Assembly: GCA_946886075.1 (NCBI GenBank)
Contig: CAMPHR010000019.1
Span: 1 to 52,940 of the forward strand
Source: an uncultured Novosphingobium sp.
GTDB lineage: Bacteria > Pseudomonadota > Alphaproteobacteria > Sphingomonadales > Sphingomonadaceae
Reading direction: 5' to 3'
DNA: 52,940 bases
Shown in pieces: positions 1 to 52,940 of this stretch. The notes beneath the pieces are model-generated. The model did not search any database. It saw nothing but the letters and a program-made list of their open reading frames with translations, and had not been told where the DNA came from. Position 1 is the stretch's first letter, and each line of letters begins with the position of its first letter. A program made the position numbers and the translations under genes.

Positions 1-597
1 CCACCCCCTCCCGGACACGAAGGCGGCGATCGGCCACGCGGCGAGGGCGGCTTTGGCGGTGGCGGCGGCGGAAGGCCGGGCGGCGGCTTTGGCGGCGGGC
101 GTGGCGGCGGGGGCGGACGCCTGAGCTTCAGCCTCTATCACACATGGCATTTTACCGAGAGCATCCTGATCGCCCCCGGTGTGCGCGAACTCGATCTGCT
201 GAACGGCGACGCGACAGGATCATCGGGCGGCCAGCCACGGCATGAGGTGGAGGCCCGCGTCGGCTACACCAACAATGGGCTCGGCGCGCGGCTCAGCGTC
301 GATTGGGAAAGCGGCACGCATGTCGATGGTGCGCTCGGCGGAACTTCGCGGCTGAATTTCGGCAGTCTGGCGACGGCGAACCTCAGGCTGTTCGCCAATC
401 TGGGCCAGATGCCCTCGCTCGTGAAGAACCATCCCTTTTTGCGGGGATCGCGGGTGTCGATCGGGATCGACAATATCTTCAACACGCGCCGCGACGTGAC
501 GGATGCCACGGGGGGAACGCCGCTCCGCTACCAGCAGGGCTATCTTGATCCGCTCGGCCGGACTATCAGCATTTCCTTCCGCAAACTCTTCTTCTGA
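1..597 (+). CDS. TonB-dependent receptor / outer-membrane beta-barrel, C-terminal part
   Basis: The reading frame is open from the first base and ends with TGA at 595-597, so only the last 198 residues are here. The first 36 residues are almost pure Gly with Arg, Phe and Pro (a GGFGGG/GGRGGG pattern). They are followed by alternating beta-strand-like segments (LSFSLYHTWHF, RHEVEARVGYTNNGLGARLS, RVSIGIDNIFNTRRDV) and a C-terminal aromatic ending (ISFRKLFF), as expected for an outer-membrane barrel. 'VSIGIDNIFNTRR' is the usual penultimate-strand pattern of TonB-dependent receptors. The Gly-rich stretch would be an extracellular loop, something I recall from sphingomonad receptors of unknown ligand. 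Family assignment is fairly safe; the substrate cannot be told. Confidence 0.75.
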   Translation, partial: PPPPGHEGGDRPRGEGGFGGGGGGRPGGGFGGGRGGGGGRLSFSLYHTWHFTESILIAPGVRELDLLNGDATGSSGGQPRHEVEARVGYTNNGLGARLSVDWESGTHVDGALGGTSRLNFGSLATANLRLFANLGQMPSLVKNHPFLRGSRVSIGIDNIFNTRRDVTDATGGTPLRYQQGYLDPLGRTISISFRKLFF

Positions 598-663
598 CAC
601 TCGCCTAAATGTCTCCATTTTCCATCCGTTATGATCCTGTGAAAACAAGGGTCGGAGGAATGC

Positions 664-1083
664 ATGGCAAAGCCGATACGGATCGTGGTGGTCGATGACT
701 CGCTGACCATCCGCGCAATGATCGAGACGCTGCTGGAGCGCGATTGCCGCTTCGATGTCGTTGGCATCGCCCGCAATGGCGAAGAAGCGATCGACCTCAT
801 TCGCGTGGAAAAGCCCGATGTGGTGACCCTGGACGTCGCCATGCCGGGGCGCGACGGTTTGAGCATCCTTGATGAGATCATGGACATCGATCCTTGCCCA
901 GTCATCATGCTGTCCAGCCTGATGCGCGACGGCGCGCCGATCATGGCCGAAGCGCTGGACCGGGGTGCTGCGGCCTGCTTCAACAAGGCGATGATCGCCC
1001 GCGAAGCCGGACGGTTCATCGCGCTGATCCGCGACGTCGCGCGCGGCCTGGTTCAAGCTGAACGGCAAGCGATCGCCGCCTGA
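664..1083 (+). CDS. Single-domain response regulator, CheB-type receiver
   Basis: A 139-residue protein made only of a receiver domain. It has the acidic pair D11-D12 (VVVDDS), the probable phospho-acceptor D57 (VTLDVAMPGRDG), the switch Ser pair (IMLSSL) and the conserved Lys near 108 (CFNKA). The wording 'VVGIARNGEEAIDLI...PDVVTLDVAMP..DGLSILDEIM' is that of the CheB receiver, but no methylesterase domain follows. It is likely a phosphorelay or chemotaxis-like signalling protein. A GGAGG-like site (GTCGGAGG, 651-659) lies just before the ATG. A strong terminator follows, and the next gene, convergent, is a c-di-GMP enzyme. No partner kinase is adjacent. Confidence 0.85.
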   Translation: MAKPIRIVVVDDSLTIRAMIETLLERDCRFDVVGIARNGEEAIDLIRVEKPDVVTLDVAMPGRDGLSILDEIMDIDPCPVIMLSSLMRDGAPIMAEALDRGAAACFNKAMIAREAGRFIALIRDVARGLVQAERQAIAA

Positions 1084-1101
1084 TCGGCGAACAGCTAAGC
1101 G

Positions 1102-1139
1102 AAAAAGGGGGAGTTGCCGGACGGCAGCTCCCCTTTTTT
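1102..1139. terminator. Bidirectional rho-independent terminator
   Basis: A long hairpin with arms AAAAAGGGGGAGTTGCC and GGCAGCTCCCCTTTTTT around a GGAC loop. It has an A-run on the left and a T-run on the right, so it can stop both the receiver gene (+) and the convergent GGDEF/EAL gene (-). Confidence 0.85.
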
Positions 1140-1177
1140 GTGGGCCAGGTTCTTCTGTCCCGACCAGGCGACCGTGA

Positions 1178-3778
1178 TCAGGATGCCAGCGAGCGCGGCA
1201 AGGCGCAGGTCGTAGCGATGTCGATCGCGCTGGCGAATTCCACGCCCATCCGGTCGTCCCGCGACCAACGCACGACGGCATCGGCGCTTTGGCTGTCGCT
1301 GAACTCGACGACCAGTTCCATGCCCGACGGCACGTTCCACAATCCTTCGATCATGGCACCCGTCGCCGAAATATTGCGGATACGCCCGGTATAGGTATGG
1401 CCGTCGGCATGCACCATGATCGTCCGCAGCATCGTCTTGCGTTCCGGACGGCTGGACTGGAAACCCTCCACCAGCGCCATCGCGCCATGCGCCTGATGCC
1501 GGATCAGAACGTCGCTGGCGCAGAGCGGGCGGCCGTAGACATAGCCCTGTATGTGGCTGCAGCCGAGATCCCGAATCAGCGCGAGTTCGTCCTGCGTCTC
1601 CGCGCCCTCGGCTGTCGTATCCATGCCCAGCGCCTCGGCCAGGCTGACGATCGCCTTGATGATGGCGCTATTCCGGCTGCCGGTCATCACGGCCCCGCGA
1701 ACGAAGCTCTGGTCGATCTTGATCTTGTCGAACGGCGCTTTCTTCAAATAGCCGAGCGAAGAGTAACCCGTCCCGAAATCATCCAGCGCCAGCCTGACAC
1801 CAATGCCTTTCAGCCGCGAAAACATCGCATCCGTGCCTTCATCGTCGTTCAGGAAGACGCTTTCGGTGATCTCCAGCTCCAGCCGCTGCGGCGCAAGTTG
1901 CGAGGCTGCAAGCGCGCTCATGACGGTTGCGGGCAAGCCGGGATTGGCAAACTGGATCGGCGAAACATTAACTGCGACGCGAATGTCTTCGTCCCACTGG
2001 GCTGCATCATGGCAGGCGGTGCGCAGCACCCAATCGCCGAGCGAGCCGATGAGCCCGGTATCTTCCGCGATGGGCACGAAAATGGCGGGAGAAATATCCC
2101 CGCGCACGGGGTGGGTCCAGCGCAGTAGCGCCTCATAGCCGGTCACCCGCTCCGTCTTGGATGAAACCACGGGTTGATAGACAAGGTGCAGCCCATCCGA
2201 TGCGAGCGCGTGGCGAAGGTCCTCCTCCAGCTGCCGCCGCCCTTCCGCATCGGCATGCATTTCCGACGAATAGAAGCGATGGACGCCGCGCCCGTCGCCT
2301 TTGGCGGCATAGAGCGCAAGGTCGGCATTGCGGATCAGCGCATCGGCCGTTTCGCCATCCTGCGGGCAGCAGGAAATGCCCACGGAAACGCCGATAACGA
2401 CAACCTTGCCCTCGATCATATAGGGTTGCGACAGGGTGCCGATGATCGTCTTGGCAAGCTGGGAAAGGAGCGTGCGATCCTGCCCGCCCGGCAGCAGCAC
2501 CTTGAATTCGTCGCCGCCCTGCCGACCCACGAGCCCACGATTGCCGACCACGCGTTGAAGCCGCTGGCTGACCTGCCGTAACAGGGCGTCGCCCGCCGGA
2601 TGGCCGAGCGTGTCGTTGACCGACTTGAACCGGTCGAGGTCGAGCATCAACAGTGCGCAATCGCCCGGCTGTCCTCGTGCGCCCGCCACGGCGTCTTCCA
2701 GCGACTGCAGCATCTGCACCCGATTGGCGAGGCCGGTGAGCGAATCAAACTGGGCGAGCCGCTTCACCTCCGCCTGGCTGCGGCGCATTTCGGTGAGATC
2801 AGTGCCGCTGCCGCGAAAGCCGTGAAACTGCCCATATTCATTGAAAACCGGCTGGCCGGAAATCGACCACCAGCGTTCATCCTGCGTCGCGGCCGCCCGC
2901 ACATGCACGTCCGAAAAGCCGGTCCGCGCGGACAGATGGAAGCCCAGCGTGCGCTCGCCCCCGCCATTTGCATGATCACCGGCCGACACGATGTCGGTGA
3001 TCAATTGGCCGACCAGTTCATCCTCCGGAATGTTGAGCGTGCGCGCCAAGGGTTCCGACAGATAGGTGAGACAGCCCTGACGATCGGTTTCCCAGAACCA
3101 ACCCTGTCCCGACTGCTCATATTCCTGCAAAAGCCGATCGGAACGCTGCGCGCGCAGATCCTGCTGATGCCGCGTCACGGCTCGTTCCAGATCGACCGTC
3201 GCCTGGCGCACGGCCGCGATAAGCATGACGGCGATGCAGCTGAGCAGAAGGCCGATCTGGCCAAAGCCCATTCCCTGCGCTGCTGCCACCAGCAAGGTTC
3301 CCGAGAAGTAGCTGACGCCCAGAAGCCTGCGGTCGCCAAAGATCGACACCACGATGAGCGCGATCGCAACTTCCGCCGCGAGGGAAAAGGGCAGCTGCCC
3401 GGCAGGATGCGCCGACCCGAGCAGCATGCTGAAGGTCACGCTCGACAACAGCACCACCGACAGCATCAACCACTTTTGAACATGGGGTCTTTGTGCCTGG
3501 AACCGCCCCACGCGTGGGCCCGCAATCAGGCCGCCGTCGATCAGCAGCATGGCCAGCAATGTCAGGATGGCATAAGCGCTGTCGAGCGGAACGTGCAGCA
3601 GCGCCATGGCGCTGAGCTTGCCGATCAGGATCAGCGGCCAAAGCCTCGCGATGTGGCAGAAGGCTCCCGATATCCAGAAGGCGGATGCTTCGGTCCCTCC
3701 CTCGGCAAGGCCCAACGCCACCGCAAGGTCAGCGGGCCTGGACAGGGAATCGTTCAGCCTGATGCGCGAGGGAGCCAT
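1178..3778 (-). CDS. Membrane-bound PAS-GGDEF-EAL-PilZ cyclic-di-GMP signalling protein
   Basis: About 866 residues. The N-terminal 200 residues hold several hydrophobic segments (for example LWPLILIGKLSAMALL and AYAILTLLAMLLIDGGLI), so it is an integral membrane protein. A PAS domain follows at about 210-335 (GWFWETDRQGCLTYLSEP), then GGDEF at about 340-505 with an intact RQGGDEF active site, EAL at about 520-760 with an intact YEALLRW, and a C-terminal PilZ-like domain at about 775-860 with NISATGAM. Both the cyclase and phosphodiesterase signature residues are present, so it may make, degrade and bind c-di-GMP. An upstream GTG at 3796 is in frame. I prefer the ATG at 3778, but neither has a convincing ribosome site. 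Confidence 0.88.
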   Translation of the reverse strand: MAPSRIRLNDSLSRPADLAVALGLAEGGTEASAFWISGAFCHIARLWPLILIGKLSAMALLHVPLDSAYAILTLLAMLLIDGGLIAGPRVGRFQAQRPHVQKWLMLSVVLLSSVTFSMLLGSAHPAGQLPFSLAAEVAIALIVVSIFGDRRLLGVSYFSGTLLVAAAQGMGFGQIGLLLSCIAVMLIAAVRQATVDLERAVTRHQQDLRAQRSDRLLQEYEQSGQGWFWETDRQGCLTYLSEPLARTLNIPEDELVGQLITDIVSAGDHANGGGERTLGFHLSARTGFSDVHVRAAATQDERWWSISGQPVFNEYGQFHGFRGSGTDLTEMRRSQAEVKRLAQFDSLTGLANRVQMLQSLEDAVAGARGQPGDCALLMLDLDRFKSVNDTLGHPAGDALLRQVSQRLQRVVGNRGLVGRQGGDEFKVLLPGGQDRTLLSQLAKTIIGTLSQPYMIEGKVVVIGVSVGISCCPQDGETADALIRNADLALYAAKGDGRGVHRFYSSEMHADAEGRRQLEEDLRHALASDGLHLVYQPVVSSKTERVTGYEALLRWTHPVRGDISPAIFVPIAEDTGLIGSLGDWVLRTACHDAAQWDEDIRVAVNVSPIQFANPGLPATVMSALAASQLAPQRLELEITESVFLNDDEGTDAMFSRLKGIGVRLALDDFGTGYSSLGYLKKAPFDKIKIDQSFVRGAVMTGSRNSAIIKAIVSLAEALGMDTTAEGAETQDELALIRDLGCSHIQGYVYGRPLCASDVLIRHQAHGAMALVEGFQSSRPERKTMLRTIMVHADGHTYTGRIRNISATGAMIEGLWNVPSGMELVVEFSDSQSADAVVRWSRDDRMGVEFASAIDIATTCALPRSLAS

Positions 3779-3972
3779 GCACCGTGCGTAACGCACAGAT
3801 GTTGAAAGAAACTTACTCGATTATGCCAAAAGGCATAACCACGCAGAAGGTCTGGAGAAAAGCGGGGAGGTGGCTGCGACGCACCGGCCCCGCATCGGCA
3901 GGGAAGGGAAAGATGCCGACCATGTTCAGCATCTTTTTCTTGGCCCCACCCGAACGCCTGAACGGCGCGCGC

Positions 3973-5085
3973 TTAGACGCGCATCGGCATCAGAACATAG
4001 AGCGCGGGGCTCCGGTCATTTTCCCGGATCAACGTTGGGGCTGCAGCATCCGCAAGGTGCAGTTCGACCGTCTCGCTGTCGATCTGCCCCAGAATGTCGA
4101 GCAGGTAACGCGCATTGAAGCCGATGTCGAAACCCTCGCCCTGAAACGCACCCGGCACTTCTTCTGCCGCCGTGCCATTTTCGGGGCTCGTCACTGACAG
4201 GGTGATCTTGTCGCGGTCGAGCGTCATCTTGACCGCGCGGGTCTTTTCCGTCGCGATTGTGGCGACGCGGTCCACGCCTTCCTCGAAGCTGCGCGGATCG
4301 ATCTTGAGCAGCTTGTCATTCGCGGTCGGGATGACGCGGCTATAATCCGGGAAGGTGCCGTCGATCAGCTTGCTGGTCAGGATCGCGCTGCCCAGGCCAA
4401 AGCGGATCTTGCTGGCGGACAGGGTGATCTGCACCGATCCTTCGACCTCATCCAGCAGTTTGCGCAGTTCGCCGATGCACTTGCGGGGAATGATGATGCC
4501 CGGCATGCCGTCTGCGCCGTCAGGACGCGGCACGGTCACACGCGCGAGGCGGTGGCCATCGGTCGCGGCGGCCTTCAGGACCGGCTGGCCCTCGTCCGAC
4601 ACATGGAAATAGATGCCATTGAGATAATAGCGCGTCTCTTCGGTCGAAATGGCGAAGCGGGTCTTGTCGATGATCTGCTTCAGCGTCTCTGCGGGCAATT
4701 CAAAGCTGGTCGGCAGGTCGCCTTCCGCAATCACCGGGAAATCGTCGCGCGGCAGGGTCGACAGGTTGAAGCGGGCACGGCCCGCCTGGATCAGCATCTT
4801 GCCCTCCGCCGCATGCAGCGAGACCTGGCTGCCTTCGGGCAGTTTCCGGGCGATGTCGAACAGGGTGTGGGCGCTGATCGTCGTGGCGCCGGGCTGTTCT
4901 ACCTGAGCCGACACGCTCTCCACGATCTGGAGATCAAGGTCGGTCGCCATCAGCTTGATCGCGCCATCGGCGGACGCTTCGATCAGCACGTTGGACAGGA
5001 TCGGAATCGTGTTGCGCCGTTCAACCACCGACTGGACGTGGCTGAGGCTCTTGAGGAGCGTGGCGCGTTCGATTGTGGCCTTCAT
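3973..5085 (-). CDS. dnaN: DNA polymerase III beta subunit (sliding clamp)
   Basis: 370 residues, close to the family's usual length. The N-terminus (MKATIERATLLKSLSHVQSV, then RRNTIPILSNV) and the C-terminus (PALYVLMPMRV) are the conserved ends of the beta clamp, including the MPMR tail. The clamp is a ring-shaped dimer that tethers polymerases to DNA. In this genome it should also be the docking platform for the ImuB/DnaE2 mutasome encoded at 37.9-43.8 kb. It is not next to dnaA or recF here. The 176 bp between its stop and the start of the GGDEF/EAL gene hold no gene I can support. Confidence 0.97.
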   Translation of the reverse strand: MKATIERATLLKSLSHVQSVVERRNTIPILSNVLIEASADGAIKLMATDLDLQIVESVSAQVEQPGATTISAHTLFDIARKLPEGSQVSLHAAEGKMLIQAGRARFNLSTLPRDDFPVIAEGDLPTSFELPAETLKQIIDKTRFAISTEETRYYLNGIYFHVSDEGQPVLKAAATDGHRLARVTVPRPDGADGMPGIIIPRKCIGELRKLLDEVEGSVQITLSASKIRFGLGSAILTSKLIDGTFPDYSRVIPTANDKLLKIDPRSFEEGVDRVATIATEKTRAVKMTLDRDKITLSVTSPENGTAAEEVPGAFQGEGFDIGFNARYLLDILGQIDSETVELHLADAAAPTLIRENDRSPALYVLMPMRV

Positions 5086-5253
5086 GTCCCTGTTTGTCCG
5101 TTTCTTTTCTGCGCAAAGCCCGAATGCGGTCGAATCCGGGCGACAATGATGGATGATCCTTCATAACCACTGTTGCGGCGGCGGCAAGCGCCTGCTGATC
5201 GTTTCGTGATGGCAAGGGTTGCAAAAGAGGACATGATCGGCTTTGCCACCTCC

Positions 5254-5724
5254 ATGAAGCGCGCCTCGCTCCTGCTCCTGTTGATCGCGACGCCCGCATC
5301 CGCACGGGATTCGCTGGGCATGTTCGAAGCCTGGGGCGCCTTCCGCGATCCGGCCGCGCCGCGTTGCTATGCCATCGCCAAGCCAGTGAGCCGCGCTGGC
5401 AATGGGTTCGCAGCAGTCGGCAATTGGCCCCGCCAACGCGTGCGCGGACAGGTGCATTTCCGATTGAGCCGTGTGCGCGCGGATAACGCTCCCGTGATCC
5501 TGAATGTCGGAGAACGACGCTTCCCCCTTGTCGCCGGACAGGCAGACGCCTGGGCGCCCGACCCGCGCGCCGATGCAGCGATCATCGCGGCAATGCGCTC
5601 AGCAGCCAGCATGAGCGTGCAAACGCAGGGCGCAAATGGGCGAGCCTTCGCCGACACCTACACATTGCGCGGCGCAGCCACCGCGATCGACGCCGCGGCA
5701 TTGGGGTGCGCCCGGCTGCGCTGA
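5254..5724 (+). CDS. Secreted protein, IalB-like (tentative)
   Basis: A 156-residue protein starting with a classical signal peptide ([17 protein letters not shown], cleaved before RDSLG). The mature part has CYAIAKPVS, a central beta-rich stretch ([33 protein letters not shown]) and a conserved late Cys (GCARLR). The arrangement resembles the invasion-associated-locus-B family of alphaproteobacterial periplasmic proteins, but similarity is judged from memory only. In-frame ATGs exist at 5209 and 5233. 5254 gives the shortest and most typical signal peptide. It lies just upstream of rlmN, so the two could be co-transcribed. Confidence 0.6.
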
Positions 5725-5771
5725 CACGCGCTCCCTTTATAAATCCGCAAAAATCCGCTATGGGCGCGGCC

Positions 5772-7031
5772 ATGCATTCATCCGCCAGCCCCTTGATGCC
5801 GATTCCCGGCGCTATTGATCCTGTGCCCGTGCCACGCGCCGTTACGCCGCGCGAAGATGGACGTACTGACCTCATGGGCCTGGCGCGCCCGCAGATCAAA
5901 GGCGCGCTGGAGGAAGCTGGCCTCGATACTAAACAAGCCAAGCTGCGCTCCAAGCAACTGTTCCACTGGCTCTACCATCGCGGCGAGACCGATTTCGACG
6001 CCATGACGGACCTTGCCAAGCCGATGCGCGGCTGGATGGCGGAGCGCTTCGTCGTCGGCCGCCCGCAGGTGGTAGAGGCTCAGGTATCGAGCGACGGCAC
6101 CCGCAAATGGCTGCTCCGGTCCGATGACGGGCAGGATTATGAAATGGTCTTCATCCCCGACGCCGACCGGGGAACACTCTGCGTATCGAGCCAGGTCGGA
6201 TGCACGCTCAACTGCCGCTTCTGCCACACGGGCACGATGCGGCTGGTGCGCAACCTGACGCCCGGCGAGATCGTCGGTCAGGTCATGCTCGCTCGCGATG
6301 CGCTTGGCGAATGGCCCAAGGGCAGCATGGCTTCGGCCAATGACGACGAGACCGACGACGCGCCGCAATATACGACCGATGGCCGCATGCTCACCAACAT
6401 CGTCATGATGGGCATGGGCGAGCCGCTCTATAATTTCGACCATGTTCGCGACGCGCTCAAGGTCGTGATGGACGGCGACGGCCTCGCTCTGTCCAAGCGC
6501 CGCATCACCCTCTCCACCTCGGGCGTGGTGCCGATGATGGCGCGGGCTGGCGAAGAGATCGGCGTCAACCTCGCCGTCTCGCTCCACGCCGTCACCAAGG
6601 ATGTGCGCGACGAGCTGGTGCCGCTCAACAAGAAGTTTGGCATCGAACAGCTGCTGCAGGCCTGCGCCGACTACCCGAGCGCCAACAACGCCCGCCGCAT
6701 CACCTTCGAATATGTGATGATCAAGGACAAGAATGACAGCGACGAGGATGCGCGCGAACTCGTCCGCCTGCTGCGTCACTATAAGCTGCCTGCCAAGGTC
6801 AACCTGATCCCCTTCAATCCCTGGCCGGGCACCGACTATGAATGTTCGACGCCAGAGCGGATCAGGCGCTTTTCGGACATCGTGTTCGAAGGCGGTATCT
6901 CCGCCCCGGTGCGCACGCCGCGCGGGCGTGACATCATGGCCGCCTGTGGTCAGCTGAAGTCCGCCAGCGAGAAGAAGAGCCGCGCGGAACTTGATCGGCT
7001 GGCGGCGGAAAAGCAGGCGGCGCTCGGGTAA
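5772..7031 (+). CDS. rlmN: Dual-specificity 23S rRNA / tRNA adenine-C2 methyltransferase RlmN
   Basis: A radical-SAM enzyme that methylates C2 of A2503 in 23S rRNA and A37 in some tRNAs. Counting from 5772 (419 residues), the [4Fe-4S] cysteines are C144, C148 and C151 in CTLNCRFC. The substrate-methylated Cys is in the late DIMAACGQL motif. [18 protein letters not shown] and NLAVSLHA are further RlmN signatures. Several in-frame ATGs (5706, 5760, 5772, 5796) precede the conserved domain; 5772 is my choice, and the exact start is uncertain. The insert [20 protein letters not shown] between core motifs lengthens it slightly over the E. coli enzyme. Confidence 0.95.
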
Positions 7032-7040
7032 GCCACCGCT

Positions 7041-7508
7041 TCAGCGCGGTGCGCCCGGCTCGCTGATCGTCTCTTCCGCATCCCGCTCATTCTCCTCGGG
7101 CTTCAGCGGCGCCATGACCCAGAAAGTCAGCAGCGTGAAGCCGGTGAGAACCACCGCCACATCATAGGTGCCAAGCCCGGCGGCAACCCCGATCGCACCC
7201 GTGATCCATAGGCTTGCGGCGGTCGCCGTTCCCTTGACCGCATGCCGCTGCTGCAGGATCGCGCCGCCGCCCAGAAAGCCGATGCCCGCGATCACGCCTT
7301 CCAGCACGCGAGCAAGCGCCGCCGGGTCGTCCGCCATCATGCCTTCCACCGTCTGGACAAAGCCACAGCTTGCCACGGCCACCAGCGGAAAGGTCCGCAG
7401 GCCAGCACTGCGCTCTGCCCGTTCCCTGTTCCAGCCTATGGGCAATGCCAGGCAATAGGCAATCACGATCGGAACCAGATGCGGCATCACCGAGAATGTG
7501 TCGCTCAT
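7041..7508 (-). CDS. MgtC/SapB-family inner-membrane protein
   Basis: About 155 residues with four to five hydrophobic helices. MgtC-family signatures are present: LPIGWNRERAERSAGLRTF near the start, then VIAGIGFLGGGAIL and VKGTATAASLWITGAIG. The family includes virulence- and Mg-limitation-related membrane proteins; transport function is not established. It lacks the long cytosolic C-terminal domain of MgtC and ends with a short acidic tail (PEENERDAEETISEPG). The frame extends up to 7529. I chose ATG 7508, but a start at the later Met (MPHLVP) is possible. It converges with rlmN, with 9 bp between the stops. Confidence 0.85.
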   Translation of the reverse strand: MSDTFSVMPHLVPIVIAYCLALPIGWNRERAERSAGLRTFPLVAVASCGFVQTVEGMMADDPAALARVLEGVIAGIGFLGGGAILQQRHAVKGTATAASLWITGAIGVAAGLGTYDVAVVLTGFTLLTFWVMAPLKPEENERDAEETISEPGAPR

Positions 7509-7554
7509 CCTGCCCAAACGCATGAACATGAATTCGGATGCGCAACGAACGCGC

Positions 7555-8445
7555 TTAGTCGCCGCCGGGCTCCTCCAGCAGGCGAGGAATCAGCGGCAAC
7601 AATTCGCGCGCGAGAAAGCCGATGGGCCCGATCGTGCGGGCAAGCTCGCGCCCTGCCTGCCCGTGAAGCCAGCTCCCCCAGGCAGCAGCGCGCAGCGGTT
7701 CCGTCCCTCGCGCGGCCAGCCCACCGACGATCCCGGCAAGCACGTCACCCGACCCGCCAGTCGCCAGCCCGACACACCCACCCTCATGCAGCAGGCAGCC
7801 GCCATCCGGAGCAGCCACCACACTGCGGTCTCCTTTCAGGATCACCACTGCCTGGAAATCCTGCGCGACCTGCGACGCGATGGCCACGGGATCAGCGGCA
7901 ACCTCTTGCGCGCTTTTCCCGGTCAGGATCGCCATCTCGCCATGATGCGGCGTCAGGATGATATGCCCCTCATGCGCTGCGATAGTGGACCGCAATTCGC
8001 GCGCCGACGTCATCGCCGCTGCATCCAGGACGATCGTCACCGGTGGCTCCGTCGCGTCCAATATATCCGCGACCAGTTGATCCGTCCCAGCACTCACATT
8101 CATGCCGGGCCCAAGCACCAGCGCATCACAGCGGGCAAGCTGGGGCTTCAGCACGTCGGCTGCGCCCACCGCGATCTCGCCATCCTCCTGCGCGGGAAGG
8201 GCGATCATCGCCGCCTCGGGAACCAGTACGCCGAGTGACATGGCGGCCGATCGCACCGTCGCCATCTGCAGCTTGCCAGCCCCCGCCCGGAGCGCAGCCT
8301 CGCCCGTCAGCCGTAAGGCGCCAGGCACGAACTCCGCCCCACCAACCACCAGCACGCGCCCGCGCGCATTCTTGTCGGAATCGCTGTCGACCACTGGCAA
8401 GGGATGCCCGCGCAGCCAGGCGGTATCGAGGGTCTCCGGCGTCAT
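7555..8445 (-). CDS. nnrD: ADP-dependent (S)-NAD(P)H-hydrate dehydratase
   Basis: A 296-residue ribokinase-fold enzyme that repairs hydrated NAD(P)H. Signatures are GRVLVVGGAEFVPGALRLTGEAALRAGAG at the N-terminus (ATP/substrate loop), DALVLGPGM, LTPHHGEMAIL, AVVILKGDRSVV and the catalytic GLATGGSGDVLAGIVGG near the C-terminus. It is a stand-alone dehydratase without the fused epimerase domain seen in many bacteria. Its ATG overlaps the stop of the histidine phosphatase gene by 4 bp (8442-8445), so the pair should be translationally coupled. Confidence 0.93.
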   Translation of the reverse strand: MTPETLDTAWLRGHPLPVVDSDSDKNARGRVLVVGGAEFVPGALRLTGEAALRAGAGKLQMATVRSAAMSLGVLVPEAAMIALPAQEDGEIAVGAADVLKPQLARCDALVLGPGMNVSAGTDQLVADILDATEPPVTIVLDAAAMTSARELRSTIAAHEGHIILTPHHGEMAILTGKSAQEVAADPVAIASQVAQDFQAVVILKGDRSVVAAPDGGCLLHEGGCVGLATGGSGDVLAGIVGGLAARGTEPLRAAAWGSWLHGQAGRELARTIGPIGFLARELLPLIPRLLEEPGGD

Positions 8446-9209
8446 CCGCGCGCTCCCGCGATGGCGTCGGGTTCGCGGGTGACGGGCGTCGCTTCTTCCT
8501 CCATCGGCGCGGTGACATTGTAACGGCGCAGCACCAGCCCGCCATTGCGGCCATGCGCGGGATCATAGACATAGTCGGTGATGGCGCAGTTCGCGACATC
8601 CCCCGCCCGGTCGATCGCCAATATCTCCGCCTCATCAAGCCCCTCGATGATATAACGCATGCACAGCACCACCACTTGGTGCGTGAAGATCATCACCCGC
8701 CGCCCGGCATAGTGCAGCGATATGGTGTCCATCACCGAGCGGAGGCGCAGGATGACGTCGCACCAACTCTCTCCACCCGGCGGCCGATGGTAGAATTTGC
8801 CTAGCATCCGCCGAAACTCAAATTGCTCGGCCTCCAAGTTGCGGATGCCGGACGTCGTCAGCCCGTCCAATATCCCGAATTCCTTTTCCCGCAGCCGCTC
8901 GTCGAAGCAGATCGGCTCATCCGCCCACGCTCCGCCAGCCTCACGAAAGACCTGCGCCGTCTGGAATGCCCGCAGATAGGGAGAGGACAGCAGGACCTCC
9001 GGCCGATGATCCTCCTCCTCGCTGGCGAACCAGTGGCCCAGCGCCTGCGCCTGTTCGCGGCCCAGTTCGCTCAAGGGGACATCGGCGTCCCGAACGGACA
9101 AGGCTATGCGATCCGACTGCGCCTCGGTCGCTTCATCCCGTGCGATATTACCGGCGCTCTGGCCATGACGTACAATGATGAGCTGGCTTGGCCAATGAAG
9201 TGACGCCAC
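8442..9209 (-). CDS. Histidine phosphatase family protein (phosphoglycerate-mutase-like)
   Basis: 255 residues with the RHG catalytic motif (LIIVRHGQSAGN), the helper motif LSELGREQAQALG, 'VLLSSPYLRAFQTA', an acidic region (CFDERLREKEFGILDGL) and the second catalytic His in MIFTHQVVVLCM. This is the branch of broad-specificity phosphomonoesterases; the substrate is unknown. The start is a GTG at 9207-9209, supported by AGGGA about six bases upstream. It is the first gene of a two-gene operon with nnrD (ATGA overlap). Confidence 0.88.
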   Translation of the reverse strand: MASLHWPSQLIIVRHGQSAGNIARDEATEAQSDRIALSVRDADVPLSELGREQAQALGHWFASEEEDHRPEVLLSSPYLRAFQTAQVFREAGGAWADEPICFDERLREKEFGILDGLTTSGIRNLEAEQFEFRRMLGKFYHRPPGGESWCDVILRLRSVMDTISLHYAGRRVMIFTHQVVVLCMRYIIEGLDEAEILAIDRAGDVANCAITDYVYDPAHGRNGGLVLRRYNVTAPMEEEATPVTREPDAIAGARG

Positions 9210-9296
9210 GGATGTCCCTGCCTTTCATGCCGCATTGCTTATGGCATGAAGAACGGTCCCGCCGGGGCTTTGATCCCGGCGTATGCGTCACGACAC

Positions 9297-10709
9297 TTAG
9301 CTGCCGGGCAGCTTCCTCTGCCCGACATTGCTCCATTCCACGTTCCGCGTGGCATACATCACGGCTGCCAGTGCGATCAGCAGCAGCACCGAACCGATGA
9401 GCAGCGACCATGCCTCCAGATTGAGCAGCACGAAGAGCAAGGCGTAGAGCCCCACCAGCAGCGCCCCGATGAAGCGCCCGCGCCGCCAGCTTCCGAGCAC
9501 GGCGGCGCTATAGGCCGACAACAGGCCGATGATCGCGGCCGCTCCCAATATATAGGCAGCGGTAAAGCCGATCACCTCCGCAAAGGCGAGCAGCAGGGCG
9601 AAGAAGAGCACCAGCGCCGCACCGGTCAGCAGATATTCCGCCGCAGCCACGCGCGCGCCACCGACAATGTCGAACAGCAGGAAGGCGAGGAAGGTGAAGC
9701 CGATGAAAAGAAATCCATATTTCACCGACCGGTCCACCTTGGAATAAAGATCGACCGGCTCGATCAGGCCCACGGTCACCGCGCGACTATTGCCATTCAC
9801 CACTTCGGCGGGCCTGCCGACAGCCGTGCTGTCGCCAGTCGACGCCAAGGCATAGGGCGCGCCATTGTCCAGCAGCGGCGGCCCCAGCTCCTGCATCGCC
9901 ACAGGCGGCTCGCCTAACGCCAGCTTGTCGATCTGATAGCGCGCCGAAAAGCCGCCGTCCGAAATCTCCCGCTTCTCGGGCAGGAAAGCGCCGCCAAAGC
10001 TTGGGCTCGGCCATGTCGACGACACCTGCCAGAATGTCTTGCCACCCCTTGGCACCAGGCTCAGCGACCGACTGCCGCGCAGCCCGAAATCATAGGTGAC
10101 GGTCAGCCTGCCTTCGCCTGACCAGGGGAGAAAAGCGAAGAAGCCCTGCCCGCCCGTAGCGCCGGGACCCTTGCCCGGCTGCACCGCCAAGGCCTTGCCA
10201 CCGGCCGACAGCGAACCGCCGCTGGTCAGCCCCCGCGCGTCCGAAGCGCCCATGCGCAGTTCGGCGCGATCCCACAAAAGCCGATCGGCGGTGATCCCGA
10301 AGCGGGGCAGGTCCTCCGGCAAGGCAAATTGCGCCGTGCCCTTGATGCGGGCATCATATAGCACGCTGCGGTAGATCGACTTGCGCCGCTCTTCCGGACG
10401 AACGGTGGTCGTGACCGCATTCTCGACAGGCGAGATATAGAGCAGCTTTTCGGTCTCGACGGTGCGGGACACGCGCTGTCCATCCACCTGCTCTTCCTGC
10501 ACCTGGGTGGTGCGGAACGGCACGACGATGACTGGCCCGGCAATGATCTGCGGCCCGCCCCAACCCGCATTGATCGCATCCTGCGCCGTCTGCGACTGGC
10601 TCTGCCGGTCCCATACGAGCGCGTAAATCAGCATCAGCGGCACGATGAGGGACAGCGCGACCAGCGCCGCGAACAGCAACTTCATGCCCGGCGACCGCGC
10701 AGGCCGCAT
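9297..10709 (-). CDS. creD: Cell envelope integrity protein CreD
   Basis: About 470 residues. There is one N-terminal membrane segment (KLLFAALVALSLIVPLMLIYALV), a large periplasmic beta-rich domain (GGPQIIAGPVIVVPF, WPSPSFGGAFLP), then a C-terminal block of about five to six membrane helices starting at YGFLFIGFTFLAFLLFDIVGG. 'VEYLLTG'-type sequence (VAAAEYLLTGAALVLFFALLLAFAEVIGF) is typical of CreD. In enterics CreD is induced by CreBC and affects envelope and colicin E2 tolerance; no creBC genes are adjacent here. The frame extends upstream to 10793, but ATG 10709 directly precedes the membrane segment and has GGAAG before it. Confidence 0.88.
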   Translation of the reverse strand: MRPARSPGMKLLFAALVALSLIVPLMLIYALVWDRQSQSQTAQDAINAGWGGPQIIAGPVIVVPFRTTQVQEEQVDGQRVSRTVETEKLLYISPVENAVTTTVRPEERRKSIYRSVLYDARIKGTAQFALPEDLPRFGITADRLLWDRAELRMGASDARGLTSGGSLSAGGKALAVQPGKGPGATGGQGFFAFLPWSGEGRLTVTYDFGLRGSRSLSLVPRGGKTFWQVSSTWPSPSFGGAFLPEKREISDGGFSARYQIDKLALGEPPVAMQELGPPLLDNGAPYALASTGDSTAVGRPAEVVNGNSRAVTVGLIEPVDLYSKVDRSVKYGFLFIGFTFLAFLLFDIVGGARVAAAEYLLTGAALVLFFALLLAFAEVIGFTAAYILGAAAIIGLLSAYSAAVLGSWRRGRFIGALLVGLYALLFVLLNLEAWSLLIGSVLLLIALAAVMYATRNVEWSNVGQRKLPGS

Positions 10710-10874
10710 GTCTTCCGTCGAGCCTGTGATCAACCGCCCCTCCTGTCCAATGCCGTCGTCGTCCCTGTCTATGCCACATGGCGGCAACGTCAATCATCAG
10801 GTGCCGCGCCCCCGCTAATCTGATACTGTCGCCGACGAGGATTGCCGAGAGTCGAATGTTTCGAGGAGGGCATG

Positions 10875-11936
10875 ATGCAGACGTCGATCGACGAAGCGAA
10901 ACTCCATAATTTCGTAGGAAAGATGCTGAACGACCTTGGCGGAGCGATCAGCGTGCCCACGGTGCGCGTCGGCTTCCGGCTCGGCTTGTTCGACGCGCTG
11001 GCAGAGGCTCCGGCGACCTCGGCGCAACTCGCGCAAAGAGCAGGCGGCCTGCATGAGCGCTATGTACGCGAATGGGCGCTGGCCCAGGCCGCCAACGGCT
11101 TTGTCGATTTCGACCCCGGAACCGGCAGCTTCAGCCTTTCGCCAGAGCAGGCAATGGTGTTCGTCAACCGCGACAGCCCCGTCTATCTGGCAGGCGCGTT
11201 CGAAATGGTCGCGGCCATGATAGAGGCCGAGCCCAAGGTCGAGGAATGTTTCCGCAATGGCAAGGGCGTCAGATGGGGAGACCATGCGGGCTGCCTGTTC
11301 TGCGCAACCGGAGCCTTCTTCCGGCCCGGCTACGTCAACAACATCGTCCAAAGCTGGATACCCGCGATGGACGGCATGGAGGCGAAGTTGCGTTCAGGCG
11401 CGAAGGTCGCTGACGTCGGCTGCGGCGTTGGTTTCTCGACCTTGCTGATGGCGCAGGCTTATACGGAAAGTCGTTTCACCGGCTATGACTTCCACGAACC
11501 CTCGATCGAAGATGCAAGGCGTCATGCGCAAGACCACGGCCTTAGCGATCGCGTCCGGTTCGAAGTCGCCGCTGCCAAGGACATTGCGGAGCAGGATTTC
11601 GACTTCATCACCATGTATGACTGCCTCCACGACATGGGCGACCCCAAAGGCTGCGCCGCGCACATGCGCCGCATCCTTGCGCCGGGCGGCAGCTGGATGA
11701 TCGTCGAGCCGATCGCAGGCGACAGGCCGGAAGACAATCTGAACCCCGTGGGGCGGCTCTATTATAACGCATCGACCATGATCTGCGTGCCTACTTCGCT
11801 CGACCAAGAGGTGGGCGAGGGCCTCGGCGCACAAGCCGGTCAAGCGCGTCTGACGGCGGTCATTTCGGAAGGCGGCTTCCAGTCGATCGAAAGGGTCGCC
11901 GAAGGGCCCTTCAACATGGTGCTTCAAGCCCGTTAA
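10875..11936 (+). CDS. Class I SAM-dependent methyltransferase with N-terminal winged helix
   Basis: About 353 residues. An N-terminal winged-helix/dimerisation domain (LGLFDALAEAPATSAQLAQRAG, YVREWALAQAANG) is followed by a Rossmann methyltransferase fold with motif I VADVGCGVGFSTLLMAQ, an acidic strand end (TGYDFHE), DFITMYDCLHD and ILAPGGSWMIVEP. The layout resembles O- or small-molecule methyltransferases; the substrate is unknown. A strong ribosome site GAGGAGGG (10863-10870) sits before two consecutive ATGs (10872, 10875); spacing favours 10875. Divergent from creD. Confidence 0.85.
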   Translation: MQTSIDEAKLHNFVGKMLNDLGGAISVPTVRVGFRLGLFDALAEAPATSAQLAQRAGGLHERYVREWALAQAANGFVDFDPGTGSFSLSPEQAMVFVNRDSPVYLAGAFEMVAAMIEAEPKVEECFRNGKGVRWGDHAGCLFCATGAFFRPGYVNNIVQSWIPAMDGMEAKLRSGAKVADVGCGVGFSTLLMAQAYTESRFTGYDFHEPSIEDARRHAQDHGLSDRVRFEVAAAKDIAEQDFDFITMYDCLHDMGDPKGCAAHMRRILAPGGSWMIVEPIAGDRPEDNLNPVGRLYYNASTMICVPTSLDQEVGEGLGAQAGQARLTAVISEGGFQSIERVAEGPFNMVLQAR

Positions 11937-11954
11937 CCGCGGGCACGAAGTTGC

Positions 11955-12326
11955 TCAGCGGCTCGCCGCCCCGCCCTGGACACGCAGGATCTTTTCCATA
12001 GGCTTGCCCTTCGCGAGTTCATCGATCATTTTGTCGAGATAGCGGATCTCCTGCATGAGGGGCTCCTCGACTTCCTCGACACGCACCCCGCAGACCACGC
12101 CCGCTATCAGCCGCCGTGCAGGATTCAGCTTGGGAGCTTCAGCGAAAAAGCGCTCGAAACTGGCACCCGCCGCCAACTGCGCCTCAAGCGTCTCCTGACT
12201 ATGCCCGGTCAACCAGCGAAGAATCTGATCGACTTCGCTTCTGGTACGGCCCTTCTTCTCGGCCTTGCTGACGTAAAGAGGATAAACGCTCGCGACGCTC
12301 ATCGAAAAGACGCGATGCTTTGCCAT
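11955..12326 (-). CDS. DUF2200 domain protein
   Basis: 123 residues, matching the DUF2200 family from end to end: [80 protein letters not shown]. It is small, soluble and basic/acidic mixed; function unknown. I start at ATG 12326 (MAKHRVF), where the family consensus begins. The frame runs further upstream without conservation. It is the last core gene left of the genomic island; its 5' side faces the attL junction 125 bp away. Confidence 0.85.
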
Positions 12327-12434
12327 GATCCCTCCCGCTCGTTCCTGCAGCACCTTAGCAGCTTTCGCGCGAAAGAATGATGGGGGAACTCGCGCCCGAA
12401 GGGTGGGGGAACTGACGTCAGCAGAGATGAAAAT

Positions 12435-12452
12435 ACCCAGCAAAGGCTGGGT
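12435..12452 (-). terminator. Hairpin, probable native terminator of tRNA-Glu
   Basis: A perfect 7-bp stem ACCCAGC / GCTGGGT around AAAG. Read on the minus strand it is followed by ATTTTC. It abuts the 17-bp copy of the tRNA-Glu 3' end at 12452-12468. In the ancestral, empty chromosome this would sit directly behind tRNA-Glu, so it looks like that gene's terminator, now 16 kb away. Confidence 0.6.
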
Positions 12453-12468
12453 GGTGACCCCTACGGGA
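12452..12468. repeat. attL, left 17-bp direct repeat of the genomic island
   Basis: TGGTGACCCCTACGGGA is identical to 28647-28663, the 3' end (CCA, acceptor and part of the T arm) of tRNA-Glu. The flanking bases differ on both sides. On the island side the repeat also forms a small inverted repeat, ACCCCT-N5-AGGGGT (12457-12473), absent at attR. A tRNA-derived repeat opposite an integrase-proximal tRNA is the standard sign of tyrosine-recombinase integration. Confidence 0.88.
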
Positions 12469-12799
12469 GGGGTAAATCGTAATATAACATGCGCAATTTC
12501 AATATGTTAGCTGCGTGTAATTATGATGCTTTGTGCCACTTTCGTGTCACGCCACATCGTCCTTCTGGCATGCTGTCGTCCGACCGCCAAGGACTATTAT
12601 TTCTGTCAGAACTAACCGGGCCCAATAACGTCTGCAATGGCGCTGGGGCGTGCGCCGGAAAGGCGGCTTCCAGTTCATCCACCGCGAGGAGAGATTGCTG
12701 TCGAGCTTCTTCGGCGGCCGACTGTAGGCGTCCTCGCCTGATGCGCTCGTCTATGGCGGCCTAACTCAACTGCTTCCTACCGAAGCAGGGGTGGGCAGT
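12469..12799. other. Island left margin without a supported gene
   Basis: 331 bp between attL and the DUF3037 gene, visibly richer in A/T near attL. The minus strand keeps an open frame without an ATG from about 12763 to a TAA at 12521. Its first part (ERIRRGRLQSAAEEARQQ, then LLAVDELEAAFPA) has the helical look of a type I restriction S-subunit C-terminus. The rest resembles nothing. It is more likely a decayed gene end than a working gene. Confidence 0.4.
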
Positions 12800-13657
12800 T
12801 CACTGTGCCGCTTGGTGATGCCGGAAATCGTCCTCGATCACGTTGATCAATTCGTCGATATCACCCTCTTCATAGACCGCGGGTGAGCTTGGAGCTGCTC
12901 TCAAGATTTCCAGCGCCGTTTCATACGCGGGCATAAGGCCCGGATCCGATGGCTTGCCAGCGATGAAATAGGCCTTGAACTGGTCACTTGCGCCGATGTT
13001 CACGGAAGAAAGGTGGCCCATCCACTTACGGGCCTTGTTTTTTATGGTCTCCGCCTCCGCAAGATCGAATGAGAGCGGCTCATATGCGTGAATTTGTCCA
13101 TTTTTCCACGAATGCGTGAATTCAATGGCATCCACCGTGCCACGGATAACCTTCGGCTCGAATTCGATCGCAATGCGCCGTTCGACAAGGGCTTGGTGAA
13201 CCGGCCGCCATACGTCGTCATCGGTGCGGCGAGTATGGCTATGGCGGTCATAGCGCGACAGCATGCGATCCGCGATCCGATGGAATTCTTTATTTGCGTC
13301 CTTTGCGATCCCGGTGCCGATCTCAGACCATTGCAGCGAACTGCCATCATGAGGCAACATGCGCACAGCGATAGCGCGCGCGTCACGGCTCGAAAAAAGG
13401 CGTTCTGCCTCCACTTCTTTAGTGATCGGCTTCGACGCCCGCCGAAGCGAATCGATTGCAGCTGCGAAGGCTGGACGATCAATGTCAGGGAAGAGATGGC
13501 GTAGCCGTTGAATTCGGTCCTTGAACTCAGTCAGGAGAATTGGAGCGTCTCCTTGGTGGCTGGGCGCGTAGAAGACGAGTCCGACATTCACGAACTCACC
13601 TGTCACTATGTCATGGACATAGCGCAAAACGCTGTAGCTATAAGGCCGGCGGCTCAT
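12800..13657 (-). CDS. DUF3037 domain protein, partner of HipA-like kinase
   Basis: 285 residues. The N-terminus (YSYSVLRYVHDIVTGEFVNV, GLVFYAP) is the hallmark of DUF3037, whose members usually sit next to a HipA-like kinase gene, as here. No catalytic motif is recognised; the C-terminus is acidic (EEGDIDELINVIEDDF). Its ATG overlaps the TGA of the HipA-like gene (ATGA at 13654-13657), so translation should be coupled. It may be the regulator, antitoxin or substrate of the kinase; that is inference. Base composition is less GC-rich than the surrounding chromosome, fitting foreign origin. Confidence 0.8.
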   Translation of the reverse strand: MSRRPYSYSVLRYVHDIVTGEFVNVGLVFYAPSHQGDAPILLTEFKDRIQRLRHLFPDIDRPAFAAAIDSLRRASKPITKEVEAERLFSSRDARAIAVRMLPHDGSSLQWSEIGTGIAKDANKEFHRIADRMLSRYDRHSHTRRTDDDVWRPVHQALVERRIAIEFEPKVIRGTVDAIEFTHSWKNGQIHAYEPLSFDLAEAETIKNKARKWMGHLSSVNIGASDQFKAYFIAGKPSDPGLMPAYETALEILRAAPSSPAVYEEGDIDELINVIEDDFRHHQAAQ

Positions 13658-14448
13658 TTCAAGATCCGATCCAACTCAATCATGCACCCGTCGATGTTAT
13701 CACGAACTAGACGGATTCTTCCTAAAATATCGGTTATAAACGCGTCATCCCGCCAACCGTTCGGGACGGCTGCGCCATAACCATCAATTTCCTCGTCAAG
13801 CAACCCCGCCCATTTTGCCCGGATAGCGCCTTGATTGATTTGCTGGCCCAGCAACTCACGGCGGAAGATGTGTTTACCAGGCTCCGTAAATGACCCCATT
13901 CCACCGAGCGCCCAAGGCTTCGGGCCCAATAGGCCACGGGGGAACGCCAGTTCGTGATCGAAGATGCGGAGCTTGTCGCCGCTGACAAGGCAGTTGGGGT
14001 TCCCGTCCCTGCGGTCGACGTTCTCGATAAAGCCGTCAAAGGCGAGTATCTCGGCAGCCGTCTGCACCATAGGGGGCGTCAACCGGTTAGTCACGGCCCA
14101 TGCCGGCCACTGGGGCCCGACCAATTTCGAGCCAAACACCAGATTGTCGAAATCCGACACGCGTGCTCGGATTGCAGGTGGGAGGCAGTCACGCCAGTCG
14201 GAAGGGATGGACACCAAGAATGGCTCTGGAATCGGCAAGTCCAGTGCTGCCGCGAGGCATGCAGCGATTACTTCTACCGCAAGAGAGTTGGTGCCCATAT
14301 CGCACGCAGAAGCAAATTTGAGGACGACATCAATCACGTCGCCATCGTCTGCTTCTGCGGCCACTACGATGGGTTGCGTCCGTCCGCTACCGACTTCTCG
14401 GATATATTGGACGACCTCTAAAGTTCTTAACAAGCCTGCTATCTCCAC
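13654..14448 (-). CDS. HipA-like protein kinase
   Basis: 264 residues, the short HipA-like family found with DUF3037. Kinase features are K44 in VVLKFA (ATP lysine position), the catalytic-loop equivalent FIENVDRRDGNPN at about 141-152 and the metal-binding Asp in LRIFDHELAF (D164). It lacks the N-terminal subdomain of classical HipA, and no HipB-type helix-turn-helix gene is nearby. The start is non-ATG: GTG at 14446-14448, with a TTG five codons later that has GGAG at good spacing and would fit the family N-terminus (RTLEVVQYI) better. It is first in the pair and transcribed the same way as the relaxase gene 100 bp upstream. The role (toxin, defence or regulation) is not known. Confidence 0.78.
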   Translation of the reverse strand: MEIAGLLRTLEVVQYIREVGSGRTQPIVVAAEADDGDVIDVVLKFASACDMGTNSLAVEVIAACLAAALDLPIPEPFLVSIPSDWRDCLPPAIRARVSDFDNLVFGSKLVGPQWPAWAVTNRLTPPMVQTAAEILAFDGFIENVDRRDGNPNCLVSGDKLRIFDHELAFPRGLLGPKPWALGGMGSFTEPGKHIFRRELLGQQINQGAIRAKWAGLLDEEIDGYGAAVPNGWRDDAFITDILGRIRLVRDNIDGCMIELDRILK

Positions 14449-14547
14449 CCTGCCAAGGCAATGGAGGGAAAGACTTATCTGCTGTCAAGAATGAAGAAGG
14501 GCAGGTTTGTGAACAAAATAGGATCGAATGGTGATCCCGACTGCCTT

Positions 14548-16668
14548 TTACCGCGATCGTTGCTGAGCCTGGATGACGGCCAGACGCCGCAGACGCTCGG
14601 CAACCTCATTGCGTGCCTCATCCGTTCCGTCAAGAATCCGCTGCTGATGTTGGGGAAGGGACTTGCGCGTCCGTTCGACCAGATCGTCGAGGGCGTCCAC
14701 ATCGTCATTGAGCTTCATAATGCGGCTATTGGCGTCGGCCTGATCGCGGAACGTGCTGTCAATAAGCTTGAGCATCGCTGCGGCCCATTCGGGCGGGCGA
14801 TTGGCGATGGTCCGAATGACGGCATCGGGTGCGGGATGCAGGCGACCGTCAGGCTTTCGCGCCATATGGAAATAGCCATCGTCCCGGAAACTGCCGATCA
14901 GCATCCTGGTGGCGCTTCCTGTCACCACGGTCATCCAGTCAAGCTGCGCCTGTTCGCGTTGCGCGGCTGCTGCCGCACTCGCCTGGGTTGCCGATGCCTG
15001 TTGCTTAAGCGCAGCCTCCCGCGCCGCCAGCGCGTCGGCTCGCGCAGTGATCGCCTTCTCTCGCTCTCGTAACTCATGCCTGGCCATTGTCGTCGCGGCG
15101 TCCTGCGCAAGACGCTCTTGGCGCAATTTCTGTTCCGACGCCGCCTGCCGGTGTTCGCGCTCCGACGCGATCGCCTCCCGCTGTGCCAGTTCCGCTTCCT
15201 GCGCCGCCACGCGCCCTTCACGACGCAGAAGATCGGCAGTCAGGCGGCGGATGCGCTGAAGCGCGAGGGCAACCTGGCGACCGATACGAATAGCACCGGC
15301 AGTCCATGGCGCCTTGTAAACCGCATGTTCCTGCTGGGTCATCGCGCTTGTCTTCATTACGAACGCCTGTTCGTGCGGACGAAGGTTGAGGCCGCTACTG
15401 TCATCGGCACTGCGCGCAAGTAGCTCGATCTCCGCATTCTGCCGTTTCTGCCGGGCTTCGAGCGCAGCATGATCCCGCGCCACTAATTCGCGCTCGCGGG
15501 CGATGGCATCGCGTTCGGAGACCGCTGCCTGTCGTTCCTGCTCGGCCCGTTCGGCTGCATCTTGAGCGTCGCGGCGCGCCCGCTGAAATAGCACTTGATC
15601 GCTTTTGGCTCGTGCGAGTGCTTCGGCCAGCTTTTGGCGGTCCTCCTCCAACTGCTGACGCTGTCGGTCCGCAATCATGCGTGCTTGTGCCAGCCTCTCC
15701 CGTTCACGCTGGGCTTCGCGAGCCGAAGCCTCCGCCTCCTCATGTCGAGAAGCGGCCATCCGCAACTCCTGTGCCACATCCTGTGCCAGTCGTTCCGCTT
15801 CGGCCTGGACTGCGGCCGACGCCAGCCGATCCGTGGCTGCTTGCTGCCGATCGTGCAGGGCGGCCTGAGCAAGCGCCTCCGCTTCAGCCCTCAGACGCTT
15901 GACAGCCGCTCGTCCTTCCGCCGGTGTCATGGATCGCCGGGGTCTGGCTGATCCGTCCGCATTATGACCGCGTGAAAGATCGAGCGCGGAGATGGTCAAC
16001 TCATCGCCAATCTCGATTTCGATATCGTCACGCTGCACCTCACCCCGCTCCAAGCCCAGATGCTTCACGGCGGCATGATAGGCGTCTTGCTCTTCCGAAA
16101 GCCGCTGGTTCTTGCCCCCCAGAATGTCGTGGTAAGACAATGTCCATTTCATCGGCGCTTCTGCCTTGCGCCGCTCATAGTCGGCGAGTTTGACCGGATC
16201 GGTCGGCTTCTTACCTCTGGGTAGCGCCCGTTTCTCGACCACTGGTATGGCGACGAAGTGGATATGCCATACCTCCTCATCAAGATGCAGCTTGGCGGTG
16301 AGCAGCCCCTTGCCGAACTTGTGGGCGGCCCATTCGACATTCGTCCTGAGCCATTCCTGCTTTTCCGCCTCGCTGGCCTTGTCGAACCATCCCTTGCTGG
16401 CGGTGGTGACCGTCTCAACTGCGATGACCTTGTCGTTGGTCGATTGCATATCGATCCCAAGCTCCCGGAGACGATCGCGGGCGGACGCGACGAAATCGTC
16501 GCTGCCTTCCTCCAGCAGTTCCAAGGGAGGCGGCGCATCGTCGCGGATATTCTCGCCAGCAATGGTGCGGATATTATGCTGGCAGACGCGATCGAGCGCA
16601 GCGAATGATTTGACTTTGGCATAGCGCATGATGGCGTAGAGTTTGCGTGGGGTGGTGGTGTCGGGCAT
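14548..16668 (-). CDS. MOBV-type relaxase (Mob/Pre family)
   Basis: 706 residues. The N-terminal 200 residues form a Mob/Pre relaxase: KLYAIMRYAKVKS, then the HNIR...GENI motif (H31-R34-N40) and the metal-binding triad in HLDEEVWHIHFVAIPV (H128, H135, H137), a variant of the family's HxDExxPHxH. From about 255 to 620 the protein is a long Ala/Glu/Arg/Gln-rich coiled coil (AEALAQAALHDRQQ..., REAQRERERLAQAR). The C-terminus returns to a mixed sequence. It should nick oriT and lead the strand into a recipient using another element's secretion machinery, since none is encoded here. The candidate oriT lies just upstream. Confidence 0.88.
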   Translation of the reverse strand: MPDTTTPRKLYAIMRYAKVKSFAALDRVCQHNIRTIAGENIRDDAPPPLELLEEGSDDFVASARDRLRELGIDMQSTNDKVIAVETVTTASKGWFDKASEAEKQEWLRTNVEWAAHKFGKGLLTAKLHLDEEVWHIHFVAIPVVEKRALPRGKKPTDPVKLADYERRKAEAPMKWTLSYHDILGGKNQRLSEEQDAYHAAVKHLGLERGEVQRDDIEIEIGDELTISALDLSRGHNADGSARPRRSMTPAEGRAAVKRLRAEAEALAQAALHDRQQAATDRLASAAVQAEAERLAQDVAQELRMAASRHEEAEASAREAQRERERLAQARMIADRQRQQLEEDRQKLAEALARAKSDQVLFQRARRDAQDAAERAEQERQAAVSERDAIARERELVARDHAALEARQKRQNAEIELLARSADDSSGLNLRPHEQAFVMKTSAMTQQEHAVYKAPWTAGAIRIGRQVALALQRIRRLTADLLRREGRVAAQEAELAQREAIASEREHRQAASEQKLRQERLAQDAATTMARHELREREKAITARADALAAREAALKQQASATQASAAAAAQREQAQLDWMTVVTGSATRMLIGSFRDDGYFHMARKPDGRLHPAPDAVIRTIANRPPEWAAAMLKLIDSTFRDQADANSRIMKLNDDVDALDDLVERTRKSLPQHQQRILDGTDEARNEVAERLRRLAVIQAQQRSR

Positions 16669-16728
16669 GGTCAGTCTCAGCCAGGCGGGCGGTAAAGGCC
16701 CGTTTTGTTAAATGGGTGGACTCACTCC

Positions 16729-16751
16729 GGGTATTTACTGCGCAAATACCC
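16729..16751. other. Candidate oriT (inverted repeat upstream of relaxase gene)
   Basis: A perfect inverted repeat GGGTATTT-ACTGCGC-AAATACCC, 60 bp upstream of the relaxase start. It is followed by a second short palindrome GGGGCGAGCCCC (16762-16773) and C-rich sequence. MOBV relaxases usually act on inverted repeats directly upstream of their own gene. The nick site cannot be named from sequence alone. Confidence 0.5.
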
Positions 16752-16898
16752 CCGTGAGCCAAGGGGCGAGCCCCCTGGACCCCCATGCAGCCCTTCACCT
16801 CGTTCCGGTCTGCGCGCTTCTCCGCAGAGAAGCGCAAGGGGCAAGGAGCGGAAGGAAAAGGTGCGTGGCATGATTGCGACGCACCCTTCCACCAAGCA

Positions 16899-17603
16899 TC
16901 ACGACGGGAGAGCGGCGGGAAGCTCCGGACGATCGTCGCTGAACAGCTGCGGCTCCGTCGTGTCGGCCGCAGGCGTCTCAGCCTGCTGCTTCTCGCCGCT
17001 CACCCCGTCCATCTCGCTACAAGCGATGGCGCCTTCGTCGCTGTTCGCGCCCGGTGCTCCGACCGCACCCGCCGTTGACTCCATGGCAGGCAAGGGGTCG
17101 GCCTTGATCCGGTCGATCTGCGCAAAGGCGCGTTCAAGCGCCTCCACCTTGCCCATCAGTCGTGCCTCGCTCAGGCGAAGCTGTTCGACCTGATCGCGCA
17201 GGGCTTCAGCCTGGGCGACAACGGCTTCCCGTTCAGCCTCAATCTCTTCGTTGACGGCGAGCGCCTCGTCGAGCTCGGCACGGACGCGCTCCGCTTCGAT
17301 AGCGGCCGCGGCGCCGACCCTGCGCCCTTCTTCGCGGACGCGATCGAACACCTCATGGATCAGCGCGGTTACGGCAGCGGTTATCGGTGCCATGCTGTCG
17401 GTCGTAATCTCCACCCCCACCGCAGGAGGGCGGAACTGGCTGCGCCACCGATTGAGATGGGTGATGATGGTGGTCAGGCTGCCCGTGCCGGTTTCTTCCC
17501 GGATGGCGCCTGCGGAGATGTCGTCGGGCTTGAAACCCTGACTGACCAGATTGTCGGCGATGACCGACACCACATCAAACTGAATGCCGCGTTTCCTGGA
17601 CAC
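16899..17603 (-). CDS. KfrA-like DNA-binding protein
   Basis: 234 residues. The N-terminal 65 residues (FDVVSVIADNLVSQGFKPDD, TGTGSLTTIITHLNRWR) are the KfrA N-terminal DNA-binding domain of plasmid replication regions. Residues 70-165 are an Ala/Glu/Arg coiled coil (AAAIEAERVRAELDEALAVNEEIEAE), as in KfrA, and the last 65 are acidic and disordered-looking. In plasmids KfrA is an autorepressor that helps maintenance. Here no rep or par genes accompany it. The start is GTG 17603 with GGGAG about seven bases before. The 24-bp palindrome just upstream is its likely operator. Confidence 0.82.
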   Translation of the reverse strand: MSRKRGIQFDVVSVIADNLVSQGFKPDDISAGAIREETGTGSLTTIITHLNRWRSQFRPPAVGVEITTDSMAPITAAVTALIHEVFDRVREEGRRVGAAAAIEAERVRAELDEALAVNEEIEAEREAVVAQAEALRDQVEQLRLSEARLMGKVEALERAFAQIDRIKADPLPAMESTAGAVGAPGANSDEGAIACSEMDGVSGEKQQAETPAADTTEPQLFSDDRPELPAALPS

Positions 17604-17995
17604 TGTATAACTCCCGTATCCATACGCACATATTCATATGTACGTACAGTTGATGAACGGGGTTCGGACAATAGAGTGGGACCGAACCCACCTTTGCGAA
17701 GGCAAAGACGGTAGGTTATTGGATCGTTGATCATTTATGCCAACACGATTTTCGAGGAAGTCGCTCGCTGTTGTTATTATGCAACGATTTCCTCATTTTT
17801 CAGAGCGGCTAGGATGATTTCCTGATTTCGGCAAGCAACATTCGTCATGCCGCAAATTGTTTTGAAATCGCTCGGAGCCAGCCGACCACGTCGGGGCTCA
17901 CGAAAAGGCGCTTCGACAGCGAAGCCTGTTGATCGGGAAGATTGGGAGGAAAAGCCTCGCAGTTGCTCGGTCGGTTCAAACAGGAGTTATCGACC
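17604..17995. other. Divergent promoter region between kfrA-like and exonuclease genes
   Basis: 392 bp holding the palindrome described separately, then an A/T-rich stretch (17,700-17,850) that presumably contains promoters for the exonuclease operon. I could not choose a convincing -35/-10 pair. A 50-codon frame at 17847-17999 overlapping the next ATG, and a minus-strand frame ending at 17845, are not supported by composition or start signals. Confidence 0.5.
17623..17646. promoter_or_regulatory. 24-bp palindrome, probable KfrA-like autoregulatory operator
   Basis: TACGCACATAT-TC-ATATGTACGTA: two 11-bp arms with one mismatch, starting 20 bp upstream of the GTG of the kfrA-like gene. KfrA proteins are known to bind inverted repeats overlapping their own promoter, so position and symmetry fit an operator. 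Confidence 0.6.
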
Positions 17996-18880
17996 ATGAC
18001 GCACATCAACCGCACCGCCTCGTCAGAGGCGGCCCCTTCGTCATACGCGAGCGATCCGAATATACGGATACTGCACCGCGTCGCCACGCTTGAGGATTTT
18101 CCGCTGATGGAGCAGGCGCATCCGTCCGTGCGACGTGTCATCATCGTGGACACCGAAACCACCGGCACCGATCCGCTGGTGGACGAAATCATAGATATCG
18201 CCTTCGTGACCATCGATGTCGATGCGCGCGGCGAAATCATCGATATCGTCAGCAGGGGGCAGGGGCTGCGCGATCCCGGCGTGCCAATCCCGGCGCAGAT
18301 CAGTCGGTTGACCGGCCTGACGGACGCGGATGTAGAGGGCAAGGTCATCGACCTGGATCGGCTTGAGCAGGCCTTGGTCCGTGCGGATGTGCGGATCGCC
18401 CACAACGCCAGCTTCGACATCGCCTTTCTGGAGAACCTCATGCCGGGCCTGGCAGGCGCGGCATGGGCCTGCTCGGCAAGCGACTTCGACTGGCTGGCTG
18501 AAGGCTTTGACGGGCGGAAGCTGGGCCATCTGCTGATGCAGATCGGCTGGTTCAACGGAGCCCACCGCGCAATGGCCGATGTGATCAGCTTGCTCCACCT
18601 GCTCGCCCACCGTCTCGATGACGGAAATACGGTCATCGGCAAGTTGCTGGACCGCGCAGAGCGGCCGTCGATCCGCTTCGAAGCGAACGGCGCGCCGTTC
18701 AGCCGGCGCAGCCTTCTCAAAGGGCGCGGCTACCATTGGGATCCGCGTCAGCGGGTCTGGTGGATCGAGATAGCGCAGGACGAATGCGCCGAGGAGGAGC
18801 GGTGGTTCCGCACCGAAATAGCGCCGCATGGTCCTGCGCCCCGGATGCTGCCGATCACATGGAACCAGCGGCATCGCTGA
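17996..18880 (+). CDS. DEDDh 3'-5' exonuclease (DnaQ-like)
   Basis: 294 residues. Complete DEDDh active site: D52 and E54 in VIIVDTETTGTDP, the motif-II region IAHNASFDIAFLE, and motif III HRAMADVISLL with His and Asp. The fold is that of the DNA polymerase III epsilon subunit, but it is a free-standing enzyme with an N-terminal extension (about 45 residues) and a C-terminal domain of about 75 residues (FEANGAPFSRRSLLKGRGYHW..QRVWWIEI). That C-terminal domain may bind DNA. ATG 17996 has CAGGAG ten bases upstream. It opens an operon with the next two genes. Its role in the island (DNA processing, transfer or defence) is unknown. Confidence 0.85.
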   Translation: MTHINRTASSEAAPSSYASDPNIRILHRVATLEDFPLMEQAHPSVRRVIIVDTETTGTDPLVDEIIDIAFVTIDVDARGEIIDIVSRGQGLRDPGVPIPAQISRLTGLTDADVEGKVIDLDRLEQALVRADVRIAHNASFDIAFLENLMPGLAGAAWACSASDFDWLAEGFDGRKLGHLLMQIGWFNGAHRAMADVISLLHLLAHRLDDGNTVIGKLLDRAERPSIRFEANGAPFSRRSLLKGRGYHWDPRQRVWWIEIAQDECAEEERWFRTEIAPHGPAPRMLPITWNQRHR

Positions 18881-18998
18881 AGGGAAGACGGCGCGCCTGC
18901 GGGCGCGCTCACAGAATTGGAAATCAGAAGAAATGAGCACCGTGAAAGAACGGAAAAATGCTCCGGCCAACAGGCCGTCACAAGAAGGAAGTAGACAA

Positions 18999-19535
18999 AT
19001 GGAAATAACCTTGCGCCACCAAAACTTCATGCTCGCGGTCCGTCGCGAAATGGGCTGGCCGCTCTTCAAGCCCGCGAATGACTGCATCGGTTTTTCGTCC
19101 GGGCAGGTGATGGATTTTGCCGTCGGCAACGAGATCGCCCGCATCGCCCAACTCCTGCACAAGGATGTGATCTACACCGGCTGGGCCAGCGTCAAGGCGA
19201 GCGAACCGACCGGGTTCACCATCGCCTATCGCGAGTTGCTGACCACGGACATCGTGGACCGCCTGGTGCCCTATGCCGCCAACGACCAGGCGCCGCTCAT
19301 CCTCGTCAGCACGCGCGCGGACGAGTTTTTCGCCATCGACCGGCGTGGTTCGCTGGTCCGGGTGCCGGGCAAGCCCAAAAACATCGGAACGGGCCGCAAG
19401 CTCGCCATGAAGCGGATCAAGGCGACCGCAGCAGAGATGGGCGAGCAACTGCTGGAGAACAACCGTTTCGTGCCGCCGGGCGCGGACTGGGTCGAACCGG
19501 AGGCGGACTCTGGGATCATCGTCCGGTTCGGCTGA
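18999..19535 (+). CDS. Protein of unknown function between two exonuclease genes
   Basis: 178 residues from ATG 18999, which has AAGAAGGAAG at 18982-18991. An in-frame ATG at 18933 with a weaker site would add 22 charged residues. I do not recognise a family. It seems soluble with mixed alpha/beta character: FMLAVRREMGWPLFKPANDC, AVGNEIARIAQLLHKDVIY, RELLTTDIVDRLVPYAANDQ, APLILVSTRADEFFAIDRRG. There is no signal peptide or membrane segment. It lies 118 bp after one exonuclease and 84 bp before the next, all on the plus strand, so it is probably part of the same transcript. Confidence 0.7.
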   Translation: MEITLRHQNFMLAVRREMGWPLFKPANDCIGFSSGQVMDFAVGNEIARIAQLLHKDVIYTGWASVKASEPTGFTIAYRELLTTDIVDRLVPYAANDQAPLILVSTRADEFFAIDRRGSLVRVPGKPKNIGTGRKLAMKRIKATAAEMGEQLLENNRFVPPGADWVEPEADSGIIVRFG

Positions 19536-19619
19536 ACATCATGGCGGACTGCCACGGCAGTGCGCCTTCCAACATTTTCCCCTTCATACAGGCCGGGCAC
19601 GCCCCGGCGGAGAGTAGCT

Positions 19620-20507
19620 ATGCACATCGATATCAAATCCGAAGCCCGCACCCGTTCGTGGATCATCTTCGATCTCGAAAGCGCTGTGATCGATGAAAGC
19701 GGTCACCGGCGTTACCAGCAGATCGAACGCTGGACGCCCAGTGACAACGACGACGATGCGCCGGGTCGGCGCGGTTACAAACGCGCCGAAGATCCGCTCA
19801 AGACCCCCCGCTGGATATTTCAGTCCATCACCACGGCCTGCGCCATGGTTCTGATCGAGCACCCGGACGGCAATGTCGACGTGTCGCGCTTCGTCACCCT
19901 GTCGGCGCCGGATCACAGCGAGAAGGAGATTGTCGAGGGCATCCTGGAAGTGCTGGCCGACGCCCCGGCCGACGCCGATCTCGTCAGTTGGGCAGGGTCA
20001 TTCCATGACTTGCCGATGCTGGTATGCGCGGCCATGCGCTATGGCCTGACCTTGCCGGGGGCATGGCGCTGGCTGGCGTTCGGCGGTGACGGGCGGCAGC
20101 GTCATGTCGATTTCGCCCGCGTGGCGACGGCGAACATGAAAATGAAACCGATCCACGAGTCCGAACTGCTCGCGGCATTCGACATTCCGGCGAAGCTGTC
20201 GGCTCCTGCCTTCGCAATCGCGCGGCTGATCGAGGCCGGGAAATGGGATCTGGTCCAGGAACAATGCGAAGGCGATGTGATCGCGACGGCATTGTTGCTT
20301 TGCCGTTGGCGCAAACTGCATGATCCGCGTGTCGATGCCGATCTAGCCGAAGATCGCATCCTGCGGCGGGTGTGCGAATTGCGTGCCGGGCGTGGTTATG
20401 TCGCCGCGTTGGAAGCGAGGCGTTCCAGTCGGTTCCAGGGGCTAATGCATAAGGCCTCTAAGGATGCACTAGTGCTGGCACCTTGGTTGGATATGAAGGC
20501 AGCGTAA
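19620..20507 (+). CDS. Predicted PolB-type 3'-5' exonuclease
   Basis: 295 residues. D18 and E20 in SWIIFDLESAVID form the first exonuclease motif, 'LVSWAGSFHDLPML' fits the second, and the Asp in QCEGDVIATALLLCRW the third. The pattern is that of the family described as exonucleases related to the proof-reading domain of DNA polymerase B. No polymerase domain follows. ATG 19620 has GGAGAG about ten bases upstream; the frame extends to 19560 without support. It is the last gene of the three-gene operon, with a terminator 8 bp after its stop. Two unrelated DEDD exonucleases in one small operon is unusual. Confidence 0.75.
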   Translation: MHIDIKSEARTRSWIIFDLESAVIDESGHRRYQQIERWTPSDNDDDAPGRRGYKRAEDPLKTPRWIFQSITTACAMVLIEHPDGNVDVSRFVTLSAPDHSEKEIVEGILEVLADAPADADLVSWAGSFHDLPMLVCAAMRYGLTLPGAWRWLAFGGDGRQRHVDFARVATANMKMKPIHESELLAAFDIPAKLSAPAFAIARLIEAGKWDLVQEQCEGDVIATALLLCRWRKLHDPRVDADLAEDRILRRVCELRAGRGYVAALEARRSSRFQGLMHKASKDALVLAPWLDMKAA

Positions 20508-20514
20508 AGGATAT

Positions 20515-20555
20515 GATGGGTCCCGCAATAACCGGACGAGGGACCCATCGTTTTC
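20515..20555 (+). terminator. Rho-independent terminator of the exonuclease operon
   Basis: A perfect 10-bp stem GATGGGTCCC / GGGACCCATC with a 15-base loop, followed by GTTTTC. It separates the exonuclease operon from hsdR, which therefore needs its own promoter in the following A/T-rich 240 bp. I see no clear -35/-10 there. Confidence 0.82.
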
Positions 20556-20793
20556 AAAAATTACCTCTTACAGAACATTGCCCGTATTTTTGCGGTTAAT
20601 ATTTCCAAACGGCTGATGTGCGCGGGAATACCAGTGCTTTGGTTCGATAGTTAGAAGTGTGGTATTCCTAGTATCATCGCCAGCATTAGGCTGATCTTTC
20701 CGCGTCTTTCATCGTTCGCTGCAGAAAAATTTTCACTTGCTCTGGCGAGGTAATGGTCTTGACCGTAGGGTCGGGCTCGCACGGGGTGGACAC

Positions 20794-23253
20794 ATGCTCA
20801 ACAAACGATCCTTAAGTGAACGCGACATTTGCACGAAGTTTATCACGCCCGCGGTCAAACAGGCCGGTTGGGATGAAATGACGCAGATTAGGGAAGAAGT
20901 CAGCTTTACGAAAGGCCGCATCATTGTGCGCGGCAAGATGGTCAGCCGAGGTCAAGGCAAACGCGCTGACTATGTGCTTTACTACAAGCCGAATATCCCG
21001 CTGGCGCTGATTGAGGCCAAGGACAACGCCCAGCCCATAGGTGCGGGGATGCAGCAAGCGCTGGAATACGCAAAAACCCTCGATATCCCCTTCGTATTTG
21101 CGTCGAACGGCGATGGCTTTGTATTCCATGACCGCACCGGCGCAAGCGATGCACGCGAAATCACGCTAGCCCTTGATGCCTTTCCAGCGCCGGGCGAGCT
21201 ATGGCAGCGATATGCCGCGTGGAAGGGCCTAACGCCCAAAGGCGAGAAGATAGTCCTCGAAGATTATTATGATGACGGCAGCGGCAAGCAGCCGCGCTAT
21301 TATCAGGTCAACGCCGTCAACGCGGCCATGGAAGCCATTGCCACCGGCCAGAACCGGATTTTGCTTGTGATGGCAACTGGCACGGGCAAAACCTACACGG
21401 CGTTTCAGATCATCTGGCGCTTGTGGAAGGGCGGGCATAAGAAGCGGATCCTGTTTCTCGCCGACCGCAATGTGTTGGTCGATCAGACCATGGTCAACGA
21501 CTTCCGGCCCTTCGGCCCGGCTATGGCCAAGCTGTCGGCCAACGCCAAAACTATCGAACGCGATGACGGCACCAGCATCGACCTGCCAATCGCGATGGAT
21601 AAAAAACGTCGCGTCGATACCGCCTACGAGATTTACCTTGGGCTGTATCAAGCGATCACCGGGCCGGAGGAACGGCAAAAGCTGTTCAAGGAGTTTTCGC
21701 CCAGCTTCTTCGACCTGATCGTTATCGACGAGTGCCACCGGGGCAGTGCAGCGGAGGACAGTGCATGGCGCGAAATCCTTGAGCATTTCTCTGAGGCCAC
21801 GCAGATCGGCCTGACCGCGACGCCCAAGGAAACCCGCTACGCATCCAACATCCACTATTTCGGCGAGCCCGTTTATAGCTACACTTTGAAACAGGGCATC
21901 CGGGATGGCTTCCTTGCGCCCTATAAAGTCATCAAGGTCCACTTGGACCGCGACATTCAGGGCTATCGGCCAGAGAAGGGCCAGCTCGATCGCGACGGCA
22001 ACGAGGTCGAGGACCGGATCTACAACACCCGCGATTTCGACCGCACACTGGTGCTGGATGACCGGACCAAGCTCGTCGCCCGCAAGGTCACGGAATTCCT
22101 GAAAGAAAGCGGGGACCGCTACCAGAAGACCATCGTCTTCTGCGTCGATCAGGAACACGCGGCGCGTATGCGGCAGGCCCTCATCAACGAAAATGCCGAC
22201 CTAGTGGCGGAGAACTCGCGCTACGTCATGCGGATCACGGGCAACGACCCCGAAGGTCAGGCGCAGCTTGGCAACTTCATTGACCCCGAAAGCCGCTACC
22301 CGGTGCTGGTCACAACGTCACGGCTGTTGTCCACCGGCGTCGATGCGCAGACCTGTCGGCTGATCGTCCTCGACCGCGACGTTGGATCGATGACCGAGTT
22401 CAAGCAAATCGTCGGGCGCGGCACCCGCGTTCACGAAGACACCCGCAAGTTTTTCTTCACGCTGATGGATTTCCGGGGGGCTACGAACCACTTCGCCGAC
22501 CCGGATTTCGATGGCGAACCCGTGCAAATTTATGAGCCGGGCGAAGACGATCCTGTCACGCCGCTCGATGAGGACAATACTATCATCGACCCGGGCGACA
22601 ACCAGAGCGACCAACCCGGCGAGGGCGAAACCATCATCGACGGCGGCGACACGCCGGACATCACCGTCACCGATGACGGCGGCAGGCGTGGCAAGGTCTA
22701 TGTCGATGGCGTGGCCGTCATCATTGTGGCGGAGCGCGTGGAATATCTGGACGAGAGCGGCAAGCTCGTCACCGAAAGCCTGAGAGACTTCACGAAAAAA
22801 GCCCTGCGCAAGCATTTCGCCAGCTTGGATGATTTCCTTACCCGGTGGAATGGTGCCGAACGCAAACAGGCGCTGGTTGATGAATTATCATCGGAAGGCC
22901 TCGCGCTCGATGTTATCGCGGATGAACTCGGCAAAGACCTCGATCCGTTCGACCTTATTTGCCACGTTGCCTTTGATCGCAAGCCGCTGACCCGCCGTGA
23001 GCGAGCGGAGAATGTGCAGAAACGCGATGTTTTCGCCAAATATGGTGATCAGGCCCGCACCGTGCTGCGCGCCCTGCTCGACAAGTATGCCGACGAAGGG
23101 GTGCTCAATCTTGACGATGCCAACGTGCTGCGTATCCCGCCGCTGAACACGCTGGGCACCCCGGTCCAACTCATCAAGGCTTTCGGCGGCAAGGCCGGCT
23201 TTGAAGATGCCGTCCACGCGCTGCAAAACGAACTTTATCAGGAAGTTGCTTAA
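20794..23253 (+). CDS. hsdR: Type I restriction endonuclease subunit R
   Basis: 820 residues, starting at ATG 20794 (MLNKRSLSERDICTKF; GGGGTGG just upstream). The N-terminal nuclease has D59-x14-E74-A-K76 (KRADYVLYY...LALIEAKDN). The translocase has Walker A ATGTGKT at 194-200 and DECH at 312-315 (VIDECHRG), then helicase motifs GLTATP and QIVGRGTRVHED. An acidic linker (DDPVTPLDEDNTIIDPGDNQ) precedes the C-terminal domain that binds the M2S core. Length and wording fit the shorter EcoEI-like HsdR class. All key residues are intact. First of three tightly spaced genes. Confidence 0.96.
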   Translation: MLNKRSLSERDICTKFITPAVKQAGWDEMTQIREEVSFTKGRIIVRGKMVSRGQGKRADYVLYYKPNIPLALIEAKDNAQPIGAGMQQALEYAKTLDIPFVFASNGDGFVFHDRTGASDAREITLALDAFPAPGELWQRYAAWKGLTPKGEKIVLEDYYDDGSGKQPRYYQVNAVNAAMEAIATGQNRILLVMATGTGKTYTAFQIIWRLWKGGHKKRILFLADRNVLVDQTMVNDFRPFGPAMAKLSANAKTIERDDGTSIDLPIAMDKKRRVDTAYEIYLGLYQAITGPEERQKLFKEFSPSFFDLIVIDECHRGSAAEDSAWREILEHFSEATQIGLTATPKETRYASNIHYFGEPVYSYTLKQGIRDGFLAPYKVIKVHLDRDIQGYRPEKGQLDRDGNEVEDRIYNTRDFDRTLVLDDRTKLVARKVTEFLKESGDRYQKTIVFCVDQEHAARMRQALINENADLVAENSRYVMRITGNDPEGQAQLGNFIDPESRYPVLVTTSRLLSTGVDAQTCRLIVLDRDVGSMTEFKQIVGRGTRVHEDTRKFFFTLMDFRGATNHFADPDFDGEPVQIYEPGEDDPVTPLDEDNTIIDPGDNQSDQPGEGETIIDGGDTPDITVTDDGGRRGKVYVDGVAVIIVAERVEYLDESGKLVTESLRDFTKKALRKHFASLDDFLTRWNGAERKQALVDELSSEGLALDVIADELGKDLDPFDLICHVAFDRKPLTRRERAENVQKRDVFAKYGDQARTVLRALLDKYADEGVLNLDDANVLRIPPLNTLGTPVQLIKAFGGKAGFEDAVHALQNELYQEVA

Positions 23254-23256
23254 TCA

Positions 23257-24714
23257 ATGTCGGTTCGCACTCTCGTCAGATCCATTCAAGACATCATGCG
23301 CAAGGACAGCGGCGTCGATGGTGACGCCCAGCGCATTAGCCAGCTTTGCTGGCTTTTCTTCCTGAAAATCATCGACGATCAGGATCAGGAATTGGAATTG
23401 ATGCGTGACGGCTATCAGGCGCCGGTTCCAGAGCAATTCCAGTGGCGCAATTGGGCCGCCGACCCCGAAGGGCTGACCGGCGAGGCGCTGCTCGCCTTCG
23501 TCAACGAGGAACTGTTTCCGGCGATGAAGGGCTTGAAGCCCACCGGCCAGCCCGGCGACCGCCGCCGCGTGGTGCGCGACGTGTTCGAGGATGCCTACAA
23601 CTACATGAAATCCGGCCAGTTGCTGCGACAGGTGATCAACAAGATCAACGACATCGACTTCAACAATCTGTCTGAGCGCCAGCACTTTGGCGACGTTTAC
23701 GAGCGGCTTCTCAACGACCTGCAATCCGCCGGCAACGCGGGCGAATACTACACCCCGCGCGCCGTCACCGCTTTTATGGTGGATCGCATTGACCCAAAGC
23801 CCGGCGAGATCATCTTCGACCCATCCTGCGGCACGGGCGGCTTCCTCACCTGCGCGATGAAGCACATGCGTGACCGATACGTGAAGCGACCTGAGGACGA
23901 GGCGCTGATGCAGGCATCCCTGCGCGCGGTCGAAAAGAAGCCGCTGCCGCACATGCTTTGCGTCACCAACATGTTGCTTCACGGCGTCGAAGACCCCAGC
24001 TTTGTGCGCCACGACAACACACTAGCTCGGCCATACATCTCGTGGGAGCAGAAGGACCGCGTCGATGTGATCCTCACCAACCCGCCCTTCGGCGGCAAGG
24101 AAGAGGACGGCATTGAAAGCAACTTCCCCCAGCATTTCCGCACGCGCGAGACGGCAGACCTGTTCCTGGCCCTCTTCATCCGCCTGCTACGCAATGGCGG
24201 CGTGGCGGCCATCGTCTTGCCGGATGGAAGCCTGTTCGGTGAAGGGGTGAAGACCCGGCTGAAAGAGGCACTGCTCGAAGAGTGCAACCTCCACACCGTC
24301 GTTCGCCTGCCCAACTCCGTGTTTAAGCCCTACGCCTCCATCGGCACCAACCTGCTGTTCTTCGAGAAGGGCGAACCGACCAAGGAAATCTGGTTCTACG
24401 AGCATCGTGTGCCAGAGGGCCAAAAGGCCTATTCGATGACCAAGCCGATCCGACAGGATCATTTCGCCTCTTGCGTGGAATGGTGGGGCGGCGCGCAACG
24501 CAAGGGCCGCGAGGAAGGCCCGCAGGCATGGAAGATCACCGCCGACGAGGTGAAAGCGCGCGGCTACAACCTCGACTTCAAGAACCCGCATAGCGAGGGA
24601 GCCGATCACGGTGATCCGGCAGACTTCTTGAAAAAGCTGGATCAGGCCGAAGCCAAAGCATCCGATCTGCGCGCGCAACTGCAAGCTGTTCTGGCCGAGG
24701 CGCTGGCCCGATGA
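23257..24714 (+). CDS. hsdM: Type I DNA methyltransferase subunit M (N6-adenine)
   Basis: 485 residues. The N-terminal helical HsdM domain (ISQLCWLFFLKIID) is followed by the SAM-binding motif DPSCGTGGF at 188-196 and the catalytic NPPF at 275-278. A C-terminal helix (PADFLKKLDQAEAKASDLRAQL) probably contacts HsdS. It starts three bases after the hsdR stop and overlaps hsdS by 4 bp (ATGA), so the subunits are made together. With HsdS it methylates the recognition sequence; with HsdR it forms the restriction complex. Confidence 0.96.
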   Translation: MSVRTLVRSIQDIMRKDSGVDGDAQRISQLCWLFFLKIIDDQDQELELMRDGYQAPVPEQFQWRNWAADPEGLTGEALLAFVNEELFPAMKGLKPTGQPGDRRRVVRDVFEDAYNYMKSGQLLRQVINKINDIDFNNLSERQHFGDVYERLLNDLQSAGNAGEYYTPRAVTAFMVDRIDPKPGEIIFDPSCGTGGFLTCAMKHMRDRYVKRPEDEALMQASLRAVEKKPLPHMLCVTNMLLHGVEDPSFVRHDNTLARPYISWEQKDRVDVILTNPPFGGKEEDGIESNFPQHFRTRETADLFLALFIRLLRNGGVAAIVLPDGSLFGEGVKTRLKEALLEECNLHTVVRLPNSVFKPYASIGTNLLFFEKGEPTKEIWFYEHRVPEGQKAYSMTKPIRQDHFASCVEWWGGAQRKGREEGPQAWKITADEVKARGYNLDFKNPHSEGADHGDPADFLKKLDQAEAKASDLRAQLQAVLAEALAR

Positions 24715-26360
24715 ACGCCGATTTCGTGCGTGATGCTGTGTCGCGTTTTGGTGACGATCCAGAAGGTATTGGCCGTTTTCGGAAGATGGTCATCGGCTTG
24801 GCCATTGCCGGAAAGCTGGCAGGAGAAGGTCAGCGGCGGTCGCCTGCGGAAATGCTCGATCAGATAGAGAGCGAAAAGATCAGGCTCCTGCGGTTCAGCG
24901 AAATTTCGAAGCCAAAACGTTTCCCGCCCGTTATTGACGAGCAGCTTCCAGAAGGCTTTGCCGACGCATCAGCTTTCGCACCACTCGGAGCCATCGCTCG
25001 CATCGAGAAGGGATTGACTGGTATCCAAAGCGCTAAAAGCGGCAGCTTTCCGCTCGTGGTCACAGCGGCTGAGCGAGGCTCCTGTGACCATTTCGATTTT
25101 GAAGGCGCGGCGACGATTGTGCCTCTGGTGTCATCGACGGGGCATGGCAATGCCAGCATCAATCGCCTGCATTATCAGGAAGGCCGGTTTGCGCTGGGCA
25201 CTATCTTGGCAGCAATTTTCCCTTATGCTCCAGACCTGATTTCGGCGCGGTTCATATTTGAATACCTTTCCACCTTTAAGGACGAACTGCTGGTTTCCCG
25301 CATGACAGGGACGGCGAACGTCACGCTCAGCGTCGGCAAGATCGCAGAAGTGCCCATTCCGCTAATTTGTCCGACCGTTCAGCGCAAGGCAGATGCGTTG
25401 ATGACCCTGTGCGATCAACTTGAGGCGGCGCGAGCAGAGCGCGAGGCGGCGCGCGACAAGTTAACTCTGTCCACGTTGGCCAAACTCAACACCCCCGATC
25501 CCGAAACCTTCGGCCAAGACGCCCGCTTCGCGCTGGCCAACCTCGCCCCACTCACCACCCGCCCCGATCAGATCAAACAACTGCGGCAAACCATCCTCAA
25601 CCTCGCCGTGTGCGGTAAGCTGGTGGAGCAGGATACGTCGGATGAACCCTCCACTTTTATAATCGAAGAAATTGCGGGGCTTATTGTGAATGGGGGACGG
25701 CGCGGAAAACGCAAAGCCTGTGATGGTGAACCAATATCTACGGAATGTCCCGCAGGGTGGCACTGGACGAAGCTTTCTTCACTTGCGATGTTTGAAAACG
25801 GAGATCGGAGTTCAAATTATCCGAGCGGTTCGGACATCAGGTCCGAAGGCGTTCCGTTCATCAGCACCAAAGCCATAAGCAATCATGCGGTTTCGCTCGA
25901 CGCAGTTGACTTTGTGTCGCCAGAAAAGTTCGCTTCCTTGCGAAGTGGAAAGGCGCAGCACTTGGATATCCTGATCACTTTGAGAGGATCGGTCGGGAAG
26001 TTTGGCCTGTTTAGCGAAACGGACCGATACAAAACGGGCTTCATCAACGCCCAGTTGCTGATTTTGCGATGCTTGAAAGTGGACCTGGTCCCGTTCTTGC
26101 TGACCTACATGCGTTCTGATGGTTTTGCCGAGCAGATCAGAAAATTATCAAGTGGCAGCGCCACGCCGCAACTTTCAGCAGGGCAACTCGCATCGGTAGA
26201 CCTCCCGCTGCCCCCACTCGCCGAACAGCACCGCATCGTGGCCAAAGTCGATGGATTGATGGCCCTGTGTGACCAACTCGAAGCCAGCCTCATCACAGGC
26301 GAACAAACTCGCTCCTGCCTGCTGGAAGCCGTCCTGCACAATGCCCTGGAGCCTGCCTGA
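24711..26360 (+). CDS. hsdS: Type I specificity subunit S
   Basis: 549 residues with two target-recognition domains. Two similar spacer regions mark the repeat: TVQRKADALMTLCDQLEAAR (about 222-241) and 'LAEQHRIVAKVDGLMALCDQLEAS' near the C-terminus. Both are followed by helical coils. TRD1 is about 75-220 and TRD2 about 340-500. An N-terminal extension (FRKMVIGLAIAGKLAGEG) repeats the linker form IKQLRQTILNLAVCGKLVEQ in the middle, showing an internal duplication. The recognition sequence cannot be deduced. No inverted-repeat fragments of hsdS suggesting phase variation are seen nearby. Confidence 0.94.
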   Translation: MNADFVRDAVSRFGDDPEGIGRFRKMVIGLAIAGKLAGEGQRRSPAEMLDQIESEKIRLLRFSEISKPKRFPPVIDEQLPEGFADASAFAPLGAIARIEKGLTGIQSAKSGSFPLVVTAAERGSCDHFDFEGAATIVPLVSSTGHGNASINRLHYQEGRFALGTILAAIFPYAPDLISARFIFEYLSTFKDELLVSRMTGTANVTLSVGKIAEVPIPLICPTVQRKADALMTLCDQLEAARAEREAARDKLTLSTLAKLNTPDPETFGQDARFALANLAPLTTRPDQIKQLRQTILNLAVCGKLVEQDTSDEPSTFIIEEIAGLIVNGGRRGKRKACDGEPISTECPAGWHWTKLSSLAMFENGDRSSNYPSGSDIRSEGVPFISTKAISNHAVSLDAVDFVSPEKFASLRSGKAQHLDILITLRGSVGKFGLFSETDRYKTGFINAQLLILRCLKVDLVPFLLTYMRSDGFAEQIRKLSSGSATPQLSAGQLASVDLPLPPLAEQHRIVAKVDGLMALCDQLEASLITGEQTRSCLLEAVLHNALEPA

Positions 26361-26362
26361 CG

Positions 26363-26600
26363 ATGCCAGTCCGCCGCCGTGGTAACAAACTTGAACGCTG
26401 GGAAATCGCCCTGATCAAGGCATGGTGGCGGACGGTTGTTGGCCTAACGATCAGGACATTCTCGCCTATTTCACGCGACCGACACGCTCGATCAACCACC
26501 GCGCTATCGGAGAAATCCGCAGCAATGCCAAGCACGCGGCCATCAAGGCGGCGACGGCCGACGAGCTTGAAGCCTTCATCGCGTCATGGCCGGAGGTATA
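26363..26600 (+). pseudogene. DUF3644 gene remnant, frameshifted and truncated
   Basis: Directly after hsdS the frame at 26363 reads MPVRRRGNKLERWEIALIKA and then goes out of frame. The frame beginning at ATG 26422 continues the same protein: VADGCWPNDQDILAYFTRPT and ELEAFIASWPEV. From memory these join to the start of DUF3644 proteins, often encoded beside type I restriction genes. One missing A ('GCA ATG' reduced to 'GCATG') explains the shift. After WPEV (about 26597) similarity stops, and the end of the integrase gene follows, so most of the expected protein is lost. Confidence 0.7.
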
Positions 26601-26637
26601 CTCGAATAAGACTAGGGACGATCAAGCAGCTGCCTCA

Positions 26638-28560
26638 TCATGCATGCTGCTCAAGAAGGCGTGCGACACGGTAGCGCGCGCATGCGACGACGGAATCCCA
26701 ATCAACACCAGCGTATTCCAGCTTGTCGATATCTTCCTTCAGATCCTCAATACTCAAGCCTTGCCCATATTTTCGTCCGACGCGACGGCCGTCCGAATGG
26801 CCGTGCCACTGGTCAGCGCTCTGTTCGGACACGCGCTTGCGCCGCGTTTCTCGCTTGCTGGTGTGTCGTGTGCTATAAAAGGCCTTGTCGCTTGCATCTA
26901 CCCCAAGTTCGTCCAGCACAGCGTTGATCTGCCTCGACAGATATTTGTATCGATCCCCATATCTGTCAGCTTCCAGATCCTCAAACAGCCATGTGGCCTT
27001 GCGACGCTGCTGCAAGGCGACGAAATCCATGAAGCCGCCTTCTTCGATGATCCAGTGCAGCGGCACGTCCCGGATCGAACTACTGGTCTTCTGAGTAATC
27101 GGGGCAGGGTCCGCATTGCCGCTTGACCTACCGGGGCGACTATTGCGGAAGCGCACGGTCGGGACACTATCTTCATAAAGAACATCATGCGGACGCAGCT
27201 TGCAATGCTCACCAGGGCGGGCACCCTGAAATGGCGCCATGAACATGATCCAGAACATGGTGTCGCTGCACGCATCTGGGTCGGTTAGATAGCGAGAGCC
27301 GTAGATGATCTGCATGTCCGCGTCAGACAGGCGATCGCGCTCATCGCCATTATATTGCGATCCAGCGACCTCGATTTTGGTCGCCACATTCTTCGCGATC
27401 CATTCCCTCTCAACCGTCGCTATCTCCAGAAGGGATCGGATTGCCGTCACATGTTTCTTCACGGACGCTGGCGCTAACGTCTGCAGGCCTTTTGTTTCCG
27501 CAATCGCCACCTGGTCCCGCACCGGGAGCGTCGCGATCTTCTTGGCGGGCCGTGTCGGCATACCCTTAATCAGGTCGCGGAAATCGATCACCATAGTGCG
27601 GGTGATGCGATCAAGCGGAATGTCGCCATGAACCTCAATGAAGCGATCCACGGCGAGTTTCCATTCGTCATAGGTCTTGTGCACGTCGCCGGGTCTCAAG
27701 CCGCGATTGATACGCCATTGCGCCAGGCAATCCGAAAGATGTCGCACGTCAGACGGCGACGCTGATGGCTCCGGAGCCGTGACAGCCGCTTCTTTGTTGG
27801 TCATTGGCGCGACAAGCTGGTCCATATTGTCCGGCCAGAACTGGAAGCGACGCTCTGCCAGATATCGCAGGACGCATTCGGACAGCGCTTCGAACAATGG
27901 CGTCCGCATCTTCACCGTCGCGTCGGCAGCGCTGGCGACCAGCAGAACTTCATACTCAGCCGCCTGCCAACTGCGCCGCGCCAGCAAGGCGCGTGCAATG
28001 TCGCGGTTTGCATAGCTCTGGTGACGCGGGTTTCCATGCAAAGCGTCCGACCGGGCCACAAACTCTTGCTGATCCTCCTCGTCTACAAACCCCAAAGGCA
28101 GCGTGGGAACATCATCCACCGCCGGCCCCGAGATTTCACCGATCAGTTCAAGTTCGGCCTTGTCGGCATGATCGCGCCCCCAAGTCAGGCGTGTCCGATA
28201 GGCTAGAAATTTAAGCATCCCATGCGCCACATTATCTTCGGCGGCCGTGATGTCAGTGACACCATCGTCGTTCTCGCGCAGGTTGCTCTTGGCCAATACC
28301 TGAAGGCCGCGCTGGCAAATGGCCTGCGCCTCGCTGCTGACCGATGCCAATTCTTCCGATTCAAGTCGTGCCAGAAGCGCCCGGACTTCACTCAGCTTGT
28401 CGGCGTGTCTGAGGCGGGCAACGTCGCGGTCCGTCGTTTCCAAAGAATATTTGAATTCGCGCTTGCCAACACGATCACGAAATCGGGCGGGAACCGCCAT
28501 GCGGAACCAGAAATTTTTCGATCGGGGATGCTGCCAGATACCAGCCACGCGCAACCTCAT
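26638..28560 (-). CDS. Tyrosine site-specific recombinase (island integrase)
   Basis: About 640 residues, large for the family. The N-terminus (MRLRVAGIWQHPRSKNFWFRM, then KREFKYSLETTDRDVA) is the DUF6538-like module of proteobacterial island integrases, followed by a long insert. The core-binding domain is at about 270-400. Catalytic residues: Arg in FQGARPGEHCKL, Lys in KTSSSIRDVPLH, Arg in FYSTRHTS, His in QWHGHSD, and the nucleophile Tyr in GRKYGQG. The usual His of the HxxR box is Tyr here. I start at ATG 28560; the frame extends to 28596. It lies 86 bp from the tRNA-Glu 3' end, transcribed in the same direction, as expected for the element's integrase. Confidence 0.92.
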   Translation of the reverse strand: MRLRVAGIWQHPRSKNFWFRMAVPARFRDRVGKREFKYSLETTDRDVARLRHADKLSEVRALLARLESEELASVSSEAQAICQRGLQVLAKSNLRENDDGVTDITAAEDNVAHGMLKFLAYRTRLTWGRDHADKAELELIGEISGPAVDDVPTLPLGFVDEEDQQEFVARSDALHGNPRHQSYANRDIARALLARRSWQAAEYEVLLVASAADATVKMRTPLFEALSECVLRYLAERRFQFWPDNMDQLVAPMTNKEAAVTAPEPSASPSDVRHLSDCLAQWRINRGLRPGDVHKTYDEWKLAVDRFIEVHGDIPLDRITRTMVIDFRDLIKGMPTRPAKKIATLPVRDQVAIAETKGLQTLAPASVKKHVTAIRSLLEIATVEREWIAKNVATKIEVAGSQYNGDERDRLSDADMQIIYGSRYLTDPDACSDTMFWIMFMAPFQGARPGEHCKLRPHDVLYEDSVPTVRFRNSRPGRSSGNADPAPITQKTSSSIRDVPLHWIIEEGGFMDFVALQQRRKATWLFEDLEADRYGDRYKYLSRQINAVLDELGVDASDKAFYSTRHTSKRETRRKRVSEQSADQWHGHSDGRRVGRKYGQGLSIEDLKEDIDKLEYAGVDWDSVVACARYRVARLLEQHA

Positions 28561-28582
28561 TTGTACCACCCCTTTGTACCAC
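28560..28582. repeat. Two 10-bp direct repeats at the integrase start
   Basis: TTTGTACCAC occurs at 28560-28569 and again at 28573-28582, a 13-bp period just upstream of the integrase ATG and between it and attR. Such pairs are typical of arm-type integrase or excisionase binding sites, or of an operator. Which of these applies cannot be told. Confidence 0.5.
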
Positions 28583-28646
28583 TGGGCAGTTAACAAATCG
28601 AGAAAATGCGCAAAAACCTCGCAAAACCATGCTTCTTGAAGAAGGA

Positions 28647-28663
28647 TGGTGACCCCTACGGGA
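28647..28663. repeat. attR, right 17-bp direct repeat within tRNA-Glu
   Basis: Identical to 12452-12468. It covers the 3' end of tRNA-Glu including the encoded CCA, so the tRNA stays intact after integration. A small palindrome CTTCTT-G-AAGAAG (28632-28644) adjoins it on the island side. Confidence 0.88.
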
Positions 28664-28721
28664 ATCGAACCCGTGTTTCAGCCGTGAAAGGGCCGCGTCC
28701 TAACCGCTAGACGAAGGGGCC
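28647..28721 (-). tRNA. tRNA-Glu (anticodon UUC)
   Basis: A 75-nt tRNA on the minus strand beginning GGCCCCTTCGTCTAGCGG and ending with an encoded CCA. The acceptor stem GGCCCCT pairs with AGGGGTC (one G-U), the anticodon loop is CTTTCAC (UUC, Glu), and the T loop is TTCGATT. It serves as the attachment site of the island; its 3' 17 nt are duplicated at attL. Confidence 0.97.
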
Positions 28722-28762
28722 ACATGCAACAGCTGCTCTGGCAGCGCTGCGAAGCGAGGGCG

Positions 28763-28791
28763 GCTTTAGGGGGGGAGCTTGCAACGGTCAA
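28763..28791 (-). promoter_or_regulatory. Promoter of tRNA-Glu
   Basis: On the minus strand TTGACC (28791-28786), a 17-bp spacer, then TAAAGC (28768-28763), about 40 bp ahead of the tRNA 5' end and downstream of the recJ stop. The boxes fit a sigma-70-type promoter with a strong -35. Confidence 0.6.
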
Positions 28792-28822
28792 CCCCCTTGC
28801 GGCAGGAAAATCACCTCTTCCT

Positions 28823-30589
28823 TCAATCGGCCCAGGCAGCGTCTTCCAGATGCAGTTCGGCGGCCGGGCGGCTGCCCCAATCGTCGATCTTCGCGCGCCC
28901 TGCCACCCAAAGGCGACGATCGCGCGGCGCCCCCAGGATCGCCTGACCCAGCTCGCTTTCCGCCTGGCGAAAGGCGATGGTCTTGATCGATCGACCATCA
29001 TCGCCCGCCATGACCGCGCGCAAATGGCCGTTGCCCACGACATCCGCCTTGATGACCCGCATCGGCCCTGCCGCCACCAGCGGAGCAGGCCAGCCCGCGC
29101 CATAGGGCCCGCCCGCCTCGATCGCCGCCACAAAGTCGGGATTGACCCCCGCAGGCGCCACCACCGCATCGATCAGCAGCGCGCGATCATCACGCGCACG
29201 CGCAACTGCGGGCCCAAGCCTCTCGTCCAGAAAATCGGCAAGCGCATCGAGCTTGTCGGAAGCGACGGTCAGCCCCGCCGCCATGGCATGCCCGCCCCCC
29301 GCGACCAGTAGCCCGCTATCCTTGGCCGCCAGCACGGCTGCCCCCAGATCAACGCCCGAGATGGAGCGCCCGGAACCCTTGCCCGTGCCTGCATCATCGA
29401 TCGCCACCACGATCGCGGGCCGCCCCGCCTTTTCCTTGATCCGCCCGGCAACGATGCCGATCACGCCCGGATGCCAGCCCGGCCCCGAGATCACCGCAAC
29501 CGCCCGGTTACCCTGCGCGGCGAGCAACTCCTCCGCCTCCGCCTGCACCGCCGCCTCAATCGCGCGCCGTTCCTCATTGAACTGGTCAAGCTCCGCCGCG
29601 ATGCTTGCGGCTTCCAGCGGGTCTTCGGTCGTCAACAGCCGCACGCCGAGGTCCGCCCTGCCAACCCGCCCGCCCGCATTGATGCGCGGTCCAAGAGCAA
29701 AGCCAAGGTCGTGGCAGAGCGGCGCGCGGCTAAGGCGGCTGGCGTCGATCAAAGCGGAGATGCCGACATTGCGCCGCTTCGCCATGATCTTCAGCCCCTG
29801 CGCGACAAAGGCGCGGTTGAGCCCCTTGAGCTGCGCCACGTCCGCCACGGTGCCGAGCGCCACGATGTCCAGCAACTCCATCAGCGCAGGCTCCGCTCGC
29901 TGCGCAAACCAGCCGCGCCGCCTCAGCACGCGGATCAGCGCGGCGCCTAGCAGGAATGCGACCCCCACCGCAGCCAGATGGCCATGCGCCGCTGCTTCTT
30001 CGACCTCATCAAGCCGATTGGGATTGACCAAGGCAAAGGCCTCGGGAAGCGCGGCAGCACATTTATGGTGATCGACCACCACGACATCGACGCCAACCGC
30101 CTTGGCCATCGCAAGCGCCTCGAACGCCTGCGCGCCGCAATCGACGGTGACGATCAGGCTCGCCCCCTCCCCCGCCAGCCGCACCAGCGCCTCGCCCGAT
30201 GGGCCATAGCCTTCCATCAACCGGTCAGGAATATAGGGCCGCGCCGACAAACCAAGGTCGCGCAGCAGCCGGATCAGCAAGGCCGCGCTCGTCGCGCCGT
30301 CCACGTCATAATCGCCAAAGATGCGGACATGCTCACCCTTTTGCACGGCATCCGCCAGCCGTTCCGCCGCGCTGTCCATGTCGCGGAACAGGCTGGGGTC
30401 AGGCATGAAGTGGCGGATAGTGGGATTGCGATGCGCGTCCACCGCCTCGCGTGGGCAACCACGGGCGATCAGCAATTGCGTAACCAGATCGTCCGGTAGA
30501 TAGCCAGGCTCCCGCGCATCCGCCCCTGCACCACGCCAGCGCCACGGTTGTCCAAGAATTGAGCGGGATACATTCAGCGCGACAGTCAT
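28823..30589 (-). CDS. recJ: Single-stranded-DNA-specific exonuclease RecJ
   Basis: 588 residues, usual size. DHH-family motifs are in order: RIFGDYDVDGATSAALL (metal Asp residues), IVTVDCGAQAFEAL, VVVVDHHKC, LGTVADVAQLKGLNR, then the DHHA1 part with GHAMAAGLTV. RecJ degrades single strands 5' to 3' in RecF-pathway recombination and mismatch repair. It lies upstream of the tRNA on the same strand; divergent from tamA. No truncation. Confidence 0.96.
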   Translation of the reverse strand: MTVALNVSRSILGQPWRWRGAGADAREPGYLPDDLVTQLLIARGCPREAVDAHRNPTIRHFMPDPSLFRDMDSAAERLADAVQKGEHVRIFGDYDVDGATSAALLIRLLRDLGLSARPYIPDRLMEGYGPSGEALVRLAGEGASLIVTVDCGAQAFEALAMAKAVGVDVVVVDHHKCAAALPEAFALVNPNRLDEVEEAAAHGHLAAVGVAFLLGAALIRVLRRRGWFAQRAEPALMELLDIVALGTVADVAQLKGLNRAFVAQGLKIMAKRRNVGISALIDASRLSRAPLCHDLGFALGPRINAGGRVGRADLGVRLLTTEDPLEAASIAAELDQFNEERRAIEAAVQAEAEELLAAQGNRAVAVISGPGWHPGVIGIVAGRIKEKAGRPAIVVAIDDAGTGKGSGRSISGVDLGAAVLAAKDSGLLVAGGGHAMAAGLTVASDKLDALADFLDERLGPAVARARDDRALLIDAVVAPAGVNPDFVAAIEAGGPYGAGWPAPLVAAGPMRVIKADVVGNGHLRAVMAGDDGRSIKTIAFRQAESELGQAILGAPRDRRLWVAGRAKIDDWGSRPAAELHLEDAAWAD

Positions 30590-30723
30590 TTATCAGTCCC
30601 TAAACCGGCCAAGCGCCTGAGGGAAGCGGTTCGCGGACATAGCGCGGAACCGAACCCCGCTCTTGCGCGTATTCCCCAGCCGCGCGCATGCACGGCGGGC
30701 TAAAAAGGGGCGGCGAAGTTTAC

Positions 30724-32823
30724 ATGGGTTCAGGGCAGGCGAAACGCGTCCGGCATGCCTTGGGCGTCTTGATGATTGCGGCATCCCCTCTTCCGCTTCA
30801 GGCGCAGATTTCCACCGGCACCGTCGCGCCGGAGCAGGAGCCGCCGATCCTGCCCGACGAGGAATTTGAGGCGCGCCTTCCCAGGGCTGGCGAAAGCGAC
30901 GCGGCCAACCCTTCCGCCTCGCTTCCATCCATAGAAAGCTGGATCGACCAGCAAATGCCGCAGGCGAGCGCGCCGGTTGAACTGCCGCCCGCCACGGAGC
31001 CCGCAGCCGAAGCCGAACTCGCCCAACCGCTACCTCCACTCGAAAGCGTGACTGTTCCCACCCAGGTCGCCAGCGACAGCCCGGACGAAAAGACGCCGGA
31101 GATCCGCTACGCCGTCGAAATTGACGGCTTCGGCAAAACAGGCCTCGAAGACGAATTCCGCGGGGAATCCGCACTGGTCGATGGCAAGGGACGTGCCGAT
31201 ACCGCCGCCATGGTGCAGGCGCGCGCGCATGAGGATGAAGCCCTCGCCGTGCGGCTGCTCTATTCGCAGGGCTATTATGACGCGACCGCCCTCGCCTCGC
31301 TCGACCAGAGCGGCGACGGCTTGAAAGCGGTACTGTCCGTCACGCCCGGCAAGCGGTACAAGATCGGCGACATCGTCATCAACGCCGGGCCGACCGTGCC
31401 ACCCGGCCTTGTCCGCGACAGCCTGCCGCTCAAGACCGGCGACTATATCGTGGCCGCCGATGTGGAAAGCGCGGAGGCCAATGTCGGCGTCAAGCTGCCC
31501 GAAAATGGCTACCCCTTCGCCAAGGTCGGGGAGCGCGACATATTGCTCGATCCCGCTACGATAACAGGCGACTATACCCTGCCCGTCGATGTCGGCCCAC
31601 GCGGGTCGTTCCGGGGCATCACCACATCGGGCCGCAAGCCGGCCTTCGGCGCTGATCATATGAAGGTCATCAGCCGCTTCAAGCCCGGCGAACTATATGA
31701 CAGCCGCAAGGTAGACGACCTGCGCCGCGCCCTCGTCGCAACCGGTCTTTTCTCCAGCGTAGCCGTCGATCCGGTGCGCACGAACGAACCCGGTCCCGAT
31801 GGCACCGAATATGTCGATCTGCACGTCGATCAGGAGGCAGGACCGCCCCGCACGCTGGCAGGCGAGCTTGGCTATGGCACGGGGCAGGGCTTCCGTGCCG
31901 AGGCCACATGGACCCACCGCAACCTCTTCCCACCCGAAGGCGCGCTCATCGGCAAGGTGATCGCGGGCACGCAGGAACAGGGCGTGTCGGGCACCTTCCG
32001 CCGCTCCAACGCAGGCAAGCGGGACAAGACCTTCCAGACGGGTGTCCTCCTCAACCATCAAAATTATGATGCTTATGAAGCCTTCACCGCTGGCCTCAAC
32101 ATCAGCTGGTCACGGCAATCGACGCCAATCTTCCAGAAGCGCTGGACCTATACCTATGGCGCGGAAATCCTGCTCTCTAACGAGCAGACGACGATCGATC
32201 CGGCAACAGCGGAAAAGCGGCGGCTCACTTATTTCATCGGATCGCTGCCCGTGCAGCTTGGCTATGACCGGTCGAACGACCTGCTCAATCCCACCAAGGG
32301 CTTCCGCGCCAATCTGCGCGTGTCGCCCGAAGCCTCGCTGCAGGGCAATGTCTCGCCCTATGTGCGCGGCACCTTCGACCTCAGCGGCTACTACCCCGTT
32401 TCCGATGCGCTGGTGATCGCGGCGCGGACACGGCTCGGCACGATCAGCGGTGCCTCGCGCGACCAGATCGCACCATCGCGCCGCGTCTATGCAGGCGGCG
32501 GCGGTTCCGTGCGCGGCTTTGGCTATCAGGAATTGGGGCCCAAGGACGTCAATGACGATCCGGTCGGCGGCCGCTCCGTCAATGAATTTGCTGTAGAGGG
32601 CCGCTACCGCTTCGGCAATTATGGCGTCGTCGCCTTTGTCGATGCAGGCCAGGTCTACGAAAGCGCCATCCCAAAATTCTCCGACATCCGCTATGGCGTA
32701 GGCCTAGGCGGCCGCTTCTATACCGACTTCGGCCCCTTCCGCGCTGACATAGCCATGCCGATCAACCGGCAGCCCGGCGAATCCAAATTCACCCTCTATA
32801 TCGGCATTGGACAGGCTTTCTGA
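30724..32823 (+). CDS. tamA: Outer-membrane translocation and assembly protein TamA
   Basis: About 699 residues. Signal peptide MGSGQAKRVRHALGVLMIAA ending PLQAQ; then a Pro/Glu-rich low-complexity linker (EQEPPILPDEEFEARL), POTRA domains (IGDIVINAGPTVPPGLVRDS; GITTSGRKPAFGADHM) and a C-terminal 16-strand Omp85 barrel (GGSVRGFGYQELGP, FRADIAMPINR, FTLYIGIGQAF). Partner of TamB, whose ATG overlaps its stop (TGATG at 32821-32825). Together they move proteins and phospholipids to the outer membrane. The ATG at 30688 would put charged residues before the signal peptide, so I prefer 30724. Confidence 0.93.
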   Translation: MGSGQAKRVRHALGVLMIAASPLPLQAQISTGTVAPEQEPPILPDEEFEARLPRAGESDAANPSASLPSIESWIDQQMPQASAPVELPPATEPAAEAELAQPLPPLESVTVPTQVASDSPDEKTPEIRYAVEIDGFGKTGLEDEFRGESALVDGKGRADTAAMVQARAHEDEALAVRLLYSQGYYDATALASLDQSGDGLKAVLSVTPGKRYKIGDIVINAGPTVPPGLVRDSLPLKTGDYIVAADVESAEANVGVKLPENGYPFAKVGERDILLDPATITGDYTLPVDVGPRGSFRGITTSGRKPAFGADHMKVISRFKPGELYDSRKVDDLRRALVATGLFSSVAVDPVRTNEPGPDGTEYVDLHVDQEAGPPRTLAGELGYGTGQGFRAEATWTHRNLFPPEGALIGKVIAGTQEQGVSGTFRRSNAGKRDKTFQTGVLLNHQNYDAYEAFTAGLNISWSRQSTPIFQKRWTYTYGAEILLSNEQTTIDPATAEKRRLTYFIGSLPVQLGYDRSNDLLNPTKGFRANLRVSPEASLQGNVSPYVRGTFDLSGYYPVSDALVIAARTRLGTISGASRDQIAPSRRVYAGGGGSVRGFGYQELGPKDVNDDPVGGRSVNEFAVEGRYRFGNYGVVAFVDAGQVYESAIPKFSDIRYGVGLGGRFYTDFGPFRADIAMPINRQPGESKFTLYIGIGQAF

Positions 32824-35800
32824 TGGCCGAAGACACGCCTCCCCCCGCTCCCGAAAGCAAAACCCTGATCATCCGGGAAGGGCGACCGCTCTGGCAAAAG
32901 ATCGTGCTGGGCGTTGTCGGGCTGATCGTCGGGCTTGTTGTCATCGCCGCCGGATTGCTGCTCTTCCTCAACACGCAGCCCGGCAAGAAATTCCTGATCC
33001 GCCAGATCGCCGCGCTGAAGCTGGAATCCGGCATGGCGATCGAAGTCGGCCGTATCGAGGGATCGGTCTATAGCGACATGGTCATCCACGACCTTGTGCT
33101 GCGCGATCCCAAGGGCCCCTTCGCCGTGTCTCCGCGCGTCCATGTCGTGTGGAGCCCCTTCCGCTACCTCAACAATCATATCTCCGTCCGGCTGCTGGAA
33201 AGCCCGCTGGTGGTGCTGGCCCGCAGCCCGCAGTTCAACGTCACGAAGAGCGACCCGAATGCGCCGATCCTCCCCGATCTAGACATCGACGTCGATCGTC
33301 TGAAGATCGCCAAGTTCGTGCTGGCAAAACCGGTCATCGGCCAAAAGCGCGAGATCGCCATCGACGGCGTCACCCACATCGCCGACGGCCGCGCGCAGCT
33401 AAGCGCCAACGCCGTCGTGGACAGCGGCGACCGGCTTCAGGCCTGGCTCGACGCAGTGCCCGAACAGAACCGCCTCGCCATGAAGGGCACGCTGACCGCG
33501 CCCAAGGGCGGCGTGATCGCAAAGATGAGCGGCCTTACCGATGGCCTCACCGCAACGCTCGACGGGCGCGGCACATGGCAGGCGTGGAATGGCCGGATCG
33601 TCGCCAACTCCCCCGAGGGAGAGCTTGCGAACATCGCCCTCGCCGCGCGCGACGGCAACTTCACGGCGAAGGGGCCCGTGCGCCCGGGCCTGGTCTTCGC
33701 CGGAACCGTGGACCGGCTCACGGCCCCTGCCCTCGACGTCGATCTCTTCGCCGGGCTCAACGAACGCCGCGTGAACCTCAAGGGTACCCTGCGCTCCACC
33801 GCGCTTGCCGCAACAGCGCAGGGCCTCATCGACCTTGGCAAGAGCCAGTTCAGCGGCCTCAAGATCGATGCCGCGCTGCTGACGCCTGGCGCGATCATGG
33901 AAAAAGTGCGCGGCAAGGATGTGCGCGCTTCGATCATCCTCGACGGCCCGATGGCGACGCCGTTCATCAACTATGACCTCAGCGCCGCCATGCTTGCCTT
34001 CGACCAGACCGGCATCGAGGGCCTCAAAGCCAGCGGCCGTGCGGTGATCGACGCCGATCGCATCCGCATCCCCGTCAACGCTACCGCGCGGCGCGTGACC
34101 GGCCTCAATGCCGCAGCGGGTGGGCTGCTCCAGAACCTGCGCGTCAAGGGGGACTTCGCCTATTCAGCGGGCAAGCTGATCAGCGACAACCTCAAGATCG
34201 ACAGCGACCGGGTGGACGCCACCGCCATCGTCCTCGCCGACCTCGACAACGCCATCTACCGGGGCGCGCTCAAGGGACGCGTCAACGACTACAAGATCGA
34301 CGGCGTCGGCATCGTCAACCTCAACACCGATGTCGAGCTGGTACCCGGACCCAAGGGCGGCTGGGGCCTCGCGGGCAAGTTCGGCGTCCGCACGGCCCAT
34401 TGGGAGAACGCCTCCGTTCGCGATTTCCTTGGCGGCAATGCGGTCATGTCGGGTCGCATCGGCATGACGCCGGAAGGCAAGTTCACGCTTGCCGATCTCA
34501 AAGGCGCGGCACCCAATTTCCGCATTCATTCCGGGTCGGGCAGCTACGACACCAACGGCGCGATAGTCTTCGACGCCTCCGCCACCTCGAACCGATATGG
34601 CCCCCTGGCGCTCAGCGTTCGCGGCACGATGGAGCGACCGCAGGCAGTCCTGCGCGCCGCCCGCCCCAATGTGGGGGTGCAGCTCTCCAACGTCGTCGCA
34701 AAACTGAACGGTGAAGCAGGCGGCTACCGGCTGGAAGCGACCGGCGGCTCAGCCTATGGCCCCTTCTTCGCCAATGTCCTAATCCGCACGGCCAAGGGCC
34801 CCCTCACCATCGACATCACGCGCGCGCGCTTCGCAGGCATCGACATGAACGGCCGCCTCCAGCAGACCGCCGCCGGTCCTTTCGCCGGTCAGCTGGCCAT
34901 GAACGGGTCCGGGATCAACGGCGCCGCGCGGCTTTCAGCAGTAGGCAAGGCACAAGGCATCGCAGTGAACGCGACGGCCAGCAACGCCAAACTGCCGGGC
35001 GAAGCCGACGTAGTGATCGGCCGCGCCATCGTGGCGGCAGATATCGTGCTCACCGACCAGCCACGCATCACCGCCGATGTCCAGATGGCGAACGCCGCCT
35101 ATGGCGACTATGTCGTGCGCAAAGCCCGCGCCCGCATCAATTATCAGGGCGGGCGTGGACGCGCGCAGCTGGTCGCCGACGGATCGACCGGCGTCCCCTT
35201 CTCCATCGCCGTCAACGCAGCGCTTCGCCCCAACCTCTACGCCGTGGCGCTCGAAGGCAAAGCGAGCAACATCCCCTTCCGCTTCGCTCAGCCCGCGATC
35301 ATCCGCATCGAACCGCAGGGTTACCGCCTCGAGCCAGCAACCCTCGTCCTGCCCCAGGGCCGGGTCGATCTCGCTGGTCGCTTCGGGGGTCAGACCGCTC
35401 TTCAAGCGCGCTTCAAGGATTTCGACCTCGCCATCATGAACATCGCCAGCCCCGGCCTCGGCATCAGCGGCAAGGCGACCGGTGCGATCGATTTCAACCA
35501 GAGCGGCAACGCTTTCCCCACCGCCACCACGCGCATCGCGATCAACGATTTCCGCCGCTCCAGCCTGTCTGCCGTGTCCGATCCAGTCTCGATGGCAGTC
35601 GAAGGCCGTCTCTCGGCCCGAGGCGGCGACCTGCGGGGCCTCATCCGGCGCGGCAACGCGTCGCTCGGCCGCTTCACCGCCACCCTTGCGCCTCCGGGCC
35701 CCGGCTCGAGCTGGACCGAGCAGCTTCAGAACGCCCCGCTTGGCGGGGGCATCCGCTACGCCGGGCCTGCCGATGTGCTCTTCTCCTTCGCAGGTCTTGC

Positions 35801-37037
35801 GGATCAGCAACTGACCGGCCCGATCGCCGTCGCCGCCGACTTCAGCGGCCGCCTCGCCGCCCCGCGCCTCAACGGCCTCGTCCGCGCCAACGCGCTGACC
35901 TATGAAAATGAAACCTTCGGCACCCGCCTGACGCAGATGCGCCTCGACGGCCGCTTCACCAATGACCGGCTCGAAATACGCGACTTCTCGGGCCGAGCCG
36001 GCAACGGCACGGTGCAGGCGAGCGGCTCTGTCGGCCTGGCCGCCGAAAGCGGCTATCCCATGAACATCGCTGTCAAGCTGGACCGCGCCCGGATCGCGCG
36101 CAGCGAAGCCATCACCAGCGTCGTCACCGGCACGATCAACGTGACGAACAGCGCAGCCAATGGCGGACTGATCAAGGGCGACCTGTGGCTCCCCGAGACC
36201 CGCTACCGCATCGCCTGGCAGGGCGGCGCCGACATCCGCCAGCTTCAGGGCGTGCGGCGAAAAGGTGAAGGCACCGACCTGCTCGACCAGCGCCTCGCCT
36301 CGCGCCAGGCAGCAGCCAAGCCAGCCGACTGGAAGCTCGACATCCGCGTGCGTGCCGACAATGAAATTTACCTGACCGGCATGGGTCTCGATTCCGAATG
36401 GAAGACGAACATGCGCGTGACCGGCACGACGAAGGCCCCGCGCGTGGTTGGCAAGATCGAGGTGATCCGCGGCCGCTACAGCTTCTCGGGGCACCAGTTC
36501 GAGCTTGAACAGGGCATCATCACCTTCAACGGACCGATGATGAACCCGGTGCTGGCGATCCGCGCAGAAACGCGCATCAACACGGTGACGGCGGGCATAG
36601 CGGTCGGCGGCACGGCGCAGAAACCGGACATCAGCTTCATCTCGACGCCCACCCTGCCTCAGGACGAGATTTTGGCGCGCATCCTGTTTGGCGACAATGT
36701 CGCGAACCTCTCGGCTACCCAGGCGATCCAGCTTGCCGCCGCGCTCAACGGCTTGCGCGGGGGAGGCGGCGGCCTCAACCCCATGGGCAAGCTGCAGAAC
36801 GCATCCGGGGTCGATCGCATCGGCATCGTCGGCGGTGACGATGCCACCGGGCGCGGCACGTCGCTGGCAGTCGGACAGCGCATCTCCAACAATATCTATG
36901 TGGAGGTGATCACCGATCCCAAGGGCTTTACCGCCACCCAGCTGGAAATCTCGCTGTCGAAGACGCTCAGCCTGCTGTCGAAGACCGGCACCAACGCCGG
37001 ATCGTCCGCGAACCTGCGCTATTCGAAGGATTATTGA
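32823..37037 (+). CDS. tamB: Translocation and assembly module protein TamB (AsmA-like)
   Basis: 1404 residues. A single N-terminal membrane anchor (KIVLGVVGLIVGLVVIAAGLLLFL) precedes a very long repetitive beta-helical region typical of AsmA/TamB bridge proteins. The conserved C-terminal TamB domain is intact: VVGKIEVIRGRYSFSGHQFE, EQGIITFNGPMMNPVLAIRA and FGDNVANLSATQAIQLAAAL. The protein spans the periplasm and works with TamA. One-base overlap with tamA shows a single operon. Confidence 0.94.
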   Translation: MAEDTPPPAPESKTLIIREGRPLWQKIVLGVVGLIVGLVVIAAGLLLFLNTQPGKKFLIRQIAALKLESGMAIEVGRIEGSVYSDMVIHDLVLRDPKGPFAVSPRVHVVWSPFRYLNNHISVRLLESPLVVLARSPQFNVTKSDPNAPILPDLDIDVDRLKIAKFVLAKPVIGQKREIAIDGVTHIADGRAQLSANAVVDSGDRLQAWLDAVPEQNRLAMKGTLTAPKGGVIAKMSGLTDGLTATLDGRGTWQAWNGRIVANSPEGELANIALAARDGNFTAKGPVRPGLVFAGTVDRLTAPALDVDLFAGLNERRVNLKGTLRSTALAATAQGLIDLGKSQFSGLKIDAALLTPGAIMEKVRGKDVRASIILDGPMATPFINYDLSAAMLAFDQTGIEGLKASGRAVIDADRIRIPVNATARRVTGLNAAAGGLLQNLRVKGDFAYSAGKLISDNLKIDSDRVDATAIVLADLDNAIYRGALKGRVNDYKIDGVGIVNLNTDVELVPGPKGGWGLAGKFGVRTAHWENASVRDFLGGNAVMSGRIGMTPEGKFTLADLKGAAPNFRIHSGSGSYDTNGAIVFDASATSNRYGPLALSVRGTMERPQAVLRAARPNVGVQLSNVVAKLNGEAGGYRLEATGGSAYGPFFANVLIRTAKGPLTIDITRARFAGIDMNGRLQQTAAGPFAGQLAMNGSGINGAARLSAVGKAQGIAVNATASNAKLPGEADVVIGRAIVAADIVLTDQPRITADVQMANAAYGDYVVRKARARINYQGGRGRAQLVADGSTGVPFSIAVNAALRPNLYAVALEGKASNIPFRFAQPAIIRIEPQGYRLEPATLVLPQGRVDLAGRFGGQTALQARFKDFDLAIMNIASPGLGISGKATGAIDFNQSGNAFPTATTRIAINDFRRSSLSAVSDPVSMAVEGRLSARGGDLRGLIRRGNASLGRFTATLAPPGPGSSWTEQLQNAPLGGGIRYAGPADVLFSFAGLADQQLTGPIAVAADFSGRLAAPRLNGLVRANALTYENETFGTRLTQMRLDGRFTNDRLEIRDFSGRAGNGTVQASGSVGLAAESGYPMNIAVKLDRARIARSEAITSVVTGTINVTNSAANGGLIKGDLWLPETRYRIAWQGGADIRQLQGVRRKGEGTDLLDQRLASRQAAAKPADWKLDIRVRADNEIYLTGMGLDSEWKTNMRVTGTTKAPRVVGKIEVIRGRYSFSGHQFELEQGIITFNGPMMNPVLAIRAETRINTVTAGIAVGGTAQKPDISFISTPTLPQDEILARILFGDNVANLSATQAIQLAAALNGLRGGGGGLNPMGKLQNASGVDRIGIVGGDDATGRGTSLAVGQRISNNIYVEVITDPKGFTATQLEISLSKTLSLLSKTGTNAGSSANLRYSKDY

Positions 37038-37073
37038 AGCACCGCGCGCAACCGATGCGCCACCAAAGACTTG

Positions 37074-37108
37074 GAGCGCGCTCGCGTCACATTAAACGCA
37101 GCGCGCTC
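37074..37108. terminator. Inverted repeat between tamB and the convergent GFA gene
   Basis: Perfect 9-bp arms GAGCGCGCT (37074-37082) and AGCGCGCTC (37100-37108) around 17 bases. It lies between convergent stops and could end both transcripts, but there is no T-run, so terminator function is uncertain. Confidence 0.4.
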
Positions 37109-37566
37109 TAAAGCCGTTCGGCGCGGTAGCGGGCGATCAGCCCTTCATATTCGTCCATGCCCGGAAAGCGTTCAAAGCTCACCGCCGCCCCCGTTTGCGC
37201 CCAATGCAGCTTTTCCGCCGTCTGTGTTTCCATCCAAGGCGAGAACCAGCTGGCATCATCCAGCATCGTCGCGCGGACATTGACGAAGCCCATCTCGGCG
37301 GCGGGCTTGGTAAAGACCCAGCTCTTGCACCAGTCGCAATGATGATGGTGGACGTCTTGCCCATGCAGTCCGCCCACCACCGTCTCCCCCGCGATCAGTT
37401 CGAAACCGCCCGACGGCATGATGATCGTGGTCGAAAAGGCACTGCCCGTCATCTTCTGGCACCCGGTGCAATGACAAGCCGCCTCACCCCATGGCGCCTC
37501 GCTGAGCCGGAACCGCACCCGCCCGCAACGGCAACCGCCCTCGATGGGGAGTTCGGGAATAGGCAT
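37108..37566 (-). CDS. GFA-family (CENP-V/GFA) zinc-binding protein
   Basis: 152 residues. Zinc cysteines are in GGCRCGRVRF, CHCTGCQKMTGS and HCDWCKSW, the layout of the glutathione-dependent formaldehyde-activating family. The family name derives from Gfa; most members, including this one, have no proven substrate. The last half (LDDASWFSPWMETQTAEKLH) is typical of the group. Single gene, convergent with tamB. Confidence 0.88.
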   Translation of the reverse strand: MPIPELPIEGGCRCGRVRFRLSEAPWGEAACHCTGCQKMTGSAFSTTIIMPSGGFELIAGETVVGGLHGQDVHHHHCDWCKSWVFTKPAAEMGFVNVRATMLDDASWFSPWMETQTAEKLHWAQTGAAVSFERFPGMDEYEGLIARYRAERL

Positions 37567-37885
37567 GAGGCTTCTCCTGTAGCTGGAACGATGAAGCTTA
37601 CCCTCGCCACCCGAAGATGGGGAGTGGTGCCTGCCTATAGCAGAGTGCGTTTATCTGAATCACTCAACCCGTTCGGGCTGAGCTTGTCGAAGCCTGTCCT
37701 GAGCTCCTGTTGCAAACGGGCAGTCGAAGGGCCCCTGTTTCCTGAAAGAAAGTAGAACCGTTGGCTGTCGCCGCCCTTCGGGTCGACAAGCTCCGGGCGA
37801 ACGGCATGACTCGCGCACATGCCCGTCCATCGACCCATAGCTGGCTCTCCTCCCCACGCCGCGCCGGGACAACTCCGGTACCCCC
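37567..37885. other. Intergenic region with REP-like repeat
   Basis: 319 bp between the GFA gene start and the dnaE2 stop. It holds the inverted pair of a REP-like element (next entry) and no supported gene. Confidence 0.6.
37669..37804. repeat. REP-like element, inverted pair
   Basis: CCGTTCGGGCTGAGCTTGTCGA (split for reading: CCGTTCGGGC + TGAGCTTGTCGA) at 37669-37690 and its near reverse complement at 37783-37804 match at 19 of 22 positions. I recall this motif as highly repeated in sphingomonad intergenic regions. The 92 bp between the arms contains a further GTCGAAGGGCCC segment. Confidence 0.65.
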
Positions 37886-40800
37886 TCAATGAAAGTCCCG
37901 CGACTTGGGCAAAATCCGCACATTGCGCGGGTGACTGGACGTGCGCGGATGCTGAGGATGCAAAAACTCATCCGCCCGTGACAAGGTGATCTGCGGCTTG
38001 TGCGTATCCGACAGGCGCGACATCTCAGCGGTACGATCATGCACCCGGCTCGCCATCAGGTGCACGACACCTTCCTTGCTCCGCTGCACCTCGCCTTCGA
38101 CCAGCATCAGCCGCGACGCCATCACTGGCCGCCGCTGCATTTCAAACAGCCGCGCCCACAGCAGGATGTTGGTAATCCCCGTCTCATCCTCGATCGTGAT
38201 GAAGACGGCATTGCCCTTACCCGGCCGCTGCCGCACCAGCACAACGCCAGCCGTCCGCACCTTCGCCCCATTCTTCGCAGCCGACGTCTGCGCGCAGCTC
38301 AGCACCCCCTCGGCGGCAAAGACCGGCCGCAAAAACTCCATCGGATGGCCTTTGAGCGACAGCCGCGTCATCTGATAATCAGCCGCCACCTGTTCGGCGA
38401 GCGGCATGGCGGGCAGCATCGCATCCGGCTCCTGTCCCAATTCTCCCGCAGCCTTCTGGTCCCGCTTTCGGGCAGCAGCAAACAGCGGCAATTCATTCGA
38501 GGGCGTCCGCCGCGCTTCCCACAGCGCCTCTCGCCGATCCTGCCCCAGCGACCGGCAAGCATCCGCATCCGCTAACAGGCGCAGCGCCCGCGCAGGCAAC
38601 CCAGCCCGCCGCGCCAGATCCTCAAGACTGGTGAACAGCCCCTGCGCCCGCGCCTCGACCATCTGCCCAGCCCAAGCCTCACGAAAACCATCAATCTGGC
38701 GAAAGCCCAGCCGCAGCGCCAAAGCCCGCCCCTCCCCTTCACCGCGCCGCGCCTTCCGCGACCGCAGCAGCGGTTCCAGCGCATTGTCCCACCCGCTCAT
38801 GTTCACATCCACATCATGCACAGCCACGCCATGCTCCCGCGCATCGCGGACAAGCTGCGCCGGGGCATAGAATCCCATCGGCTGGGAATTGAGCAGCGCG
38901 CAGGCGAACACGGCGGGCTGATGACATTTGATCCAGGCCGAAACATAGACCAGCCGCGCAAAGGACAAGGCATGGCTTTCGGGAAAGCCATAGCTGCCGA
39001 ACCCCTCGATCTGGCTATAGCAACGCTCGGCAAAGTCACGCTTATAACCCCGCCGCACCATGCCGCCGATCATCTTCTCCTTGAACTTGTCCATGCCCCC
39101 CACCTGCCGGAAAGTCGCCATCGACCGCCGCAGCTGATTGGCTTCCGAAGGGGTGAACTCCGCCGCGACGATGGCAAGCTTCATCGCCTGTTCCTGGAAC
39201 AGCGGGACGCCGTAGGTCTTGCCAAGTAATGATCTCAATTCATCGTGCGGCCCATATGCAGGGTCAGGCGCAGGGAATTCCACCGCTTCCTCTCTACATC
39301 TCCGCCGCAGATAGGGATGCACCATGTCGCCTTCGATCGGTCCGGGCCGCACGATCGCCACCTGCACCGTCAGGTCATAGATGGATCTGGGGCGCAAACG
39401 GGGCAGCATGTTGATCTGCGCCCGGCTTTCCACTTGGAAGACGCCGATGCTGTCGCCCTTTTCCAGCATGTCATAGACGGCCGGATCATCCGATTTAAGG
39501 TCGATATTCAGGTCATGATCGCCGAGCCTGTGAAGCCTCATCAGATCATAAGCCTTGCGGATGCAGCTCAGCATGCCCAACGCCAGAATATCGACCTTCA
39601 TCAATCCCAACGCGTCGATGTCATCCTTGTCCCATTCGATGAAACTGCGATCCGCCATCGCCGCATGGTGGAGTGGCACCGTTTCATCCAGCCGATTCTG
39701 GGTCAGCACGAAACCGCCGACATGCTGCGAAAGATGCCGCGGAAAAGGCGCATCGAGCAGTTGATCCACTACTGCCCGCAACCGCACAATCTGCGGATTA
39801 TGAAGGTCAAATCCCGCCTCGGTTATCCGCGCTTCAGGAAACTCGCCCGAATAGCTGCCCCAGACTGTACTCGACAGGCGCGCTGACACGTCTTCGCTAA
39901 GGCCCAACACCTTGGCTGCCTCCCGTACCGCGCTGCGTGAACGATAATGGATGACGGTGGCGGCGATCCCCGCACGATGGCGGCCATAGCGATCATAGAT
40001 ATATTGCATCACCTCTTCGCGCCGCTCATGCTCGAAATCGACATCGATATCCGGCGGCTCGTCCCGCTCTTCCGACACGAAACGCGAAAAGAGCAGCTCA
40101 TGCCTTTCCGGATCGACCGAAGTGACGCCCAGCAGGAAACAGACCATCGAATTGGCCGCTGATCCGCGCCCTTGGCACAATATGCCTCTAATTCGGGCAA
40201 AAGCGACGATGTCGTAAACCGTCAGGAAATAATAAGCATAGTTGCGCTCGCGGATGAGTTCGAACTCTTCATCCAGCAGCTTGCGTACCTTGGCCGGAAT
40301 ATGCGGGCCATAGCGCGCATGGGCGGCAGAAATGGTCAGCTCCTCCAGCCATTGCTGCGCCGTCCAACCTTCGGGCACAGGCTCATGCGGATATTCATAG
40401 GACAGCTGGTCCAGCCTGAAACGTACTTTGCCGAGCAAACACATGCTCTCGGCCAAAGCTTCAGGACAGTCACGGAACAACCGGGCCATCTCATCGGGCG
40501 CATGCATATGCCGTTCAGCATTGGCCTCCAGCAAACGTCCGGCCTTGCCGATGGTCACGCCTTCGCGGATGCAGCTCAGCACATCCTGCAAAGGCTGCTC
40601 CTCAGGCTTGGCGTAAAGCACGTCCATCGTCGCAATCAGCGGCACGCCGGTGCGGGCGCTCAGCCCCTTGAAGCGTGCAATCCGGCGAGCGTCCCGGCCA
40701 TCCCGCGATAGCGCCACACCCAGCCATATCCGGCCCGGCGCCAATCTGGCCAGTCGTCGAAGATAGGATTCAAGATCGGCGGGTCGTGGCGGTGGCACCA

Positions 40801-41500
40801 GGCTCAAATGCCCCTGCCGGATCGCCTCCTTGGATGGCCTGTCGTCATACTCATACTCCACCGGCTTTCGATGGGCCTCTTGCGCCGTTGCGGTGGAAGA
40901 CGGCAAGACGATCAGCAGCAGATCATCGAGATAGGCGGTCAGATCCTCATAGGTGAGGATGCAGTTCCCCTTCACCGATCGCAAATTACCCACCGTCAGC
41001 AGCTTGGTCAGTTCCCCCCAGCCACGCCGGGTCGACGGATATGCGACGATGTCCGGAGTGCCATCGGAGAAGACCAAACGCGCCCCGACAACGAGCTTAA
41101 GGTCGGTTTGGCAGGATAGCTCCTCTTCCTCACTCAACTCCAGTGGCTGCCCAGCCTTTTTTTTTGCCTCCAGCAGGCGGGCCCGCGCTTTTTCAGGCGC
41201 GCGCTTGAGCGCAGACCAGGCCCGAACCACGCCCGCGACCGTGTTTCGATCAGCGACTCCCAATCCTTTAAGACCAAGATCGATCGCCTGTCCCACCATG
41301 TCCGAAGCGTGGGATGCGCCCCGTAGGAAGGAAAAGTTAGTAGCCGCCACTAACTCGGCAAAAGCGGGTCCATCCCTACGCGGCGGAGGAGGCCGCGCCT
41401 CCTTCATCCGCGCCCGCTCCCACACCGCTTCCACCGCATCCAGTTCCCGTCGATCCATCGACTTGGGTTTCGACGGATCAGGCCCCTTGCCGCGTTTCAT
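37886..41500 (-). CDS. dnaE2: Error-prone DNA polymerase DnaE2
   Basis: 1204 residues from ATG 41500. An N-terminal PHP domain (AFAELVAATNFSFLRGASHA) is followed by the C-family polymerase core with the catalytic acidic motif PPDIDVDFEHERREEV, RGSAANSMVCFLLGVT, GKTYGVPLFQEQAMKLA and a C-terminal OB-fold region (FITIEDETGITNILLWARLF). The ending HPRTSSHPRNVRILPKSRDF is typical of DnaE2. It synthesises across lesions during the SOS response together with ImuA and ImuB. Its ATG overlaps the imuB stop (ATGA, 41497-41500), so it is the third gene of the SOS operon. The frame runs to 41665 but that part lies inside imuB. Confidence 0.96.
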   Translation of the reverse strand: MKRGKGPDPSKPKSMDRRELDAVEAVWERARMKEARPPPPRRDGPAFAELVAATNFSFLRGASHASDMVGQAIDLGLKGLGVADRNTVAGVVRAWSALKRAPEKARARLLEAKKKAGQPLELSEEEELSCQTDLKLVVGARLVFSDGTPDIVAYPSTRRGWGELTKLLTVGNLRSVKGNCILTYEDLTAYLDDLLLIVLPSSTATAQEAHRKPVEYEYDDRPSKEAIRQGHLSLVPPPRPADLESYLRRLARLAPGRIWLGVALSRDGRDARRIARFKGLSARTGVPLIATMDVLYAKPEEQPLQDVLSCIREGVTIGKAGRLLEANAERHMHAPDEMARLFRDCPEALAESMCLLGKVRFRLDQLSYEYPHEPVPEGWTAQQWLEELTISAAHARYGPHIPAKVRKLLDEEFELIRERNYAYYFLTVYDIVAFARIRGILCQGRGSAANSMVCFLLGVTSVDPERHELLFSRFVSEERDEPPDIDVDFEHERREEVMQYIYDRYGRHRAGIAATVIHYRSRSAVREAAKVLGLSEDVSARLSSTVWGSYSGEFPEARITEAGFDLHNPQIVRLRAVVDQLLDAPFPRHLSQHVGGFVLTQNRLDETVPLHHAAMADRSFIEWDKDDIDALGLMKVDILALGMLSCIRKAYDLMRLHRLGDHDLNIDLKSDDPAVYDMLEKGDSIGVFQVESRAQINMLPRLRPRSIYDLTVQVAIVRPGPIEGDMVHPYLRRRCREEAVEFPAPDPAYGPHDELRSLLGKTYGVPLFQEQAMKLAIVAAEFTPSEANQLRRSMATFRQVGGMDKFKEKMIGGMVRRGYKRDFAERCYSQIEGFGSYGFPESHALSFARLVYVSAWIKCHQPAVFACALLNSQPMGFYAPAQLVRDAREHGVAVHDVDVNMSGWDNALEPLLRSRKARRGEGEGRALALRLGFRQIDGFREAWAGQMVEARAQGLFTSLEDLARRAGLPARALRLLADADACRSLGQDRREALWEARRTPSNELPLFAAARKRDQKAAGELGQEPDAMLPAMPLAEQVAADYQMTRLSLKGHPMEFLRPVFAAEGVLSCAQTSAAKNGAKVRTAGVVLVRQRPGKGNAVFITIEDETGITNILLWARLFEMQRRPVMASRLMLVEGEVQRSKEGVVHLMASRVHDRTAEMSRLSDTHKPQITLSRADEFLHPQHPRTSSHPRNVRILPKSRDFH

Positions 41501-43101
41501 GCAAACAGGCCGTGGATATACCAGCCGGGATGCCGCGCCTCCGTGCCGTACAGCCCATGGCGGAAGATCCAGTAGCGGCGGCCGCGCGCATCTTCGATCC
41601 GGTAATAGTCGCGCGTCATCCCTGCGCTTTCGCCCGTCAGCGCGCCGTCCTTCGCCTTCCACCATTCCGGCGCGATCCGTTCCGGCCCTTCATAGTGGGT
41701 CACTTCATGCGCGCTGCGCCGCCAGCGGAAATGATGCGGCGGGCCGTCGGGCACCTCCGCCACCACCTCGATCGGCTGGGGCGGGTCGAACAGGTGGATG
41801 GGACGCATCGGCGGATCGCCCGGCTCGCCCTGACGCGGCCAGCTCGACGGCGTGCGGCTTTCGATCGCGGGCAAGGCGAGCTGCGCCTGTTCGGGGATAT
41901 GGCTGTCGCGCGGCTCCAGCCGCTGGATGCGGTTGCGGCCAGCGCGGACGGACAGCCGGTCGACCAGCGCCGCGACCGCCTCCTCGCGCCGCGCCTCTCC
42001 GCCTTCCAGCGCCAGCTGGGTCGCCGCCATCGGCTCGGTCTGCGGCACGGTAAGGCGCAGCATGTCGAAGCCGAAACCGGGATCGAGCGGATCGGACAGG
42101 CTGTCGATCCGCTCCCGCACCAGCCGCATGATCGCGGGCGCATCGCGCACCGGCAGGCCGGTTTCCACCCTCAGTGGAAAGGCAAGGCCGTCGGTGCGGA
42201 AGAAGAGCAGCTCAAACCGCCGCCCGCCCTCGCCCCGCTCACCCAGCCGCTCTCCCGCTTCGGTCGCCATTTCCTCGACCCGTTGCAGCGCATAGGCGGT
42301 GCTGCCCACAGGCTCGGCGAAGCGGCGCTCGATCCGCAGGACAGGACGCGGGCGGCGGGGTGCGAGAGGGCGATGTCCAAGACCCAACAGCCGATGCAGC
42401 GCGTCCACCGCCTCCTCGCCGAAGCGCGCAGCCAGCGCCGCTGCTGGTCGCGCGGCAAGATCGCCGATGGTGCGCAGCCCCGCGCGTCGCAACGCCACTC
42501 CGCTCTCCTGCTCCAGCCCCAGCGCCTCGACCGGCAAGCGGCGCAGCGCAGCCTCTTCATCAGGCGCTGGCCCTGCGGAAAAGCGGCATAACGCATGCGC
42601 CCCTTCCGGCGTCGCCGCTATCGCATGACGCACCTCCATGCCGTGCCGCTCGAACCGCTCCACCGCCTCGCGGGCCAGAGCTTCCTCCCCACCCCACAAA
42701 TGCGCGCAACCGGTAATGTCCAGCATCAGCCCATGTGGCGGGTCGATCGCGACCGCCGGCGTATAGCGCGCGCAGCCATCGCACAGCCTTTCCAGCCAAT
42801 CCTGATCGCCATGAGGGTCCGCTTCGAAGCTGACCAGATCGGGCTCCTGCGCCCGCGCATCGGCCAGCGTCATGCCTTTGGCTAGGCCCAGCGCCAGTGC
42901 ATCGGCATCAGGCGTCACAAGGCGCATCGCCCCGCGCACGGACTCCACGATGGCGACCGGCCCGGCACCGGCCTGCGCCTGCCACAGTTCAGGCCGCGCG
43001 ATGCGCAGCCGATCGACCGCCAGGAAGGGGAACCACAGCGCCAAATAACGCCGCCTCCTCAGCGCGTCCCCCGCTTGCCCATCCATGCTCATGGCGTTCA
43101 T
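41497..43101 (-). CDS. imuB: ImuB, catalytically inactive Y-family polymerase-like protein
   Basis: About 534 residues. The Y-family N-terminus reads RRRRYLALWFPFLAVDRLRI, without the DxD acidic pair. The second acidic motif is replaced (GLMLDITGCAHLWGGEEAL), as expected for ImuB, which is a scaffold, not a polymerase. Fingers/little-finger wording is present (EQESGVALRRAGLRTIGDLA). 'AQLALPA' after the little finger is a candidate clamp-binding motif for DnaN. ATG 43101 has GGAGAAG about nine bases upstream. It starts inside imuA (113-bp overlap) and its stop overlaps dnaE2. Confidence 0.93.
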   Translation of the reverse strand: MNAMSMDGQAGDALRRRRYLALWFPFLAVDRLRIARPELWQAQAGAGPVAIVESVRGAMRLVTPDADALALGLAKGMTLADARAQEPDLVSFEADPHGDQDWLERLCDGCARYTPAVAIDPPHGLMLDITGCAHLWGGEEALAREAVERFERHGMEVRHAIAATPEGAHALCRFSAGPAPDEEAALRRLPVEALGLEQESGVALRRAGLRTIGDLAARPAAALAARFGEEAVDALHRLLGLGHRPLAPRRPRPVLRIERRFAEPVGSTAYALQRVEEMATEAGERLGERGEGGRRFELLFFRTDGLAFPLRVETGLPVRDAPAIMRLVRERIDSLSDPLDPGFGFDMLRLTVPQTEPMAATQLALEGGEARREEAVAALVDRLSVRAGRNRIQRLEPRDSHIPEQAQLALPAIESRTPSSWPRQGEPGDPPMRPIHLFDPPQPIEVVAEVPDGPPHHFRWRRSAHEVTHYEGPERIAPEWWKAKDGALTGESAGMTRDYYRIEDARGRRYWIFRHGLYGTEARHPGWYIHGLFA

Positions 43102-43804
43102 CGCTCTCTTCTCCAAAATCTCCCCGCTCGGCATTCCACACCAGCCGCCACGTCATGCCATCCGGCCCCGACCGGCGGCGCAGCAGGTGGAGCGAAAAGG
43201 CGCTCATCCCCGGCGCGTTGCCCGGCAGCGGCACAGATGGCGCGGCCTCCACCCGCCACCGTGTCTCCGCCGCGCTCGGCACCGGATCGCCGCCGATCCG
43301 CAGCAAAAAGGCCGTGACGCCGGACGTCTCCGCCGCCAGCGCCAGACGGCGGCTGGCCGTCAGGTCCATGAGCGGTGCGCGCCCGCGCAGTTCGATCACC
43401 AGCGCGCCCAGCGCCGGGCAGCGCAGCGCATCGACCGCCGCGCGCAGCAGCAGCGCCTCGTCCTTCATCGCCCCGATCAGCAACCGCGCCGGGTCGATCC
43501 CCAATTCCACAAGCCCCGGGCCATAGGGTTGCGCCCCCACTCCCTTGGCCAGCCGCAGCCAAAAGAGCGGCGCCGCACCCGCCGCCAGATGCGCAAGGAT
43601 CAGCGACAGGCCCGCCACCGCCCCTTCATCCTCGTTGCCGCCGAACAATTCGTGCAGCCGCCCACGCGCCAGGCCGCCCTGAAACGCCTGGTCGAACGGG
43701 CCATGCCCGGTCGCCACCGGCGCACCCGTCTTCACAGCCGGAATAGCTTCCAGCGATGCGATGTGCTGCCTCAAGGCTGCAAGCGTTTTCACCGACTCGA
43801 CCAT
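42989..43804 (-). CDS. imuA: ImuA, RecA-like SOS mutagenesis protein
   Basis: 271 residues. RecA/SulA-like fold: ATGHGPFDQAFQGGLARGRLHELFGGNEDEG, LILAHLAAGAAPLFWLRLAK and ALVIELRGRAPLMDLTASRR. It is the first gene of the imuA-imuB-dnaE2 mutagenesis operon. The last 37 residues are encoded in the region that overlaps imuB in another frame and are Gly/Ala/Glu-rich without recognisable structure. A perfect SOS box lies seven bases before the ATG. Confidence 0.92.
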   Translation of the reverse strand: MVESVKTLAALRQHIASLEAIPAVKTGAPVATGHGPFDQAFQGGLARGRLHELFGGNEDEGAVAGLSLILAHLAAGAAPLFWLRLAKGVGAQPYGPGLVELGIDPARLLIGAMKDEALLLRAAVDALRCPALGALVIELRGRAPLMDLTASRRLALAAETSGVTAFLLRIGGDPVPSAAETRWRVEAAPSVPLPGNAPGMSAFSLHLLRRRSGPDGMTWRLVWNAERGDFGEESDERHEHGWASGGRAEEAALFGAVVPLPGGRSAAHRAA

Positions 43805-43810
43805 AAGAAT

Positions 43811-43825
43811 GTTCTTCTTATGTTC
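43811..43825 (-). promoter_or_regulatory. LexA (SOS) box of the imuA operon
   Basis: GTTC-TTCTTAT-GTTC, an exact alphaproteobacterial SOS box (GTTC-N7-GTTC). A TTGACA -35 box lies at 43849-43854 (minus strand), and 17 bp further the weak -10 AGAAAA (43826-43831). LexA would therefore sit on the start of transcription. On the minus strand the box also contains AAGAAG, the only ribosome-site-like sequence before imuA. Confidence 0.85.
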
Positions 43826-44011
43826 TTTTCTGCCGTGCCGAGATCGCTGTCAATGAGGTGAATGCAAAAGGAACCGACGCAGCTCTAAAAATAGCCGTGT
43901 CGTCCGTTTCACAGGAAAGGTCGGGCATCATTGTCACCATTATGCGAGCCCCAGGGGTGTCTGCAATTGTTGTGGCTGGTGAGAAAGCCTTCCTCCTCTT
44001 ACATGCACCTC

Positions 44012-44452
44012 ATGCAAATAAGGTCCGCCCAGCCTGGAGAATATAAAGACGTCGCAGCGATTTGGTACGCCAGCGCCCGTCAAATGGATGGAGGAGCGCC
44101 ACCCCTTGATAGCCCTGACAGCTTAGTGGACAGGATCATGGGCAGTCTTGCAAAGGGTTGGGACCTGAAGGTCGCGATTGTCGATGGTCGCATCGCCGGA
44201 CTTCTTGCAACAATCCCCAATGACCATGTGCTTGATCAGCTTTTTGTCACACCGGAAGCGCAGTGCAAGGGCATTGGCTCAGCTCTGCTTAATGAAGCCA
44301 AACGCCAGCTTCCAGAGGGATTTACGCTTCATACTCCGGTCACAAACATCGCCGGGCAACGCTTTTACGAAAGGCATGGCCTGCGCGTGCTGCGAGACGC
44401 AGCCCGCCCGGTTAATGGCGCGCCAATCCGCTATTATGAATGGCGTCCTTGA
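44012..44452 (+). CDS. GNAT-family N-acetyltransferase
   Basis: About 146 residues from ATG 44012 (MQIRSAQPGEYKDVAAIWYA). GNAT features: VAIVDGRIAGLLA, then the acetyl-CoA loop LDQLFVTPEAQCKGIGSALLNEA (Q/R-x-x-G-x-G/A as QCKGIG) and NIAGQRFYERHGLRVL. The acceptor substrate is unknown. An ATG at 44003 is also possible; no clear ribosome site is present. It points toward recA and ends before a bidirectional terminator. Confidence 0.85.
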   Translation: MQIRSAQPGEYKDVAAIWYASARQMDGGAPPLDSPDSLVDRIMGSLAKGWDLKVAIVDGRIAGLLATIPNDHVLDQLFVTPEAQCKGIGSALLNEAKRQLPEGFTLHTPVTNIAGQRFYERHGLRVLRDAARPVNGAPIRYYEWRP

Positions 44453-44537
44453 GCGCACCAACCTTAGCCCAAAAATCCCACGCCTTGATCGTGTAGGGGC
44501 CGACAGTGCATGGAATTGAACATGCATGTCCGTCCAT

Positions 44538-44577
44538 GAAAAGCCCACCGGAACACGAATGTTCAGGCGGGCTTTTC
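44538..44577. terminator. Bidirectional terminator between GNAT gene and recA
   Basis: 18-base arms GAAAAGCCCACCGGAACA and TGTTCAGGCGGGCTTTTC with two mismatches around CGAA. There is an A-run on one side and a T-run on the other. It sits 44 bp after the recA stop and 85 bp after the GNAT stop. Confidence 0.85.
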
Positions 44578-44621
44578 ATTATTGAAATCCTAGCGTTTCA
44601 GCCGCAGGCGCCCGCCCCGCC

Positions 44622-45692
44622 TTACTCGCCGTCATCCGGCTCCGGACCGGTCATCATGCCCTCGGCCACTTCCTCGGTCTTGCCGCGGATGGCGCGTTCC
44701 AGACGGTCGGCCATCTCGGGATGTTCCTTGAGGAAAGTCTTGGCATTCTCGCGACCCTGCCCGATGCGAACCGAGTCATAGGAGAACCAGGCGCCCGACT
44801 TTTCAACGATGCCAGCCTTGACGCCAAGGTCGAGGATCTCGCCGATCTTCGAAACGCCTTCGCCATACATGATGTCGAATTCGACCTGCTTGAAAGGTGG
44901 CGCGACCTTGTTCTTCACCACCTTCACGCGCGTCGCATTGCCGACGATATCGTCGCGATCCTTGATCTGGCCGGTGCGGCGAATGTCGAGGCGGACCGAC
45001 GCGTAGAATTTCAGCGCGTTGCCGCCCGTCGTCGTTTCCGGATTGCCGTACATGACGCCGATCTTCATGCGGACCTGGTTGATGAAGATCACCAGGCACT
45101 TGGAGCGTGAGATCGAACCGGTAAGCTTACGCAGCGCCTGGCTCATCAGGCGGGCCTGCAGGCCGACATGGCTGTCGCCCATCTCGCCTTCGATTTCGGC
45201 GCGCGGCACCAGCGCGGCGACCGAGTCCACCACCAGCACGTCGATGGCGTTCGATCGCACCAGCGTATCAACGATCTCCAGCGCCTGTTCGCCAGTATCG
45301 GGCTGCGACACGATCAGTTCGTCAATATCGACGCCCAGCTTCTTGGCATAGACCGGGTCAAGCGCATGTTCCGCGTCGACAAAGGCGGCAACACCGCCCG
45401 TCTTCTGCGCCTCTGCAATGGCGTGCAGCGCCAGCGTCGTCTTGCCCGAGCTTTCCGGGCCATAAATCTCGATGATACGGCCGCGCGGCAAACCACCAAT
45501 GCCGAGTGCGATGTCGAGCCCCAGCGATCCCGTCGAAATCGCCTCGATCTCGATCTTTTCGCGGCTGCCCAGCTTCATCGCCGAGCCTTTGCCAAAGGCG
45601 CGGTCGATCTGGGAAAGGGCCGCTTCCAATGCTTTCTGTCTGTCCATTGTCCCTGTCTTCTTGGAATCGATGAGTGAGAGCATTGCTGTCAT
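44622..45692 (-). CDS. recA: Recombinase RecA
   Basis: 356 residues. Walker [20 protein letters not shown], Walker [17 protein letters not shown]1/L2 loop sequences ([40 protein letters not shown]) and the C-terminal domain are all intact. Catalyses strand exchange and triggers LexA self-cleavage, and so controls both its own gene and the imuA operon. I start at ATG 45692 ([19 protein letters not shown]); an in-frame Met at 45710 is upstream and nearby Mets downstream are possible. Confidence 0.98.
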
Positions 45693-45744
45693 CGGCCTAT
45701 CCCCTGTCAAGCGGAAGCGCCAATTTAAGTGGCGCCTTGGCCAC

Positions 45745-45782
45745 TATGTATCCGCTTTGTTCTCAAAGAACAAGAGGGGAAC
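45745..45782 (-). promoter_or_regulatory. recA promoter with SOS box
   Basis: On the minus strand: SOS box GTTC-CCCTCTT-GTTC (45782-45768) overlaps the -35 TTGTTC (45773-45768), with a 17-bp spacer to the -10 TACATA (45750-45745). LexA bound here would block RNA polymerase at the -35. A further GTTC half-site (45759-45762, plus strand) forms a GTTC-N5-GAAC palindrome with it. Confidence 0.82.
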
Positions 45783-45797
45783 GGAAATTTCCTATTT

Positions 45798-46154
45798 TTA
45801 GGAAGAAAGCACCTTCGTGAGCGCCCGTTCTACCGCGCCGATCGTATAAGGCTTGGCCAAAGTCGGACGCTCTGCATGGCCGGACGGCACGTCATCAGCC
45901 ATGCCGCCTGTCGCGAAAATAAAGGGAATGCCGCTGTCTGCGAGAATATCGGCCACCGGCCAGCTTTTCTCGCCCTGCAGGTTGCAGTCCAGCAAAGCGG
46001 CATCAAAACCACCCTTGCGCGCCTGATCGCACGCTTCGTCCACCGAAACAGCAACCGCGTGCAGGCGGTATCCCAATGTTTCGAGATAATCTTCCAGCAT
46101 CATGCCGATCATTGCTTCATCCTCGACCACCAGGATGGTCTTGCCGTCCGACAT
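45798..46154 (-). CDS. Single-domain response regulator (FATGUY-like)
   Basis: 118 residues, receiver only: acidic cluster E11-D12-E13 (VVEDEAMI), phospho-Asp D56 (ALLDCNLQGEKSW), and Lys 101 (TLAKPYTIGAVERAL). The PFIFATGGMADD stretch is close to the 'FATGUY' signature of alphaproteobacterial stress-signalling receivers. It follows cckA by 80 bp on the same strand and precedes recA, so co-transcription with cckA is possible. Its kinase and output are not known. Confidence 0.85.
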   Translation of the reverse strand: MSDGKTILVVEDEAMIGMMLEDYLETLGYRLHAVAVSVDEACDQARKGGFDAALLDCNLQGEKSWPVADILADSGIPFIFATGGMADDVPSGHAERPTLAKPYTIGAVERALTKVLSS

Positions 46155-46234
46155 GTGCGATCCCCTATTTCGTTACGCTCGCCGTCTTATCATCGGCGCA
46201 CGGACCAGCATAAACGCTTGATCGTTCAAGAAGT

Positions 46235-48673
46235 TCATTCCGCCGATGCGCCCATCGCTAGAGCATCGCGCGCCGCTTCCGCAAGCTGGCTGACGGAAAA
46301 TGGCTTGGGCAGGAAGGCGACATTGGCAAGGTCGATCGACTTGCGCAGCTGCTCCTCGGCATAGCCCGACATGAACAGCACGGGCAGGTCGGGATGGGTA
46401 TGCCGCGCCCGCGCAACCATCGACGGCCCATCCATGTTGGGCATCACCACGTCGGAAATCAGCAGGTCGATCTTCTCCCCGCCCGCCAGCACCTCAAGCC
46501 CCTGTTCGCCGTCGTTGGCGGTCAGCACCTTATAGCCTTGCCGGGACAGTGCGCGTTCAGCGACGGCGCGCACCATGTCCTCGTCCTCGACCACCAGCAC
46601 CGTGCCCGTGCCCCATGTCTCGCTGCGCTTGATCGGCGCCTTGGCAGGCACCGCCTGTTCCATGTCCGCGCCCTGATAAACGGGCAGGTAGATGACGAAG
46701 CTCGCGCCCCGGCCAATTTCGGACTCGGCAAAGATATAGCCGCCCGATTGCTTGACGATGCCATAGACGGTGGACAGGCCCAGCCCCGTGCCCTTGCCCA
46801 ATTCCTTGGTCGTGAAGAAGGGCTCGAAAATCTTGGACAATATGTCCGGCGGAATACCCAGCCCCGTGTCCGACACGCGGAGCGCAGTATAGTCGGCGGC
46901 GGGCAAAATCTCCTGCCGCATGTCACGGACCTTGCCAGCCGGGACCGCATAGGTCTGAATATTGAGCACGCCGCCTTCCGGCATCGCATCGCGCGCGTTG
47001 ACCGCTAGGTTGACGATCACCTGCTCCAGCTGCCCCGGGTCGGCACGCACCGCGCCCAGGTTGCGGCCATGGCTGACTTCCAGCTTCACGCTCTCACCCA
47101 GCAAACGCTTGAGCAGGTTAGAGACGTCGGCAACGATGTCGGGCAGCTGCAGCACCTGCGGCCGCAGCGTCTGCTGCCGTGAAAAGGCGAGCAGCTGGCG
47201 CGTCAGCCCCGCCGCGCGATTGCTGTTCGACTTGATCTGCTGGATATCGTCATAATCGCTGTCGCCCGGCGTATGACGCATCAGCATCAGGTCGCAATGG
47301 CCGATGGTCGCTGTCAGGATATTGTTGAAGTCGTGCGCGACACCGCCCGCCAGCTGGCCGATCGCCTGCATCTTGGTCGCCTGCGCCACCTGCCGCTTGA
47401 GCTTGCTTTCCTCGCTATTGTCCTTGAGGCTGAGCAGCACCGCCGCCTCGCCAAGCCCCCGCACGCCCGCCAGGCTCAGCGCCGTCGGCTCCTCCGGCTC
47501 GTTGCGCAGCCTGATGGCGATGTCGCCGGACATTTGCGGCCCCACGGCGAAGCGGCGCACCGCGTCCGCAACCGCCGCCTGGTCCTCCCGCACGACCAGA
47601 TCGCCCGGATAGCTCGGCTTTTCGCTGCGCTTCAGCCCCACAGCGCGGGAAAAGGCGCCATTCAGGAACAGGATGCGCCCATCGCGATCGGCCATGGCAA
47701 GGCCAAAGGGCAGCAGCGACAGCAGCGTTTCGATATAGGAAAGCGCCGACGTGCCGCCCGCGCTGCCCGCAGGCTCGTCGATCAACAGCAACAGCATCGG
47801 GCCATCCTGACCGCCGCCTTGCCCCCCGCCTTGAACGCCTCCAGGCTGCGTCGTCCGGCGCAAGGGCACCTGCAACAGCCGCAACGGCAATCCGCCCGAT
47901 TCTTCCCGCGCCAGGAACAGCCGCCCCTTGTCATCCACCCGCATATGGGCCGCAAAGTCGCGGCCGGTGATATTGGCGTCGATCCGTCCCGCCGCGCGCA
48001 GCAGGAAAGCGCCGTTGGCTGACCGGATGCGCCCTTCCCCGCCGATCATGACCGCCATGATCCCGGCTTCACCCATTTGTCGCCCGGCGTCTCCGGTCAG
48101 CAGGCGATGCACATCGTCCAGCGCATTGGGCTGCCGCACCGGTGTAAAGCGCCACAGCAGATAATCTTCCGACCGGCCGGTCCGGCACAGGTCGACATCC
48201 AGCCGCAGCGCGCCCTGCGCCATGCCCTCCACCCGCGCTTCGCCATCGCGCCACGCCGCACGCGCGGTGTTGGCCAGGCTCTCGGCCAGCCCGGTGTCGG
48301 CGGTGATATTGGGCGGCGTCGGAAATCCCGGAAACCATTCGCCGAACAAGTCGCTCGCGCAAACGAGCCGTCCCGCACGATCCGTGACCGCGATCGCCAT
48401 GTTCGACGCATCAGCCGCGGCCCGCGCGACCGTCCAATCCGGCACCGCATCCAGATCGGCGGCTTCTTCGGGGAAAAGGCGGCGATACCAGCTGAGCAGC
48501 ACGGCGGCGGCGAGGATCATCGCGCCGAACCCGGCGCCGATTGCGGCATTACCGCTCGCCAGGATGACGAGAATAGCCGACAGCAGCGCAGCAAGTATCA
48601 ACAGCGGCAGGGCCAATCGCGACGGGCGCTCGCCCGTCCACGCTTCCCCATCCCTTATGATACGCGAGGCCAT
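46235..48673 (-). CDS. cckA: Hybrid sensor histidine kinase CckA
   Basis: About 812 residues: two N-terminal membrane helices ([20 protein letters not shown] and [20 protein letters not shown]), PAS domains ([40 protein letters not shown]), the HisKA box [20 protein letters not shown], an HATPase ([38 protein letters not shown]) and a C-terminal receiver ([26 protein letters not shown]). This order is that of CckA, which feeds the ChpT-CtrA relay. ATG 48673 has AAGG eight bases upstream; the frame extends to 48712. Confidence 0.93.
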
Positions 48674-48718
48674 CGGTCGGCCTTCCCCCTGAAAACGCCT
48701 GGACACTTGCACCCGGCG

Positions 48719-49330
48719 TCAGACGCGGGCGACTTCTTCCAATGCGCTGCTTTCGGGTGCCTTGCCAATCCTCAATTTACGCGCATGCCATTTGCGGCCC
48801 ATCCGGTGGCGCCAGATCCAGTCGGCCAGAAAGTAGCCGACGACCGCAAAGGCGATGGAAATCAGCGCCAGCCCGAACAGCATGGCGGGCGCCGCTTCGG
48901 AAAAGAGCCAGGCGCACCATTCGCGGATCGACGCATGCTTGTCGACCAGTGCCATGAATCCCGACGCATCGGCGGTCCGTCCCAGCAGCCAGTTGCCGAT
49001 ATAGACCGACGCCATCAGGAACAGCGGCGTCGTGGCGGGATTGGACAGGAATGTCATGGCCGCCGCGATCGGGATATTGGCCCGAAACGGCAGCGCCAGC
49101 AGCGCCGCGCCCGCAATCTGCACGCCGGGGATCAGCAGGAAGATGCCCACGAGCAAGCCCAGCGCAACGCCGCGCGGCACCGACCGCCGGGTAAAGCGCC
49201 ACAGCGAGGGTTCCAGTACCCGGTGCGCGACCGGCGCGATGAAGCGGTTATCCTCCAGCGATTCCCGGGTCGGCGCATTGGCGTGCCACCAGCGGGCCAG
49301 GCGGCCCATGCTCGCCTTGGGGCCCATCAA
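48719..49330 (-). CDS. DUF2062 membrane protein
   Basis: 203 residues. The DUF2062 pattern is seen: [56 protein letters not shown] (read in parts), then two more membrane helices ([28 protein letters not shown]) and a basic tail. Function unknown. Its first ATG (49330) overlaps the smpB stop as ATGA; a second ATG follows at 49327. Probably co-transcribed with smpB. Confidence 0.85.
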
Positions 49331-49809
49331 CGATGGTCCTTCATGATGCGCTGCTGATCACGCTTCCAATCGCGTTCCTTGATGGTCTCGCGCTTGTCGT
49401 GAGTCTTCTTGCCCTTCGCCAGCGCCAGCTCAACCTTGGCCTTGCCCCGACTGTTGAAATAGACGCTCAGGGGCACAAGCGTCATCCCCTTGCGCTCGAC
49501 CGCGCCATGCATGCGCGCAATCTCGCGCTCGTGAAGCAACAGCTTGCGAGGGCGCTTGGGCTCATGATTATAGCGGTTGCCATGGCTGAATTCGGGGATG
49601 TTGCTGTTGACCAGCCACACCTGATCGCCCTTCACCTCGGCATAGCTCTCCGCAATGTTGCCCTCACCGAAACGGAGCGACTTCACCTCCGTGCCCTGCA
49701 GCGCGATGCCTGCTTCGAACACGTCCTCCAGGAAATATTCAAAGCGCGCGCGCCGGTTCTCGGCGACGATCTTCTTCTTGTCGAACAGTTCGGGACGGGG
49801 GCGGGCCAT
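49327..49809 (-). CDS. smpB: SsrA-binding protein SmpB
   Basis: 160 residues, family length. Motifs: [38 protein letters not shown]..-type strand [20 protein letters not shown] and the basic C-terminal tail [20 protein letters not shown] that enters the ribosomal A site. It delivers tmRNA to stalled ribosomes. The tmRNA gene itself is not in this window. Confidence 0.96.
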
Positions 49810-49855
49810 GGCTCTCTTAACTAACTCACTTCACCATATAGGGCCGCAGCCCCTT

Positions 49856-50734
49856 TCAGACGAGACCCGCAATTTCCAAAGCGCGATCGACGGCGGCTCG
49901 ACTCGGTTCCGAAGGCCAGGTGATCGGCAGGCGAAGCTCGCCGGGCATATCCGGCCGCACCCGGTTGAGCGCATATTTGACTGGCCCAGGTGAAGAATCG
50001 CTGAACAGCGCGTCATGCAGCGGATAGAGCCGGTCCTGCAGCGCCAGCGCGCCCGCCCAATCACCCGACGCGCAAGCCGCCTGAAACTGCGCGCACAGGC
50101 GCGGCGCGACATTGGCCGTGACGGAGATGCATCCCCTGCCCCCCATGGCGTTGAATCCCAGCGCGGTTTCGTCATTGCCGGACAGCTGGCAGAAATCGTC
50201 GCGGCAGGCGAGGCGCTGCGCGGTGACCCGCCCCAGATTCCCGGTAGCGTCCTTGATACCGACGATCGTCTGATATTCCTCCGACAGGCGGTGGATGACC
50301 GGTACGCCGATGTCGGTGATAGTCCGGCTCGGCACATTATAGAGGACGATCGGCAGCTGGCAGCGCTCGGCCAGATAGGCGAAATGCTGATAGACGCCGT
50401 CCTGGTTGGGCTTGTTATAATAAGGCGCAACTACCAGCGCGGCGTCGGCGCCAGCGGCCTGGGCCGCGAACATATGCTCCAAAGCGATTCGCGTGTCATT
50501 GGACCCGCAGCCCGCGATCACCGGCACTCGGCCCGCGGCCTGATCGACGCAGATGGCGACGACGCGATTATGCTCCTCGACCGTCATGGTCGCGCTTTCG
50601 CCGGTGGTGCCGCACGGCACGAGCGCGCTGCTTCCCTCCTCAATCTGCCAGTCCACGAGCGCGCGAAAAGCCGCCTCGTCCACGCCTCCATCACGGAAAG
50701 GGGTGATCAGTGCCGGAATCGACCCGGAAAACAT
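49856..50734 (-). CDS. dapA: 4-hydroxy-tetrahydrodipicolinate synthase
   Basis: 292 residues. MFSGSIPALITPFRDGGVDE, the GTTGESATM phosphate-binding-like loop, the Tyr in VLYNVPSRT and the Schiff-base Lys in VGIKDATGNLGRV are all present. It condenses pyruvate with aspartate semialdehyde, the first step toward lysine and diaminopimelate for the cell wall. ATG 50734 has AAGGAG seven bases upstream. Divergent from the lytic transglycosylase gene. Confidence 0.96.
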   Translation of the reverse strand: MFSGSIPALITPFRDGGVDEAAFRALVDWQIEEGSSALVPCGTTGESATMTVEEHNRVVAICVDQAAGRVPVIAGCGSNDTRIALEHMFAAQAAGADAALVVAPYYNKPNQDGVYQHFAYLAERCQLPIVLYNVPSRTITDIGVPVIHRLSEEYQTIVGIKDATGNLGRVTAQRLACRDDFCQLSGNDETALGFNAMGGRGCISVTANVAPRLCAQFQAACASGDWAGALALQDRLYPLHDALFSDSSPGPVKYALNRVRPDMPGELRLPITWPSEPSRAAVDRALEIAGLV

Positions 50735-50837
50735 CAACAAACTCCTTCAATTCACCGGCATTCCGGGGCACACTGTCGAGTGTGGGCGTCGGGGCGCTAT
50801 AGCGCGTCATTCAGGGCCTGATAAGGATGGAATTGCG

Positions 50838-52922
50838 ATGATGTCCAGTAGGCTGTCACCTCGCCGCCCCGAAACAGCAATGGTCCGCATGCCCTTGATC
50901 GCTCTTCTTCTTTTTACCGCCGGCGCCAGCGCCCAGACAGAAACCCCCGCTGCATTGCCCTATCCTACGGGTGCAGTGGTCCAGCAACTGCCCACCCAGA
51001 CTCAGCCGTCGCCCTCGCCCTGGAATCAGGTCAGCAGCCGAATCGGCGTGGCCTCGGATCCGTCCGTCTCCGGCACGATCAGCCAGTGGCGCGCGCTGCA
51101 GCAGAGTGATGGCCTGGGCTTTTCCACTTATGCGAGCTTCATCCTCGCCAACCCCGGCTGGCCGGGGGAGGATCGGATGCGTCGCCTTGCAGAAACCAGC
51201 ATCAATCCCAACAGCTATGACCCGCGGCAGGTAACCGCCTTCTTCGCCCGCTTCCCGGCGCGCACCGCCACGGGGCATTCGCGTAATGCCTTGGCACTGA
51301 TGCAGATGGGCCGCGCGGCTGAAGCTCGCATCGCCGCGCGCAGCGCCTGGATCGGCGGCTCGCTTTCGCCGGACGATGAAGCGCGGCTGCTGTCAATGTT
51401 CGGTTCGGGTTGGACCAGCGCAGAACATGACCAGCGCGCCGACATGCTGCTGTGGGGCAATGACATCGCCGGGGCGCAGCGGATGCTCGCCTATGTCACG
51501 ACTTCGCGACGGCCGGTCTATGAAGCGCGCATCGCGTTCCGCCGCAAAGCCCCCGACGCGGCGATGCGGATGCAGGCGGCGGAATCCATCGGTGTTTCCG
51601 ACGCAGGCTTCGTCGCTGACAAGGCGACATGGCTGATCAACACCGGCAACTGGATCGCGGCGCGGCAATATCTCGCCAACCGTCCGCAGCTGACCTTCCG
51701 CCCCGGCAATGCCGAAAAATGGTATGAGACCTTGCTGGGTCAGGCGCGCGCCGCCGCGAACGACAGCCAGTGGAGCTTCGCCTACGGCATCGCCAGCAAG
51801 ATCGACGATGCCTATGCGCCCGGCACCGACGTTTCCGGCCGCCCGATCGGCGAGCGTGACGACTATACCAGCCTCGCCTGGCTGGCGGGATCGACCGCAT
51901 ATTACAACCTCAACCGCCCATCCGACGCAGCGGTGATGTTCCGCCGCTACGCCACCGCCGCCAAGTCGCCCCAGACCCAGTCGAAGGGCTATTATTGGGC
52001 CGGACGTGCGGCGCTGGCGGCTGGGGACACGGCGACGGCCAACAGCTATTTCGCGCAGGCGTCGGTCTTCCCCGATCAGTTTTACGGCCAGCTCGCCCTT
52101 GAGCGGGTCGGAAAGCCGATACCCGCCCCTGCCGCCGTCGAACGGCCGGTGGAAATCTCCGCCGCTGATCGCACCGCCTTCGCCAACCGCTCGGTCGTCC
52201 GCGCGGTCAAGGCGCTCGGGCAGATGGGCTATTGGGAGGATCAGAGCAAATTCGCTCGCGCCATCGCCAACAATGCCGACAGCGACAGCGACCATTATCT
52301 CGCGGCCGAACTCGCCAAGAGCATCGGCAGGCCCGACATGGGCGTGATGGTCGGCCGCCGCGCCGTGTCGAGCGGCCTTACCGGCTATGGCGAAAGCGCC
52401 TTCCCCCGCGTTCCCGTGCCGCCCACCGCGCAATCCAACTGGACGATGGTCCACGCCATCGCCCGGCAGGAAAGCCAGTTCGACCGCCAGATCGTCAGCC
52501 ATGCGGGCGCGCGCGGCCTGATGCAGCTGATGCCCGGCACCGCGCGCGAGCAGGCGGGCAAGCTCGGCCTCGGCTACAATCCCAGCTCGCTCAACGAGCC
52601 CAGCTACAATATCATGCTCGGCTCGTCTTATTTCGAGCGGATGCTCAGCTATTATGGCGGCAGCTATCCGCTGGCGGTCGCAGCCTATAATGCCGGGCCG
52701 GGCAATGTGAACCGCTGGATCTCCGCCAATGGCGACCCCCGCCTGCCGGGCGCCGACATGCTGCGCTGGATCGAGCAGATCCCGATCTTCGAAACGCGCA
52801 ACTATGTGCAACGCGTCCTGGAAAACGCCGTCGTCTACGAGGCCATGAACCCCGAGCGCGCCCGCTTCCGTGGCTCGAATACGCCACTCTCCAAATATCT
52901 GGGCAAGCAAACGCCCGGCTAA
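50838..52922 (+). CDS. Soluble lytic murein transglycosylase (Slt70-like)
   Basis: 694 residues. N-terminal secretion signal (RMPLIALLLFTAGASA), a Pro/Thr-rich linker, a long alpha-superhelical region (DGLGFSTYASFILANPGWPG; RAALAAGDTATANSYFAQAS) and a C-terminal SLT domain with the catalytic Glu in AIARQESQFD, then AGARGLMQLMPGTA and AVAAYNAGPGNVNRW. It cleaves peptidoglycan glycan strands in the periplasm. ATG 50838 has AAGGA ten bases upstream; the in-frame region before it belongs to the intergenic region and the dapA antisense. The last 18 bp of the window hold nothing else. Confidence 0.93.
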   Translation: MMSSRLSPRRPETAMVRMPLIALLLFTAGASAQTETPAALPYPTGAVVQQLPTQTQPSPSPWNQVSSRIGVASDPSVSGTISQWRALQQSDGLGFSTYASFILANPGWPGEDRMRRLAETSINPNSYDPRQVTAFFARFPARTATGHSRNALALMQMGRAAEARIAARSAWIGGSLSPDDEARLLSMFGSGWTSAEHDQRADMLLWGNDIAGAQRMLAYVTTSRRPVYEARIAFRRKAPDAAMRMQAAESIGVSDAGFVADKATWLINTGNWIAARQYLANRPQLTFRPGNAEKWYETLLGQARAAANDSQWSFAYGIASKIDDAYAPGTDVSGRPIGERDDYTSLAWLAGSTAYYNLNRPSDAAVMFRRYATAAKSPQTQSKGYYWAGRAALAAGDTATANSYFAQASVFPDQFYGQLALERVGKPIPAPAAVERPVEISAADRTAFANRSVVRAVKALGQMGYWEDQSKFARAIANNADSDSDHYLAAELAKSIGRPDMGVMVGRRAVSSGLTGYGESAFPRVPVPPTAQSNWTMVHAIARQESQFDRQIVSHAGARGLMQLMPGTAREQAGKLGLGYNPSSLNEPSYNIMLGSSYFERMLSYYGGSYPLAVAAYNAGPGNVNRWISANGDPRLPGADMLRWIEQIPIFETRNYVQRVLENAVVYEAMNPERARFRGSNTPLSKYLGKQTPG

Positions 52923-52940
52923 CCTAAGCAGAGGCGCGGA

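What the first reader, a model, noticed from the sequence alone, without database searches (positions are those of the whole stretch)
12452..28663. 16.2-kb integrative mobilizable element in tRNA-Glu with exact boundaries
A perfect 17-bp repeat (TGGTGACCCCTACGGGA) sits at 12452 and at the 3' end of tRNA-Glu (28647), with a tyrosine recombinase just inside the right end. Between the repeats are a MOBV relaxase, a KfrA-like regulator, two exonucleases, a type I R-M system and a HipA-like/DUF3037 pair, but no secretion or replication genes. This defines a complete element that moves by using helpers and carries defence-type cargo.
Basis: partly seen in the sequence, partly recalled or inferred. 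Interest (0 to 1): 0.75.

Follow-up and report, generated by a model that had tools for sequence, protein, structure and literature searches.

The report
Defence-carrying mobilizable element in tRNA-Glu
A 16.2-kb piece of DNA that carries anti-phage genes has inserted itself exactly into a tRNA gene of a Sphingobium-like bacterium; a close relative shows the site still empty, and the piece has the enzymes and a likely transfer start site to hitch a ride to other cells on someone else's transfer machine.

Summary
The 17-bp repeat is exact at 12452-12468 and 28647-28663; the right copy is the 3' end of an intact tRNA-Glu. The integrase is a DUF6538 tyrosine recombinase whose best Sphingobium relatives lie beside the same 17-mer. 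The relaxase matches Mob_Pre/MobM with active-site residues kept.

New here: an oriT candidate. The kfrA-mob gap is 212/217 identical to a sister element, against 85/120 at four-fold sites of mob; a hairpin in it ends in GTGAG/T, like known MOBV nick sites, and a 35%-identical relaxase has the same frame. Also new: a DnaQ-unknown-PolB-exonuclease cassette recurring in sphingomonad loci, one with a MobA/MobL relaxase.

HipA_2+DUF3037 is the known defence system HipAD/PDC-M66. No secretion or replication gene was recognised. Excision and transfer are inferred, not shown. Verdict: a complete-looking canonical IME, a new member of a known kind.

The parts
12452..12468 (+). distal att repeat (attL), 17 bp; outside it a CCCAGC...GCTGGG hairpin, shared with the empty site, that looks like the tRNA's own terminator
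   Evidence: attB/attL/attR comparison (hairpin read by eye)
28647..28663 (+). proximal att repeat (attR) = 3' end of tRNA-Glu
28647..28721 (-). intact tRNA-Glu (ttc), the integration target
26638..28560 (-). integrase: DUF6538 tyrosine recombinase, about 640 aa (longest ORF starts at 28596); conserved R460, K503, Y574xxR577, H600, Y610 in the 652-aa numbering
14548..16668 (-). MOBV-type relaxase, 706 aa, with H31/R34 and HLDEExxHIH conserved and a long, coiled-coil-like C-terminal part
16669..16885 (-). oriT candidate region between kfrA and mob, 212/217 identical to the sister element in G078
16721..16758 (-). oriT core hairpin CTCACGGGG...CCCGGAGTGAG; predicted nick 5'-GTGAG/T-3' between 16721 and 16720
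16899..17603 (-). KfrA_N family DNA-binding protein, 234 aa (likely regulator)
17942..18880 (+). DnaQ-like DEDDh 3'-5' exonuclease, first gene of the cassette
18999..19535 (+). 178-aa protein of no known family (U178), middle gene of the cassette; 201 homologues at E<=0.001
   Evidence: (longer frame)
19560..20507 (+). PolB-type 3'-5' exonuclease (DNA_pol_B_exo2), third gene of the cassette
20737..23253 (+). HsdR, EcoAI/FtnUII-family type I restriction subunit
23257..24714 (+). HsdM, type I methyltransferase
24711..26360 (+). HsdS, type I specificity subunit
13654..14448 (-). HipA_2 kinase, PADLOC PDC-M66A (HipAD/DS-6 toxin-like kinase)
12800..13657 (-). DUF3037 protein, PADLOC PDC-M66B (partner of the kinase)

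Best explanation
A canonical integrative and mobilizable element (IME, 'iMOB' type) of a Sphingobium-like host, 16,195 bp as a predicted circle. Its DUF6538 tyrosine recombinase recombines attL (12452-12468) with attR (28647-28663), which would excise a circle and leave the tRNA-Glu 3' end intact [boundaries shown; excision inferred]. [quoted passage not shown] KfrA probably controls the mob operon [inferred]. The DnaQ-U178-PolB-exonuclease cassette probably processes or protects DNA around transfer or establishment [weakly inferred]. Type I R-M plus HipAD serve as phage defence and may also stabilise the element [inferred from validated relatives].
For: Repeat exact, no third copy. Natural empty site in G011: window 9343-12468 and 28644-30155 align to one continuous locus and overlap in the repeat. 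Left of att, attL matches attB 31/40 and attR 10/40; right of it, attR matches 58/58 and attL 10/58. Same gene order TamA-RecJ-tRNA-Glu-DUF2200-...-dnaN-EAL in G011. Of the 25 integrase-relative loci fetched from Sphingobium genomes, 7 carry the 17-mer: the six best (L084-L089) and rank 10 (L093); ARAGORN on ten of the 25 gave 6 tRNA-Glu, 3 tRNA-Gly and 1 none (L088, which has the 17-mer). Integrase: PHROG integrase family E=8.8e-22, catalytic residues. Relaxase: Mob_Pre above cut-off, profile match to MobM 4lvi E=1.3e-7, H31 and R34 invariant and HxDE...HxH at least 90% conserved in 18 sequences. oriT: 212/217 against 85/120 four-fold sites, Fisher p=6.6e-13; fold z=-4.2; frame CTCACGGGG-N-CCCGGAGTGAG in 1 of 308 family genomes, G223 itself, just before its 35%-identical relaxase. 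Known MOBV nick sites are GTGTG/TT and GTGcG/TT (PMC5090054, passages). Element GC 58.7%, flanks 64.0%.
Against: No excised circle, attP junction or transfer was seen. The MobV match is below NCBIfam's equivalog cut-off (92.3 against 100 bits). The integrase itself hits no Pfam catalytic-domain model and has Tyr where box II usually has His. No excisionase was recognised. No helper could be looked for. The hairpin frame rests on three sequences, two of them identical there. In the sister element G078, kfrA and the C-terminal part of mob each match in two reading frames, so that copy may be damaged. Three further family genomes with weaker relaxase matches show no oriT-like match.
Confidence: 0.88

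Rival explanations
1. A stranded genomic island: it inserted by the same integrase once but can no longer excise or transfer.
For: No excisionase recognised, no direct proof of mobility; relaxase relatives are rare in sequenced isolates (1 of 94 Sphingobium genomes; 4 of 397 family genomes), and the sister copy in G078 may be damaged.
Against: The main frames are open, both att copies are still exact, catalytic residues of both enzymes are kept and the oriT candidate is strongly constrained.
Confidence: 0.1
2. A defective phage satellite or prophage remnant that uses tRNA-Glu.
For: A tyrosine integrase in a tRNA and defence cargo are also typical of satellites (recalled). In PHROGs, HipA_2, DUF3037, HsdS and KfrA match families of unknown function, and the DnaQ-like protein matches phage polymerase/exonuclease families.
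Against: No structural, packaging or lysis family among the 10 proteins scanned with PHROGs; no relaxase or integrase relative in the viral contigs; a MOBV relaxase with an oriT candidate points to conjugation.
Confidence: 0.02
3. A composite: two adjacent insertions, or an accretion in which relaxase and cargo do not move as one unit.
For: tRNA-Glu sites are reused: beside RecJ, G059, G016 and G034 have other contents between two 17-mers 19.3, 10.4 and 14.1 kb apart, and GC differs between cargo and mob genes.
Against: Only two att copies, no third at up to 2 mismatches. The sister element in G078 has mob, kfrA and an integrase between one pair of 17-bp tRNA-Gln repeats, so relaxase plus integrase as a unit recurs.
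Confidence: 0.05

Closest known systems
Canonical IMEs with a MOBV relaxase (IMESag-rpsI, Tn4451, Tn5520, ATE-1; PMC5704250, section 9 and passages read)
   Same: Own recombinase, own MOBV relaxase with oriT next to it, no coupling or mating-pore gene
   Different: Host is an alphaproteobacterium; relaxase has a long C-terminal coiled-coil-like part; DUF6538 integrase; exonuclease cassette. The 2017 review says none of the IMEs then described in Proteobacteria was canonical
pPDL2 of Sphingobium fuliginis (PMC3516476, abstract and passages read)
   Same: Sphingobium, called an integrative mobilizable element, tRNA 3' end as attB
   Different: A replicating 37-kb plasmid, seryl-tRNA target, RepB with only weak similarity to a MOBF relaxase, degradation cargo
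Sister element in G078 (contig length equals that given for Sphingobium sp. JS3065 protein P0002), C2:201328-221284
   Same: mob 80% (first 240 aa 95%), kfrA, near-identical oriT region, an integrase with Phage_integrase and a weak DUF6538 match, 17-bp tRNA repeats
   Different: tRNA-Gln target, other cargo (ParE-like toxin, MASE1/HATPase kinase plus LuxR-type regulator, 1894-aa protein of no family), only a 30%-identical PolB exonuclease; kfrA and the mob C-terminus match in two frames each
HipAD / DS-6 / PDC-M66 defence (PMC12548924, PMC13092281, passages read)
   Same: HipA-like kinase next to a DUF3037 protein; PADLOC E=4.6e-61 and 1.2e-76 over nearly full length
   Different: Function not tested here

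Membership tests
Integrative and mobilizable element (canonical/iMOB) | Chromosomal element with exact ends made by its own recombinase | tested here: met
   Empty site and att comparison; integrase inside. That this recombinase made the ends is inferred
Integrative and mobilizable element (canonical/iMOB) | Own relaxase | tested here: met
   NCBIfam MobV below cut-off
Integrative and mobilizable element (canonical/iMOB) | Own oriT | tested here: inconclusive
   A candidate by conservation and structure only
Integrative and mobilizable element (canonical/iMOB) | No coupling protein or mating-pair-formation genes | tested here: met
   None among the element's proteins scanned; small ORFs in the gaps were listed but, except 26363-26674, not scanned
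Integrative and mobilizable element (canonical/iMOB) | Excises and is transferred by a helper | not testable with these tools
   No reads or cultures; own genome not held
MOBV relaxase | Mob_Pre/MobV domain with HUH-type motif and catalytic His | tested here: met
   Pfam Mob_Pre above cut-off; MobM profile match; H31 and HLDEExxHIH. NCBIfam MobV equivalog cut-off not reached: 92.3 against 100
MOBV oriT | Inverted repeats next to a GTGNG/T nick upstream of mob | tested here: inconclusive
   Hairpin and GTGAG/T present in 3 of 3 sequences compared; a second GTGNGT lies at 16884; no cleavage assay
Tyrosine recombinase | R-K-HxxR-H-Y catalytic residues | tested here: met
   R460, K503, R577 invariant; H600, Y610 at least 90% conserved in 24 sequences; box II first residue is Tyr574, not His; PHROG integrase; weak XerC-like match
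HipAD / PDC-M66 | HipA-like kinase plus DUF3037 partner | tested here: met
   PDC-M66A E=4.6e-61, PDC-M66B E=1.2e-76
Type I restriction-modification (EcoAI-like) | HsdR, HsdM and HsdS together | tested here: met
   HsdR above the EcoAI cut-off

The most novel reading that the evidence does not exclude
The three genes DnaQ-like exonuclease, U178 and PolB-type exonuclease form a conserved DNA-processing cassette that travels among sphingomonad mobilizable elements whatever their relaxase (MOBV here, MobA/MobL beside it in G088) and integrase, and serves transfer or establishment (for example trimming or protecting the incoming strand, or blunting recipient defence): a new kind of IME helper module.
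Probability: 0.35. Interest if true: 0.6.

Novelty: new member of a known kind. Interest (0 to 1): 0.42.

Why it matters
It gives a canonical MOBV mobilizable island in an alphaproteobacterium with ends fixed by a natural empty site, a precise and cheaply testable oriT and nick prediction, and examples that tRNA-Glu in Sphingobium takes different islands with defence or other cargo. It also points to an uncharacterised exonuclease cassette that recurs near such islands.
Full report
The repeat. TGGTGACCCCTACGGGA lies exactly at 12452-12468 and 28647-28663, with no third copy at up to two mismatches and none expected by chance. The right copy is the 3' end of an intact tRNA-Glu(ttc) on the minus strand, downstream of recJ. 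The copies are 16,195 bp apart, the predicted size of the excised circle.

The empty site. The window is Sphingobium-like: RecJ is 86-91% identical to L001, L002, L003 and L047, all named Sphingobium. Of 94 genus genomes searched with window 10842-12460, only G011 matched nearly the whole stretch into the repeat (query 2-1619, 85%); G073 and G059 matched only the last 57-80 bases into it. Window 9343-12468 and 28644-30155 align to one uninterrupted G011 locus and overlap in the repeat. G011 has the same gene order on both sides, with dnaN 100% and RecJ 98.6% identical. Left of the repeat attL resembles attB (31/40) and attR does not (10/40); right of it attR equals attB (58/58) and attL does not (10/58). 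The ends are therefore set by comparison, not only by a repeat. Outside the left repeat both attL and attB carry a CCCAGC...GCTGGG hairpin that looks like the tRNA's own terminator (read by eye).

The site is reused. Beside RecJ and its tRNA-Glu, G059, G016 and G034 hold DNA between two 17-mers 19,251, 10,434 and 14,114 bp apart in which no gene of the window's element was matched (in G034 RecJ is 70% identical and the tRNA reads ctc). At tRNA-Glu(ctc), G003, G030 and G084 have pairs 16.0, 16.3 and 17.5 kb apart; G030 and G084 hold a 29-30% relative of the integrase. The list was cut off after G078, so these are examples and not a count. The G059 stretch holds an RND pump, a LysR regulator and hydrolases; no recombinase was recognised in the 10 of its ORFs scanned.

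Integrase. The gene has an N-terminal DUF6538 domain, matches the PHROG integrase family at E=8.8e-22 and keeps R460, K503, R577, H600 and Y610 in a 24-sequence alignment; the box II first residue is Tyr574 and not His, and the Pfam catalytic-domain model does not hit it. Its 81% relative in G005 (the genome of L036, Sphingobium nicotianae) also starts beside a tRNA-Glu. Of 25 Sphingobium loci fetched with it, the six best and the tenth carry the 17-mer and the other 18 do not. ARAGORN on ten of the 25 gave tRNA-Glu in six, tRNA-Gly in three (none of them with the 17-mer) and none in L088, which has the 17-mer. So this clade of the integrase goes with tRNA-Glu.

Relaxase and oriT. The 706-aa protein matches Mob_Pre above the Pfam cut-off, NCBIfam MobV below its equivalog cut-off (92.3 against 100 bits) and, as a profile, the MobM structure 4lvi. 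H31 and R34 are invariant and HLDEExxHIH is at least 90% conserved in 18 sequences; MobM cleaves through a histidine (PMC5863519, abstract and passages). The gap between kfrA and mob is 212/217 identical between the window and G078, while four-fold sites in the first 250 mob codons are 85/120 identical (Fisher p=6.6e-13). The strand folds better than all 200 shuffles (z=-4.2). At 16721-16758 is a hairpin, CTCACGGGG to CCCGGAGTGAG, 52 bases before mob. G223, whose relaxase is 35% identical, has the same frame with a different, still pairing, inner stem 54 or 66 bases before mob, depending on the start codon. In 308 genomes of the family that frame occurs once, in G223 itself; G078 was not seen in that sample's list, and in the 186 loci held it occurs in G078 and G223 stretches only. 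The 3' arm ends GTGAG followed by T; known MOBV nick sites read GTGTG/TT and GTGcG/TT (PMC5090054, passages). I predict a nick at 16721/16720 on the minus strand. A second GTGNGT lies at 16884, so this is a prediction and not a proof.

Sister element. G078:C2 carries mob (80% overall, first 240 aa 95%), kfrA, the near-identical oriT region, a 30%-identical PolB exonuclease and an integrase with PF00589 and a weak DUF6538 match, between two 17-bp copies of a tRNA-Gln 3' end 19,940 bp apart. In that copy kfrA and the C-terminal part of mob each match in two reading frames, so it may be damaged. The mobilisation module has thus been joined to different integrases. The relaxase is rare in isolates: 1 of 94 genus genomes and 4 of 397 family genomes at E<=1e-6; the protein search listed 20 proteins at E<=1e-8, the window's own among them.

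Cassette. DnaQ-like, U178 and PolB-exonuclease genes lie in that order in the window and in G040, G092 (two loci) and G088. Over all, 10 U178-like loci were found in 8 of 94 genomes, with DnaQ near 4 and PolB exonuclease near 7. In G088 a ParA-like protein (below Pfam's cut-off) and a MobA/MobL relaxase lie 1.5-5 kb away, with distant type I R-M homologues on the other side. One G092 locus has a 17-mer without a tRNA two kilobases beyond the cassette, as at the far end of a tRNA-Glu island, and DNA methylase, helicase, SMC-type and nSTAND3 neighbours. In G223 the two exonucleases lie near the relaxase, without a U178 match. U178 has 201 homologues at E<=0.001, and those of the 120 listed that bear an organism name are Sphingomonas, Sphingobium and Qipengyuania. 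It has no Pfam (scanned as the longer frame), NCBIfam or PHROG family and no confident fold match. A role in transfer or establishment is a guess from company.

Cargo. HipA_2 plus DUF3037 are PADLOC PDC-M66A/B; both also match PHROG families of unknown function, so phages carry relatives. That pair is validated phage defence under the names DS-6/HipAD; deletion of the kinase removed defence and deletion of the DUF3037 gene was toxic in the retron study's construct (PMC12548924 and PMC13092281, passages). HsdR, HsdM and HsdS form a type I system, HsdR of the EcoAI family.

Known or new. It fits the canonical IME / iMOB definition (PMC5704250 section 9; PMC11389934 passages), with transfer untested. 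In 2017 no IME described in Proteobacteria was canonical; the 2024 review already counts an iMOB in an E. coli genome, so the class is no longer new there. For Sphingobium one search found no paper, and of 195 papers in another, 15 listed, pPDL2 was the Sphingobium precedent. I file it as a new member of a known kind, with the oriT prediction and the cassette as the parts most worth following.

Noticed in passing
17601-17650: The stretch just upstream of kfrA is 98% identical to G078 while kfrA itself is 38-90% in 50-base blocks: a likely KfrA operator or promoter.
   Followed up: no
L144/L156 (G059:C1:2749564-2768831): The same RecJ-side tRNA-Glu holds a 19.25-kb segment with the same 17-bp ends but an RND pump, LysR regulator and hydrolases; no recombinase recognised among the 10 ORFs scanned.
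   Followed up: partly
L154 (G084:C46:61593-79099): tRNA-Glu(ctc) island with a related DUF6538 integrase, an LmuB-like SMC/AAA protein, a weakly SIR2-like protein and a 1707-aa protein of no Pfam family.
   Followed up: partly
L161 (G078) 8666-14350 on -: 1894-aa protein with no Pfam or PADLOC match inside the tRNA-Gln sister element.
   Followed up: no
L161 15581-17308 and L174 8902-10578: A MASE1/HATPase kinase gene occurs both in the G078 element and near the exonuclease cassette in G040, so it may be shared cargo.
   Followed up: no
G073:C9, C16, C19, C36, C45, C78: Six copies of the 17-mer, two of them at position 101 of their contigs; the C19 copy has no tRNA beside it. Several tRNA-Glu islands that broke the assembly are possible.
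   Followed up: no
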